Part shown: positions 1 through 64,000 of the stretch, piece by piece
Layout: every line of letters starts with the position of its first letter
How positions within the stretch are numbered: the first letter of the stretch is position 1
Source of the DNA: an uncultured Candidatus Competibacteraceae bacterium
GTDB taxonomy: Bacteria; Pseudomonadota; Gammaproteobacteria; Competibacterales; Competibacteraceae
DNA: 64,000 nucleotides
Assembly: GCA_903879705.1 (NCBI GenBank)
Contig: CAIRMO010000110.1
Location: forward strand, 1-64,000
Direction of reading: 5' to 3'
Translations under genes and position numbers: made by a program
Notes under the pieces: model-generated
Told to the model about the DNA's origin: nothing
What the model saw: only the letters and a program-made list of their open reading frames with translations
The model's database searches: none

Positions 1-1
1 A

Positions 2-148
2 GGGGTGGAAATGGTGATGCCGGGCGACAATGTGCGACTGGTGATCAACCTGATTGCCCCGATTGCGATGGATGACGGGTTACGCTTTGCCATCCGCGAA
101 GGCGGACGGACAGTCGGCGCCGGCGTCGTCGCCAAGATCATCGAGTGA
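2..148 (+). CDS. tuf: Elongation factor Tu, C-terminal end (partial)
   Basis: The window opens inside this gene; only the last 48 codons are present, ending in TGA. The peptide begins [17 protein letters not shown] and ends [14 protein letters not shown], the highly conserved end of domain 3 of EF-Tu, which delivers aminoacyl-tRNA to the ribosome as a GTP complex. The neighbours agree: in gammaproteobacteria one tuf copy lies directly upstream of tRNA-Trp, secE and nusG. Which tuf copy this is (tufB-like) is inferred from position only. Confidence 0.95.
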
Positions 149-207
149 GTCAGTGCAAGAACTGGACGGTGTCTCTGACTGGAGTGCCATCCGGTGTAGT
201 GTGTTAC

Positions 208-283
208 AGGCCAGTAGCTCAATTGGCAGAGCGGCGGTCTCCAAAACCGCAGGTTGGGGGTTCGATTCCCTCCTGGCCTGCCA
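208..283 (+). tRNA. tRNA-Trp (anticodon CCA)
   Basis: A 76-nt cloverleaf. The acceptor stem AGGCCAG pairs with CTGGCCT, followed by discriminator G and an encoded CCA end. The anticodon stem GCGGT/ACCGC holds the loop CTCCAAA with anticodon CCA at 241-243. The T arm contains GGTTCGATTCC. It lies between tuf and secE, as in many gammaproteobacteria, and may be processed from the tuf transcript. Confidence 0.97.
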
Positions 284-364
284 TCTTTTTCATGGCGCAT
301 TCCCGATTCCATCCGCCTGTTCCGGCGGGTGGAATCGTCGGGAATGGGCGAAGCCGAAATCTGT

Positions 365-739
365 ATGAACCCCACCAAACCTGAAACGCAAACGCTTAAC
401 CGCGCTGATAATATCAAGCTAATCGGCGCGGGCGCCATCGTCCTGATTGCTCTGGCGGCCTTTTACCTGTTCGCCAATTACTCGCTGCTGATGCGGGTCA
501 TTGGCCTGCTGGCGGCGTTCGGCGCGGCTGTAGTCCTCGCGCTGAAAACTGAATTGGGCGCGGAAATCCTGGAGTTCATCCAGGGTGCCCGCACCGAAGT
601 CCGCAAGGTGGTGTGGCCGACCCGGGCCGAAACCACCCAAACCACCCTGATCGTGATCGCCATGGTGGTGATCATGGGCCTGTTGCTGTGGTTGCTGGAT
701 GTCATCCTGTTCTGGCTGATTCGCCTGGTTACCGGTTAG
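365..739 (+). CDS. secE: Preprotein translocase subunit SecE
   Basis: Encodes about 124 residues, close to the E. coli SecE length of 127. Three hydrophobic segments are visible (roughly residues 17-35, 40-57 and 92-120). Between the second and third lies the conserved amphipathic and cytoplasmic stretch FIQGARTEVRKVVWPTRAET, the SecE signature that clamps SecY. The ATG at 365 is chosen because translation upstream of it runs through the tRNA. The ribosome-binding site is weak. The gene is followed after 12 bases by nusG, the conserved secE-nusG pair. Confidence 0.95.
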   Translation: MNPTKPETQTLNRADNIKLIGAGAIVLIALAAFYLFANYSLLMRVIGLLAAFGAAVVLALKTELGAEILEFIQGARTEVRKVVWPTRAETTQTTLIVIAMVVIMGLLLWLLDVILFWLIRLVTG

Positions 740-751
740 CGGAGCGACGGC

Positions 752-1291
752 ATGGCGATGCGATGGTATGTGGTCCAGGCCTATTCTGGCTTTGAGCAGC
801 AAGTTAAGCGATCCTTGCTGGATCGGATCAACCGCGAAAGCCTCAATGAGCGGTTCGGTCAAGTGCTGGTGCCGACTGAAGAAGTGGTCGAGATGCGCGA
901 CGGTCAAAAGCGCAAAAGCGATCGCAAATTCTTTCCCGGCTATGTGCTGGTGCAGATGGAAATGGATAACGAAACCTGGCACTTGGTCCGTGAAACTCAG
1001 AAGGTTCTGGGCTTCATCGGTGGAACCAGCGATAAACCAGCTCCAATCTCTGAAAAGGAAGCTCAGGCGATCCTGCAACGGGTTCAGGATGGGGTCGACA
1101 AGCCCAAGCCCAAGGTGCTTTACGAACCCGGTGAGATGGTGCGAGTCAACGACGGACCCTTCAACGATTTCGAAGGCCTGGTTGAAGAAGTCAATTATGA
1201 AAAGAGCCGGCTGCGGGTAGGCGTCATGATCTTTGGCCGCACTACCCCGGTCGAACTGGAATTCAGCCAAGTCGAAAAAGCCTCGCGCTGA
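752..1291 (+). CDS. nusG: Transcription termination/antitermination protein NusG
   Basis: Encodes 179 residues, E. coli NusG being 181. The N-terminal NGN domain starts [20 protein letters not shown] and includes [12 protein letters not shown]. The C-terminal KOW domain contains [21 protein letters not shown]. NusG binds RNA polymerase and links it to Rho or to the ribosome. The ATG at 752 has GGAG seven bases upstream; a second in-frame ATG lies at 758. A small terminator-like hairpin overlaps its stop codon, separating it from the rplK operon. Confidence 0.96.
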
Positions 1292-1314
1292 CCGGTTGCC
1301 GCCGGTCGCTTTTT
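1290..1314 (+). terminator. Terminator-like hairpin after nusG
   Basis: GACCGG (1290-1295) pairs with CCGGTC (1302-1307) and is followed by GC and five T residues. A second perfect hairpin without a T-run follows at once, GCCGCCTG (1317-1324) with CAGGCGGC (1330-1337). Such a site would separate secE-nusG from the ribosomal protein operon, as the E. coli arrangement does. It may be only a partial terminator because the stem is short. Confidence 0.5.
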
Positions 1315-1381
1315 CCGCCGCCTGCCCGTCAGGCGGCTCATCCGGGGAGCCGCAAGGCGTTCGTACCCGACAGGAGCAACA

Positions 1382-1813
1382 ATGGCAAAGAAAGTCACCG
1401 CTTACGTCAAATTGCAGGTTGCGGCCGCCAAGGCCAACCCCAGTCCGCCGGTCGGTCCCGCGTTGGGTCAGCACGGCGTGAACATCATGGAATTCTGCAA
1501 GACCTTCAACGCCCAGACTCAGCATCTGGAGCCAGGCTTGCCGATTCCGGTGGTGATCACGGTTTACAGTGACCGCAGTTTCACTTTCATCATGAAAACC
1601 CCGCCAGCCTCGGTGTTGCTGAGGAAGGCGCTGGGTCTCGACAAGGGCAGCGCCAATCCCAACACCAAGAAAATCGGCACTGTGACCCGCGCCCAACTGG
1701 AAGAAGTCGCCAAGACCAAGCGCCCCGATCTGACCGCTGCCAATCTCGAAGCTGCGGTGCGAACCATTGCCGGCAGCGCCCGATCGATGGGCCTTAATGT
1801 GGAAGGGGTGTAA
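1382..1813 (+). CDS. rplK: 50S ribosomal protein L11
   Basis: Encodes 143 residues (E. coli 142). The start [20 protein letters not shown] and the segment [19 protein letters not shown] are the L11 N-terminal domain that binds the GTPase-associated centre of 23S rRNA together with L10. The C-terminal rRNA-binding domain ends [18 protein letters not shown] stands about six bases before the ATG. It heads the rplKAJL-rpoBC operon, and rplA follows after three bases. Confidence 0.98.
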
Positions 1814-1816
1814 GCC

Positions 1817-2512
1817 ATGGCCAAGGTCTCCAGGCGGTTACAGGCGATTCGCGCCAAACTAACTCCCGGAAAATTCTATCCGGTTGAAGAAGCCTTGGGG
1901 TTGCTCAAGGAACTGTCCAGCATCAAGTTCCGTGAAGCGGTCGATGTTGCCGTCAACCTGGGCGTCGATCCTCGTAAGTCTGATCAGGTGGTGCGCAGTG
2001 CTACGGTGTTGCCGCACGGCACCGGCAAAACGGTGCGAGTCGCGGTCTTTGCCCAAGGTGTCAGTGCCGATGCCGCCCGCGCTGCCGGGGCCGATATCGT
2101 CGGATTTGAAGACCTGGCCGAATCGGTTAAGGCCGGTAATCTCGATTTTGACGTGGTGATCGCTGCGCCTGACGCCATGCGGGTAGTCGGCCAGCTTGGC
2201 AAGATTCTCGGCCCGCGCGGCTTGATGCCCAATCCCAAGGTCGGCACCGTGACGCCCGATGTGGTCGGTGCGATCCGCAACGCCAAGGCCGGGCAGGTCC
2301 GCTACCGCACCGACAAGGCCGGCATCATCCACTGCACCATCGGCAAGGTGGATTTCGCCGCCAATCAGTTGCAGGAAAATCTTCAAGCACTGTTGCATGA
2401 TCTGCAAAAGATCAAACCCGCCACCTCCAAGGGCGTCTACATCCGCCGCATCACCGTCTCGACCACCATGGGGCCGGGACTGGCGGTGGATCAGACCACC
2501 CTGACGTTTTGA
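1817..2512 (+). CDS. rplA: 50S ribosomal protein L1
   Basis: Encodes 231 residues (E. coli 234). The family signature around [20 protein letters not shown] is intact, as are [16 protein letters not shown] and the C-terminal [12 protein letters not shown]1 forms the mobile stalk near the E site and in enterobacteria represses its own operon by binding mRNA near rplK. It is three bases downstream of rplK, with a purine-rich GGAAGGGG at the end of rplK serving as its ribosome-binding site. Confidence 0.98.
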
Positions 2513-2569
2513 ATCGCGTTCTGAGACGTACTCAATCTTGCATTCCCGCGTTCCGGCTGACCGCCGGGG

Positions 2570-2700
2570 CGCATGAACTTTGGACCGGCCGGACTCTCTG
2601 GCCAGCGTCAAAGACCGCAGGCGCCTTCGGGCTTAATCGGTTCCGGTGTTGGTCACCGGAGCGACCTGCGCAGACGGCAAGCCCTTCCGGATTTTTCCTG
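2570..2700 (+). promoter_or_regulatory. L10 leader (ribosomal protein autoregulatory RNA)
   Basis: The 244-base gap between rplA and rplJ contains the conserved blocks of the L10 leader: GTCAAAGACCGCAGG (2607-2621), GGCTTAATC (2630-2638) and CCTGCGCAGACGG (2665-2677). In E. coli the L10-L12 complex binds this leader and represses translation of rplJ and rplL. The CGCAGG/CCTGCG pairing is visible. The element boundaries are approximate. Confidence 0.8.
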
Positions 2701-2756
2701 GTTTGGCCGCCGTTTCTCCCTCCGCAACCGCGGAGATCCAACCGCGAGGTACTGCA

Positions 2757-3347
2757 ATGAGTCTCAATCTGGCGGAAAAACAGGCGGTGGTCACCGAGGT
2801 CGCCAAAGTGGCCGCCAGTGCGCACTCCGCCATTGCCGCCGAGTATCGTGGGCTGAAGGTCGCCCAGATCACCGCCTTGCGCGTTAAAGCGCGGGAAACC
2901 GGCGTCTATCTGCGCGTCGTCAAGAACACCCTGGCCCGGCGTGCCGTGCAAGGGACCGAGTTCGAGTGCCTGCAACCGAGTCTGACGGGACCGCTGATTC
3001 TGGCGTTCTCCCAGCACGAACCCGGCGCGGCAGCGCGGATTTTCAAGGAATTTCTGAAGGAAAAGGCCAACGATAAGCTGATGATCAAAGCATTGGCGGT
3101 GGGTGGACAGGCGTTTCCAGCCAGTGAGCTGGATCGACTCGCCAGCTTGCCGACCCGTGACGAAGCGATCAGTCTACTGATGGCCACCCTGCGGGCCCCG
3201 CTCGACAAACTGGCGCGGACCTTCAATGAAATTCCTGGCAAGCTGGTGCGCACCCTTGACGCGATCCGGCAGCAGAAAGACGCTGAAATAACCGCCTCAG
3301 CGGTTCCAGCGCTGCCTGACGCATTCCCAGATTTTTACCCGGAGTAA
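2757..3347 (+). CDS. rplJ: 50S ribosomal protein L10
   Basis: Encodes 196 residues, longer than the E. coli protein (165) through an alanine-, proline- and phenylalanine-containing tail ending [10 protein letters not shown]. The N-terminal part, [39 protein letters not shown] and [11 protein letters not shown], is typical of L10, which anchors L7/L12 dimers through its C-terminal helix. The ATG at 2757 follows GAGGT. The reading frame is open upstream into the leader, but the family start and ribosome-binding site fix the start here. Confidence 0.96.
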
Positions 3348-3354
3348 ATTGGTA

Positions 3355-3726
3355 ATGGCCATTTCAAAAGAAGACATTCTGGAAACCATCGCCGGCATGA
3401 CCGTTATGGATGTGGTCGAGCTGATTGCGGCGATGGAAGAAAAATTCGGCGTCACCGCCGCGGTCGCCGCTGCCCCGGTGGCCGCAACCGCCGCTGCCGC
3501 GCCGGTCGAGGAAAAGACCGAGTTTGATGTGGTGATGAGCAGCTTTGGCGAGAAGAAAGTCGAGGTCATCAAGGTGGTCCGTGCCCTGACCGGTCTGGGA
3601 CTGAAAGAAGCCAAGGACCTGGTGGAAGCCGTTCCCTCGCTGATTAAGGAAGCCATTCCCAAGGCCGAGGCCGCGGATGTCAAGAAAAAGCTGGAAGACG
3701 CCGGCGCCAAAGTCGACGTCAAATAG
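3355..3726 (+). CDS. rplL: 50S ribosomal protein L7/L12
   Basis: Encodes 123 residues (E. coli 121): an N-terminal dimerisation helix (residues 1-35), an alanine- and proline-rich hinge (about 36-52) and the C-terminal globular domain [35 protein letters not shown], ending AGAKVDVK. It recruits translation factors to the ribosome. The GGAG at the end of rplJ is its ribosome-binding site, so the two genes are probably translationally coupled. A TTG two codons upstream is in frame but lies inside that site. Confidence 0.98.
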
Positions 3727-3733
3727 GCGCGCT

Positions 3734-3816
3734 ACCCACCCCGGTGGGTGTTTGCTATAGCGCAGGTCCGGCTTGAACGGACTCGAACGGGACAGCCGGC
3801 GACCGTGGTCGCCGGC
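3734..3816 (+). terminator. Attenuator hairpins between rplL and rpoB
   Basis: Two hairpins lie in the 208-base gap. ACCCACC (3734-3740) pairs with GGTGGGT (3743-3749), and GCCGGCGACC (3795-3804) pairs with GGTCGCCGGC (3807-3816), followed by a T-rich but interrupted stretch. In E. coli this gap holds a partial terminator and an RNase III site that set the ratio of ribosomal protein to polymerase. The same role here is inferred from position. Confidence 0.55.
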
Positions 3817-3934
3817 CTGTTCCTGTTTGTGCATACCCGGTTTTTGATCGACCAAGCCCGGCCTGGACAAGGCGGGCCGTTTTAATCCGCATCTGCCGGC
3901 AATGGCGGGTGAAACTCCGTGATGAGGAATCCCA

Positions 3935-8248
<4,314 letters not shown>

Positions 8249-8302
8249 AGCTGATTGCCGCCGGCTGCGGCAGGACAACGCAATTCCATGGGTGAGCGCA
8301 TG

Positions 8303-12550
<4,248 letters not shown>

Positions 12551-12604
12551 CTGGTTAGCGACCGGGCGGAAATGAGCTGAAAATTCCGCCGGATGATAGA
12601 TACG

Positions 12605-12639
12605 GGCGGGAGTCGCTGAGCGGCACCCGCCTTTTTTTT
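12605..12639 (+). terminator. Rho-independent terminator of the rpoBC operon
   Basis: GGCGGG (12605-12610) pairs with CCCGCC (12626-12631). The inner GTCGC/GCGGC extends the stem with one wobble pair, and eight T residues follow directly. It lies 55 bases after the rpoC stop codon and before an unrelated transporter operon. Confidence 0.9.
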
Positions 12640-12666
12640 GCTACTGGCCTGCTAAAGCAGAACCTT

Positions 12667-13551
12667 ATGCCCGCCCTGCTGGAAACGCATCATCTCATCA
12701 AGCATTTTCGTGGGGTCCAGGCGGTCAATGGCCTCGATCTCGCCATTCCGTCCGGGTGCTGTTTCGGTCTGCTCGGCCCCAATGGCGCGGGTAAGACCAC
12801 CACAGTCGAGATATTGGAAGGGATCCAGGAACCGACCAGCGGCACGATTCGCTATCGGGGCGAACCGCTAGGCCCGCGCTTTCGCCAGGAAGTCGGCATC
12901 ATGTTCCAGTCCACGGCGTTGCAGGATCACATCACCGGCCGCGAGAATCTGCGGATGTTTGGCAGCTTTTACCCCCGCACCTTGCCGGTCGATGAACTGA
13001 TCAAGTCTTGTGCGCTCGGCGAATTTCTGGATCGCGATACCCGTAAGCTGTCCGGCGGTCAGCGTCAGCGTCTGCTGTTAGCCATCGCGCTGGTCAACGA
13101 TCCTGACCTGCTGTTTCTGGACGAACCGACCACCGGCCTCGATCCGCAGGCCCGCCGCAACTTCTGGGAACTGATCCACCAAATCAAGAGCCGCGGCACG
13201 ACTGTTCTGCTAACGACGCACTATATGGAAGAGGCTTACCATCTGTGTGATGAGATTGCGATCATGGATCACGGTCGGATCATCGCGCAGGGAACGCCGC
13301 GTGATTTGCTGGCGGCGCACTTCGATGATGTGGTGCTGCAATTGCCGCTGGCGGATTTTCCCGACCCGGCTCCGGCGTTGGCGCTAACCGTGATACGGGG
13401 GCGGGACGCGGTGGAAATCCTGACCCGCGATGTCAACGCCGCCATTCAAGAGTTGCTGGCGCAACATATCTCACTGGCGCGGCTGCAAATTCGTCCGCGC
13501 ACCCTGGAAGATCTGTTTCTGGAACTGACCGGTCGGGAGCTGCGTACTTGA
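12667..13551 (+). CDS. ABC-2 type exporter, ATP-binding protein
   Basis: Encodes 294 residues. Walker A GPNGAGKTT, Q-loop MFQSTALQDHITG, signature [12 protein letters not shown], Walker B LLFLDEPTTGLDP and the switch histidine in TTHYMEEA are all visible. The arrangement and the C-terminal extension resemble the DrrA/NodI/CcmA group, which power ABC-2 permeases exporting lipids, polysaccharides or drugs. It overlaps the next gene by four bases, so the two are made together. The substrate cannot be told from sequence. Confidence 0.93.
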   Translation: MPALLETHHLIKHFRGVQAVNGLDLAIPSGCCFGLLGPNGAGKTTTVEILEGIQEPTSGTIRYRGEPLGPRFRQEVGIMFQSTALQDHITGRENLRMFGSFYPRTLPVDELIKSCALGEFLDRDTRKLSGGQRQRLLLAIALVNDPDLLFLDEPTTGLDPQARRNFWELIHQIKSRGTTVLLTTHYMEEAYHLCDEIAIMDHGRIIAQGTPRDLLAAHFDDVVLQLPLADFPDPAPALALTVIRGRDAVEILTRDVNAAIQELLAQHISLARLQIRPRTLEDLFLELTGRELRT

Positions 13552-14552
13552 ATTTCAAGCGCTTTTGGGCCTTGCTGGTGTGCCGCAACTACGAATTTCT
13601 GCGCGACCGCTCGACGTTGACCTGGAATCTGCTGTTTCCGATCTCGCTGATCGCCGGATTCGCCTTCGCCTTTTCCGGGCCAGGCTTGGCGCTGTACAAA
13701 GTCGGGGTGTTGGGTGACATCGGCGGCAACAGCAGCGCCTTTCTCCAGACCCGTTATGTCCAGTTTGTGCCCGCTGCCGATCGGCTTGCCGCCCTGACTA
13801 AAGTTGAACGTCATCAACTCGATATGCTGTTTGATCCGACTGGAGGACGCTACTGGATCAATGACGAATCGCCCAAGGGTTATTTGCTGGAGCGGGTGTT
13901 GCGCGGGGCCGATGCGCCGCCCGCGTTCAGCAAGCAGACCGTCAATGGCCGGGTGATCCGCTATGTCGATTGGGTGATGCCGGGTGTGCTGGCGATGAAC
14001 ATGATGTTCAGTTGCCTGTTCGGTGTGGGCTACGTCATTGTCCGCTACCGCAAGAACGGAATGCTCAAGCGCCTGAAAGCCACCCCGCTGACCCCGCTGG
14101 AATTTTTGTCGGCGCAGGTCGCTTCGCGCTGGTGGCTGACCTTGGGAACGACGGTGCTGGTCTTTGTGGGCGCCGATTTCTTCATCGGGTTTCCCATGCA
14201 CGGTTCCTATCTGAATTTGTTGTTGGTGTTCGCCATTGGCGCGCTGAGCCTGATCAGTCTGGGGGTGGTGGTGTCGGCCCGCACCACCAGCGAGGAACTG
14301 GCCGGCGGGTTGCTGAATTTTTTGAGTTGGCCGATGACGTTCCTGTCCGGGGTCTGGTTCTCGCTGGAAGGCGTCCACCCGTTTTTGCAGCAGTGCGCCC
14401 AGGTTGCGCCGTTGACCCACATGATCGATGCAGCGCGCGCGATCATGATTGACGGTGCCGGGCTGGCGGAGATCTCCGGGCACCTGCTGGCGCTGACGGC
14501 CATGAGCGCGGGATTGATGGCGTTCGGGGCGTGGCAGTTCCGGTGGGAGTGA
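13548..14552 (+). CDS. ABC-2 type exporter, membrane permease
   Basis: Encodes 334 residues, starting at a TTG that overlaps the TGA of the ATPase gene. One membrane helix lies near the N-terminus (residues 25-45), then an extracytoplasmic domain of about 115 residues, then five hydrophobic segments from residue 140 to the end. This is the plan of DrrB/YhgE-type ABC-2 permeases, which have a large first loop. It forms the membrane half of the exporter with the preceding ATPase. No regulator is adjacent and the cargo is unknown. Confidence 0.88.
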   Translation: MNFKRFWALLVCRNYEFLRDRSTLTWNLLFPISLIAGFAFAFSGPGLALYKVGVLGDIGGNSSAFLQTRYVQFVPAADRLAALTKVERHQLDMLFDPTGGRYWINDESPKGYLLERVLRGADAPPAFSKQTVNGRVIRYVDWVMPGVLAMNMMFSCLFGVGYVIVRYRKNGMLKRLKATPLTPLEFLSAQVASRWWLTLGTTVLVFVGADFFIGFPMHGSYLNLLLVFAIGALSLISLGVVVSARTTSEELAGGLLNFLSWPMTFLSGVWFSLEGVHPFLQQCAQVAPLTHMIDAARAIMIDGAGLAEISGHLLALTAMSAGLMAFGAWQFRWE

Positions 14553-14740
14553 GTTGGATGCTGAAAAGACCGAGGGTCATCGTTCATTCCCTTTGCTCAC
14601 TTACCCGATATCCCTCTGATAATCGCCGCATGAACAGCACGACGGCTGCGCTGGATGGCAAATAAAGACGCCTGCATTTTATCGGTAACCTACTGGTAAA
14701 TATCAATAGTTGTGTCGAATCCGACTGAACCAGTGCCCGG

Positions 14741-14781
14741 TTAAAGGTTAAAGAAAAATCGCTGTTTGACCTTTAACCTTT
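14741..14781 (+). repeat. AAAGGTTAAAG inverted repeat upstream of gltB
   Basis: AAAGGTTAAAG (14743-14753) and its perfect complement CTTTAACCTTT (14771-14781) enclose a 17-base loop. The hairpin lies 50 bases before the gltB start, in a 279-base gap that otherwise shows nothing recognisable. Related motifs recur near 19490, 21080 and 22490. Confidence 0.75.
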
Positions 14782-14831
14782 GCCCTTTGATCTCTAATCT
14801 TCAACCTTTCCTTGTCGAAGGAACGCCGCTT

Positions 14832-17800
14832 ATGAGCATTGCCCACTTTCCCCCCGCCGAAGGTCTCTACGACCCGCGCAACGAACACGACGCCTGCGGG
14901 ATCGGTTTCGTCGTCGATATCAAGAACCGCAAAAGTCATCAGCCGATCCGCCAAGGGCTGGAAATTCTGAGCAATCTCAGCCATCGCGGCGCGGTCGGGG
15001 CCGATCCGCTGGCCGGCGACGGAGCCGGGATCCTGTTGCAAGTCCCCGACGGTTTTCTGCGGGCGGAATGCGCCAGCCTCGGCATTGAACTGCCCGCCCC
15101 AGGTGACTACGCGGTCGGCATGGTCTTTCTCCCTCGCGACCTGCACGCCCGCACCGAAAGCGAAATCGCCCTGCAACGCGCCATAGCCGCCGAAGGCCAA
15201 ATCCTGCTCGGTTGGCGCGACGTACCCACCGACAACTCCTGTCTGGGCCGCAGCGTTCGCCCCTCGGAACCGATCATCCGCCAGGTCTTCGTCAAGCGCG
15301 GCGCACGCTGTCCCGACGGCGACGCCTTTGAGCGCAAGTTGTTTGTGATCCGCAAACAGACCCATATCGCCATCTGGAACCGGGATCTGATTGGCCGCCA
15401 GCAGTTCTACGTCGCCTCGCTGTCGGCCCGCACCATCATTTATAAAGGCATGATTCTGGCCCGCAACATCGGCGTCTACTACCCTGAATTGCGCGATCCC
15501 CAGATGGAATCGGCCTTGGCGCTGGTGCATCAACGCTTCTCCACCAACACCTTTCCCACTTGGGCGCTGGCCCAGCCCTTCCGCTACCTCTGCCACAACG
15601 GCGAAATCAACACCCTGCGCGGCAATATCAACTGGATGCTGGCCCGCCGCCACAATATGACCTCGAAGTTGATGGGCGCGGACCTGGACAAACTGTGGCC
15701 GTTGATCGGCGACGGGGCTTCCGACTCGGCCACCTTCGATAACGCCCTGGAATTGCTGCTGGCTGGCGGCTACTCGCTGCCCCACGCCATGATGTTGATG
15801 GTGCCGGAAGCCTGGTCGGATAACCCGCTGATGGACCCGCAACGTCGCGCTTTCTACGAATACCACGCCGCATTGATGGAACCGTGGGATGGTCCCGCCG
15901 CGATTGCCTTCACCGATGGTCGCCGGATCGGCGCGACTCTGGATCGCAACGGTCTGCGCCCCGCCCGCTATCTGGTCACCAGCGACGATCAGGTCATCAT
16001 GTCCTCGGAAATGGGCGTCCTGCCAATCCCGGAAGCCAAGATCATCAAGAAATGGCGCTTGCAGCCGGGCCGGATGCTGCTGATCGATCTGGAACAGGGC
16101 CGGATCATCGACGATGGCGAAATCAAGGAACAACTGGCCTCGGCGCATCCCTATCAAACCTGGCTCGACGCCACCCAGATTCACCTCAAAGACCTGCCCG
16201 CTGAAGTCGGCCCGATGGCGCCCGATGCTCAGACGCTCCTGCACCGGCAACAGGCGTTCGGCTACACCCAGGAAGATGTCCGCCTGTTTCTGACTCCGAT
16301 GGCGCTTACCAGCGAAGACCCGATTGGTTCGATGGGCCGTGACATTCCGCCGGCGGTCCTCTCCGACCGTCCCAAGCTGCTTTACGACTACTTCAAGCAG
16401 AAATTCGCCCAGGTCACCAACCCGCCGATTGACCCGATCCGCGAAGAACTGGTGATGTCGCTGGTGTCGTTCATCGGCCCGCGTCCTAACCTGCTCGATC
16501 TGGACAGTGGCGGGGCGTACAAACGGCTGGAGGTCAAGCGCCCGATTCTCGACAGCGTCGATCTGGAGCGGATCCGCCGCATCGAATATCACGTCGATAA
16601 AGCCTTTCGCACCGCTACCCTCAGCATGTGCTACCCGGTGGAGCGCGGCGCGGATGGCATGGCCCGCGCTCTGGAAAATCTGTGCCGCGAGGCCAATGAC
16701 GTGGTGCGGCGCGGCTACAACATCCTGATTCTCTCGGATCGCGCCCTCGATGCCGACCATATCGCCATTCCCGCCCTGCTCGCCACCGCCGCCGTCCATC
16801 ATCATCTCAGCCGGGCCGGACTGCGTACCGAAGTCGGGCTGGTGGTGGAAACCGGCGAGGTCAAACGGGTTCACGACTTCTGCCTTCTGGCCGGTTACGG
16901 CGCGGAGGCGATCAACCCGTGGCTGGCCCTCGATACCCTGTCGGTCTCGCTCCCCTACCTGCCGCAGAAGATGACCGAGATCGAAGCCCATGAGCATTAC
17001 ACCAAGGCGATTTCCAAGGGCATTCTCAAGGTCATGTCCAAAATGGGCATTTCCACCTACCAGTCCTATTGCGGGGCGCAGATTTTCGAGGCGGTCGGGC
17101 TGGCCAGTGAATTCATCGACCACTATTTCACCGGCACCCAAGGCGTCATCGAAGGGATCAGTCTGAATGAGGTCGCCCGGGAAACCGTTCGCCGCCACCG
17201 GCACGCCTTCGGTAATGCGCCGCTCTACCGCAACGCCCTCGATGTCGGCGGCGAACTGGCTTACCGGTTGCGCGGCGAGGAACACGCCTGGACCCCGGAA
17301 ACCATCGCTCTGCTGCAACATGCGGTTCGTTCCGGTGATTACGACCAGTTCAAGCTCTACAGCCGGGCCATGAATGATCAGCGCGATCATCTCCGCAACC
17401 TGCGTGGCCTGTTCGAGTTCCGCTTTGCCGGTCAACCGCTGTCGCTGGACGAGGTAGAACCCGCCGCCGAAATCGTCAAACGGCTGGCGACCGGTGCCAT
17501 GTCGTTCGGCTCGATTTCCTGGGAAGCGCACACCACGTTAGCCATTGCCATGAACCGGATGGGGGCGCGTTCCAACACCGGCGAAGGCGGAGAAGACCCG
17601 GTACGCTATGTCCCGTTGGATAACGGCGATTCGATCCGCTCGGCGATCAAACAGGTGGCTTCGGGCCGTTTTGGCGTGACCACTGAATATCTGGTCAACG
17701 CCGACATGCTGCAAATCAAAATGGCCCAAGGTGCCAAACCCGGCGAAGGCGGCCAGTTGCCGGGCCACAAGGTCAATGACTGGATCGCCCGGGTGCGCCA

Positions 17801-19472
17801 TTCCACCCCCGGCGTTGGCCTGATTTCGCCTCCCCCGCATCACGACATCTATTCCATCGAAGACTTGGCGCAACTGATTTTCGACCTGAAAAACGCCAAT
17901 CCCAAGGCCGAGATCAGCGTCAAGCTGGTTTCGGAAATCGGGGTCGGCACCGTGGCTGCCGGGGTCGCCAAGGCCCATGCCGATCACGTCACCATTTCCG
18001 GCGAAGACGGCGGTACCGGAGCCAGTCCGCTCACCTCGATTCAGAACGCCGGATCGCCGTGGGAAATCGGTCTGGCCGAAACCCACCAGACCCTGGTTCG
18101 TAACGCCCTGCGTGGGCGGATTGAAGTACAGGTCGACGGTGGGCTGCGGACGGGCCGTGATGTGATCATTGGCGCGTTGCTCGGCGCAGATGGTTTTGGT
18201 TTTGGCACCGGGGCCTTGATCGCCGCCGGCTGCGTGATGATGCGGAAATGCCACCTTAATACCTGCCCGGTCGGGGTCGCCACGCAAGATGTTGAATTGC
18301 GGAAACGCTTTCCCGGCCAGCCCGCCCACGTCATCAACTTCTTCACCTTCCTGGTGCAGGAAGTGCGCGAATTGATGGCGCAGCTCGGCTTCCGCACCTT
18401 TGATGAAATGATTGGCCGCGCCGACCGGCTGGATATGCGTCGTGCCATTCACCACTGGAAAGCGCGAGGACTGGATTTCAGCCGGTTGCTGGCGATTCCA
18501 CCGGCCTCGCCCGGCGTCGCCACTTACCACTGTGAAGAACAGAATCACGGTCTGGATGGCATTCTCGATCATCGCCTGATCGCCCAGGCCTTGCCGGCGC
18601 TGGAATCCCGCCAGCGGGTGCAGATTGAAAGCCCGATCCGCAATACCGACCGCACCACCGGCGCGATGTTGTCCGGCCAGATTGCCCGCCGCTACGGTCA
18701 TGCTGGCTTGCCGGATGGCACCATTGATATCCGCCTGAACGGTACCGCCGGCCAGAGTTTCGGGGCTTTTCTAGCACGCGGCGTGACGCTCGATCTGGCC
18801 GGTCAAGCCAATGATTACGTCGGCAAGGGCCTTTCCGGCGGGCGGATCATCATTTATCCCGGCCCGGATAGCCGACTGCGGGCCGAAGATAACATCATCG
18901 TCGGCAATACCGTCCTCTATGGCGCGACTGCCGGTGAGTGCTACTTGCGGGGGGTCGCCGGTGAACGGTTTGGCGTTCGCAACTCTGGCGCGTTGGCCGT
19001 GGTAGAAGGAGTCGGGGATCACGGCTGTGAATACATGACCAGCGGCGTGGTGGTGGTGCTGGGACTCACCGGACGCAATTTCGCTGCCGGGATGAGTGGC
19101 GGCATTGCTTATGTGCTGGACGAAGCCGGCGATTTTGCCCGTCGCGCCAATCAGACGATGGTGGCGCTGGAGCCATTGAATGACGCTGAGGAATCGCTGC
19201 AAGTGCCGGTGTTGCCCGATCATTGGCGGGCGCTGGCCGGAGTCAAACTTCCCGACGATTTATTACATCACGATGCCCAGCGCTTGCAGATTCTGGTCGC
19301 CCGCCATGCCATTTACACCGGCAGCGAACCAGCGAAACGGGTGCTGGCGCAATGGCGCGAACTGTTGCCAAAATTCGTCAAGATCATGCCGCTGGATTAT
19401 CGGCGGGCGTTGCAGGAATTGCAGAAGGCCCGTGCCGTGCAGAGTGCTGAGAAAGTTAGCATTGCGGCGTGA
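14832..19472 (+). CDS. gltB: Glutamate synthase (NADPH) large subunit
   Basis: Encodes 1546 residues. The N-terminal glutaminase domain starts at the cysteine of [10 protein letters not shown] (about residue 23), which becomes the first residue after removal of a short propeptide. The FMN synthase domain carries [10 protein letters not shown], the substrate region [12 protein letters not shown], and [11 protein letters not shown]. The 3Fe-4S cysteines are in [14 protein letters not shown]-terminal beta-helix with repeated glycines follows. The enzyme converts glutamine plus 2-oxoglutarate to two glutamates. AAGGAA precedes the ATG at 14832; the upstream in-frame TTG lacks family support. gltD follows. 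Confidence 0.97.
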
Positions 19473-19480
19473 AAGCAGAT

Positions 19481-19506
19481 CAAAGGTTACAGGCTAAAGG
19501 TTAAAG
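19481..19506 (+). repeat. GGCTAAAGGTTAAAG motif between gltB and gltD
   Basis: CAAAGGTTACAGGCTAAAGGTTAAAG fills most of the 38-base gap and overlaps the place where the gltD ribosome-binding site should be. The 16-mer AGGCTAAAGGTTAAAG (19491-19506) occurs again, inverted, at 22487-22502. Here the complementary arm is missing, so no hairpin forms. Confidence 0.65.
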
Positions 19507-19510
19507 TCTA

Positions 19511-20950
19511 ATGGGTAAACCAACTGGTTTTCTGGAAATCACCCGTGATGATCACGGCTATACACCGGTCGATGAACGAGTCAAACATTTCCACGATTTT
19601 GTGGTGCCGCTACCGGAACCAAAGGTGCGTGAGCAGGCCGCCCGCTGCATGGATTGCGGCATTCCTTATTGCCATCGCGGCTGTCCGGTACATAACATCA
19701 TTCCCGACTGGAACGATTTGGTCTATCGGGGTAATTGGCGCGAAGCGCTGGACGTCCTGCATTCCACTAATAATTTCCCGGAGTTTACTGGCCGCATTTG
19801 TCCCGCGCCCTGTGAAGCCTCGTGTACTCTCAACTTCAATGATCAGCCAGTCACCATTAAAGACATCGAGTGCGCGATTATTGATAAGGGCTGGGCCGAG
19901 GGCTGGGTGACGCCACAGATTGCTGCTCATCGCACCGGCAAGCGAGTAGCCGTGGTCGGTTCTGGCCCGGCGGGATTAGCTTGTGCGCAACAACTGGCGC
20001 GAGCCGGTCATCAAGTCGTGGTGTTCGAGAAGAATGACCGAATCGGCGGCTTGCTGCGTTATGGCATTCCCGACTTCAAGCTGGAAACCGTGCTAATTGA
20101 CCATCGTCTGGCGCAAATGCAGGCCGAAGGCGTCGAGTTTCGGCCTAATAACTATGTCGGCGTCGATATTTCCGCTCGTCAATTGCTGGCTGAGTTTAAT
20201 GCGATTGTGCTGGCCGGTGGTTCCGAATTACCGCGTGATTTGAAGGTACCCGGCAGGGAATTGCGCGGCATTCATTACGCAATGGATTTTTTGACTCAGC
20301 AGAATCGTCGGGTGGCTGGACAAAAAATTGCGCCGGACATCGAGATTCTGGCGACTGATAAACACGTCGTGGTCATTGGTGGCGGTGATACCGGTTCTGA
20401 TTGCGTGGGCACCTCGATTCGGCAAGGTGCGGGTTCGGTAACCCAATTAGAGATCATGCCTAAACCGCCATTACACGAAAATAAATTGCTGAGTTGGCCG
20501 AATTGGCCGCTGAAATTACGCACCTCTACGTCTCATGAAGAAGGCTGTGAACGCGATTGGGCAGTTACCACTAAAACCTTTATCGGGACTCATGGTCAGA
20601 TCCGCGCCATTCAGATTATACGGCTGGAGTGGCAGAGCATCAATGGCCGACAAATCATGGTTGATGTGCCCGACAGTGCGTTTGAAATCAAAGCGGATTT
20701 AGTGTTGCTGGCGATGGGTTTTGTCCACCCGATCCATGAAGGCATGTTGCAGGAACTAGGGGTAGCACTGGACGAACGCGGCAACATTTGTGCCGGGACG
20801 AATGATTACCAGACGTCGCTTAATAAAGTATTCAGCGCTGGCGACATGCGGCGTGGACAATCGCTGGTGGTCTGGGCCATTCGTGAAGGTCGGCAATGCG
20901 CACATGCGGTGGATGAATTCCTGATGGGCAGTTCGGAGTTGCCGGTTTGA
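19511..20950 (+). CDS. gltD: Glutamate synthase small subunit
   Basis: Encodes 479 residues (E. coli 472). Cysteine clusters [14 protein letters not shown] and CPAPCEASC bind the 4Fe-4S clusters. The FAD-binding motif is [20 protein letters not shown] and the NADPH-binding motif is [14 protein letters not shown]. It passes electrons from NADPH to the FMN of GltB in the cytoplasm. It lies 38 bases downstream of gltB. Its base composition is already more AT-rich than gltB and continues so into the following genes. Confidence 0.97.
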
Positions 20951-21013
20951 CTACCGATACCGATTAATAATACCAATTTCCAGTAGGTTTTCGCATTTAG
21001 GTCTCCCGGGTTT

Positions 21014-21043
21014 CGTCATTCCCGCGAATGCGGGAATCCAGTC
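21014..21043 (+). repeat. REP-like palindrome, single copy
   Basis: CGTCATTCCCGCGAATGCGGGAATCCAGTC contains the hairpin TTCCCGC/GCGGGAA around a four-base loop. It is almost the same as the left arm of the inverted pair at 63859-63929. Palindromes of this form are dispersed in many proteobacterial genomes. It lies 63 bases after gltD. Confidence 0.8.
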
Positions 21044-21078
21044 AGCCGCTTGGCGGTGCGTGATTTATTACCTTAGTA

Positions 21079-21113
21079 GGGTTAAAGGATAGCCCGGTTT
21101 TAACCTTTAACCC
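21079..21113 (+). repeat. GGGTTAAAGG inverted repeat upstream of the Uma2-family gene
   Basis: GGGTTAAAGG (21079-21088) and CCTTTAACCC (21104-21113) are perfect complements around a 15-base loop. It belongs to the same motif family as the hairpin before gltB. It lies 20 bases before the next start codon, so it could affect that gene's mRNA. Confidence 0.7.
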
Positions 21114-21133
21114 TGATCAAAGAGGTGAAAGTA

Positions 21134-21607
21134 ATGAACTGGTTAGATGTGTGTGAACACCCTGCTTTGCAAAATTTACCTTTCAAGATCGAACTCGATG
21201 AGACTGGGAAGGTTATTATGGCGCCAACCAAGGTTTATCATTCAATCTATCAGGGGGAGATTGCCTACCGTTTGCGCACTCTCTCGCCAGCCGGAAAAGC
21301 CATCGTGGAATGTGCCATTGCTACTCGTAAGGGCACTAAAGTTGCCGATGTAGCATGGGCATCCCCAGAACGGCTCGCCATTATCTGGTCAGAAATTGAA
21401 TGTTCGATAGCACCGGAGTTGTGCGTGGAGGTGCTGTCTTCCACTAATACCGGCAAAGAAATGCGTACCAAGCAGCAACTTTATTTCGAGAATGGGGCGT
21501 TGGAAGTCTGGACTTGCGATGCGGATGGCAACATGGTTTTTTTCAGCCCTACCGGCCCATTGGCGCAATCCGCGCTATTCCCGGATTTTCCCCTTCAACT
21601 GGTGTAG
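21134..21607 (+). CDS. Uma2-family (DUF820) putative endonuclease
   Basis: Encodes 157 residues, starting at the ATG at 21134 after AGAGGTG. The pattern fits the Uma2 PD-(D/E)XK fold: KVADVAWAS (the aspartate), IAPELCVEVLSSTN (the glutamate) and KQQLYFENGALEVWTCD (the lysine and closing strand). These proteins are common in cyanobacteria and in some proteobacteria, often in many copies, and their role is uncertain. Its last 13 bases overlap the convergent thiM gene. It may be mobile or a toxin-like nuclease; no partner gene is visible. Confidence 0.8.
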   Translation: MNWLDVCEHPALQNLPFKIELDETGKVIMAPTKVYHSIYQGEIAYRLRTLSPAGKAIVECAIATRKGTKVADVAWASPERLAIIWSEIECSIAPELCVEVLSSTNTGKEMRTKQQLYFENGALEVWTCDADGNMVFFSPTGPLAQSALFPDFPLQLV

Positions 21608-22419
21608 GGTTTCGCCAATGCCCGCGGGCTGAATATGGTCTCATCCAGCGCATACAGCGTATCCAGCAACGCTACCTGCAAGGTTCCTGGCCCCAGCGAC
21701 CGCTCCGCCGCCAGCTCTCCTGCGACGCCAAAGAGCGTCAGTGCCGCTACGGTCGCGGTAAAAGTATCAGGCTCCACCGCTAGAAAGGCCCCAATCACTG
21801 CTGTTGCTGAACAACCGAGCCCAGTGACTCGCGCCATCAGTGGATGCCCGTTATGGATTTCCATAATTTGTAAACCGTCAGTCACATAATCCACCGCGCC
21901 GGTAATCGCAACGACTGCCCCACTATCTATTGCCAAGCGTTGTGCTGCATCCAATGCCGCCGTTGAACCATGCAGGCTATCGACACCTCTGCCCTCTCCC
22001 GCCTGCTGCACTAAGGTTAGAATTTCAGAACCATTGCCACGAATCACCGCCGGTTTTAACCGGACTAGAGCGCCTGCCGCCGTCTGGCGATAAAGTGTTG
22101 CTCCTGCGCCGACCGGATCGAGAATCCACGGTACCCCCACTTCCCCGGCCCGGATTGCCGCCAGCTTGCAAGCCGCAATCCATTCTGAATCCAGTGTTCC
22201 GATGTTCACCACTAACGCCTGACTCATAGCAACGAAGTCTTCCACTTCATCTATGGAATGAATCATCGCCGGTGACGCGCCGATAGCCAGTAACGCATTG
22301 GCGGTATTGTTCATCACCACGAAGTTAGTGATGTTATGAATCAGCGGTGCTTTATCCCGTACTCTCGTGATAAGAGACCACAATAGTTTCACATCGATGA
22401 GCTTGCATTTATCTAACAT
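21595..22419 (-). CDS. thiM: Hydroxyethylthiazole kinase
   Basis: Encodes 274 residues (E. coli ThiM 262). The family motifs are clear: PLIHNITNFVVMNNTANALLA, ILDPVGAGAT, AVIRGNGSEI, the ribokinase-like GAVDYVTDG, and the catalytic stretch VTGLGCSATAVIGAF. It phosphorylates 4-methyl-5-hydroxyethylthiazole in thiamine salvage. It is downstream of malQ in the same direction, 92 bases away, with a hairpin motif between. No other thi genes are nearby, and no TPP riboswitch sequence is seen upstream. Confidence 0.93.
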   Translation of the reverse strand: MLDKCKLIDVKLLWSLITRVRDKAPLIHNITNFVVMNNTANALLAIGASPAMIHSIDEVEDFVAMSQALVVNIGTLDSEWIAACKLAAIRAGEVGVPWILDPVGAGATLYRQTAAGALVRLKPAVIRGNGSEILTLVQQAGEGRGVDSLHGSTAALDAAQRLAIDSGAVVAITGAVDYVTDGLQIMEIHNGHPLMARVTGLGCSATAVIGAFLAVEPDTFTATVAALTLFGVAGELAAERSLGPGTLQVALLDTLYALDETIFSPRALAKPYTS

Positions 22420-22464
22420 ATGATCAATTTTTATCCATGAAAAATATGGATAGCCCAGAAAGAT

Positions 22465-22502
22465 TAAAGGTTCAAATTTCTTTAGCCTTTAACCTTTAGC
22501 CT
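22465..22502 (-). repeat. TTAAAGGTT-family inverted repeat between malQ and thiM
   Basis: TAAAGGTT (22465-22472) and AACCTTTA (22491-22498) pair around an 18-base loop. The 16 bases 22487-22502 are the exact reverse complement of 19491-19506. This is the fourth member of the intergenic motif family. Confidence 0.65.
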
Positions 22503-22511
22503 TTTTAAAAA

Positions 22512-24005
22512 TTAGACTCGTCCATACAACTCCAGCCAATGCCGGTAACGCCCGGTGACCTCCGGTCCTACCTGGTTCCAGTGAAACCGCCAGCGCCAGC
22601 AACCATTAGAAACACCTGGTTGGTTCATCCGATGCTCACTGCCGAGTGCTAATACATCTTGCAGAGGCACTACTGCTAATTGGGCGACCGAGGCCAATGC
22701 TGCTCGCACCAGCAATTCCGGCATTTGTTCCTGTCCACCACCAAGATAATCAAACAAATGGGCGCGAGTTGGTTGATCCAGTTCGTTAAACCAGCCCAGG
22801 GTCGTATTGTTATCGTGGGTGCCGGTATAAACCACTGCATTGACAACATGGTTATGCGGCAGATAGGGATTATCGGCTCCGCTGCCAAAGGCGAAATGTA
22901 ACACCTTCATGCCTGGCAACCCATGATCGTCGCGTAATTTTTCCACTTCTGGCGTAATAATACCTAAATCCTCTGCGACCAGCGGTAACGCCCCGAATTC
23001 CGCCGTTAATGCCTGAAACAAGGCATCACCCGGTGCCGGTTGCCAACGCCCTTTAACCGCTGTTTTAGCACTGGCCGGGATCTCCCAATAAGCCTCTAAT
23101 CCTCGGAAATGATCAATTCGCAGTAAATCAAATTGCGTCAACTGGGTGCGAATCCGCTCTTTCCACCACTGAAAACCGTTTTTTTGCATTTGTTCCCAAG
23201 CATAATGTGGATTGCCCCATAATTGACCATCGGCTGAAAAATAGTCAGGCGGTACTCCGGCTACTACTTCCCGCTGACCTTGGCGATCCAGCAGAAATTC
23301 GTCGCGCCGCGACCACACATCAGCACTGTCGTAACCGACAAACAGCGGAATATCGCCAAAAATGAAGATCCCGTGTTCATTAGCATATTGCTTAAGCATC
23401 TCCCACTGTTGGTAAAACAGGAATTGTTCAAACTGGCATTGAGCCAAGATCTCGCCATATTGTCGCTGCGCCGTCGCGAGTGCCGCTGGTTGTCGATCCC
23501 GTAATTTGGCCGGCCAGTCAAACCATGCTCGTCGGCTATGCGCGATGCGGATGGCTTGATAGAGCGCATAATCATTCAGCCAATAACCCTGTTGGCGTAG
23601 AAAAGCCAAATAAGGGACTTGTGTTGCGCCGCCCCGTGCTTGAAAACTGATTCGTGCTTCAATTAGCCGTCGCTGGCGATAGGCCCAACCGTCTTCATTA
23701 CTCTGTGGACCATTGTCAGCTTTTAACCAACCCGCCTTAATCAATGGTTCTAATGCAATCAATCGGGGATTGCCCGCATGAACTGATTGCGCCGAGTAGG
23801 GTGACAGATCATCATGTGGCGGTCCCAGTGGTAGCGTCTGCCAGACGCTAAAACCGCAAGCAGCCATAAAATCTACAAACCGGTAGGCGTCTACCCCTAG
23901 ATCGCCGTTCCCGTAGCTACCCGGTAATGAAGTCGGATGCAACAGCACTCCGGCGCGACGACGGGACAAGGTTGAAATTTTGTTCAATGTAATACTCCAG
24001 ATCAA
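22512..24005 (-). CDS. malQ: 4-alpha-glucanotransferase (amylomaltase)
   Basis: Encodes 497 residues, the usual size of the short GH77 enzymes. RRAGVLLHPTSLPG is the family N-terminus, LLRIDHFRGLEAYWEIP holds the nucleophile aspartate, LVAEDLGIITPEV the acid/base glutamate, and YTGTHDNNTTLGW the third carboxylate. It moves maltodextrin segments between glucans and works with GlgX in glycogen turnover. It is transcribed leftward with glgC, 70 bases downstream of it. Confidence 0.96.
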   Translation of the reverse strand: MIWSITLNKISTLSRRRAGVLLHPTSLPGSYGNGDLGVDAYRFVDFMAACGFSVWQTLPLGPPHDDLSPYSAQSVHAGNPRLIALEPLIKAGWLKADNGPQSNEDGWAYRQRRLIEARISFQARGGATQVPYLAFLRQQGYWLNDYALYQAIRIAHSRRAWFDWPAKLRDRQPAALATAQRQYGEILAQCQFEQFLFYQQWEMLKQYANEHGIFIFGDIPLFVGYDSADVWSRRDEFLLDRQGQREVVAGVPPDYFSADGQLWGNPHYAWEQMQKNGFQWWKERIRTQLTQFDLLRIDHFRGLEAYWEIPASAKTAVKGRWQPAPGDALFQALTAEFGALPLVAEDLGIITPEVEKLRDDHGLPGMKVLHFAFGSGADNPYLPHNHVVNAVVYTGTHDNNTTLGWFNELDQPTRAHLFDYLGGGQEQMPELLVRAALASVAQLAVVPLQDVLALGSEHRMNQPGVSNGCWRWRFHWNQVGPEVTGRYRHWLELYGRV

Positions 24006-24075
24006 GGGTTAGTCAGAGTTTCGAGGTTGAGAAACGAGCAGTTAAAAAATAAGCGGAAGGTATTATCCCGATTTT

Positions 24076-25347
24076 TTAGCTGCCGTGATGGAATTCTTGC
24101 CCCAGCATTTCCGGTGTTACTAGCACTACACCTTTTTCAGTGCGATGGAAGCGCCGAGCATCTTCTTTAGGATCTTCGCCGATGACAGTCCCCGGAGGAA
24201 TCAGGCAGCCTCGTTCCATGATTACCCGCCGTAATCGGCAAGAGCGGCCAATATCTGTTCCAGGTAAGACTACAGCGTCGCGCAACTCGACATAGGAATG
24301 AACTTGTACCCGCTGAAACAGCATGGAATGGTTCACATAGCCGCCGGAAATGATACAGCCATCGGCAATCATTGAGTCCACGGCCATTCCGCGTCGGTCG
24401 TTATCATCAAAGACAAACTTGGCGGGTGGCGCATGGTCCTGATAAGTCCAGATCGGCCAGCGTTCATCATAGAGGTCTAGTTCTGGATCAATGCCGATCA
24501 GTTCCATGTTTGCCTCCCAGAAGGCATCCACGGTGCCGACATCACGCCAGTAGTTTTGTGTTCTGGTCTGGGCATCGTGGAACGGATAAGCGAACACCCG
24601 ATTTTTGCCAAGTAGCCGAGGTAGAATATCCCGGGCGAAATCATGCTGTGAATCTTCCCGGCGGGCATCTTCTGCTAATTGTTGATATAGGAATTCGGTG
24701 CTGAACACATAAATTCCCATTGAGGCCAGTGATACGTCGGCCCGGCCTGGCAGTGTTTCTGGATCCTGCGGTTTTTCTACTAGACCAATGACTTCGTCGT
24801 GTTCATTCAGGGTCAATACCCCAAATTCGTGCGCACGCTCCTTTGAGACCTCCACGCAACCAATCGTCACATCTGCCTCACGTTCAACATGATGCGCCAG
24901 CATGGGGCCATAATCCATTTTGTAAATATGATCGCCCGCCAGAATCAGCACAAACTGGGGATCATGGCTACGGATAATATCCAGATTTTGATGAACTGCA
25001 TCGGCGGTGCCCTTGTACCAGGATTCTTCATTTAACCGTTGCTGCGCGGGTAGCAATTCCACGAATTCGCCAAATTCACCGCGCAGAAACCCCCAGCCGC
25101 GCTGAATGTGTTTGATTAGGGAATGTGCTTTATATTGAGTCAGGACGCAGACTCGTCGAATGCCTGAATTGATACAATTGGAGAGTGGAAAATCAATGAT
25201 TCGGTATTTGCCACCGAATGGTGTCGCCGGCTTGGTTCGCCAGAGGGTCAACTGTTTCAGTCGAGTTCCACGTCCGCCTGCCAAGATTAGTGCCAGCGTG
25301 TCTCGGGTCAGGCGGCTGACAAATCGCGAAGTCATCACGGTACTCAT
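24076..25347 (-). CDS. glgC: Glucose-1-phosphate adenylyltransferase
   Basis: Encodes 423 residues (E. coli 431). The nucleotide-binding LALILAGGRGTRLKQLT, KPATPFGGKYRIIDFPLSNC, WYKGTADAVHQNL, LILAGDHIYKMDY and GLVEKPQDP are all present, with a C-terminal left-handed beta-helix domain. It makes ADP-glucose, the committed step of bacterial glycogen synthesis, and is usually allosterically controlled. It is divergent from glgB across a 368-base gap. A second in-frame ATG lies four codons in (25335). AGAGAG lies about 12 bases upstream of the first. Confidence 0.97.
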   Translation of the reverse strand: MSTVMTSRFVSRLTRDTLALILAGGRGTRLKQLTLWRTKPATPFGGKYRIIDFPLSNCINSGIRRVCVLTQYKAHSLIKHIQRGWGFLRGEFGEFVELLPAQQRLNEESWYKGTADAVHQNLDIIRSHDPQFVLILAGDHIYKMDYGPMLAHHVEREADVTIGCVEVSKERAHEFGVLTLNEHDEVIGLVEKPQDPETLPGRADVSLASMGIYVFSTEFLYQQLAEDARREDSQHDFARDILPRLLGKNRVFAYPFHDAQTRTQNYWRDVGTVDAFWEANMELIGIDPELDLYDERWPIWTYQDHAPPAKFVFDDNDRRGMAVDSMIADGCIISGGYVNHSMLFQRVQVHSYVELRDAVVLPGTDIGRSCRLRRVIMERGCLIPPGTVIGEDPKEDARRFHRTEKGVVLVTPEMLGQEFHHGS

Positions 25348-25715
25348 GCGTTTACTATCTCTCTTTGCTATGCTTTTTCAAGGTTCGAGGTCTTTTGCCG
25401 GGCGATGTTCGGGTGCGTATCTTGGTCAGGGGGTTTGGCACGAACTGCGAACGGTGGTTGGAAACTCCTCTATAGTAGGTGTAATGCGTTTTTTTACCAC
25501 CGGATTGTTAGTTCTACTTTGTCAGATTACGAGCAACCATTTGATTTATAAAGTTTTATCAATTTTACTCACTTTATGTGAATTTTAGCGAAATCAATAG
25601 GTTGTGTTTCAATCTGACAAAGTAGAATTAGATAGCCCGGGAGAATCAGTCTTTTTGCGACGAGTGATCTTGGTCATCATGAACTTCAGAATCCAGTTTG
25701 TTCCGCCACAGTGCA
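25348..25715. other. Divergent glgC/glgB intergenic region
   Basis: This 368-base gap carries the leaders of both divergent glycogen genes and is far richer in A and T than the coding DNA on either side. Besides the inverted-repeat element at 25512-25627 it contains no convincing open reading frame. Promoters for both genes must lie here, but no -35/-10 pair stands out clearly enough to mark. Confidence 0.6.
25512..25627. mobile_element. Probable MITE (116 bp) with 17-bp terminal inverted repeats
   Basis: TTCTACTTTGTCAGATT (25512-25528) and its exact reverse complement (25611-25627) bound an AT-rich element with no coding capacity. The inverted symmetry continues inwards: CAACCATTTGATT on the left matches AATCAATAGGTTG on the right at 11 of 13 positions. 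TTAG stands on both flanks (25508-25511 and 25628-25631), as a target-site duplication would. No transposase of matching ends is in the window. It could also be read as a long bidirectional terminator or regulatory palindrome. Confidence 0.65.
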
Positions 25716-28648
<2,933 letters not shown>

Positions 28649-28659
28649 GACCTTAACGG

Positions 28660-29334
28660 GTGCTGAGCGCTGTTGATCTGGCCGCCATCTGGCTCACCAT
28701 CAAGCTGGCCACGATCACCACGGCGATCCTGCTGATCGTAGGGACTCCCATCGCCTGGTGGCTGGCGCGGACCCGTTCCCGTTTTAAAGGGCTGATCGGC
28801 GCAATAGTGGCGCTGCCGTTGGTGCTGCCCCCCACCGTCCTCGGTTTTTACCTGTTGATCACCTTGGGACCCCACGGACCGGTCGGCCAGTTCACCCAAT
28901 GGCTGGGCATTGGGCTGCTGCCTTTTACCTTTGCCGGACTGGTGGTCGCCTCGGTGTTTTACTCCCTGCCGTTCGTGGTACAACCGTTGCAACTGGCGTT
29001 TGAGGCCATTGGTCCCCGACCGCTGGAAGTCGCCGCAACCCTGCGCGCCGGCCCCTGGAACAGTTTTTTCACTGTTGTCATCCCGCTGGCCAAACCCGGC
29101 TTCATCACCGCCGCCATTCTCGGTTTCACCCACACAATCGGTGAATTCGGCGTGGTGCTGATGATCGGCGGCAACATTCCTGAAAAGACCCGGGTGGTGT
29201 CGGTGCAAATCTATGATCACGTCGAGGCGCTGGAATACGCCGAGGCGCATGTGCTGGCCGGCGGCCTGTTGCTGTTCAGCTTTCTGGTGCTGCTGGCGCT
29301 GTATTCCCGCAAGGGGACCCGCGTTTGGCAATGA
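28660..29334 (+). CDS. modB: Molybdate ABC transporter, permease
   Basis: Encodes 224 residues from a GTG start (E. coli 229). Five or six hydrophobic helices are visible. The cytoplasmic EAA loop reads [25 protein letters not shown], the contact for the ATPase. [15 protein letters not shown] is typical of ModB. It overlaps modC by four bases (ATGA), so modABC is one coupled operon. Confidence 0.95.
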
Positions 29335-30416
29335 CGCCTGATGCCGCAATTCGCGCCCGGTTTCAGGTGATCTGGCCGAGATTTACTTTGGACATCGATC
29401 TCACCTTGCCTGGTCGCGGGGTGACGGCGCTATTTGGGCATTCCGGTTCTGGCAAAACCACCCTGCTCCGCTGCCTGGCTGGACTGGAACGGCACTGCGT
29501 TGGGTTGCTGCATTTCAAGGGTGAAATCTGGCAAGACAGCGAACGCGGCATCTTCCGGCCCACCCATCAGCGCCCGCTCGGCTATGTGTTCCAGGAAGCC
29601 AGCCTGTTTCCGCATCTGTCAGTGCAGAAAAATCTCGATTACGGGCGCACCCGGGTGAATCACGCGCATAAAGTCTCGCTGGAAGATGTGGTGGAATTGC
29701 TCGGCATTGCTCACCTGCTTGACCGAATGCCCGACCGGCTGTCCGGGGGTGAACGCCAACGGGTAGCCATCGCCCGGTCACTGGCGACCAGTCCCGAACT
29801 GTTGTTGATGGACGAACCGCTGGCCGCACTCGATCTCAAGCGCAAGAATGAAATCCTGCCTTATCTGGAACGACTGCGCGACGAACTGGATATTCCGGTG
29901 TGCTATGTCAGCCATTCGCCGGATGAAGTGGCGCGGCTGGCGGACCATATCGTGCTGCTGGCCGAAGGTCGCGTGGTGGCGGCGGGTGGTTTGCGCGAGA
30001 CGCTGGCGCGGCTCGACTTGCCGACTGCGTTTACCGAGGATGCCGGCGTGGTGATCGAGGCCGTGGTGGCGAGCCACGATGAAGCCTATCACCTGACCCG
30101 GCTTGATTTTCCGGGGGGCAGTGTGGTGGTTGCCCGTCGCCCGGAAGCCATTGGCCGCCAACTGCGCTTCCGGATTTACGCCCGCGATGTGAGTTTGACC
30201 CTGACCCGCGCCGAAGGCACCAGCATCATTAACCTGCTGTCCGCCACCGTCACTGAGGTGGCCGATGCCGATACCCCGGCGCATGTTCTGGTTCAGCTGG
30301 ATGTCGGAGGAACGCCCCTGATCGCCCGAATTACCCGCCGCTCCCGCGATCATCTGCACCTCGCGCCGGGTCAACCGCTATGGGCGCAGATCAAGGCCGT
30401 GGCCCTGCTGGCGTGA
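29331..30416 (+). CDS. modC: Molybdate ABC transporter, ATP-binding protein
   Basis: Encodes 361 residues (E. coli 352). Walker [10 protein letters not shown], signature [16 protein letters not shown], Walker [17 protein letters not shown] and the switch histidine in YVSHSPDEV are present. The C-terminal 70 residues, including [17 protein letters not shown], form the molybdate-binding TOBE domain that distinguishes ModC from general importers. It energises ModB. Confidence 0.95.
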
Positions 30417-30504
30417 CTTTGCGGCTTTCCTCCGGTGGACCCGGAAAAATGTCCTAAACTAACCTGCAAACCTTTCCAATCACCTAAACTTGCGAGAATC
30501 GCCC

Positions 30505-32643
30505 ATGTCCTCCCGCGCTCGAGTCTGGCCCGGAAAACCCTATCCGCTTGGCGCCACCTGGGATGGCAAGGGCGTCAATTTTGCGCTGTTTTCCGCCCAC
30601 GCCGAAAAGGTCGAACTCTGCCTGTTCGATTCCTCCGGCCAGCGCGAGATCGAGCGGCTGATCCTCCCGGAAAACACCGATCAGGTCTGGCATGGCTACG
30701 TCCCCGGTTTGTGGCCCGGCACCTTGTACGGCTATCGGGTCTCCGGGCCTTATGAGCCGCACATTGGTCACCGCTTCAATCATCACAAACTACTGCTTGA
30801 TCCCTACGCCAAGCAGTTCTACGGCATCCTGCATCTGCGCGACGAGCATTGCGGCTATCAGGTGGGCCATGCCAACGCCGACCTCTCGTTCGATACCCGC
30901 GATAACGCCCGCGACATGCTCAAGTGCGTGGTGGTCGATACCAGCTTCAACTGGAATGGCGACCGTCCGCCGGAAACGCCCTGGTCGCGATCCTTGATCT
31001 ATGAAACGCATGTGCGCGGCTTCACCGTCCGCCATGAGGGCATTCCCCATCATCTGCGCGGAACCTGCGCCGGCCTGGCCCACCCCGAAATCATCAAGCA
31101 CCTGCAAGCGCTCAGCATTACCGCGGTGGAATTGATGCCGGTTCACGCCTTCGTTGATGACCGGTTTCTGGTGGATCGCGGGCTGCGCAACTACTGGGGC
31201 TACAGTACCTTATGCTTCTTTGCCCCGGAGCCACGCTATCTGAGCGGCGGCGAACTGGGTGAATTCAAAACCATGATCAAGCGCATGCATGACGCCGGGA
31301 TCGAGGTGCTGCTGGATGTGGTCTACAACCACACCGCCGAGGGCGATCAGATGGGGCCAACCCTCAGCTTCCGGGGCATCGACAACGCCTCCTATTATCG
31401 GCTCCAGCCCAGCGACCGTCGCCACTACGTTAATGACACCGGTTGCGGCAACACCCTGAACCTGATGCATCCACGGGTGTTGCAGATGGTGATGGACAGC
31501 CTGCGCTACTGGGTCAACGAGATGCACGTTGACGGGTTCCGCTTCGATCTGGCGGTGACGCTGGGCCGGGAAGATCACGGCTATGACCGGTGGGGCGGCT
31601 TCTTTGACGCCATCCGTCAGGACCCGGCGCTGTCGCGGGTCAAAGTCATCGCCGAGCCGTGGGACATCGGCCCGGGTGGTTATCAACTCGGCAGCTTTCC
31701 CGCCGGCACTGCCGAATGGAACGACCGGTTCCGCGACACGGTGCGCGGGTTCTGGCGCGGCGATGACGGGATGATCGCCCGGCTGGCACCCAACCTGCTG
31801 GCCTCCAGCGACCTGTTTGAACACGACTTCCGGCGACCGTGGGCAACGGTCAACTATATCGCCAGCCATGACGGGTTCACCTTGGCTGATCTGGTCAGTT
31901 ATAACGACCGCCACAATCAGATCAATGGCGAAAATAACCGTGATGGTCACCCCTCCAATTTCAGTTACAACTACGGAACTGAGGGCGAGACTCCCGATCC
32001 GGTGATCCGCGAGATCCGCCAGCGCCAGCGCCGCAATCTGTTAGCGACGGTGTTGCTGGCCCAGGGCACACCGATGCTGCTGGCCGGCGACGAGTTTGGG
32101 CGCAGCCAGCAGGGCAACAACAACGCCTATTGTCAGGACAATGAGGTCAACTGGCTGAACTGGACTGACATCCCCGCCGAAGAGCAGGAATTTCTGGATT
32201 TTGTCCGCCGGCTGGTCAACCTGCGTCACGAACATCCGGTGTTGCGCCGGCCCCGCTTTCTGCACGGCTCACAGGTCTCCAAAACCACGGGCTTGCGTGA
32301 CATCGAATGGATCAGCCCCGGCGGCGGAGCCATGAATGAGTACCACTGGCAAGAGCCTAAAGCCCGCTGTTTCGGGATGTTGCTGGCGGGCGACTCCGGC
32401 GAATACTTTACCCCGGACGGTTATCCAGCCAATGACGACACCCTGCTGATCCTCTTCAATGCCGGTACCGACCAGGTGCCCTTCCGAATGCCGACGGTCA
32501 AAGACGCCGCTGGCTGGCGCTGCCTGCTGGACACCGTTAATCCCCAGCAAGTGGTTGGCGCGGTGGTACTGCCTGCCGACGGCGATTTCACGGTTGAACC
32601 CCGCTCCACCGTCATTCTGGCACTGACCTCGGAAACGCCCTGA
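30505..32643 (+). CDS. glgX: Glycogen debranching enzyme (isoamylase type)
   Basis: Encodes 712 residues, somewhat longer than E. coli GlgX (657). An N-terminal CBM48 domain ([20 protein letters not shown]) precedes the GH13 core, with [13 protein letters not shown], the nucleophile in [13 protein letters not shown], the acid in [11 protein letters not shown] and [15 protein letters not shown]. It hydrolyses alpha-1,6 branches of phosphorylase-trimmed glycogen. The ATG at 30505 gives [16 protein letters not shown]; a TTG five codons earlier is less likely. It sits alone between modC and a terminator, separated from the other glg genes by modABC. Confidence 0.95.
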
Positions 32644-32681
32644 TATATCGGCATAATGGCAGCCTGTTACAATTTACAGTA

Positions 32682-32714
32682 CCCGGTGGACACGCGCCGT
32701 TCACCGGGTTTTTT
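32682..32714 (+). terminator. Rho-independent terminator after glgX
   Basis: CCCGGTG (32682-32688) pairs with CACCGGG (32702-32708), followed by six T residues. It lies 39 bases past the glgX stop and separates it from the sulfate transport operon. Confidence 0.88.
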
Positions 32715-32741
32715 CTTTGTGGCCTATCAGGAGCCAACCCC

Positions 32742-33755
32742 ATGATCAAGCACCTCTTTCAACGGCTATCCATTCCGATATTGACCTTCGGGCTGCTGAC
32801 TGCGCCGGCGCTCCGGGCAGCCGATCTGACCCTGCTCAACGTCTCCTACGATCCGACCCGCGAGCTGTATCAGGACGTTAACCGCGCTTTCAGCGCCTAC
32901 TGGAAAACTAAAAGCGGCGGCGATAACCTGACGATCCGACAATCGCACGGTGGTTCTGGCAAGCAGGGCCGGGCCGTGATCGACGGTCTGGAAGCGGATG
33001 TTGTTACTTTGGCGCTGGCCTACGATATTGATGCCATTAGCGCCAAAGCCGGGTTGCTGCCCAAGGACTGGCAACAGCGACTGCCCAATAACAGTTCCCC
33101 CTATACCTCGACGATCGTGTTTCTGGTTCGTAAAGGTAACCCGAAAGGGATTAAAGACTGGGATGATTTAATCAAGCCTGGGCTTGCGGTGATCACCCCT
33201 AACCCTAAAACTTCTGGTGGCGCTCGTTGGAATTATCTGGCGGCCTGGGGTTATGCACTGCACCGGAATGGCAACGACGAAGTTAAAGCCAGGGAATTTG
33301 TTACTAAACTATTCAAGAACGTCCCGGTGCTGGATTCCGGCGCACGCGGTTCCACTACCACTTTTGTAGAACGTGGCATTGGCGATGTGCTGCTGGCTTG
33401 GGAAAACGAGGCATTTCTGGCGATTAAGGAACTGGGGCCGGATCAATTTGAAATGGTTGTTCCTGTTGAAAGTATCTTGGCTGAACCGCCGGTTGCCTTG
33501 GTAGATAAGGTTGTTGATCGACACGGAACCCGCCCCGTCGCTCAGGCCTATCTGGATTATTTGTACAGCGATGACGGCCAGACGTTGATCGGCAAGCACT
33601 TTTATCGCCCTCGTAATCCGGCCATTGCTGTCCGCTTCACTCAGCAATTCCCCACCATCAAGCTGTTTACCATTGATGAAGTATTTGGCGGTTGGCAGCA
33701 GGCGCAGCAAACTCACTTCGCCGATGGCGGCATATTCGACCAGATTTATCAGTAA
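32742..33755 (+). CDS. sbp: Sulfate (thiosulfate) ABC transporter, periplasmic binding protein
   Basis: Encodes 337 residues. The signal peptide is about 26 residues and ends after ALRAADL. The mature start [17 protein letters not shown], the anion-site residues in [37 protein letters not shown] and [19 protein letters not shown] are characteristic of the Sbp/CysP family. Sbp (sulfate) and CysP (thiosulfate) cannot be told apart with certainty by eye. It leads a complete sulfate importer operon. AGGAG precedes the ATG. Confidence 0.93.
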
Positions 33756-33791
33756 ACCGGTGCTGCACCGACTTTTAAAGGCAATGGCCTG

Positions 33792-34625
33792 ATGCAATTC
33801 CGTCTCAAACAACGCAGCGTCCTGCCGGGTTTCAATCTCGCCTTAGGCTATACCCTGCTGTACATGAGCCTGATCGTGCTGATTCCGCTGTCAGCGGCGT
33901 TCATCAAGACCGCCGATTTAACGTGGACAGAATTCTGGGCAGTCGTGACTACGCCCCGTGTGCTGGCCTCTTACCGATTGACCTTCGGTGCCTCATTGAT
34001 TGCTGCGCTGATCAATGTCAGCGCTGGATTAGTCATCGCTTGGGTTCTGGTGCGTTACTCATTCCCCGGCAAGCGGTTGGTGGACGCGATGGTTGATCTG
34101 CCGTTCGCCTTGCCGACCGCCGTAGCCGGCATCGCTCTCACCGCCCTGTACGCTAGTAATGGCTGGATCGGCAGTGTTCTGGCTTTGATCGGGATTAAGG
34201 TCGCCTTTACTCCACTGGGCGTAGTCGTCGCACTGGTGTTTATCAGCCTGCCGTTTGTGATCCGCACCGTGCAGCCGGTGCTGGAAGATTTGGAAGCCGA
34301 AGTCGAGGAAGCCGCCGCCTGTCTCGGCGCGACCCGCTGGCAGACTTTCCGCTGGATCATTTTTCCTGCGGTTCGCCCTGCGTTGCTGACGGGCTTCACC
34401 CTGGCTTTTGCCAGGTGCATTGGTGAATACGGCTCGGTGATTTTTATCGCTGGCAACCTGCCGATGGTCTCGGAAATCACCCCACTGCTCATTGTGACCA
34501 AGCTGGAGCAGTATGACTATCGCGGCGCAACCGCTATTGCAGTGGTCATGCTGGTGATTTCTTTCCTGCTGCTGTTGTTGATTAACCTGCTCCAATGGTG
34601 GAGTCGGCAGCGTCATGCCATTTGA
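33792..34625 (+). CDS. cysT: Sulfate ABC transporter permease CysT
   Basis: Encodes 277 residues (E. coli CysU 277). It has six hydrophobic segments. The EAA loop reads EEAAACLGATRWQTFRWIIFPAVRPALLTG. FALPTAVAGIALTALY and ARCIGEYGSVIFIAGNLP are typical of CysT/CysU. It forms the membrane channel together with CysW. It lies 36 bases after the binding protein gene and 18 before cysW. Confidence 0.95.
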   Translation: MQFRLKQRSVLPGFNLALGYTLLYMSLIVLIPLSAAFIKTADLTWTEFWAVVTTPRVLASYRLTFGASLIAALINVSAGLVIAWVLVRYSFPGKRLVDAMVDLPFALPTAVAGIALTALYASNGWIGSVLALIGIKVAFTPLGVVVALVFISLPFVIRTVQPVLEDLEAEVEEAAACLGATRWQTFRWIIFPAVRPALLTGFTLAFARCIGEYGSVIFIAGNLPMVSEITPLLIVTKLEQYDYRGATAIAVVMLVISFLLLLLINLLQWWSRQRHAI

Positions 34626-34643
34626 CCGAGGATTTGGATAACC

Positions 34644-35516
34644 ATGCTGGTCTCGCCCATTCAACGGGCTATTACTGAACCGCCCATCGTCCGCCGATTG
34701 CTGATTGGCCTGACCCTGGGTTTTCTGACCCTGTTTCTGTTTCTTCCGCTGGCCGCGGTGTTCTACGAGGCGCTCCGTAAAGGGCTGGGGGTATACTTCG
34801 CTGCGCTGGTTGATCCAGATGCGGCAGCGGCAATCCGGCTGACCCTGCTGTGCGCGATGATTGCAGTGCCACTGAATCTGGTCTTTGGTATTGCCGCCGC
34901 TTGGGCAATCGCCAAATTCGAGTTCCATGGCAAAAGTGTCCTCATTACTCTGATTGATCTGCCGTTCGCAGTATCACCGGTGATCGCCGGATTGATCTAT
35001 GTGCTGATGTTCGGCGCTCAAGGTTGGCTGGGGCCGTGGCTGGCGGCGCATGACATCAAGATCCTCTTTGCCGTCCCCGGCATTGTGCTGGCGACCGTGT
35101 TTGTCACCTTCCCGTTCATCGCCCGCGAATTGATCCCGTTGATGCAGGAGCAGGGGATTGAGGAGGAGGAAGCGGCGCTGGTGCTGGGCGCGAGTGGCTG
35201 GCAAACCTTCTGGCGAATTACCCTTCCCAACATTAAATGGGGCCTGCTGTACGGCGTGGTGCTTTGCACCGCCCGGGCGATGGGCGAATTTGGCGCGGTA
35301 TCGGTCGTCTCCGGCCATATTCGCGGCGCGACCAATACCTTGCCGCTGCAAGTCGAAATTCTCTATAACGAATATCAATTCGCGGCAGCGTTCGCGGTCG
35401 CATCGCTGCTGACTGTGCTGGCGCTGGTTATGCTGGCGGTCAAGGCCCTGATTGAATGGCAGGCTCACCAAACGCGGCGGGCCGCGCTGGCGGCAAAAGG
35501 AGAAACTGAAGGATGA
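34644..35516 (+). CDS. cysW: Sulfate ABC transporter permease CysW
   Basis: Encodes 290 residues (E. coli CysW 291). [22 protein letters not shown], the EAA loop [22 protein letters not shown] and [18 protein letters not shown] identify CysW. GAGGA precedes the start. It overlaps cysA by four bases (ATGA). Confidence 0.95.
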
Positions 35517-36622
35517 GCATTGCAATTCGCGCCCTAATCAAGCGTTTTGGCCACTTTACCGCGCTGGCCGGGATTAACCTGGACATCCAGACTGGAGAAC
35601 TGGTCGCCCTGCTTGGCCCGTCTGGCTGCGGGAAAACCACCCTGCTGCGCATCATTGCCGGACTGGAAAATGCCGATTCCGGCGCGATCCAGTTCGATGG
35701 CCAGGAAGCCGGTCATCGCCATGTTCGCGATCGAAATGTTGGTTTTGTGTTTCAGCATTACGCGCTGTTCCAGCACATGACCGTGTTTGAAAACATTGCC
35801 TTTGGTTTACGGGTGCGACCCCGCGCCCGGCGGCTTGGCGAGATACAGATTCGTGCCAAGGTACAGGAACTCTTAAGTCTGATTCAACTGGAATGGCTGG
35901 CTGGCCGCTATCCCTCGCAATTGTCCGGCGGGCAACGGCAACGTATCGCACTGGCCCGGGCGCTGGCGGTGGAGCCGCAGGTCTTGCTGCTGGATGAACC
36001 GTTCGGGGCGCTGGATACCAAGGTTCGCAAGGAGTTGCGCCGCTGGCTGCGCCGTTTGCATGATGAGCTGCACATGACCAGCGTCTTCGTGACCCATGAT
36101 CAGGAAGAAGCGCTGGAAGTCGCGGACCGGATCGTGGTGATGAATCATGGCCAGATCGAACAGATTGGTTCACCACAGGAGGTGTACGACACTCCGGCCA
36201 CCCCGTTCGTCTACCAGTTTCTTGGCCATATCAACTTGTTCAAAGGTCGGGCCCATGCCGGCTGGGTGCGGCTCGGTGGATTGCGGGTGCCCGCGCCGGA
36301 ATATCAGAACGCCAAACATACTCCCGCTATGGCTTATGTCCGTCCGCACGATATTGATCTGCTGCGCGAACCGGAGGACGGCGATACCACCTTGGCAGCC
36401 ACGGTGAGTCGAGTGTCGATTCTCGGTTCACTGGTGAGGCTGGAATTGCTCCAGCAGTCGGATGGCGAAATCGCCGAGGTGGAAATGACCCGTGAGCGCT
36501 ATGCCACTGATCCGCTGCAGCCTGGCGATGCGGTATTCGTTAAACCGCGCCAATTGCGGATCTTCCTGCGCGATGATTCTATTGACTATCCGCCAGTCTA
36601 CTGGAATGGCGGGGGCATCTGA
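35513..36622 (+). CDS. cysA: Sulfate ABC transporter, ATP-binding protein
   Basis: Encodes 369 residues (E. coli CysA 365). The N-terminal [20 protein letters not shown], Walker [10 protein letters not shown], signature [16 protein letters not shown], Walker [19 protein letters not shown] and switch [16 protein letters not shown] are all intact, followed by a TOBE-like regulatory tail ([13 protein letters not shown]). It powers CysTW. Last gene of the four-gene operon. No CysB gene is nearby. Confidence 0.96.
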
Positions 36623-36681
36623 TGGGGTTTGATGGGTTGAAATTCACTTTGAATCACACCCTCCATTCATGTGCGCCCGCC

Positions 36682-36710
36682 TTGACCCTGTAGCGGCCAA
36701 TCCGTAGCAT
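36682..36710 (+). promoter_or_regulatory. Sigma-70 type promoter of ispB
   Basis: TTGACC (36682-36687) and TAGCAT (36705-36710) are separated by 17 bases. The putative -10 overlaps an in-frame ATG at 36709. If the promoter is real, transcription starts near 36717 and the gene must begin at the ATG at 36757, which also agrees with the family length. Confidence 0.5.
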
Positions 36711-36756
36711 GAGCGTTTTCTTTCCCCTCCGTGTTTCTCCTAAATTTGCCAACACC

Positions 36757-37725
36757 ATGACTATTGAATCCATCCGCGCACCGGTCGCGGACGACCTGCA
36801 AGCGGTCAACACCCTGATTCGCCAGCAACTTCACTCCGATGTGGCGCTCATTAAGCAGTTGGCCGGCTACATCATTGATAGCGGCGGCAAACGGCTGCGG
36901 CCGGTAACTACGCTGTTGGCGGCGCAGGCTTGCGGTTATGGCGGCGACCAGCACATTGTCGCTGCCGCCATTATTGAATTTATCCACACGGCGACGTTAC
37001 TGCATGACGACGTGGTGGATGAATCCAGCCTGCGGCGCGGGCGACAAACGGCCAATGCGATCTGGGGCAATCAGGCCAGTGTGCTGGTCGGCGACTTCCT
37101 CTACTCGCGGTCATTCCAGATGATGGTTGGCGTCGGCGATCTGCGGGTGATGGCGATTTTGGCCAACACCACGAACGCCATTGCTGAAGGCGAGGTGTTG
37201 CAATTGCTGAACTGCCATGATCCCGACACGACCGAAGAACGCTACATGGCGGTGATTCATTCCAAGACGGCCCGCCTGTTCGAGGCCGCCGCGCAGTTGG
37301 GCGCGGTGCTGGCAGGGTTGCCGCATGAGCAGGAACAGGCGCTGGGTCGCTATGGCATGCACCTGGGCACGGCGTTCCAGTTGATTGACGATGCGTTGGA
37401 TTACAGCGCTTCCCGTGCAGAGTTGGGCAAGAACATCGGCGACGATCTAGCTGAAGGCAAGCCGACCTTGCCGTTGATTTATGCGTTGCGCCACGGCAAC
37501 GCCGAGGAAACACAACAGATTCGTGCAGCGATCGAACACGGCGGACTGGAGCAGATTGAAGCGATCACCCATACTATTGAGTCGACTGGCGCGCTGGTCT
37601 ATACTGAGCGCCTTGCTGTTGAAGAGGCCGAAAAAGCGGTTGCTTTTTTGGACATTTTGCCAGAGCGGCCTGCCAAAAAAGCGCTGGTTCGTCTGGCCCG
37701 GTTCGCAGTAAGCCGTCGATATTAA
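36757..37725 (+). CDS. ispB: Octaprenyl diphosphate synthase (trans-polyprenyl synthase)
   Basis: Encodes 322 residues (E. coli IspB 323). The first aspartate-rich motif is LLHDDVVDESSLRRG, the second FQLIDDALDYS; GGKRLRPVTTLLAA binds the allylic substrate. It builds the isoprenoid side chain of ubiquinone in the cytoplasm. The start MTIESIRAPVADDLQAVN lines up with the E. coli N-terminus. The ATG at 36709 would add 16 residues without family support and lies inside the predicted -10 box. tRNA-Pro follows after 13 bases. Confidence 0.95.
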   Translation: MTIESIRAPVADDLQAVNTLIRQQLHSDVALIKQLAGYIIDSGGKRLRPVTTLLAAQACGYGGDQHIVAAAIIEFIHTATLLHDDVVDESSLRRGRQTANAIWGNQASVLVGDFLYSRSFQMMVGVGDLRVMAILANTTNAIAEGEVLQLLNCHDPDTTEERYMAVIHSKTARLFEAAAQLGAVLAGLPHEQEQALGRYGMHLGTAFQLIDDALDYSASRAELGKNIGDDLAEGKPTLPLIYALRHGNAEETQQIRAAIEHGGLEQIEAITHTIESTGALVYTERLAVEEAEKAVAFLDILPERPAKKALVRLARFAVSRRY

Positions 37726-37738
37726 TCCCTTCCCCTGT

Positions 37739-37815
<77 letters not shown>

Positions 37816-37916
37816 TCAAATCAATCGCTTATTGCAACGGGCAGTTTCGCGGGTTCCCTGATTGTCGCTAAATTGTCGCCGAGTACGTCCATAAAAATTC
37901 CAGCGCACGCGGATAG

Positions 37917-39338
37917 TCATGCTGATCCCGCGTCCTCCAGCCGCCGTCGCGCCAATTCTGGCGGCAACAACGCCAAAATCCGGGCCAGTTCCGGGCCATG
38001 CAATTCACCGGTCAGTGCCGCCCGCATTGGCATAAACAACGCCTTGCCCTTTGCGCCTGTACGCCGCTTGAGATCGTCAAACAACGGTTGATAGACTCCG
38101 CCATGTTCGGCATAGGCGGCCAGAGCCTGGGCAAAAAATGCGGAACCGGTCTGCGCGATTAGCGCCCGGCTATCCTCGCTCAGGGGCAACTCCGCACCAA
38201 ACAGCCGCCCCGCCCAGAAAGCGGCATCCGCGGGGAAGCGGATATTGGGCCGTACCGTGGCAACAAACGCCTCCCGGCAGGTCGTCGGCACCTCGTCAAC
38301 AACCGCCGACTCCAACCAGGCCCACAGCCGCTCCGGGTCGGCGCGTTGTACCGCTTCACTCTGCCAGTGCAGCAATTGCGCTTCGTCGTAGCGGGCGGCA
38401 GCGCGGCCCAATCGCTCCAGCGTAAATCCTTCAGCCAGTTCAGCCAACGGCATCCAGCGGTCGCGTTCATAACTGTGGCCCAGCCGGGCCAGATAATTCA
38501 GCAGCGCCTCGGGCAGATAACCGGTAGCCCGCAACTCGCGGACGCTGAAATGGCCTTCGCGTTTCGACAAGGGTCCACCGTCGGCCCCGACGATCAGCGC
38601 CAAATGGCCGTAGCGTGGCGCGGGCAGGCCCAGCGCCTCCAGCAATAACAACTGGCGCGGGGTGTTGCTCAGATGATCTTCGCCGCGCAACAGGTGAGTA
38701 ATGCCCATCAAGGCATCGTCTACGGCGTTGGCGAAGAAAAATTGCGGTCCGCCATCGGCCCGGCGAATGATGAAATCGCCGATGTCATCACTGGCGAACT
38801 GTTGCGGGCCGCGGGCCAGATCGGTGAATGGCACCCGTTGCCCCGGCGGAGTCCGAAACCGTAAGGTCGGTTGCAAACCGCGCTCGCACCGGGCCTGTCG
38901 TTCAGTCGCGCTCAATCGGGCGCAAGTCCCGGCGTAACGGGGCGGTCGTCCGGCAGCCAACTGTGTTTTCCGACTCAGCGCCAGTTCCACCGGAGTGCAG
39001 AAACAGGGGTAAACCTGATCGGTGGTTTCCAGCCGCTGGTAGTGTTCAGCATAGATCGCTGCTCGTTCCGACTGGGCATAAGGCGGATGCAGGCCACCCC
39101 TTTCCGGCCCTTCCTGCCAGTCCAGCCCCAGCCAGCGCAAATCCTCCAGCAGTGCCGCCACATACTCCGGGCGGCTACGGTCGCGGTCGGTATCTTCAAT
39201 CCGCAGCAGAAAACAGCCCTGCTCACGCCGGGCCAGCAGGGCGTTGAACAGCGCGGTGCGGACATTGCCCAGATGCAGATAGCCGGTCGGACTGGGCGCA
39301 AACCGGGTTTTACAGGCTGTGGTCTTCATGGTCGGCAT
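37917..39338 (-). CDS. gltX: Glutamate--tRNA ligase
   Basis: Encodes 473 residues (E. coli GltX 471). The class I HIGH-type motif is in RFAPSPTGYLHLGNVRTALFN, followed by LLRIEDTDRDRS. The zinc-like site has CFCTPVELALS with a later Y-x-G-T-C. The KMSKS equivalent is PLSKREGHFSVRE. The charging domain is complete and the anticodon-binding domain ends RRLEDAGSA. Some gammaproteobacteria carry two GltX types, one with relaxed or tRNA-Gln preference; this may be either. It is the only leftward gene in this section. ATG 39329 is an alternative start. Confidence 0.94.
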   Translation of the reverse strand: MPTMKTTACKTRFAPSPTGYLHLGNVRTALFNALLARREQGCFLLRIEDTDRDRSRPEYVAALLEDLRWLGLDWQEGPERGGLHPPYAQSERAAIYAEHYQRLETTDQVYPCFCTPVELALSRKTQLAAGRPPRYAGTCARLSATERQARCERGLQPTLRFRTPPGQRVPFTDLARGPQQFASDDIGDFIIRRADGGPQFFFANAVDDALMGITHLLRGEDHLSNTPRQLLLLEALGLPAPRYGHLALIVGADGGPLSKREGHFSVRELRATGYLPEALLNYLARLGHSYERDRWMPLAELAEGFTLERLGRAAARYDEAQLLHWQSEAVQRADPERLWAWLESAVVDEVPTTCREAFVATVRPNIRFPADAAFWAGRLFGAELPLSEDSRALIAQTGSAFFAQALAAYAEHGGVYQPLFDDLKRRTGAKGKALFMPMRAALTGELHGPELARILALLPPELARRRLEDAGSA

Positions 39339-39432
39339 GGTAGCGGAAAGCGCTAAACGCCGCCAAATCTGGCAGCCAATGGATTAGCCGACTATCATGC
39401 GGCGTAATTTCTCACCACTTGGCGATTCTCCC

Positions 39433-40074
39433 ATGCTTAAACGCTTTTCATTATTGACCACCGCTATGCTTACTTTGGCCGGCTCCCTCGCGCTGGCCGG
39501 CACTCAGGTCCAGCTCAACACCAGCCTTGGCCCGATCACGTTGGAACTGGCCGATGACCAGGCTCCCAAGTCCGTCGCCAATTTCCTGACTTACGCCCGC
39601 GACGGTTTTTACAACGGCACGATCTTTCACCGGGTGATCGGTGATTTCATGATTCAGGGCGGCGGTTTCACCACCGACTTCCAGCAGAAACCGACCCGTG
39701 CGCCGGTGCCCAACGAAGCCAATAATGGCCTGAAAAACCTGCGCGGCACGGTGGCAATGGCCCGCACCAGCGATCCAAACTCGGCCACCGCCCAGTTTTT
39801 CATCAACGTCAAGGACAATCCGCCGCTGGATCACCGCTCGCCAACCCCGCAAGGTTGGGGTTATGCAGTATTCGGCAAGGTGGTCAGCGGCATGGATACC
39901 GTGGACAAGATTCGTCAGGTGGCCACCGGCGCCGGTGACGCTCCAAAAACTCCGGTTCTGATCGAATCAGTCACAGTATTGCCCGCGCCTGCCGCCGCGC
40001 CTGCGCCCAAACCGATCGGCGAGGTTGAGGTTCCGCCGGCACCGCCCGCTGCCCCTGTTTCCGCCAAACCCTGA
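39433..40074 (+). CDS. ppiA: Periplasmic peptidyl-prolyl cis-trans isomerase (cyclophilin)
   Basis: Encodes 213 residues. The N-terminus [23 protein letters not shown] is a signal peptide with likely cleavage after ALA. The cyclophilin core reads [20 protein letters not shown], the catalytic [15 protein letters not shown], and [20 protein letters not shown]. The tail after residue 180 is rich in proline and alanine and unlike E. coli PpiA. It probably assists protein folding in the periplasm. An upstream in-frame ATG at 39397 would spoil the signal peptide. ppiB follows 10 bases later. Confidence 0.92.
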
Positions 40075-40084
40075 GTTTTCAACC

Positions 40085-40594
40085 ATGATCAAATTACACA
40101 CCACCCTCGGCGTGATCGGCATCGAGCTGGACGCCGCCCGCGCCCCGGTCACCGTCGCCAATTTTCTCCAGTATGCCGAGGACGGGTTCTACGACGGCAC
40201 TTTGTTCCACCGGGTCATCCCCAACTTCATGATCCAGTGCGGCGGCCTTGAAGCCGGGATGAAGCAGAAATCGACCCGTTCGGCGATCCAGAATGAAGCC
40301 GATAACGGTCTGAAAAATAAGGTGGGTTCGCTGGCGATGGCCCGCACCTCGGAACCGCATTCCGCCACCGCACAGTTCTTCATCAATCTCAAGGACAACG
40401 ACTTTCTCGACTATCGCAGCGCCAGCGCCCAAGGCTGGGGTTATTGCGTGTTCGGGCAGGTGGTGGACGGCATGGATGTAGTCAACGCCATTGCCAAAGT
40501 CGGAACCACCAGCCGGCGCGGCCATCAGGATGTGCCGACCGATGATGTTCTGCTTGAAAAAGTCGAGATCGGCGGCGAACCACCTGCGCCATGA
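40085..40594 (+). CDS. ppiB: Cytoplasmic peptidyl-prolyl cis-trans isomerase B
   Basis: Encodes 169 residues (E. coli PpiB 164). No signal peptide. [16 protein letters not shown] is the usual start, with catalytic [14 protein letters not shown] and [20 protein letters not shown]. It is a near relative of the preceding gene, suggesting the pair arose by duplication, with one copy gaining or keeping a signal peptide. Its stop overlaps the start of lpxH (ATGA), as ppiB-lpxH pairs do in many gammaproteobacteria. Confidence 0.95.
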
Positions 40595-41325
40595 CCACGC
40601 GGTTCATCGCCGATCTGCATCTTGAACCGGCCCATCCGGGTCGGACGGCGTTGCTGGTGGACTTTCTGCACCGGCAGGCCAGATCGGCGGACGCTCTGTA
40701 TATTCTGGGCGACCTGTTTGACACATGGATTGGCGATGACGATGAAGCCGAACTGGGATTAACCGTGGTTGCCGCTCTGCAAACTCTGACCGAGAGCGGC
40801 GTCCCGGTGTTTTTCCTGCACGGTAACCGCGACTTTTTGCTCGGCGAATGCTTTGCGGCGGCTACCGGCGTGCAGTTACTGTCGGAAAGCGTAGTCATTG
40901 ATCTGGCGGGAGAGCGGGTGTTGCTGCTGCATGGCGACACGCTCTGCATCGACGATGCCGACTATCAGGCGTTCCGCGCCCAAGCCCGCAATCCAGCCTG
41001 GCAGGCGCACATGTTGGCTTTGCCCTTGGCGCAACGGCGGGCGCTGGCCGGCCAATTGCGGGAAACCAGTCGGCAAGCCACCGAGCAGAAAGCGGCGAAA
41101 ATCATGGAGGTCAACCCTGATGAAGTGGAGCGGGTCATGCGCCATCGCGGCGTTTATCGCCTAATTCACGGCCATACCCACCGACCAGCGATTCATGCCT
41201 GGCTTTTGGACGGCCAACCGGCGCGGCGGGCGGTACTCGGCGACTGGCGGGATGAGCAAGGCAGCGTGTTGTGCTGCGCTGAATCGGGCTGGCGGCTGGA
41301 ACCGATTGCCCGTTCTGGCGGCTGA
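40591..41325 (+). CDS. lpxH: UDP-2,3-diacylglucosamine diphosphatase
   Basis: Encodes 244 residues (E. coli LpxH 240). Metallophosphoesterase motifs run in order: [44 protein letters not shown] and [12 protein letters not shown]. It removes UMP from UDP-2,3-diacylglucosamine to make lipid X for lipid A, acting at the inner membrane surface. It starts four bases inside ppiB. This confirms an outer membrane with lipopolysaccharide. Confidence 0.95.
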
Positions 41326-41369
41326 CCTCTCGCCGAAGCGTCCAGCCATCTTGAGCAGGGTTCGCTGGA

Positions 41370-41400
41370 ATAGTTGACTAACCGGCTAGGTTAATATAGT
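41370..41400 (+). promoter_or_regulatory. Putative iscR promoter with IscR type 1 site
   Basis: ATAGTTGACTAACCGGCTAGGTTAAT (41370-41395) resembles the IscR type 1 operator of enterobacteria, in which an ATAG-TTGAC half is followed by a degenerate inverted half ending in AAT. TTGACT doubles as a -35 box and TATAGT at 41395 could be a -10, though the 15-base spacing is short. Autorepression by Fe-S IscR is inferred from E. coli. Confidence 0.5.
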
Positions 41401-41456
41401 TTTCCTGCTTATCAGTCAGGAATTCCCTTAAATCGGCCACCAGCGAGGTACCCCGG

Positions 41457-41945
41457 ATGAAACTTTCGGCCAAAGGCCGTTATGCCGTGACGGCCATGAT
41501 GCACCTTGCCATTCACGACCGGCTGGGACCGGTCACGCTCTTCGAGATTTCTCAGTGCCAAGGCATTTCGCTGTCCTATCTGGAACAGTTGTTCGCCAAA
41601 TTACGCAAGCACGATCTGGTGGAAGGCGTGCGTGGCCCAGGCGGCGGTTACCGGCTGGCGCTCCCCCCGGATCGGGTGACGATTGCCAACATCGTCAGCG
41701 CCGTGGACGAACGGCTGGACGCCACCCGTTGCGCTGGCCGGGAAAATTGCCAGGAAGGCCGGCCCTGCCTGACTCATGAACTGTGGACCGAACTGAGCGG
41801 CCAGATTTTCAACTTTCTGGAAGGCATTACTCTGGCGCAGTTCCTCAAGCGTCCCGAGGTTTGCGATGTGGTACGCCGCCAGAACAGCGCTTTGCCCCGG
41901 TGCGAACGGTCGGTTCAGCGCTTCCCGGCGGTCATGCCGATGTAG
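41457..41945 (+). CDS. iscR: Fe-S cluster assembly transcriptional regulator IscR
   Basis: Encodes 162 residues (E. coli IscR 162). The Rrf2-family winged helix starts MKLSAKGRYAVTAMMHLA, with the recognition helix in ISLSYLEQLFAKLRKHDLV and the wing RGPGGGYRLA. The three cluster-binding cysteines are in TRCAGRENCQEGRPCLTH, and the fourth ligand, a histidine, follows immediately. It represses the isc operon when holding a 2Fe-2S cluster. GAGGT precedes the ATG. iscS follows after 18 bases. Confidence 0.95.
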   Translation: MKLSAKGRYAVTAMMHLAIHDRLGPVTLFEISQCQGISLSYLEQLFAKLRKHDLVEGVRGPGGGYRLALPPDRVTIANIVSAVDERLDATRCAGRENCQEGRPCLTHELWTELSGQIFNFLEGITLAQFLKRPEVCDVVRRQNSALPRCERSVQRFPAVMPM

Positions 41946-41963
41946 GCGCGGTCGCCCGCACCC

Positions 41964-43130
41964 ATGCCGGAGCCGGTTTATCTCGATTATGCGGCGACGA
42001 CCCCGGTTGACCCGCGAGTCGCCGCCCGGTTGATCCAGTATTTGACGCTGGATGGCGACTTTGGCAATCCCTCCTCTAGCACTCATCCCTATGGCCGAAC
42101 TGCGGCGCAAGCGGTAGAAATCGCCCGCGCCCACGTTGCCGCCCTGCTCCGTGCTGATCCCCGCGAGATGATCTGGACCTCAGGCGCGACCGAGGCCAAC
42201 AATCTGGCCCTGCACGGCGTCATGGCGGTTAACCGCAAACCGCGCCGACACTTCATCACCGCAAAAACCGAGCATAAGGCCGTGCTTGATGTTTGCCGGG
42301 CGTTGGCGCAAGACGGCTGTGCGATCAGCTACCTGGACCCGGAACCGGACGGTCGGATTGCGCCGGATCGACTGGCGGCGGCGCTGCGGCCCGATACTGC
42401 GCTGGTGTCGCTGATGCACGTCAATAACGAAACCGGTGTCATTCAGGATATTGCCGCTTTTGGTGCAATCACGCGCCAGCATGGCGTGTTGCTGCATGTT
42501 GACGCCGCCCAGAGCGCTGGCAAATTGCCCCTCGATATGCAAACCCTGCCGGTGGATCTGCTGAGTCTCAGCGCCCATAAGCTGTACGGCCCCAAAGGCG
42601 TCGGGGCGCTGTATGTTCGGCAATGTCCGGTGCGCGTGCGATTACAACCGTTGCTGTATGGCGGCGGTCAGGAGCGCGGCTTGCGGGCCGGGACCTTGCC
42701 CACTCACCAGATTGTGGCGATGGGCGAGGCGTTCCGGATCGCCGGCGAGGAGATGGTCGCGGAACAGGCGCAGATTCGCGAATGGCGCGACCGGCTGTGG
42801 CGCGGATTGGTTGAATTGGGGGGGGTGGCGTTAAACGGTCATCCCGAACGCCACATTGCCGGCATTCTCAATCTCAGCTTTGCCCGGATTACCGCCGAGG
42901 CGCTGCTGGCGGCGATTCCAGAAATCGCGGTATCCACCGGTTCTGCTTGCACCTCGGTGGGTAACGAACCGTCGCATGTGTTGCGGGCGATGGGTTGCGA
43001 TGAATGGCGGATGCGCGGTGCGGTGCGATTCAGCCTGGGCCGCTTTACCACCGGCGAGGACATTGACGTTGCCGTTGCTACCGTCAGCGCGGCGGTCCGG
43101 CGGTTGCGGGCCTTATCGCCACTTCAGTGA
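41964..43130 (+). CDS. iscS: Cysteine desulfurase, IscS/NifS type
   Basis: Encodes 388 residues (E. coli IscS 404). It begins VYLDYAATTPVDPRV. The PLP lysine is in LSLSAHKLYGPKGVG, and the persulfide cysteine in VSTGSACTSVGNEPSHVLRAMG. It withdraws sulfur from cysteine for Fe-S clusters and tRNA thiolation. The C-terminus stops at RRLRALSPLQ, shorter than E. coli IscS, whose last residues contact IscU. No iscU follows; instead the PPTase gene overlaps its stop codon (GTGA). It may be a NifS-like variant rather than the housekeeping IscS. Confidence 0.9.
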   Translation: MPEPVYLDYAATTPVDPRVAARLIQYLTLDGDFGNPSSSTHPYGRTAAQAVEIARAHVAALLRADPREMIWTSGATEANNLALHGVMAVNRKPRRHFITAKTEHKAVLDVCRALAQDGCAISYLDPEPDGRIAPDRLAAALRPDTALVSLMHVNNETGVIQDIAAFGAITRQHGVLLHVDAAQSAGKLPLDMQTLPVDLLSLSAHKLYGPKGVGALYVRQCPVRVRLQPLLYGGGQERGLRAGTLPTHQIVAMGEAFRIAGEEMVAEQAQIREWRDRLWRGLVELGGVALNGHPERHIAGILNLSFARITAEALLAAIPEIAVSTGSACTSVGNEPSHVLRAMGCDEWRMRGAVRFSLGRFTTGEDIDVAVATVSAAVRRLRALSPLQ

Positions 43131-43864
43131 ATCTTGACCTGCCTCCTCTGCGTCGTTGGCTGATTGAACGCGCCGTCGTGGTTCTCAGCCTGGCGGTTGA
43201 TCCCGTTCTCCCGGCGGAATGGGAGGCGCGGTGTGCCCCCTTGAATCCCGCTGAACGTGAGCGGGCGCAAGCCTTTTACTTTGAATCGGATCGGCACGCT
43301 TATGTGGCGGCGCACGCGCTGCTTCGTCATTCGTTAAGCGCAGTGATTCCGGGTGAACCTGCCGACTGGCGTTTCATGGCCGGCCCGTTCGGTAAACCAC
43401 GACTCATTGATCCGCCGCCAGGATTAGACCTGAGGTTTAACCTTTCCCATTGCCGAAGCCGGGTCGCTGTCGCGTTAGCGCTGCGCGCTGAAGTGGGGGT
43501 GGATGTGGAGGCTCTCGACCGCACGGCCCGGCTTGATCCAGGCATTGCTGACGCCTGCTTTGCCCCGGACGAGGCGGCGACACTGCGGGCTATGGGCGAT
43601 GAAGTCCTCCGGCGCGAGCAGTTCCTGCGGTTGTGGACCTTGAAGGAAGCCTGCATTAAGGCCACCGGTCGCGGCTTGTCACAGCCACTCAATGCGTTCA
43701 GCATCGATCTCGACCGGCTGTCCGTCCGGTCGCCGCAGTTGGCGATGATTCACTGGCGGCTGGCTCAGTGGCAAGTCGGAGAACATCTGGTCGCGGTAGC
43801 GGTGGATTGGCCCTATTTAACACCAGTATGCTTCATTCACCGGTTGCTGGTAAATCGCCATTGA
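43127..43864 (+). CDS. 4'-phosphopantetheinyl transferase, Sfp/Gsp type
   Basis: Encodes 245 residues from a GTG that overlaps the iscS stop. Motifs of the large Sfp group are clear: the phosphate-binding GKPRLIDPPPGLDLRFNLSH, the magnesium-binding VGVDVEALDRTARLD, and the catalytic FLRLWTLKEACIKATGRGL. It transfers the phosphopantetheine arm of CoA to a serine of carrier proteins. It ends 6 bases from the end of the leftward PKS-NRPS operon, so its natural partners are probably the ACP1, ACP2 and PCP domains encoded there. A general housekeeping role is also possible. Confidence 0.92.
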   Translation: MNLDLPPLRRWLIERAVVVLSLAVDPVLPAEWEARCAPLNPAERERAQAFYFESDRHAYVAAHALLRHSLSAVIPGEPADWRFMAGPFGKPRLIDPPPGLDLRFNLSHCRSRVAVALALRAEVGVDVEALDRTARLDPGIADACFAPDEAATLRAMGDEVLRREQFLRLWTLKEACIKATGRGLSQPLNAFSIDLDRLSVRSPQLAMIHWRLAQWQVGEHLVAVAVDWPYLTPVCFIHRLLVNRH

Positions 43865-43870
43865 TGTTTA

Positions 43871-45646
43871 TTAAGGCTTGAGCAGGCCCCTAATAATTTT
43901 GCTCAGATAAGCAATCAGAACCACGGCAAAAAACAAGATGATGATCCAATCACCCTGGTGGAATAATCCTTTAAATCCCATAGCAAAATCATTGAGAAAC
44001 GGGTGGTCGATAATGAGTATATCGGAATGATGGAGCCGGAGAAATATATAGAGAGCAAACAGGGTGGCCAGAATTGAAAGAGTTCGCAACATGCGAAATA
44101 TTGATGCGCCAAAAAGAGCTAATCGCTCGGACTTGCTGGCCAGCGCCAAAAGATTCAACCCCTGCCAGCGCAGCATCGGTCCCAAAATGTTGTTGTATTC
44201 CTCAACTGTCGTCGAAAACTGTTGAATCGCTTGAACTGTTTTAGGGATGACATCGCGTAGTCGATGACGCCGCTGCCCTGCTTCACGGAAATAGATTTGA
44301 AAGAGCTGCATGTGATTGGCTTTAGGCATCAAGAAGCTGAGTGAAGCATCCAGCGTGGCCCAAGTACGGCTGATGCGCATGAAGGCCCAAGTCAGTTGTA
44401 CCTGGTATTTGAACATGATCCGACCAGAATCACTGCCCGCTGACGCCAGCGACCGTTCGTGATAATTCAGACCACGGAGATGGGTGCGCGCTTCCCAATA
44501 ACGGTAGGAGCGAATGAGTTCGGTGCGCAGCGGTTGCATCTGACTGATGGCTGGCGGATTGATCGCCAGGCCCAGCGTGTAATCGGCGGCCTTGGCGTAA
44601 TCGTGTACCGCCAACGCCCGCAAACTGGCGAGGTATTTGTTCAGGAAACCTTTCTCGGATTGACCGATAGTCCCGAAGTCGATCAGAGCGAACCGACTGT
44701 CCCGCAACAGTAAAATATTGCCGGGGTGAAGATCGGCATGAAACAGATTATCCTCAAACAATTGGCGCATGGCCGTCAGAAACAGCCGGCGGCCCACTTT
44801 GCGGGGATTAACGCTGTTCTCACGGCACCATTGGATCAATCGCCCTGGATCGTTCTGTCCCATCTGAATGAAATCCGACATGAGAACGCCGTGGATGTAC
44901 TCGGTAACCAACACGCGACGGGTTGAATAATCGAAGAAGACTCGTGGCGCATAAACACCATGATTTTTTAAAACTTTACGCATCCGTTGGGTATTAGAGG
45001 CTTCATAGCGGAAGTCCAGTTCTTCCTGCACCATCTGCTCCAGTTCCCAATAGGCATCGCTCCAGCGAATATGCGGTGCGACACTGAATGACTCGAGTAT
45101 TCGGATCAGACGTCCGATATTTCGTAAATCCCGCATAAACGAAACCGCGGCATCCGGTCGGCAAATTTTAACCGCTACCTGGAGATGAGGGTCGCGTAGT
45201 ACCGCCAGATGCACCTGGCTGATCGAGGCTGCGGCGATGGGCGCCTCCTGGAAACTTTCGAAGATCAGGCCCAAGTCCTCGCCCAATTCAGCATGAAGGG
45301 TTTGATAAACAAACCGGCTTGGAAAACCCTGCGCCTGATATTGCAGTTTCGACAATTCACGGCAGATTGCTGCGGAAAAAATATCGGTGCGCAACGATAA
45401 AAGTTGCCCGAGCTTGATCCATAAACCGCCTGAATCTTCGAACACGCCGCGTAGACGCACCGCTGACGCATCCTTGTCATAACGACCAATCAATCGGAGC
45501 CACCAGCGGATCGACAGAAAACGGATAAAGCGGCTTAACACGCGCAGCGAGGCAAAGCGCGGTTCAGGCTCCGGCTCTACAATCTCTACCTTTTGGCGCT
45601 CTTCCTGCGGAATCAGCGGGGTCGGGATCCAGTCTTCACTAAGCAT
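43871..45646 (-). CDS. ABC1/AarF/UbiB family atypical kinase-like protein
   Basis: Encodes 591 residues (E. coli UbiB 546). The family motifs are complete: the KxGQ motif in WIKLGQLLSLRTDIF, the alanine-rich loop in PIAAASISQVHLA, the lysine in LQVAVKICRP, the catalytic FHADLHPGNILLL and the metal-binding ALIDFGTIG. Two hydrophobic helices at the C-terminus (about 515-532 and 560-583) suggest membrane anchoring, as in UbiB. Its ATG shares an A with the TGA of the preceding PKS-NRPS gene (TGATG), so it is translationally coupled to it. Relatives act in ubiquinone and lipid metabolism; the role in this operon is unknown. Confidence 0.88.
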   Translation of the reverse strand: MLSEDWIPTPLIPQEERQKVEIVEPEPEPRFASLRVLSRFIRFLSIRWWLRLIGRYDKDASAVRLRGVFEDSGGLWIKLGQLLSLRTDIFSAAICRELSKLQYQAQGFPSRFVYQTLHAELGEDLGLIFESFQEAPIAAASISQVHLAVLRDPHLQVAVKICRPDAAVSFMRDLRNIGRLIRILESFSVAPHIRWSDAYWELEQMVQEELDFRYEASNTQRMRKVLKNHGVYAPRVFFDYSTRRVLVTEYIHGVLMSDFIQMGQNDPGRLIQWCRENSVNPRKVGRRLFLTAMRQLFEDNLFHADLHPGNILLLRDSRFALIDFGTIGQSEKGFLNKYLASLRALAVHDYAKAADYTLGLAINPPAISQMQPLRTELIRSYRYWEARTHLRGLNYHERSLASAGSDSGRIMFKYQVQLTWAFMRISRTWATLDASLSFLMPKANHMQLFQIYFREAGQRRHRLRDVIPKTVQAIQQFSTTVEEYNNILGPMLRWQGLNLLALASKSERLALFGASIFRMLRTLSILATLFALYIFLRLHHSDILIIDHPFLNDFAMGFKGLFHQGDWIIILFFAVVLIAYLSKIIRGLLKP

Positions 45647-48600
45647 CAGAGTCTCTTCATAAGCCGCATAAGGGTTGCGGCCAACTGGTCGATATGCGGC
45701 GGGTTCATCATTTGCAGGTGATCTCCGGAAATCCCGAGTACCCGCACCGGTTGCTCACAGAACGCGCTCCAGCCCAAGGCGGGATCGGCGAGCGACTCAC
45801 CACTTTCGTGGTCATGGAATTCCTCCGGGAAACCGCCGGCACTGCGCACCAGGGTCAGGGGGCCGGCATAGCGTTGCGGCGGATAGTCGGCCATCGCTTT
45901 GAAATTCGCCTTGAATACCCGCAACACGCCATCGACTACTACGCTGCCGGCGATCAACCGCCGTGCCCGGAGTTGTTCCATGACGCGCTCCAGCCGTTCC
46001 CGGGGCGGTCGCTCAGTCAGTGCCGCATAGGGTTCGAGATGCGGCTCATACAAAGCGTAAAGTGCGCGGACGATGGAGTCCAGCGCGATGGCGTCGAGCT
46101 GAAACGCCTCCAGCCGGGAACGCACCACCACGGTATCCAGCAAGACCAGCAGGTTGACCTCCGCGCCAGCCCGCAGTAGTTGCTGGGCCATCTCGAAGGC
46201 GACATAGCCGCCGTAGGAGTGGCCGACCAACTGGTAGGGTCCCTGTGGCTGGGTTCGTAGCACCGAGCGCAGATAATGCGCGGCCTGATCCTCGATCCGC
46301 GCCAACGGCAACCCCCCGTCCAGGCCCGGTGCCTGGAAACTGTACAAGCCTTGCTCAGCGCCGAGCCGCTCGGCCAGCGCGTTCAAATAATAGGGTGCGG
46401 CGATCACTCCCGGCAGGATGAACAGCGGGGTTCCCGACCCGCGCTGGAGCGCCACCTGGGAATCGCCCGCTGGAGCCACCATCGGCGCAGTACGCTCCAC
46501 CATTGCAGCGATATCGGCCACGGTCGGGTTGCGAAAGATCTGCGCCACTTCCAAATCCGCGCCCAGGGCGTGGCGCAGCCGGTTGTAAAGTTGCACGATG
46601 GCTAACGAATCGCCCCCCAGCGCAAAGAAACTATCCTCGCGCCTGACCTGCTCCGCGCCGGTCAATTCCGCGAAGATCGCCGCCACTTTCTTCTCGATCA
46701 CCGTTTCCGGCGCGGTTCCAGCACGGCTGACCGACCGGCCAGCATTCGCTTCCAGAGCGGCGCGATCCACCTTGGCATTGGCCGTCAATGGCAACTCAGG
46801 CAACAGCACCAGCTCGGCGGGAATCAACGCTGCTGGCAATCGTTCGCGCAGGAAAGCGGTGAGCGCCTCAACCGTGAGCGGCAACAAGGCTTCCGGCGCA
46901 CGGGCCAGCAGTACCTCCAGCCCCAGGGCATCGGCGATGCCGCCCTCCACCGTAAAGGCTTCACCCTGCTCAAAACCGGCTTCCGCCAGCGCTTCCAGCC
47001 AGCCCTGACGGGAAAGCAGGGGATGCTGCCGTCGCCGCTGTCGATCCTCGAAGCGGTCGAATCCCTGCTGTAAGCCCATGCTCAGGTCATACCAGGGATG
47101 GAAGCGGGTTTCTTCCACCAGCAGCAATGCGCCGCCGGGGGCCAGCAAGTGCCGGATATGGCGCAGACTTTCGGTGACATCGCGGGTCGCGTGGATCACG
47201 CTGCCGGCCATCGCCAGATCAAAACCATGCGGGGCGAAATCCTGCTCTTCCGGCGATTTCTCCAGATCGAGGAGCGCAAAGCGGACAAAGCTCCGGGCCG
47301 CGAAGACCTGACGACCCGTCTCCAGGAAATAGCGGCTGATGTCGGTGAAGGCGTAATCGGCAGTCTCGGCGGGCAAACGATCCAGCAGCGCCCGGGTGGT
47401 CGTGCCAAGGCCCGCTCCCAGTTCGATGATCCGCAAGCGGGGATGCGTGGTTGCCAGTGCCGCCACGATGTCGGCCAATACCGGCATGGTGAACCGGAAC
47501 AGCGTTTGGTAGATGCCGGGCGTTTCCCGGGCGGTGTAAATTGCTGCCGAGTTCTGGCGGCCGGTCAATAAATCGGGCAGTGCCGTAACTACCCGTTCGA
47601 GCAGGGCGAAATCATCCTGCCCGAAGCCAAACCGATCCATCGCCTGAACCTCGTCAATGGTGGATGTCGATTCGGGCCAAGGTGTCATTCGGCGAAATCC
47701 GTCGCGGGTGGCCTCCAGCCGGCCATGTGCGGCCAGCGCTTCCAAAGCCCGTTGCAGCCAGTGCTGATAGCGCGGCTGAATACCACAGTCCCGCAGCAGT
47801 TCATCAGGACGCCCCGCCCGGCCAGCTTCCCGGAATGCGCCCAGGCGCTGCAAGGCCGAACTGACCGCATCGAGATAGAACCGCTCCAGCCGGTCGCGGA
47901 CTGACGCGAAATCTGCCGTTTCAAAGGCTTGGGCCACCACGCGGGCGCGGGCATGACCGGCGGTCTGCATGGCCGCCCACGGCAGCGGTGGATCAACTGC
48001 TGCGGCATCTGCGACTTCTGGCACCACGAAAGCTGCCAACCGGCGGTCGCCGCGCGCTTCACCCAGCACCATCGCCACCGACTGACGCACCCCCGGATGA
48101 CGATTCAGCGCCGTTTCAATTTCGCCCAGTTCAATTCGATGACCGCCGACCTTAACCTGAAAATCTTCGCGGCCCAGAAATTCGATTTCACCGCCCGGCA
48201 GGTACCGGCCCAAATCGCCGGTGGCGTACAGCCGCTCGCCGGTAGCGGGATGGTGGATGAAGCGGCGTGCGGTTTGATCGGGATCGCGCCAGTAACCCCG
48301 GGCCAAGCCGCTGCCGCCAATGTAGAGTTCGCCACTGACCCAGACGGGACAGGGCTGGAGCCGGTCATTAAGAACCTGGAACGACTGATTCTCCAGCGGC
48401 CAGCCATAGGGAATGCTGCGCCACTGCGGATCGACAGTTTCGAGGGGATGGTGAATCGACCAAATGGCGGCTTCGGTAGCCCCGCCGAGGCTGATGGTCC
48501 GGGCCTGGGGCGCCCATTCCTGAATCCGGGCCGGCAGACTCAGCGGAATCCAGTCGCCGGACAGCAGCACGAGGCGCAGGCCGTCACCCAGCGGTTGGCC

Positions 48601-51600
48601 GTATTCGCAGAGCATGGCCATCAGCGCCGGCACCGTGTTCCACAGGGTGACGCCTTCAGCGCGGATCAGGGATTGCCAGCGCTGCGGATCGCGGGCCGCA
48701 TCGGCACCGGGGAAGATCAATGTGCCGCCCGCGCCCAGAATGCCAAACACGTCATACACCGACAGATCGAAGCTGAGCGAGGACAGCGCCAAGACCCGAT
48801 CTTCGGCATTCACGCCAAACCGTCGGTTGATATCCAGCACCGTGTTCAGGACGGCGCGATGCTCCATCATCACGCCCTTGGGCTGGCCGGTGGAACCTGA
48901 GGTGTAAATCACATAGGCCAGATCATCGGGGGTTGCGCGGGAGGCCGGCAGCGCGGCGGGTGGCAGATCATCGACAATCAGCGCCTCGACACCATCCGGC
49001 CAGTCCAGATTCAGCGCCGGATCGGTCAGGGCGATGCGGACTTCGCCATGCGCCAGCAGATAACGGCGGCGTTCCTCCGGCAGGGCGGCATCAATCGGCA
49101 AGTAAGCCGCGCCCGCCGCCAGAATGCCCAGCACCGCTACGATTTGCCGCCAGCCCTTGGGCATGACCACCGCGACCAGTTCACCGGGCCGCGCCCCACG
49201 CTGTTGCAAAGCCACCGCCACCCCGCCAGCACGAACCAGCACCTCGGCATAGCTTAGGCGGCGGTCGCCATCCACCACCGCCTCGCGGTCGCCGTGAGCC
49301 AGCGCCTGGGCGATAAAGGGGCTGTGCAGCAGACCCTCCGGGATCGGGGCGACGGTTTGATTCGCCTGCTGGCGATCCGCTAATTCCACGGCGGGCAACC
49401 AGTGTGCGATGGGCGAACTCCAGGCGGCTTCATCACGAGCCAGTTCACGCAACAGGCCGCAATAAGCATCGAACATCCGACCCACCAGCCCCGGCGGAAA
49501 GACTTCTTCCACCACGTCCCAGGTGAACAGCAGGCCACCGTCCTGTTCCGAAACCTGATGGTCGATCAGCACCTGCGGGGTTTGGGCAACGCTGTAGACC
49601 ATCTCGCCCAGACTCTCCCAAGCGGAGTTGCCCGGCTTGCGGGCGTCAAGGCCCAGGGCGCTGGTGAAGACCACGGGTACTGCCGAAACCCGGCCCCGCT
49701 GCCGCCGGGCCTGTTCACGCAGGACTTGAACGCCATTGAACGCGCCGTGATCCAGATCCGCCGCCAGTTGTTTTTGCAAGGTCTTTGCCCGATCAGCGAA
49801 ACCCGGTGCCGAGGCATCGACCTCCAGCAGGAGGGTCGAGGTGAAATCGCCGATGATCTGCATGATCTGGGGATGGAGCGCCGGCCGGTTGAACAGCGTC
49901 AGGGTGATGCAGAACCGGGCGTGACGACTCCAGGCGGCCAGCACATCGGCATACGCGGCGCACAACAGCCCGGACGGGGTGAGTCCCAGGCGTTGAGCGC
50001 GGGCGCGCAGCACCGACCAGTCGGCCTGCTCCAGACGATGCAGACGGCGGACGAAATGGGGACGGGTCAGACTGGCGGGATCGCGCCGCAATGGCAATTC
50101 CGGCCCGCCCGGCAGGTCGGCCAGCCGTTCCAGCCAGTAGCGTTCGGCTTGACGATAACTCGCGCTGTCACGCTGGGCCATTTCCGCCAGCACGATGTCG
50201 CGGAACGACAATTCCAGCAGTGGCCATTGCAGGTCCGGGTCGGCGGCGAGCCGCACCCATTCCTCACGCAACTGGAAAATGCTGGCGGCATCCAGCACCA
50301 GCAGATCAAAGCCCAGATGTAGCCGAGTGCGATGTGCATCAAGGCGGGTCGCCCGGATGTCGAACAGCGGCCATTGGGTCGCGTCGAAAACGTGGTGCGA
50401 CCGTTCTTCCCGCAAGCGGGTCAATTGCGCTTCGCGTTCCTGATCAGACAGATCGTGCAGATCGAGGACCGGAATCAGGTAGGGCGGCACTCGATCCAGA
50501 ATGCGCTGCTGCCCGTCCCCGGCCACCACCGCCCGCAACATGTCGTGCCGTGCCACCAGTCGCCGCCAGGAATCCTGAAGCCGTTCCAGCGGCAGATCAT
50601 TGCCCTCGACTTCGGTGTAGAGATGGCAGCCGATGCCGCCCAACTCCATGCCCGGCCCCCGTCCCACCCAATAGGCGTGCTGAATGTCGGTCAGCGGGAA
50701 AGGTTCGTAACGATGAGCGGGATCGGGCTGGAGCGACTCAGCGGGTGCGACAGCGGGCGCGGCCAAATCCAAGCCGGCCCGCAGCAGATCGGCCAGTTGC
50801 CCGACACTAGCCCCTTCCAGAATCACCCGTACCGGTAATTCGATGCCGAGCGCGGTCTTGACCCGGTTCTTCAGTTCCACCGCCATCAATGAATCGAAAC
50901 CCAGTTCCGGCAAGGGCGTTTCCAGCTTCGGCGGACGACTCAGGCCGATCACTTCCGCAACCCGCGCCGCCAGGAACATTTGCAGCAATGTGAGCTGTTC
51001 CGCCGCAGAGACCTGGCGCAACCGGGTGGGCAGATCGGCGGCAACAACGGGGGTGGATTCCGCCACCGTGGTGGATTCAGTCGCTGCCGGTTGCATCAAG
51101 TCGGCGAAAAAGGGCGGACGGGCGGCTTCCGGGAACCGTGCCAGCAATTGTGGCCAGTTCACTTCCGGCAATACCACGACCTGCGCGGACTGTTCCGCCA
51201 AGGCCCAGGCAAAAATCGCCAACCCCTGTTCCGGGGTCATCGCGCCGATGCCTACCCGCCGCATCTGCCGTTCTACCCCGCGCCGCGCCGCCGCGCCGAT
51301 GTCCTGCCAAACGCCCCAATCCAAACTGATGGCCGGCTGGCCTTGTGCCCGGCGCGCATGGGCTAAAGCGTCGAGCCAAGCGCTGGCGGCAGCGTGATTG
51401 GCTTGTCCCGCTGAACCGAGGACGCCGGCCATCGAGGCAAACAGCACAAAGAAGTCCAGCGTGCCCTCCCCTCGCCCTTGGGGAGAGGGGCTGGGGTTGG
51501 GGGTGAGGGTCAGGCGATGCAGATGCCAGGCACCATCGATCTTCGCCGCCATGACCCGCTCGAAATGCGCCCAGTCCTGATCGCGTAATGCGGCATCGTC

Positions 51601-54600
51601 CAGAACGCCAGCGGCATGGATAACCCCGGCCAGCGGCGGCCAATCCCGGTGCAATTCAGCGAACAATGCTTCCATCGCCGCGCCGTCAGCGACATCCGTT
51701 TGTTGAATCCACACCCGTGCGCCCGCCTGCTCCATTCGGGTGATGGCTTGCCGGGCGGTTTCATCAGGGGCGTTGCGTCCCACCAGCGCCAGCGTGCGAG
51801 CGCCCTGCGTCACCAGCCAGTCAGCAACCGCCAAACCTAGACCACCCAAGCCGCCCGTGATCAAGTAAGTCGCATCCGGGCGGATCTCGGGCGCGGCAGC
51901 CGGTTGATCCATAGCAGCCCGCCGCTGCAACCGGGCCACCCGGCGACCAGCGGGCGAAAGCGCGATCTGATCTTCGCCACTGCCCGCCCACAGCTCAGCG
52001 AACAAGGCATCCACCTGAGAAGTGGCTGCGTTCAAATCGATGCGGGTGCAACGCAATTCGGGATGTTCCAAAGCGATGGTGCGCCCCAGTCCCCACAACG
52101 ACGCGGACGCAACCGTCAACGGCGATCCGGTTTCCGGTTGCACAATGCCCTGAGTCACCAGCCACAACCGGGCCGGGTCTGGCCGGTCGAGCAGACCTTG
52201 TGCCAGACGCAGGGCGGAACCGCATAATCGGCGTTGTTCCACCAGCCGGGAGCCGGTTTCAGGTTCGGGAACCGGCGCATCCAAGGCACGAAGATGAACC
52301 ACCCCGCGCCAATGCCGGGAAGCCAGCGCCTCGTCCAGCGTCGGGTCATCTTCCGCCGCGATCAACCGGCAATGAGCGCCGTGCGTTTCCAAACGATCCG
52401 CCAAGGCTTGGCCGACCCCGCCCCGATCCGTCAGCAGCAGCCAATGACCCTGATCAGTGACCGCCGCCGCTGGCGCTTCAGCCAGGATCAATTCACCGCC
52501 GGGTAACGCTGCGGCCTGGGCAAAACCACTGGTCGGCACTACGTCCAGCCAACCTTGCCGATCCAGCAAGGGATGATGAGGACGCAAATCGGTATCGGTA
52601 AAGCGCCACCAACCCTCGGTCAGGCCAAACACCAGATCGACCCAGCGCCGCCGGGCGGTGCTTTCCAGCAACAGCAATTGCCCGCCGGGAGCCAGCAAAC
52701 TCAGAATGTGACTCAGACTTTGCCGCAGATCGCGGGTTGCGTGCAGGACGTTGGCGGCCAGAATTAAATCGTAACGCGCCAGAGCAAAGCCCTGAGTTGC
52801 CGGTTCCTGTTCCACATCCAGGGTGCGGAACGTCATGAACGGGAATAATGCGAAAGTCGTCGCCGCCTGAGTCGTGAAATAGGACGAGACGTCGGTAAAC
52901 ACATACTCGGCAGCGTCCGGGATCAGCCGGGGCAGCACCGCCTGGGTTGTGCCGCCGGTGCCCGCACCCATCTCCAGCACCCGCAGTACCCGCCCCGCCG
53001 GTTGCCGCGCCACCATCGCCGCCACCGCATCCGCCAGCAGGCGATTGACCACCCGCGCATAAGGCGATTCGCCATACAGTTCACTCGCGCTCGAACCCCC
53101 CTCGTTCCCCTCATTCCCCTCCTTGGATATGGAGGGGTGGTTCGACGCCGTGACCGTCGGAAACAGCAGCGATAACGCTTCAACCTCGCCGCGCAACACC
53201 GCCGCCAATTGCGCCCCGCACCGGCGCAACAACCCCAGTTCGGTAGCACAGGCCGGAAACCGCTCCAGCAGTGCCACACATTCGGCATCAGCCGGTTGCG
53301 TCAACGGCCAGTGGGGCGAGATTTCTCGCGTCACCCGCCACAAGGCGCGGTCGCGTTCCAGCACGCCCTCCTCGACCAGCATGTCCAGCAGCCGCTCAAA
53401 CAACCGCCGGTGGTTATCGGCAATCTCCAGTTCTTCGGCTAAGCCATTGGCGGTAAAGCGTTGCCCCGGACTGAAATCAGCGCCCAATGCACTCAGCGCC
53501 GTCACCACATAGGCCATGCTTAACCGATTCAGCGCGGGTTCGAGTTCGGCGTAAACCGCCAAGCCCTGTTCCTGAGCCAGCGTCTCGGCCAGCGGCGTCA
53601 GCCGGTCGATCTGTGCATCAACTGGGGGAAGAAAATCCGGGGCGGGCACTCCTTCCAACAGCGGCACAATCGGCCAGTGAATCTCATAGAGCCAATCACT
53701 GGGCAACCGCCGGGCCGCATTCAGCAACCGCGCCTGAGTCACTCGCATCAAGGTCAGACCCTCGACCCGCGCCAGTTCAGCGCCCTGTTCGTCCAGCAGG
53801 GTCACTTCGCCCTGCACGGTATCGCCATCAGCTTCGGCCCGCGCCAGGCACCAGCAACGCTTCAGGGCTGGCCGGTGGAGCCGGTAGCGTTCAATGCGGA
53901 TCGGCAGCCAGGCCGTGCCTTCGGGCGTCGCGGGCAACGCCGCCGCCAATACCTGCAACGCCGCGTCCAACAAGGCCGGATGGAGTTGATAAGCGCCCAA
54001 ATCCGCAAGCACGGCGGGGGCGGCAATTTCGGCCAGCGCCGCGCCCGTGCTGCGCCACAGGCGGGTAACGCCGCGAAAACCGGGGCCATAATCCAGACGG
54101 CGTTGCTGGAATCCGGCATAGAAATCAGCCGCCGGCGCTTCCGGCCACTGCCGGCGCAAGGACTCCAGGTCGGTCGGCGCAACGGGTAGCGATGGGGCCA
54201 TCCGCCGCAACCGCCCGGACACCTGTTTCACCGGCGCAGCGTCTTCGGGACAGTGAAAGATATGGAAGGTCACGGTCTCGTCGGAACCGGGAACTGCCAA
54301 CAGTTGCGTGAGCGCTCCAGCTTCCGGGTCCAGCCGCAGCGGAGCCAGCAAATCCACGTCCTCAATTTGAACCGTTCCGGGCAACAGTTCGCGGGCGGCA
54401 GCGAGCGCCATTTCCAGGAATCCGGCGGCGGGAAAAACCGGCAGCCCATAAACCCGGTGATCGTTCAGGAAGGGCAGGCGGTCCAGCGTGATCCAAGTCT
54501 CGAAACGGTATTCGGCGGACTGCGGCAAACGCAGGCGACGGGCCAGCAAGGGATGAATCGGCAGCACGTGTTCATCGCCGCCATCCCAACCCATCCGGGG

Positions 54601-57336
54601 AGAAGGCGTCTTGGCCGCCGGGGCGAGATCCGGCCAGTAGCGCTGATGCTGAAATGGGTAGGTGGGCAATGTGGCCTTGGCGTAACGCCGCTTCCCCTCG
54701 ACCGCCTCCCAGTCAATCCGTGCGCCGGCCACCCACAGCCGGCCCAGACTATCGAGCAATGTGCGTTCATCCGCTCGCCGCAGCGATGGCAGCCAGGTTC
54801 CCGGAACGCCGGAACGCTGGCCAAGAAGGCTCAACATCGGTTCAGGACCGATCTCGATGAACACGGTGCAACCCAGATTAACCAGCGTCCGTAATCCGTC
54901 GGCGAACCGCACCGGATAGCGGGCCTGACGTCGCCAATAAGCGGCGTCGAAGCGCCGGGTCGGTTCAGCGCTGACATTGGCGATGACATCAATTTTCGCC
55001 TCGGCGTGGGGCAACACGGTCGCGGCCCGTTCCAGCGCATCCAGACACGGCTCGATCAAGGGTGAATGGAAAGCGCGGGTTACTGCCAAAGGCCGGCTAT
55101 CGACGCCTTCCGCCGCCAGCGCCGCCGCGACCCGCTCGACCGCTTCGCGCTGGCCGGAGATCACCGTCGCCGCTGGCCCGTTCCCGGCAGCCACCGCGAC
55201 CTGACCCGCGCCGTACTGATCGACCGCCTGATACACGGTATCGGCATCCGCCAGAATCGCCATCATCGCCCCGCCTTCCGGCAGGGCTTGCATCAACCGG
55301 CCCCGTTCCACTGCGAACCGCAAGCCCGCTTCCCGATCGAAAACGCCTGCTACGCAGGCTGCCGCCAGCTCGCCGACGCTATGGCCCAACACCGCACGCG
55401 GTTCCATCCCCCAACTCCGCCACAGATCCGCCAACGCTACTTCCAAGGCAAACAGGGCGGGTTGGGCCAGATCGGTACGGGCCAGCAAGCCCTCATCTTC
55501 GTCGAACAGCACCTCAAGCAACGGGCGCTCCAGTTGATCGCCCATCAGAGCGGCGCAACGATCCAGCGTTTCCCGAATACGCGGCTCAGTTTCATAAAGC
55601 CGGCGACAGGAACGACCGCCCCGTGCGCCTTGACCGGTAAACAGGAACGCAATGCCCGGCGGCTGGCGATCCGCTTGACCGAGCGCGATGCCCGGCGGCG
55701 GTTCGCCAGCCGCAAAGGCCGCCAGTTGGGTACTGGCCTCGGCGGCGCTTTCCGCGACCAGCGCCAGCCGGTGCGCAAAGGCGGTACGGCCCACCCGCGA
55801 GGTATGGCACAGATCCGGCCACGGCTCGGCGCTGTTTTGCAAATGGGCGGCAGTGCGGCCCGCCAATTCGGTCAAGGCTTCGGGTTCGCGGGCCGAGAGG
55901 CAGAACAAATGGGCGGGTCGTTCGTTCCCCTGACCCTCCCCCGCCAGGGGTATGGCGAGCTGCGGCGCTTCCTCCAGCACAATGTGAACATTGGTGCCGC
56001 TGAACCCGAAGGAGCTGACCCCGGCGATGCGGCGGTCATGGATCGGCGTCCAGTCGCGGGTCACGGTCGGGATTTCCACCGGGAAACCGTCCAGCGGGAT
56101 ATGCGGATTCAGCGTGGTGAAATTGCGGTGGATTGGAATGCGCTGGTGGCGCAACGCCTGGACGACCTTAATCAGCGCGGAAACCCCGGCGGCGGCTTCC
56201 AGATGGCCAATATTGGTTTTCACCGAACCGACCACCAGCGGTTCATGCGCCGGGCGGCCCGCGGCGAACACCTCAGCCAGCGCCTGCATTTCGATGGGAT
56301 CGCCGAGCGTGGTGCCGGTGCCGTGCGCTTCGACATAGGACACCGCGCCCGGCTCCAGACCCGCATCTTCCAGCGCTTTGCGAATGACGGCGGCCTGGGC
56401 GCGGCCATTGGGCGCGGTCAGCCCGGAGGATCGGCCATCCTGGTTAATCGCGCTGCCGCGAAGCACCGCCAGCACCCGGTCACCGTCAGCCTGAGCATCG
56501 GTCAGCCGTTTCAGCACCAGAACGCCGCAACCTTCGCCACGCGCATAACCGTCCGCTGCGGCATCGAAGGTCTTGCAACGGCCATCGGGAGACAGCATCC
56601 GGCCCTGACAGAAATTGATGGTGATTTCCGGCGACAGCATCAGGTTGACGCCAGCCACCAACGCCATCGTGCATTCCCGTTGCCGCAGAGCGCGCACCGC
56701 CAGGTGAGTGGCGACCATCGACGAGGAACAGGCGGTATCGATCGCCATGCACGGCCCCTGAAAGCCGAAGGTGTAGGAAATGCGCCCGGAAGCGACGCTG
56801 GCCGAATTCCCCGCGCCCGCCTGGGCATTGTTTGATGACGATTGCGCCGATTGACTGAGAACTTGCCCATAGTCATTGGTGCTGATGCCGAGGAAAACGC
56901 CGGTGTCACTGCCCACCAACCGGTCGGGAACCCGCCCGGCATCTTCCAGCGCCTGCCAGACCGTTTCCAGCAACAACCGTTGTTGCGGATCGATCCCGAC
57001 GGCTTCGCGGGGCGCGATGTGAAAGAATTGCGGATCGAACTGATCCACGCCGCCGACAAACCCGCCGCGCCGGGTGTACATCTTGCCGGGAACGCCCGGT
57101 TGCGGATCGTAGTAGCGGTCTACCTCCCAGCGGTCGGCAGGAATCTCCATCGTTCCGTCGCCCCCGGCTTCCAGCAATCGCCAAAACGCCTCAGCGTTTT
57201 CACCGCCCGGCAGTTTGCAGGCCAGACCGATGACGGCGATGGGTTGGCGAGCGGCGGATTCCAGGGTATCCACCCGCTGGCGCAGGCGTTTGATCGCCAG
57301 GGTTGCTTTCTGCAGCGGGGTCAGCGAGTCGGTCAC
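45646..57336 (-). CDS. Hybrid polyketide synthase / nonribosomal peptide synthetase, KS-AT-DH-MT-KR-ACP-Cy-A(MT)-PCP-TE
   Basis: Encodes about 3896 residues. Approximate domains: docking coil 1-30; KS 32-455 (DTACSSS, EAHGTGT, KTNIGH); AT 565-895 (GHSVGE, RAFHS, so malonyl-CoA); DH 925-1200 (HRVYGLPVFP, HPALLDAALQ); C-methyltransferase 1300-1600 (LEMGAGTGG); KR 1820-2050 (TGGLGGLG, LDD); ACP near 2144 (GFDSL); heterocyclisation domain 2215-2650 with DLLVLD, the DxxxxD motif; adenylation domain 2690-3530 interrupted by a second methyltransferase-like domain (ELGAGLGTT near 3306); PCP serine near 3575 (GGDSL); thioesterase with GHSYGG near 3707. The A-domain pocket appears to read D-L-Y-N-L-S-x-I-W, the cysteine code. 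The GTG at 57336 with AAGGA is preferred over a TTG at 57402. Confidence 0.93.
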   Translation of the reverse strand: MTDSLTPLQKATLAIKRLRQRVDTLESAARQPIAVIGLACKLPGGENAEAFWRLLEAGGDGTMEIPADRWEVDRYYDPQPGVPGKMYTRRGGFVGGVDQFDPQFFHIAPREAVGIDPQQRLLLETVWQALEDAGRVPDRLVGSDTGVFLGISTNDYGQVLSQSAQSSSNNAQAGAGNSASVASGRISYTFGFQGPCMAIDTACSSSMVATHLAVRALRQRECTMALVAGVNLMLSPEITINFCQGRMLSPDGRCKTFDAAADGYARGEGCGVLVLKRLTDAQADGDRVLAVLRGSAINQDGRSSGLTAPNGRAQAAVIRKALEDAGLEPGAVSYVEAHGTGTTLGDPIEMQALAEVFAAGRPAHEPLVVGSVKTNIGHLEAAAGVSALIKVVQALRHQRIPIHRNFTTLNPHIPLDGFPVEIPTVTRDWTPIHDRRIAGVSSFGFSGTNVHIVLEEAPQLAIPLAGEGQGNERPAHLFCLSAREPEALTELAGRTAAHLQNSAEPWPDLCHTSRVGRTAFAHRLALVAESAAEASTQLAAFAAGEPPPGIALGQADRQPPGIAFLFTGQGARGGRSCRRLYETEPRIRETLDRCAALMGDQLERPLLEVLFDEDEGLLARTDLAQPALFALEVALADLWRSWGMEPRAVLGHSVGELAAACVAGVFDREAGLRFAVERGRLMQALPEGGAMMAILADADTVYQAVDQYGAGQVAVAAGNGPAATVISGQREAVERVAAALAAEGVDSRPLAVTRAFHSPLIEPCLDALERAATVLPHAEAKIDVIANVSAEPTRRFDAAYWRRQARYPVRFADGLRTLVNLGCTVFIEIGPEPMLSLLGQRSGVPGTWLPSLRRADERTLLDSLGRLWVAGARIDWEAVEGKRRYAKATLPTYPFQHQRYWPDLAPAAKTPSPRMGWDGGDEHVLPIHPLLARRLRLPQSAEYRFETWITLDRLPFLNDHRVYGLPVFPAAGFLEMALAAARELLPGTVQIEDVDLLAPLRLDPEAGALTQLLAVPGSDETVTFHIFHCPEDAAPVKQVSGRLRRMAPSLPVAPTDLESLRRQWPEAPAADFYAGFQQRRLDYGPGFRGVTRLWRSTGAALAEIAAPAVLADLGAYQLHPALLDAALQVLAAALPATPEGTAWLPIRIERYRLHRPALKRCWCLARAEADGDTVQGEVTLLDEQGAELARVEGLTLMRVTQARLLNAARRLPSDWLYEIHWPIVPLLEGVPAPDFLPPVDAQIDRLTPLAETLAQEQGLAVYAELEPALNRLSMAYVVTALSALGADFSPGQRFTANGLAEELEIADNHRRLFERLLDMLVEEGVLERDRALWRVTREISPHWPLTQPADAECVALLERFPACATELGLLRRCGAQLAAVLRGEVEALSLLFPTVTASNHPSISKEGNEGNEGGSSASELYGESPYARVVNRLLADAVAAMVARQPAGRVLRVLEMGAGTGGTTQAVLPRLIPDAAEYVFTDVSSYFTTQAATTFALFPFMTFRTLDVEQEPATQGFALARYDLILAANVLHATRDLRQSLSHILSLLAPGGQLLLLESTARRRWVDLVFGLTEGWWRFTDTDLRPHHPLLDRQGWLDVVPTSGFAQAAALPGGELILAEAPAAAVTDQGHWLLLTDRGGVGQALADRLETHGAHCRLIAAEDDPTLDEALASRHWRGVVHLRALDAPVPEPETGSRLVEQRRLCGSALRLAQGLLDRPDPARLWLVTQGIVQPETGSPLTVASASLWGLGRTIALEHPELRCTRIDLNAATSQVDALFAELWAGSGEDQIALSPAGRRVARLQRRAAMDQPAAAPEIRPDATYLITGGLGGLGLAVADWLVTQGARTLALVGRNAPDETARQAITRMEQAGARVWIQQTDVADGAAMEALFAELHRDWPPLAGVIHAAGVLDDAALRDQDWAHFERVMAAKIDGAWHLHRLTLTPNPSPSPQGRGEGTLDFFVLFASMAGVLGSAGQANHAAASAWLDALAHARRAQGQPAISLDWGVWQDIGAAARRGVERQMRRVGIGAMTPEQGLAIFAWALAEQSAQVVVLPEVNWPQLLARFPEAARPPFFADLMQPAATESTTVAESTPVVAADLPTRLRQVSAAEQLTLLQMFLAARVAEVIGLSRPPKLETPLPELGFDSLMAVELKNRVKTALGIELPVRVILEGASVGQLADLLRAGLDLAAPAVAPAESLQPDPAHRYEPFPLTDIQHAYWVGRGPGMELGGIGCHLYTEVEGNDLPLERLQDSWRRLVARHDMLRAVVAGDGQQRILDRVPPYLIPVLDLHDLSDQEREAQLTRLREERSHHVFDATQWPLFDIRATRLDAHRTRLHLGFDLLVLDAASIFQLREEWVRLAADPDLQWPLLELSFRDIVLAEMAQRDSASYRQAERYWLERLADLPGGPELPLRRDPASLTRPHFVRRLHRLEQADWSVLRARAQRLGLTPSGLLCAAYADVLAAWSRHARFCITLTLFNRPALHPQIMQIIGDFTSTLLLEVDASAPGFADRAKTLQKQLAADLDHGAFNGVQVLREQARRQRGRVSAVPVVFTSALGLDARKPGNSAWESLGEMVYSVAQTPQVLIDHQVSEQDGGLLFTWDVVEEVFPPGLVGRMFDAYCGLLRELARDEAAWSSPIAHWLPAVELADRQQANQTVAPIPEGLLHSPFIAQALAHGDREAVVDGDRRLSYAEVLVRAGGVAVALQQRGARPGELVAVVMPKGWRQIVAVLGILAAGAAYLPIDAALPEERRRYLLAHGEVRIALTDPALNLDWPDGVEALIVDDLPPAALPASRATPDDLAYVIYTSGSTGQPKGVMMEHRAVLNTVLDINRRFGVNAEDRVLALSSLSFDLSVYDVFGILGAGGTLIFPGADAARDPQRWQSLIRAEGVTLWNTVPALMAMLCEYGQPLGDGLRLVLLSGDWIPLSLPARIQEWAPQARTISLGGATEAAIWSIHHPLETVDPQWRSIPYGWPLENQSFQVLNDRLQPCPVWVSGELYIGGSGLARGYWRDPDQTARRFIHHPATGERLYATGDLGRYLPGGEIEFLGREDFQVKVGGHRIELGEIETALNRHPGVRQSVAMVLGEARGDRRLAAFVVPEVADAAAVDPPLPWAAMQTAGHARARVVAQAFETADFASVRDRLERFYLDAVSSALQRLGAFREAGRAGRPDELLRDCGIQPRYQHWLQRALEALAAHGRLEATRDGFRRMTPWPESTSTIDEVQAMDRFGFGQDDFALLERVVTALPDLLTGRQNSAAIYTARETPGIYQTLFRFTMPVLADIVAALATTHPRLRIIELGAGLGTTTRALLDRLPAETADYAFTDISRYFLETGRQVFAARSFVRFALLDLEKSPEEQDFAPHGFDLAMAGSVIHATRDVTESLRHIRHLLAPGGALLLVEETRFHPWYDLSMGLQQGFDRFEDRQRRRQHPLLSRQGWLEALAEAGFEQGEAFTVEGGIADALGLEVLLARAPEALLPLTVEALTAFLRERLPAALIPAELVLLPELPLTANAKVDRAALEANAGRSVSRAGTAPETVIEKKVAAIFAELTGAEQVRREDSFFALGGDSLAIVQLYNRLRHALGADLEVAQIFRNPTVADIAAMVERTAPMVAPAGDSQVALQRGSGTPLFILPGVIAAPYYLNALAERLGAEQGLYSFQAPGLDGGLPLARIEDQAAHYLRSVLRTQPQGPYQLVGHSYGGYVAFEMAQQLLRAGAEVNLLVLLDTVVVRSRLEAFQLDAIALDSIVRALYALYEPHLEPYAALTERPPRERLERVMEQLRARRLIAGSVVVDGVLRVFKANFKAMADYPPQRYAGPLTLVRSAGGFPEEFHDHESGESLADPALGWSAFCEQPVRVLGISGDHLQMMNPPHIDQLAATLMRLMKRL
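51464..51509 (-). repeat. In-frame palindromic repeat inside the KR domain of the PKS-NRPS
   Basis: Read on the coding strand, the element starts CCCTCACCCCCAACCCC and closes with CTCTCCCC/GGGCGAGGGGAGGG. It encodes LTPNPSPSPQGRGEG between GAWHLHR and LDFFVLFAS, where related KR domains have only a few residues. The same repeat type occurs in the other PKS gene at 62351-62388. Confidence 0.85.
53096..53140 (-). repeat. In-frame palindromic repeat near the methyltransferase domain of the PKS-NRPS
   Basis: CCCCTCC (53116-53122) and GGAGGGG (53131-53137) form a hairpin, followed on the coding strand by two tandem G-G-A-A-[CT]-G-A-G-G-G-type units. The encoded peptide is NHPSISKEGNEGNEGG, low in complexity and unlike its surroundings. 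It differs from the LTPNPSP repeat, so at least two repeat families have entered this gene. Confidence 0.75.
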
Positions 57337-57405
57337 GGTCGGGAATCCTTGAGGGAGACAGGAAATGGAGAGATTAGGAGATGGGCCGCGGGAAGTCGCC
57401 AATCC

Positions 57406-60400
57406 CTAGATCAAGGTGGAGAGTTCGTCATCGATCAACGCTTCTAGATCGGCCTCGGATAATGCCGCGATTTCCGCCCGCAGAGCGTCTTCAGCCGTCG
57501 AACGGGCGGCAACCGGCGCGTCGGCCAGGTCAAGCACTTCGTCCAGCAGATGTCCGGTCAAGGCCGTAATACTGGGATAGTTGAATAGCAGGGTGGCCGG
57601 CAACTTGCCGCCGGTCGCTGCGCCCAGTCGGGTACGCAGCTCCAGCGCCAGCAGCGAATCCAGCCCCCGTTCACTCAGCGGTTGATCCGGGTCAATGCGC
57701 TCCGGGTCGGCGCTACCGAGAACGGCGGCGGCTTCGGTTTGCAACAAGGCGATCAACCGGGTTCGGCGCTGTTCCGGGGTAAGTGCTGCGAGTTGGGAAC
57801 GGAGATCGACCACGGGAGGCACAGCTTCCGGGGAACGCTGCACGGGTGAGGATTTAACGGCGGGGACGCGAACCCGCCGCTCAAAAAACGGCGGGATATT
57901 TTTGCCATAGCCGGCGAGGAAGATCGGCCAATCCACCGGAATGACTCCGATCTGCGCCCGGTCGCTTTGCAAAGCGCGGTTCAACGCCTCCAGCCCGACG
58001 GCGGGCAGGATCGGCCTGGCACCGGAGGCCTGGAGGCGTTCCGCATAAGCGCCATCTACCACCGCGCCAATTTCGCCCCACGCGCCCCAATTGAGGCTCA
58101 GGCCGGGCCATCCGCTCGCCCGGCGGGTCTGAGCCAGCGCGTCCAGAACGGCGTTGGCGGCGGCATGATTGGCCTGACCGCGATTGCCGATCAAGGCCGC
58201 CGAGGTGGAAAACAGCACGAAATAATCCAGCCGCCGGTCGCGGGTCAGAACGTCGAGATTCCGTGCGCCTTCGACCTTGGCGGCCAACACGCTGACGAAA
58301 CGCTCCCAGTCCTGCTGGAGCAGTGCGCCGTCGGCTACGCCGCCCGCCAGGTGGAAGACGCCCCGCAGTGGCGGTCCTTGACGATCCAGTTCCGTGAAGA
58401 CCCGGGTCATCGCCGCCCGGTCTGCCACATCGGCAACCTGAAGTCGGACGTGCGGCCCCAGGGCGTGCAGGCGTTCAGCGAGCGCGAGTGGCGGCGGGCG
58501 ATGACCGATGAGGATTAGCGCACCGGCACTCCGCCCGATCAGCCATTCCGCCAGTAGCGGCCCGAGTCCGCCGAAGGCGCCGGTGATTAGATAACTCCCT
58601 TGCGGATCAAGAGCCGGAGGTTCAACAGCCGGCAGTAGCACGGGCGACAGGCGGCTGGCATAGCGTTGGCCACCACGCCACGCGGTTTCGGCTTCGACGT
58701 CATCCGCCAGCAGTTCGCACATCAGTTCAGCGGCAGGATTTTCTGCGGCGGGGTCCAAATCGACCCGGCGACAGCGCAGTTCGGGATGTTCCAGCGCCGC
58801 GACCTTGCCCAGCCCCCACAACAGCGCGCCGTCCGGCTGGGTGATCACGCCAGCGACGCTCTGTGCGCCCTGAGTGACCAGCCACAGTCGTTCCCGTCCG
58901 GCAGCGGCCATCGCGCGAATCAGATCGAATGCCTGATGCAGCGCGGTCTGGCCCGTAGCGCCCACCCCGCCGGTGTAAACCACACGGGCAGGCGCGGTTT
59001 CAGTCATTAAAGGTATGGCTTCGGCAGCAGACAGGACCTGACCGACGCCACCGCGACTTTGCAGGGCGCGAGCCAGTTCTTCAGCCAATCGCCGGGCAGG
59101 ACCGTCGCTGCCATCGTGAACGAGGCACACCGGCGTTTTCTCACCGGCGCGGGCCAGAATCAGCGATTGCCGCGCTTCCCGGTCAACTCCGACTGCAACC
59201 GTGGCGGCAAAGCCCTGTTCAGTCAGCAGCAAACGCCAGGTCTCCGCCGGCAACAGCGGGTGGCGAGGACGCAGATCGGTGTCGGTGAAGCGCCACCAGC
59301 CTTCGGTCAAACCGAATACCAGATCCCACCAGCGTTGTGCGGCGGTGCTTTCCACCAGTGCCAGTAAGCCGCCGGGTGCCAGCAGGGCGTGCAGATGAGC
59401 CAGCGAACGGCGCAGGTCAGCAGTCGCGTGAACGATGTTGGCGGCAATCACAATGTCAAAACTGCCGGGCGTGAAGCCCTGAGTTGCCAGCGGTTGTTCC
59501 AGATCGAATCGGGTGAATTCGATCCCCTGCTGTTCGCTGAAAGTGCGTTGTGCCGAGGTGAGGAACGCGGGCGCAATATCGGTGAACTGGTAATGGGAAC
59601 CCTCCCGGCCTTGTAGCAGTGGCAGCAAGGCGGCAGTGGTCGCGCCGGTTCCTGCGCCCACTTCCAGAATGCGCACGGGACCTGGGCCACGCCGTTGCAG
59701 CGCTGTCGCAATGGCGGCAGCCGTCATGGCGTTGGCCGCCAAGGCCAGCCCGGAGTCGCTATAGATATTGTCGCCAGGGGTAAACAGCAACTGCAGCGGA
59801 TCAACGTGCCCGGTCAGGACGCCCGCCAACCCGCCGCCACAACGGGCCACGAGATCGATTTCCAGGGCATTCGCCGGGTAGCGGGCGCGCAACGCTTCCG
59901 CCAGCGCTTCACCGCCGATCAGCACCGCTTCCGCATCAAGGGCGGCCATTTCGGCGACGCGGTGGAACAGCCGCCGCCGGGATTCAGCGATGCCGCACTC
60001 AGCCGCGTCTGCGTTGCTCTCCGGTTCCAGACCGAAGGTGCGTAGAGCGTCGGCCGCGAAAGCGGTCGCCAATTGTTCCAGCGCGTCTGCCAATCCCTGA
60101 TCGTCCGGCAATATGAACTCCAGCGCCTGCGCCGCAGCGGCCAGCGGCGCGGGATCGGCCCAGTCAGGATCGGGCAGGGGAGCCGGAATCCAGTCCAGTT
60201 CCAGAAAAGCATCGGCCAGCGGATCCGCCGGCGCGGGCGCGGCGACCCGCTTGATTTGCAGACCCTCAACCACCATGAACACCTGACCCGCCGCATCCAG
60301 CAACCGGAAATGGCCGACCGCAACTTCAGCGCTGGCCGGGCCACTGCTGGTCGTGACATGGCACCAGAACCGGTCCGGGGGACTGCGCCAAAATCGAATC

Positions 60401-63400
60401 CGGTCAATGGACAGTGGTAAAAAACCGCCCGAAGCGCCTTCACCGCTGAAGGTCGCGCCCAGGGTTTGGAAGCAGGCGTCGAGCAGCGCCGGATGAATCG
60501 GCAGGCCGGCGGTATCGCCCAGCGTCTCCGGTCGGCGAATTTCCGCCAAGGCTTCGCCCGCGCCGCGCCATAGCGCCTGAATGCCCTGGAACGCCGGGCC
60601 GAGCCGGATACCGCGTTCCGCCAGCAGGACGAACAACAGTTCGGGACCCGTTTCATCCCGCGTCAACCGGGTACGCAACGCCTCCAGATTTTCAGCGCTG
60701 GGCGGATTGCCCTGCTCAGTAGCGACATGCCCGGTGGCGTGGCGAACCCACTGCTGGCCCTCGCGCTGGCTGTGGATAGCAAAATCTCCTGACGGCTCCA
60801 GAATGAATTGCACCCGAACGCCCTCAGGGGGCACGGTCAGGGCCTGGGCGAATACCACATCGTCCACGGCCGGCGATGGGATAGCGGCGACTTGCGCTGC
60901 AATCAGCGCCAATACGGTGTGCATCGCGCCGGGAACCACCACTTCGCCAAATACGACATGATCAGCCAGAAACGGCAGCGTCGTGGTCGTCATCCAGGTT
61001 TCAAACAGGCGTTGCGGCAACGGCGTAGCGAGCTGCTGGCCCATCAGGGGATGAATCGGCTCGCCTCGCCCCTGCGGGAAACGGGGTTGAGCGGTGGATT
61101 CGGAAGTCGCCGGCCAGAACCGGTCGCGGCGAAACGGATAGAGCGGCGCTTCAACCCGCCGCCAGCCCGGCCCCCAGTAAGCCTTCCAGTCCACGGGAAC
61201 GCCGGCGGTGTACAGCCGGGCCAGCGCCTCGGTCAGGGCGCGGCGAGGTTCAGCGTCCTGCCGCAGCGCCGCAATAAATTCAGCGCCTTCTACGATCTCG
61301 CGGCCTAAAGCCGAAAGGATCGGTCGCGGTCCGACCTCCAGAAATACCGTGCAGCCCCGCTCGACCAGTGCCCGCAATCCTTCGGCGAAGGCCACGGGTT
61401 CCCGCGCTTGCCGCCGCCAGTAACCGGCATCGAAGCGGTGAATCAGGGTTCCGCCCACGTTGGAAGCCAGTGGCAACCGGGCCGGATGCCAAACCACCGC
61501 CGCTGCCGCCTGTTCCAGCGCGTCGAGGCAGGGGTCGAGAATCGGGGAATGAAACGCGGTCGCCACGTCCAGCCGGCGATACGGGATACCTGCTTTTTCC
61601 AGTGCAGCCAAGGCGCGGGTCAGTGCCGCGGTATCGCCGGACACCCCGGTATTGGCCGGGCCGTTGCGGGCGGCGATCACTGCGCCACTGCCCGCTATCG
61701 CTTTGGCCACCGCTGCCGGTGAGGCAAAAGCCGCAGCCATGCCGCCCTGACCGGCGGTGGTCGCCATCAAGCGGCCCCGTTCGGCGATAAAGGTTAAACC
61801 TTCCTCCAGCGACATCGCCCCGGCAAAACAGGCCGCCGCCACTTCGCCCACGCTGTGACCGAGGACGGCCACCGGCTCCACGCCCCAACTGCGCCACAAT
61901 TCCGCAATGGCATATTCCAGCGCGAACAGGGCCGGTTGCAGCAGATCGGTGCGATCCAGTGGCGCATCGTCGGCCAACAGCAAATCCGTCAGCGACCGTT
62001 CCAGGCGTCCGGCCAGCGCCGTTTCGCACCGCTCGATGATTTCGCGGAACCGGGGTTCAGCCATCAAGCCCCGCGCCATGCCCGGATACTGGCAACCCTG
62101 GCCCGTAAACAGGAAAGCCACCGCCGGCGGTTGTGCGGTGCGAACCGGCTGAGCCGAGGCCAAGGCGATGCGGGCGCGTTCCGCAGGGTCGGCAACCACG
62201 GCGATCCGGCAAGCGTATTGGGCGCGACCCGCGCTCAGGGTCGCAGCCAGACCTCGCAGATCGGCGTCTGGCGCAGCCAGCGCGGCATCGGTCCGGTGCC
62301 GCAGTTCATCGAGGGCGTCAAGATCACGGGCGGACAGGACGAGAATGCTTCCCTCTCCCCGTGCGGGAGAGGGGTTGGGGGTGAGGGGCGGCGGCGCTTC
62401 CTCCAGCACGACATGGGCATTGGTGCCAGAGAACCCGAACGAACTGACGCCAGCGATCCGTCGTCCGGCGATAGGTGTCCACGGCGTCGCTACCGTCGGA
62501 ATGTGGAACGGAAAACCGTCGGCGGCGATATGCGGATTCAGCGTGTGAAAATGCAAATGCGGGGGCAGGGTCGCGTGACGCAGCGCCAGCGCCACCTTGA
62601 TCAGCCCGGCAATGCCCGCCGCAGCTTCCAGATGACCGATCTGGGTTTTCACCGAACCAACCGCTGGCGGTGCAGCGACTCGTTCTCCGCCGAACACCGT
62701 GGTCAGCGCGCGGGCTTCAATCGGATCGCCGAGCGTGGTGCCGGTGCCGTGCGCCTCGAGGTACGAAATCTGGGCCGGTTCGAGCCTGGCATTGACCAGC
62801 GCAGCGCGGATCACGGCGACCTGAGCGGGGCCGTTGGGCGCGGTCAGACCGTTGGAGCGACCGTCCTGATTCACCGCGCTGCCCCGGATCAGCGCCTCAA
62901 TCCGGTCGCCCGCCGCCAGCGCGTCCGACAAGCGTTTTAGCACCACCACCCCGCAACCTTCGCCTCGCACATAACCATCTGCTGCTGCATCGAAGGTTTT
63001 ACAGCGCCCGTCCGCCGCCATCATCCGCGCCTTGCTAAAACCAATGGTCAATTCCGGGCGCAGGGTCAGATTGACGCCGCCAACCAGGGCCAGGCTGATT
63101 TCACCGGTACGCAACGCCTGACCGGCCAGATGCAGCGCGACCAGCGATGAGGAGCAGGCGGTATCCACCACTATGGCTGGCCCCTGCAAACCCAGGGTAT
63201 AGGCCAATCGTCCCGCGGCCACTGCCGCTGAATTGCCGAGGCTGGCGTGTGCGTCGATCCAGTCGGTATTGCTGCGGTCGCCGAGAATTTCGGCGTAGTC
63301 ATGGGTACTCAAGCCGACATAAACACCGGTAAGGCTACCGGTCAGCCGATCCGGAGCCACGCCAGCATGTTCCAGGGCGTGCCAGGCGACCTCCAGCAGC

Positions 63401-63780
63401 AGACGTTGTTGCGGGTCGATGCTCAACGCCTCACGCGGCGAGATGCCAAAGAAGGTCGGATCAAACCGGTCGACCTCGTCGATCAATCCGCCCCAGCGGG
63501 TATTCATTTTGCCGGGTGCATCCGGGTCGGGATCGTAGAGCGCTTCCAGATCCCAGCGTTCCGGCGGCACTTCGCGGATCGCGTCGCGCCCTTCGACCAG
63601 GGTGCGCCAGAAGGTCGCCAGATCGGGACCGCCCGGCAACCGGCAGGCCATGCCGATCATGGCGATGGGTTCATGCGCCCGGGCTTCGACCGCTTGCAAT
63701 TTCTCCCGCAGGTCCCGCACTGCGCCGAGAGCGCGGCGAAGCTGATAGGCGGCGTCTTGCGTCAATTCAGGATCCGACAT
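57406..63780 (-). CDS. Type I polyketide synthase module, KS-AT-DH-MT-KR-ACP
   Basis: Encodes 2124 residues. Approximate domains: N-terminal docking coil 1-35; KS 40-458 (DTACSSS near 209, EAHGTGT, KTQIGH); AT 555-880 ([15 protein letters not shown] near 644, TAFHS, so malonyl-CoA); DH 905-1190 ([10 protein letters not shown] near 945, [10 protein letters not shown] near 1100); methyltransferase 1200-1520 (LEVGAGTGA near 1370); KR 1730-1960 ([17 protein letters not shown]); ACP near 2042 (GLDSL); and a C-terminal helix ending DELSTLI, likely a docking end for the next synthase. No ER domain. GGAAGGATTAAACC precedes the ATG. The next gene begins 69 bases downstream. The KS has its cysteine, so an upstream acyl donor is expected. 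Confidence 0.94.
62351..62388 (-). repeat. In-frame palindromic repeat at the KS-AT junction of the PKS
   Basis: CTCTCCC and GGGAGAG form a hairpin around CGTGC, followed by GGTTGGGGGTGAGGGG. On the coding strand it encodes [12 protein letters not shown] between the KS end VVLEEAPPP and SILVLSARD. The other PKS gene has a clean VLEEAP junction with unrelated sequence here, so the element is an insertion in this copy. Confidence 0.85.
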
Positions 63781-63858
63781 GGTTTAATCCTTCCGGCAGA
63801 TTTTCCATCAACTTTATGATTTTTAATATCATTCTTGGTAAGTTTTCGTATTCATGGC

Positions 63859-63929
63859 CGTCATACCCGCGAATGCGGGAATCCAGTGACCCGCTGCAAG
63901 ACTGGATACCCGCTTTCGCGGGTATGACG
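63859..63929. repeat. Inverted pair of REP-like palindromes upstream of the PKS operon
   Basis: CGTCATACCCGCGAATGCGGGAATCCAGT (63859-63887) and an inverted copy (63901-63929) differ at two of 29 positions and enclose 13 bases. Each arm is itself a hairpin. The single element at 21014 is the same repeat. This is the arrangement of a bacterial interspersed mosaic or REP pair. It lies about 80 bases upstream of the PKS start, in or beyond its promoter region. Confidence 0.82.
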
Positions 63930-64000
63930 ACCATCGGAAACTACCCGAACCCCTCGTGGGATCATCATTTTCGGGAAATCGCCCAAGCGGCACTGGTTCA
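63930..64000. other. Window end, nothing recognised
   Basis: The last 71 bases contain no identifiable gene end, RNA or repeat. They are too short to judge whether a further gene of the polyketide pathway enters from the right. Confidence 0.4.

Follow-up and report, generated by a model that had tools for sequence, protein, structure and literature searches.

What does a compact gene cluster of two megasynthases make, and why does a gene of the UbiB family follow them directly in the genome of a member of the Competibacteraceae? The window, i.e., the whole stretch of 64,000 nucleotides that was analysed, represents bases 1-64000 of a contig of 67,690 bases (C110) in a genome of 3.62 Mb and 148 contigs. 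On its minus strand, PKS1 (57406..63780; 2124 aa; KS-AT-DH-MT-KR-ACP, without a loading module and without an ER domain) precedes PKS-NRPS (45646..57402; 3918 aa from its TTG; KS-AT-DH-MT-KR-ACP-Cy-A[MT]-PCP-TE) and the gene for a PKS-associated UbiB-family protein, a predicted ATPase of 591 aa with all ABC1 motifs (43871..45646). The gene for an Sfp-type PPTase of 245 aa (43127..43864, plus strand) converges on this operon. ORF analysis places these four genes where the initial annotation had located them and also bears out their close coupling, as the UbiB-like gene overlaps the PKS-NRPS stop codon (ATGA) and 6 bases separate the stops of the PPTase and UbiB-like genes. The annotated size of about 3896 residues for the second megasynthase agrees with the 3897 aa that result from the likely GTG start at position 57339, which is codon 22 of the TTG ORF and matches the start of the orthologue in Gammaproteobacteria bacterium SJ320 (L004).

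Beyond PKS1 lies a fragment similar to an antiporter gene that SJ320 has in intact form, which sets PKS1 as the left (upstream) boundary of the operon. An alpha/beta hydrolase gene and a kinase gene upstream on the contig were ruled out as cluster members, as Mnh-type antiporter genes occupy this place in L004. No further PKS or NRPS gene is present on the rest of the contig, up to base 67,690. At the other flank, an IscS-like cysteine desulfurase gene (41964..43130, plus strand) overlaps the PPTase gene by 4 bases and is a candidate cluster member, with the same order in L004; a gene for an Rrf2-type regulator and the desulfurase gene precede the PPTase gene in the window and in SJ320, and not in HKST-UBA202. 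Elsewhere in the window, the GC content of positions 22001-28000 (0.48-0.50) is below that of the remainder.

The nearest relatives are Competibacteraceae, and close homologues of the cluster are found in SJ320 and in Candidatus Competibacteraceae bacterium HKST-UBA202; the same genes are present there (L004; L005 and L018) with 69-95% identity. The concern that frameshifts or assembly breaks might disrupt the genes can be laid to rest, as the orthologues are unbroken and 87% identical over both megasynthases. All four genes are under purifying selection, with dN/dS values between the window and SJ320 of 0.12 for PKS1, 0.13 for PKS-NRPS, 0.14 for the UbiB-like gene and 0.24 for the PPTase gene; the intact orthologues and the megasynthase values of 0.12-0.13 rule out an artefact. 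The gene cluster is consequently confirmed as genuine and unbroken. The PPTase matches the ACPS domain PF01648 with 68 bits (cut-off 25), and among the 39 genomes searched its orthologues (69-75% identity) are confined to the other two that carry the cluster, with next best matches of at most 44%. The three clusters are not identical in content: HKST-UBA202 carries a gene for a PapA-type acyltransferase between the UbiB-like and PPTase genes (L005 5213-6451), and the SJ320 PKS-NRPS orthologue has an extra C-terminal oxidase domain of the SagB/McbC (nitroreductase) type after its TE (L004 23935-24705), an Ox domain that the window protein does not possess.

The domain content of both megasynthases was derived from Pfam, and active-site motifs were located separately. 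PKS1 consists of a KS (62545..63672; Pfam residues 37-412, DTACSSS), a malonyl-type AT (61288..62115; GHSVG, TAFH), a DH (60226..61053), a C-MT core (59359..59670) and a KR (58075..58599), the last three by Pfam and motif, and an ACP (57547..57744; Pfam), all on the minus strand. On the same strand, the PKS module of PKS-NRPS comprises a KS (56119..57246; Pfam) and, by Pfam and motif, a malonyl-type AT (54817..55647), a DH (53725..54555), a C-MT (52627..53061), a KR (51301..51873) and an ACP with approximate bounds (50782..50925); the NRPS module comprises a Cy domain (49693..50610; DLLVLDAAS at residue 2366, corresponding to DxxxxDxxS), the N part of an A domain (48007..49311), an MT-like domain within the A domain (46978..47985), a PCP (46498..46689; Pfam) and a TE (45670..46428; GHSYGG). 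KS, AT and carrier motifs together with an NRPS module fused into one chain make these proteins a cis-AT modular type I PKS and a hybrid PKS-NRPS.

The initial annotation had credited these proteins with full active-site motifs, and this is correct for the KS (DTACSSS), AT (GHSVGE and AFH), DH (HxxxGxxxxP), MT (GAGxG), carrier protein (D-S-L), Cy (DxxxxDxxS) and TE (GHSYG) domains. It needs a caveat for the two KRs: they contain TGxxGGLG, but His replaces the catalytic Tyr (GQANH) in both. As His occupies this position in 23 of 68 related KRs, we regard it as a common variant. Motif anchoring gives D-L-Y-N-L-S-L-I-W-K as the code of the A domain, an exact cysteine code and the one known from HMWP2/PchE; the Cy motif and this cysteine-specific code are the two sequence marks of a thiazoline module. 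The domains thus back the annotated functions (malonyl loading, C-methylation, KR/DH processing, cysteine activation, cyclisation and TE release) as well as the module order. In plasmid searches with the NRPS half, the matches did not go beyond about 33-52% identity, and the same architecture was not recognised in any of them.

The A domain is interrupted, between its motifs A8 and A10, by a third MT domain that is absent from the initial annotation (residues ~3140-3475 of PKS-NRPS). The best solved relatives of this insert are the megasynthase methyltransferases CurJ (5thy), DisA (6cca), PsoF and AprA MT2; the match to CurJ (E 9.6e-36) extends over residues 22-337 and thereby covers the N-terminal lid and the SAM core. 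Its IHAT and LVEE segments align with LHAT and LYEA of CurJ, and the His and Glu positions and the SAM motif GAGLG are kept. Judged from these features, C-alpha methylation is likelier than epimerisation. The latter is nevertheless a realistic alternative because PchE carries an MT-fold epimerase at the same place of its A domain, in which H1204 is essential and E1234 is the proposed acid/base partner (PMC8807600). If the ring were methylated at C-alpha, this would clash with the SagB-type oxidase that the SJ320 orthologue carries at its C-terminus and that would act on the same ring.

An unlinked gene pair is present in exactly the three cluster-bearing genomes and in none of the others among the 39 family genomes (L167 3403-11960; L168 8933-17478; L169 8202-13348). 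This co-occurrence spans two genera, with two of the three genomes belonging to the same genus, and the loci are not adjacent to the cluster. The pair, which is on G000:C138 in the genome of the window, encodes two proteins. One is a KS-DH-KR-ACP protein that lacks an AT and has a KS sharing 62% identity with the PKS1 KS; the other has the order TubC_N-Cy-A-Ox-PCP, and its code is of the cysteine type. The AT-less state can be read in two genomes, the HKST-UBA202 copy ending at a contig end; the AT seems to have been excised from a module of the cis-AT type. Since PKS1 has no loading module and the two loci co-occur in three genomes, the second locus may supply the PKS1 starter in the form of a thiazole-bearing acyl chain.

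These features call for a revision of the product that had been proposed for the cluster, a chain of two methylated alkene units with a thiazoline carboxylate at its end. The methylated units and the thiazoline have the support of the domains; the third MT and the missing loading module had been overlooked.

The UbiB-like protein belongs to the ABC1 family (PF03109, 195 bits; cut-off 22.9). Its KxGQ, AAAS, VAVK, ELD, HADLHPGN and DFG motifs are all present, and it ends in two hydrophobic TM-like helices. An AlphaFold2 model built from a 4-row alignment was poor, with a pLDDT of 53.5 and a pTM of 0.35. When measured against the curated models of ubiquinone UbiB proteins, it reaches 230 of 487.55 bits (TIGR01982) and 195.7 of 667 bits (NF003404), and other UbiB homologues are encoded in the same genome (G000:C67 and C42). 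These scores, these homologues and the separate branch described below exclude that it is the housekeeping UbiB of ubiquinone synthesis.

The 27 rows of this branch come out as one monophyletic group (SH-aLRT 99, stem 0.89) when 87 proteins are placed in a tree, and a score gap sets them apart, with no member below 249 bits and no other ABC1 protein above 160. Its carriers are Competibacteraceae, Methylococcales, two alphaproteobacterial plasmids, cyanobacteria and planctomycetes. Close relatives were found in 2 of 369 gammaproteobacterial, 6 of 386 cyanobacterial, 3 of 151 Methylococcales-order and 4 of 199 Planctomycetota-phylum genomes, and the lack of a member in 201 genomes of Chloroflexota proves nothing by itself. 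The initial annotation had seen the UbiB gene as a neighbour of PKS genes, which it is, and had not recognised that it represents a distinct PKS-associated lineage.

This lineage associates with PKS genes. Neighbour markers, defined as a KS, AT, A domain or PPTase within about 10 kb, stand beside 13 of 21 branch loci and beside none of the 32 other ABC1 paralogues that the cyanobacterial and Methylococcaceae carriers possess (Fisher 2e-7, or 4e-6 once orthologous loci are merged). When the branch loci are restricted to the same nine genomes, the contrast is 4/9 against 0/32 (p about 0.001, calculated by hand). The branch set is partly biased, as five starting genomes came through PKS-like loci; among the loci reached without this bias, by phylum or order draws and the plasmid search, 9 of 14 have PKS or PPTase neighbours. 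At L130, which the markers do not count, the end of a PKS (KR, ACP) is about 6.5 kb away. Some branch loci (L123, L124, L125 and L188) lack a PKS in the surrounding 10 kb or so. A group 1 glycosyltransferase starting with K-I-(L/V)-L-(V/I)-CTEKLPVP is a recurrent neighbour of the cyanobacterial branch (L077, L123, L125 and L130) and is present also at branch loci where the nearest 10 kb contain no PKS.

In the annotated records of plasmids pOB3b1 of Methylosinus trichosporium OB3b (L226 19893-21767; CQW49_RS21625) and p4 of Azospirillum argentinense (L227 19989-21767), the AarF/UbiB gene is located inside trans-AT PKS clusters that also have PPTase and HMG-CoA-synthase genes. In a planctomycete (L190), a TE-ending PKS is directly followed by two UbiB genes, an order that matches the window. 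Planctomycetes carry such tandem UbiB-branch pairs at L190 5948-9655, L191 8469-12192, L192 8789-12565 and L193 8241-11850. In one copy of L190 and L191, HANLHPDN replaces H(A/G)DLHPGN, which suggests that these pairs might combine an active and an inactive partner. PapA-type acyltransferases are encoded near UbiB in L005 and L130 (L132 and L186 give condensation-type matches that are weaker) and suggest that the products of PapA-adjacent loci are lipid-like. In the mostly open literature on UbiB/AarF/ABC1 proteins and polyketides, the tiancimycin cluster is the single relevant precedent and the branch is described nowhere; we provisionally regard it as undescribed. Each part of the cluster is of a known kind, and the combination of its modules with this UbiB branch appears to be new.

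Taken together, these observations lend themselves to a model in which a complete assembly line for a methylated polyketide-thiazoline is served by a pathway-dedicated membrane ATPase of the UbiB branch; we give this joint reading an even chance. We infer the chemistry, the starter and the function of the UbiB-like protein as follows. PKS1 would extend a starter made elsewhere, possibly by the unlinked AT-less PKS/Cy-A-Ox-PCP locus, and the PKS module of PKS-NRPS would extend the chain again. In each round, malonate would be added, C-methylated, reduced and dehydrated, thereby yielding two 2-methyl-2-enoyl units. The NRPS half would load cysteine and cyclise it to a thiazoline, with the embedded C-MT-like domain acting in C-alpha methylation or representing an epimerase-like relic, and the TE would free the chain. 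The UbiB-like protein, as a dedicated member of a separate COQ8/UbiB branch, could then extract or present the lipophilic released polyketide as a membrane-anchored ATPase, or hold enzymes at the membrane, so that ATP-driven handling would be placed after release or at tailoring. By analogy, such a role as an ATP-driven, membrane-anchored helper for lipophilic polyketides appears most likely to us; it is favoured by the preserved ABC1 motifs and helices, the PapA-type acyltransferases nearby and the COQ8/UbiB precedent. CoQ-like molecules stimulate the ATPase activity of both E. coli UbiB and COQ8 (PMC7263595), and according to one proposal COQ8 pulls hydrophobic precursors of CoQ out of the membrane (PMC8346625; PMC11495197). 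More tentatively, and with odds somewhat against it, gamma- and alphaproteobacteria, cyanobacteria and planctomycetes might all have recruited one distinct UbiB lineage to serve cis- and trans-AT polyketide lines as a dedicated membrane ATPase in a COQ8-like role, with planctomycete tandem pairs in which one copy is sometimes catalytically degenerate.

The two-gene assembly line could also work alone from a small acyl-CoA starter, the second Cys locus making another product, and we consider this only slightly short of an even bet. In none of the three genomes are the two loci linked, the second one has a context of its own, and the PKS1 KS could take a short acyl primer; their exact co-occurrence in 3 of 39 family genomes from two genera, and a PKS1 without any loading domain, argue against such independence. 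A pathway for a yersiniabactin- or pyochelin-like metallophore is considerably less probable. The order ending in Cy-MT-PCP-TE is HMWP1-like and the Cys code identical, but the best match to the salicylate synthase model TIGR03494 in the whole genome is 179 bits against a cut-off of 325, which led us to reject a metallophore of the salicylate type, and neither a reductase nor an aryl loading module is part of the cluster. Siderophore receptor or transporter genes are likewise missing among the cluster genes and their close neighbours, and the cautious stance of the initial annotation, that a metallophore role was not established, was well taken.

For the UbiB-like protein, a function in ubiquinone or general lipid metabolism, with a position beside PKS genes that is due to chance or gene dosage, is highly improbable. 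Its ABC1-family sequence and the branch members located away from any PKS would fit such a function, but the protein falls far below the TIGR01982 cut-off in a genome with the UbiB homologues at C67 and C42, no marker stands beside the 32 paralogues, and adjacency to PKS genes recurs in several bacterial groups. A small-molecule kinase or pathway regulator that phosphorylates an intermediate, the product or a regulator for self-protection or control is the main rival to a handling role, albeit unlikely. The kinase-like motifs are intact, but so are KxGQ and the Ala-rich loop, which limit protein-kinase activity in COQ8, and no gene for a regulator partner is conserved beside UbiB. The tiancimycin enediyne cluster contains two AarF/ABC1/UbiB genes, and the deletion of tnmR3, read by the authors as encoding a proposed sensor kinase, lowered the titre about fivefold and impaired growth only if the product can form (PMC9464397). 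This parallel holds at the level of the ABC1/UbiB family, and as the loss of TnmR3 is harmful only when the product can form, it fits product handling as well.

The assembly line alone would be another orphan hybrid cluster, albeit in a process-critical family of wastewater bacteria with metabolites still to be explored. The UbiB branch provides a repeatable and testable tie between the CoQ and polyketide fields. The reason why CoQ synthesis requires UbiB/COQ8 ATPases is a matter of debate, and a UbiB protein specific to one pathway, encoded beside the PKS clusters of cultivable bacteria, M. trichosporium OB3b and A. argentinense, offers a simple knock-out system. The branch would also give cluster annotation a missing type of accessory gene.

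Among known systems, HMWP1 of yersiniabactin synthesis is built from a malonyl PKS module with MT and KR that feeds a Cy-MT-PCP-TE thiazoline module. The window protein shares this module order, and the resemblance pointed out in the initial annotation is even closer than claimed, as a C-MT-like domain is present in the NRPS module as well. The window protein differs from HMWP1 in an added DH and an A domain around the second MT; an extra KS-AT-DH-MT-KR-ACP protein precedes it, and the salicylate, receptor and reductase genes of yersiniabactin are missing from its cluster. Thiazoline oxidase domains of the SagB/McbC type are those of the epothilone and bleomycin systems; such nitroreductase-fold Ox domains are encoded by the second locus and end the SJ320 orthologue, in contrast to the window protein. 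PchE likewise has a cysteine-specific Cy-A with an MT-fold insert, situated between A8 and A9, but this insert is an epimerase, whereas that of the window protein is closest to the C-methyltransferases CurJ and DisA and keeps its SAM motif (PMC8807600). The tiancimycin genes for TnmR2 and TnmR3 are ABC1/UbiB-family genes in a PKS cluster, as here, and TnmR3 influences production; their cluster is an actinobacterial enediyne cluster and they were read as regulators, so that we liken them at the family level (PMC9464397). COQ8/ADCK3 and bacterial UbiB proteins share with the window protein the ABC1 motifs, a similar length and C-terminal TM-like helices, whereas the window branch stands apart with its GG(L/F)W(I/V)K-GQ and EDNLFH(A/G)D motifs, its scores below the UbiB cut-offs and its place beside PKS genes.
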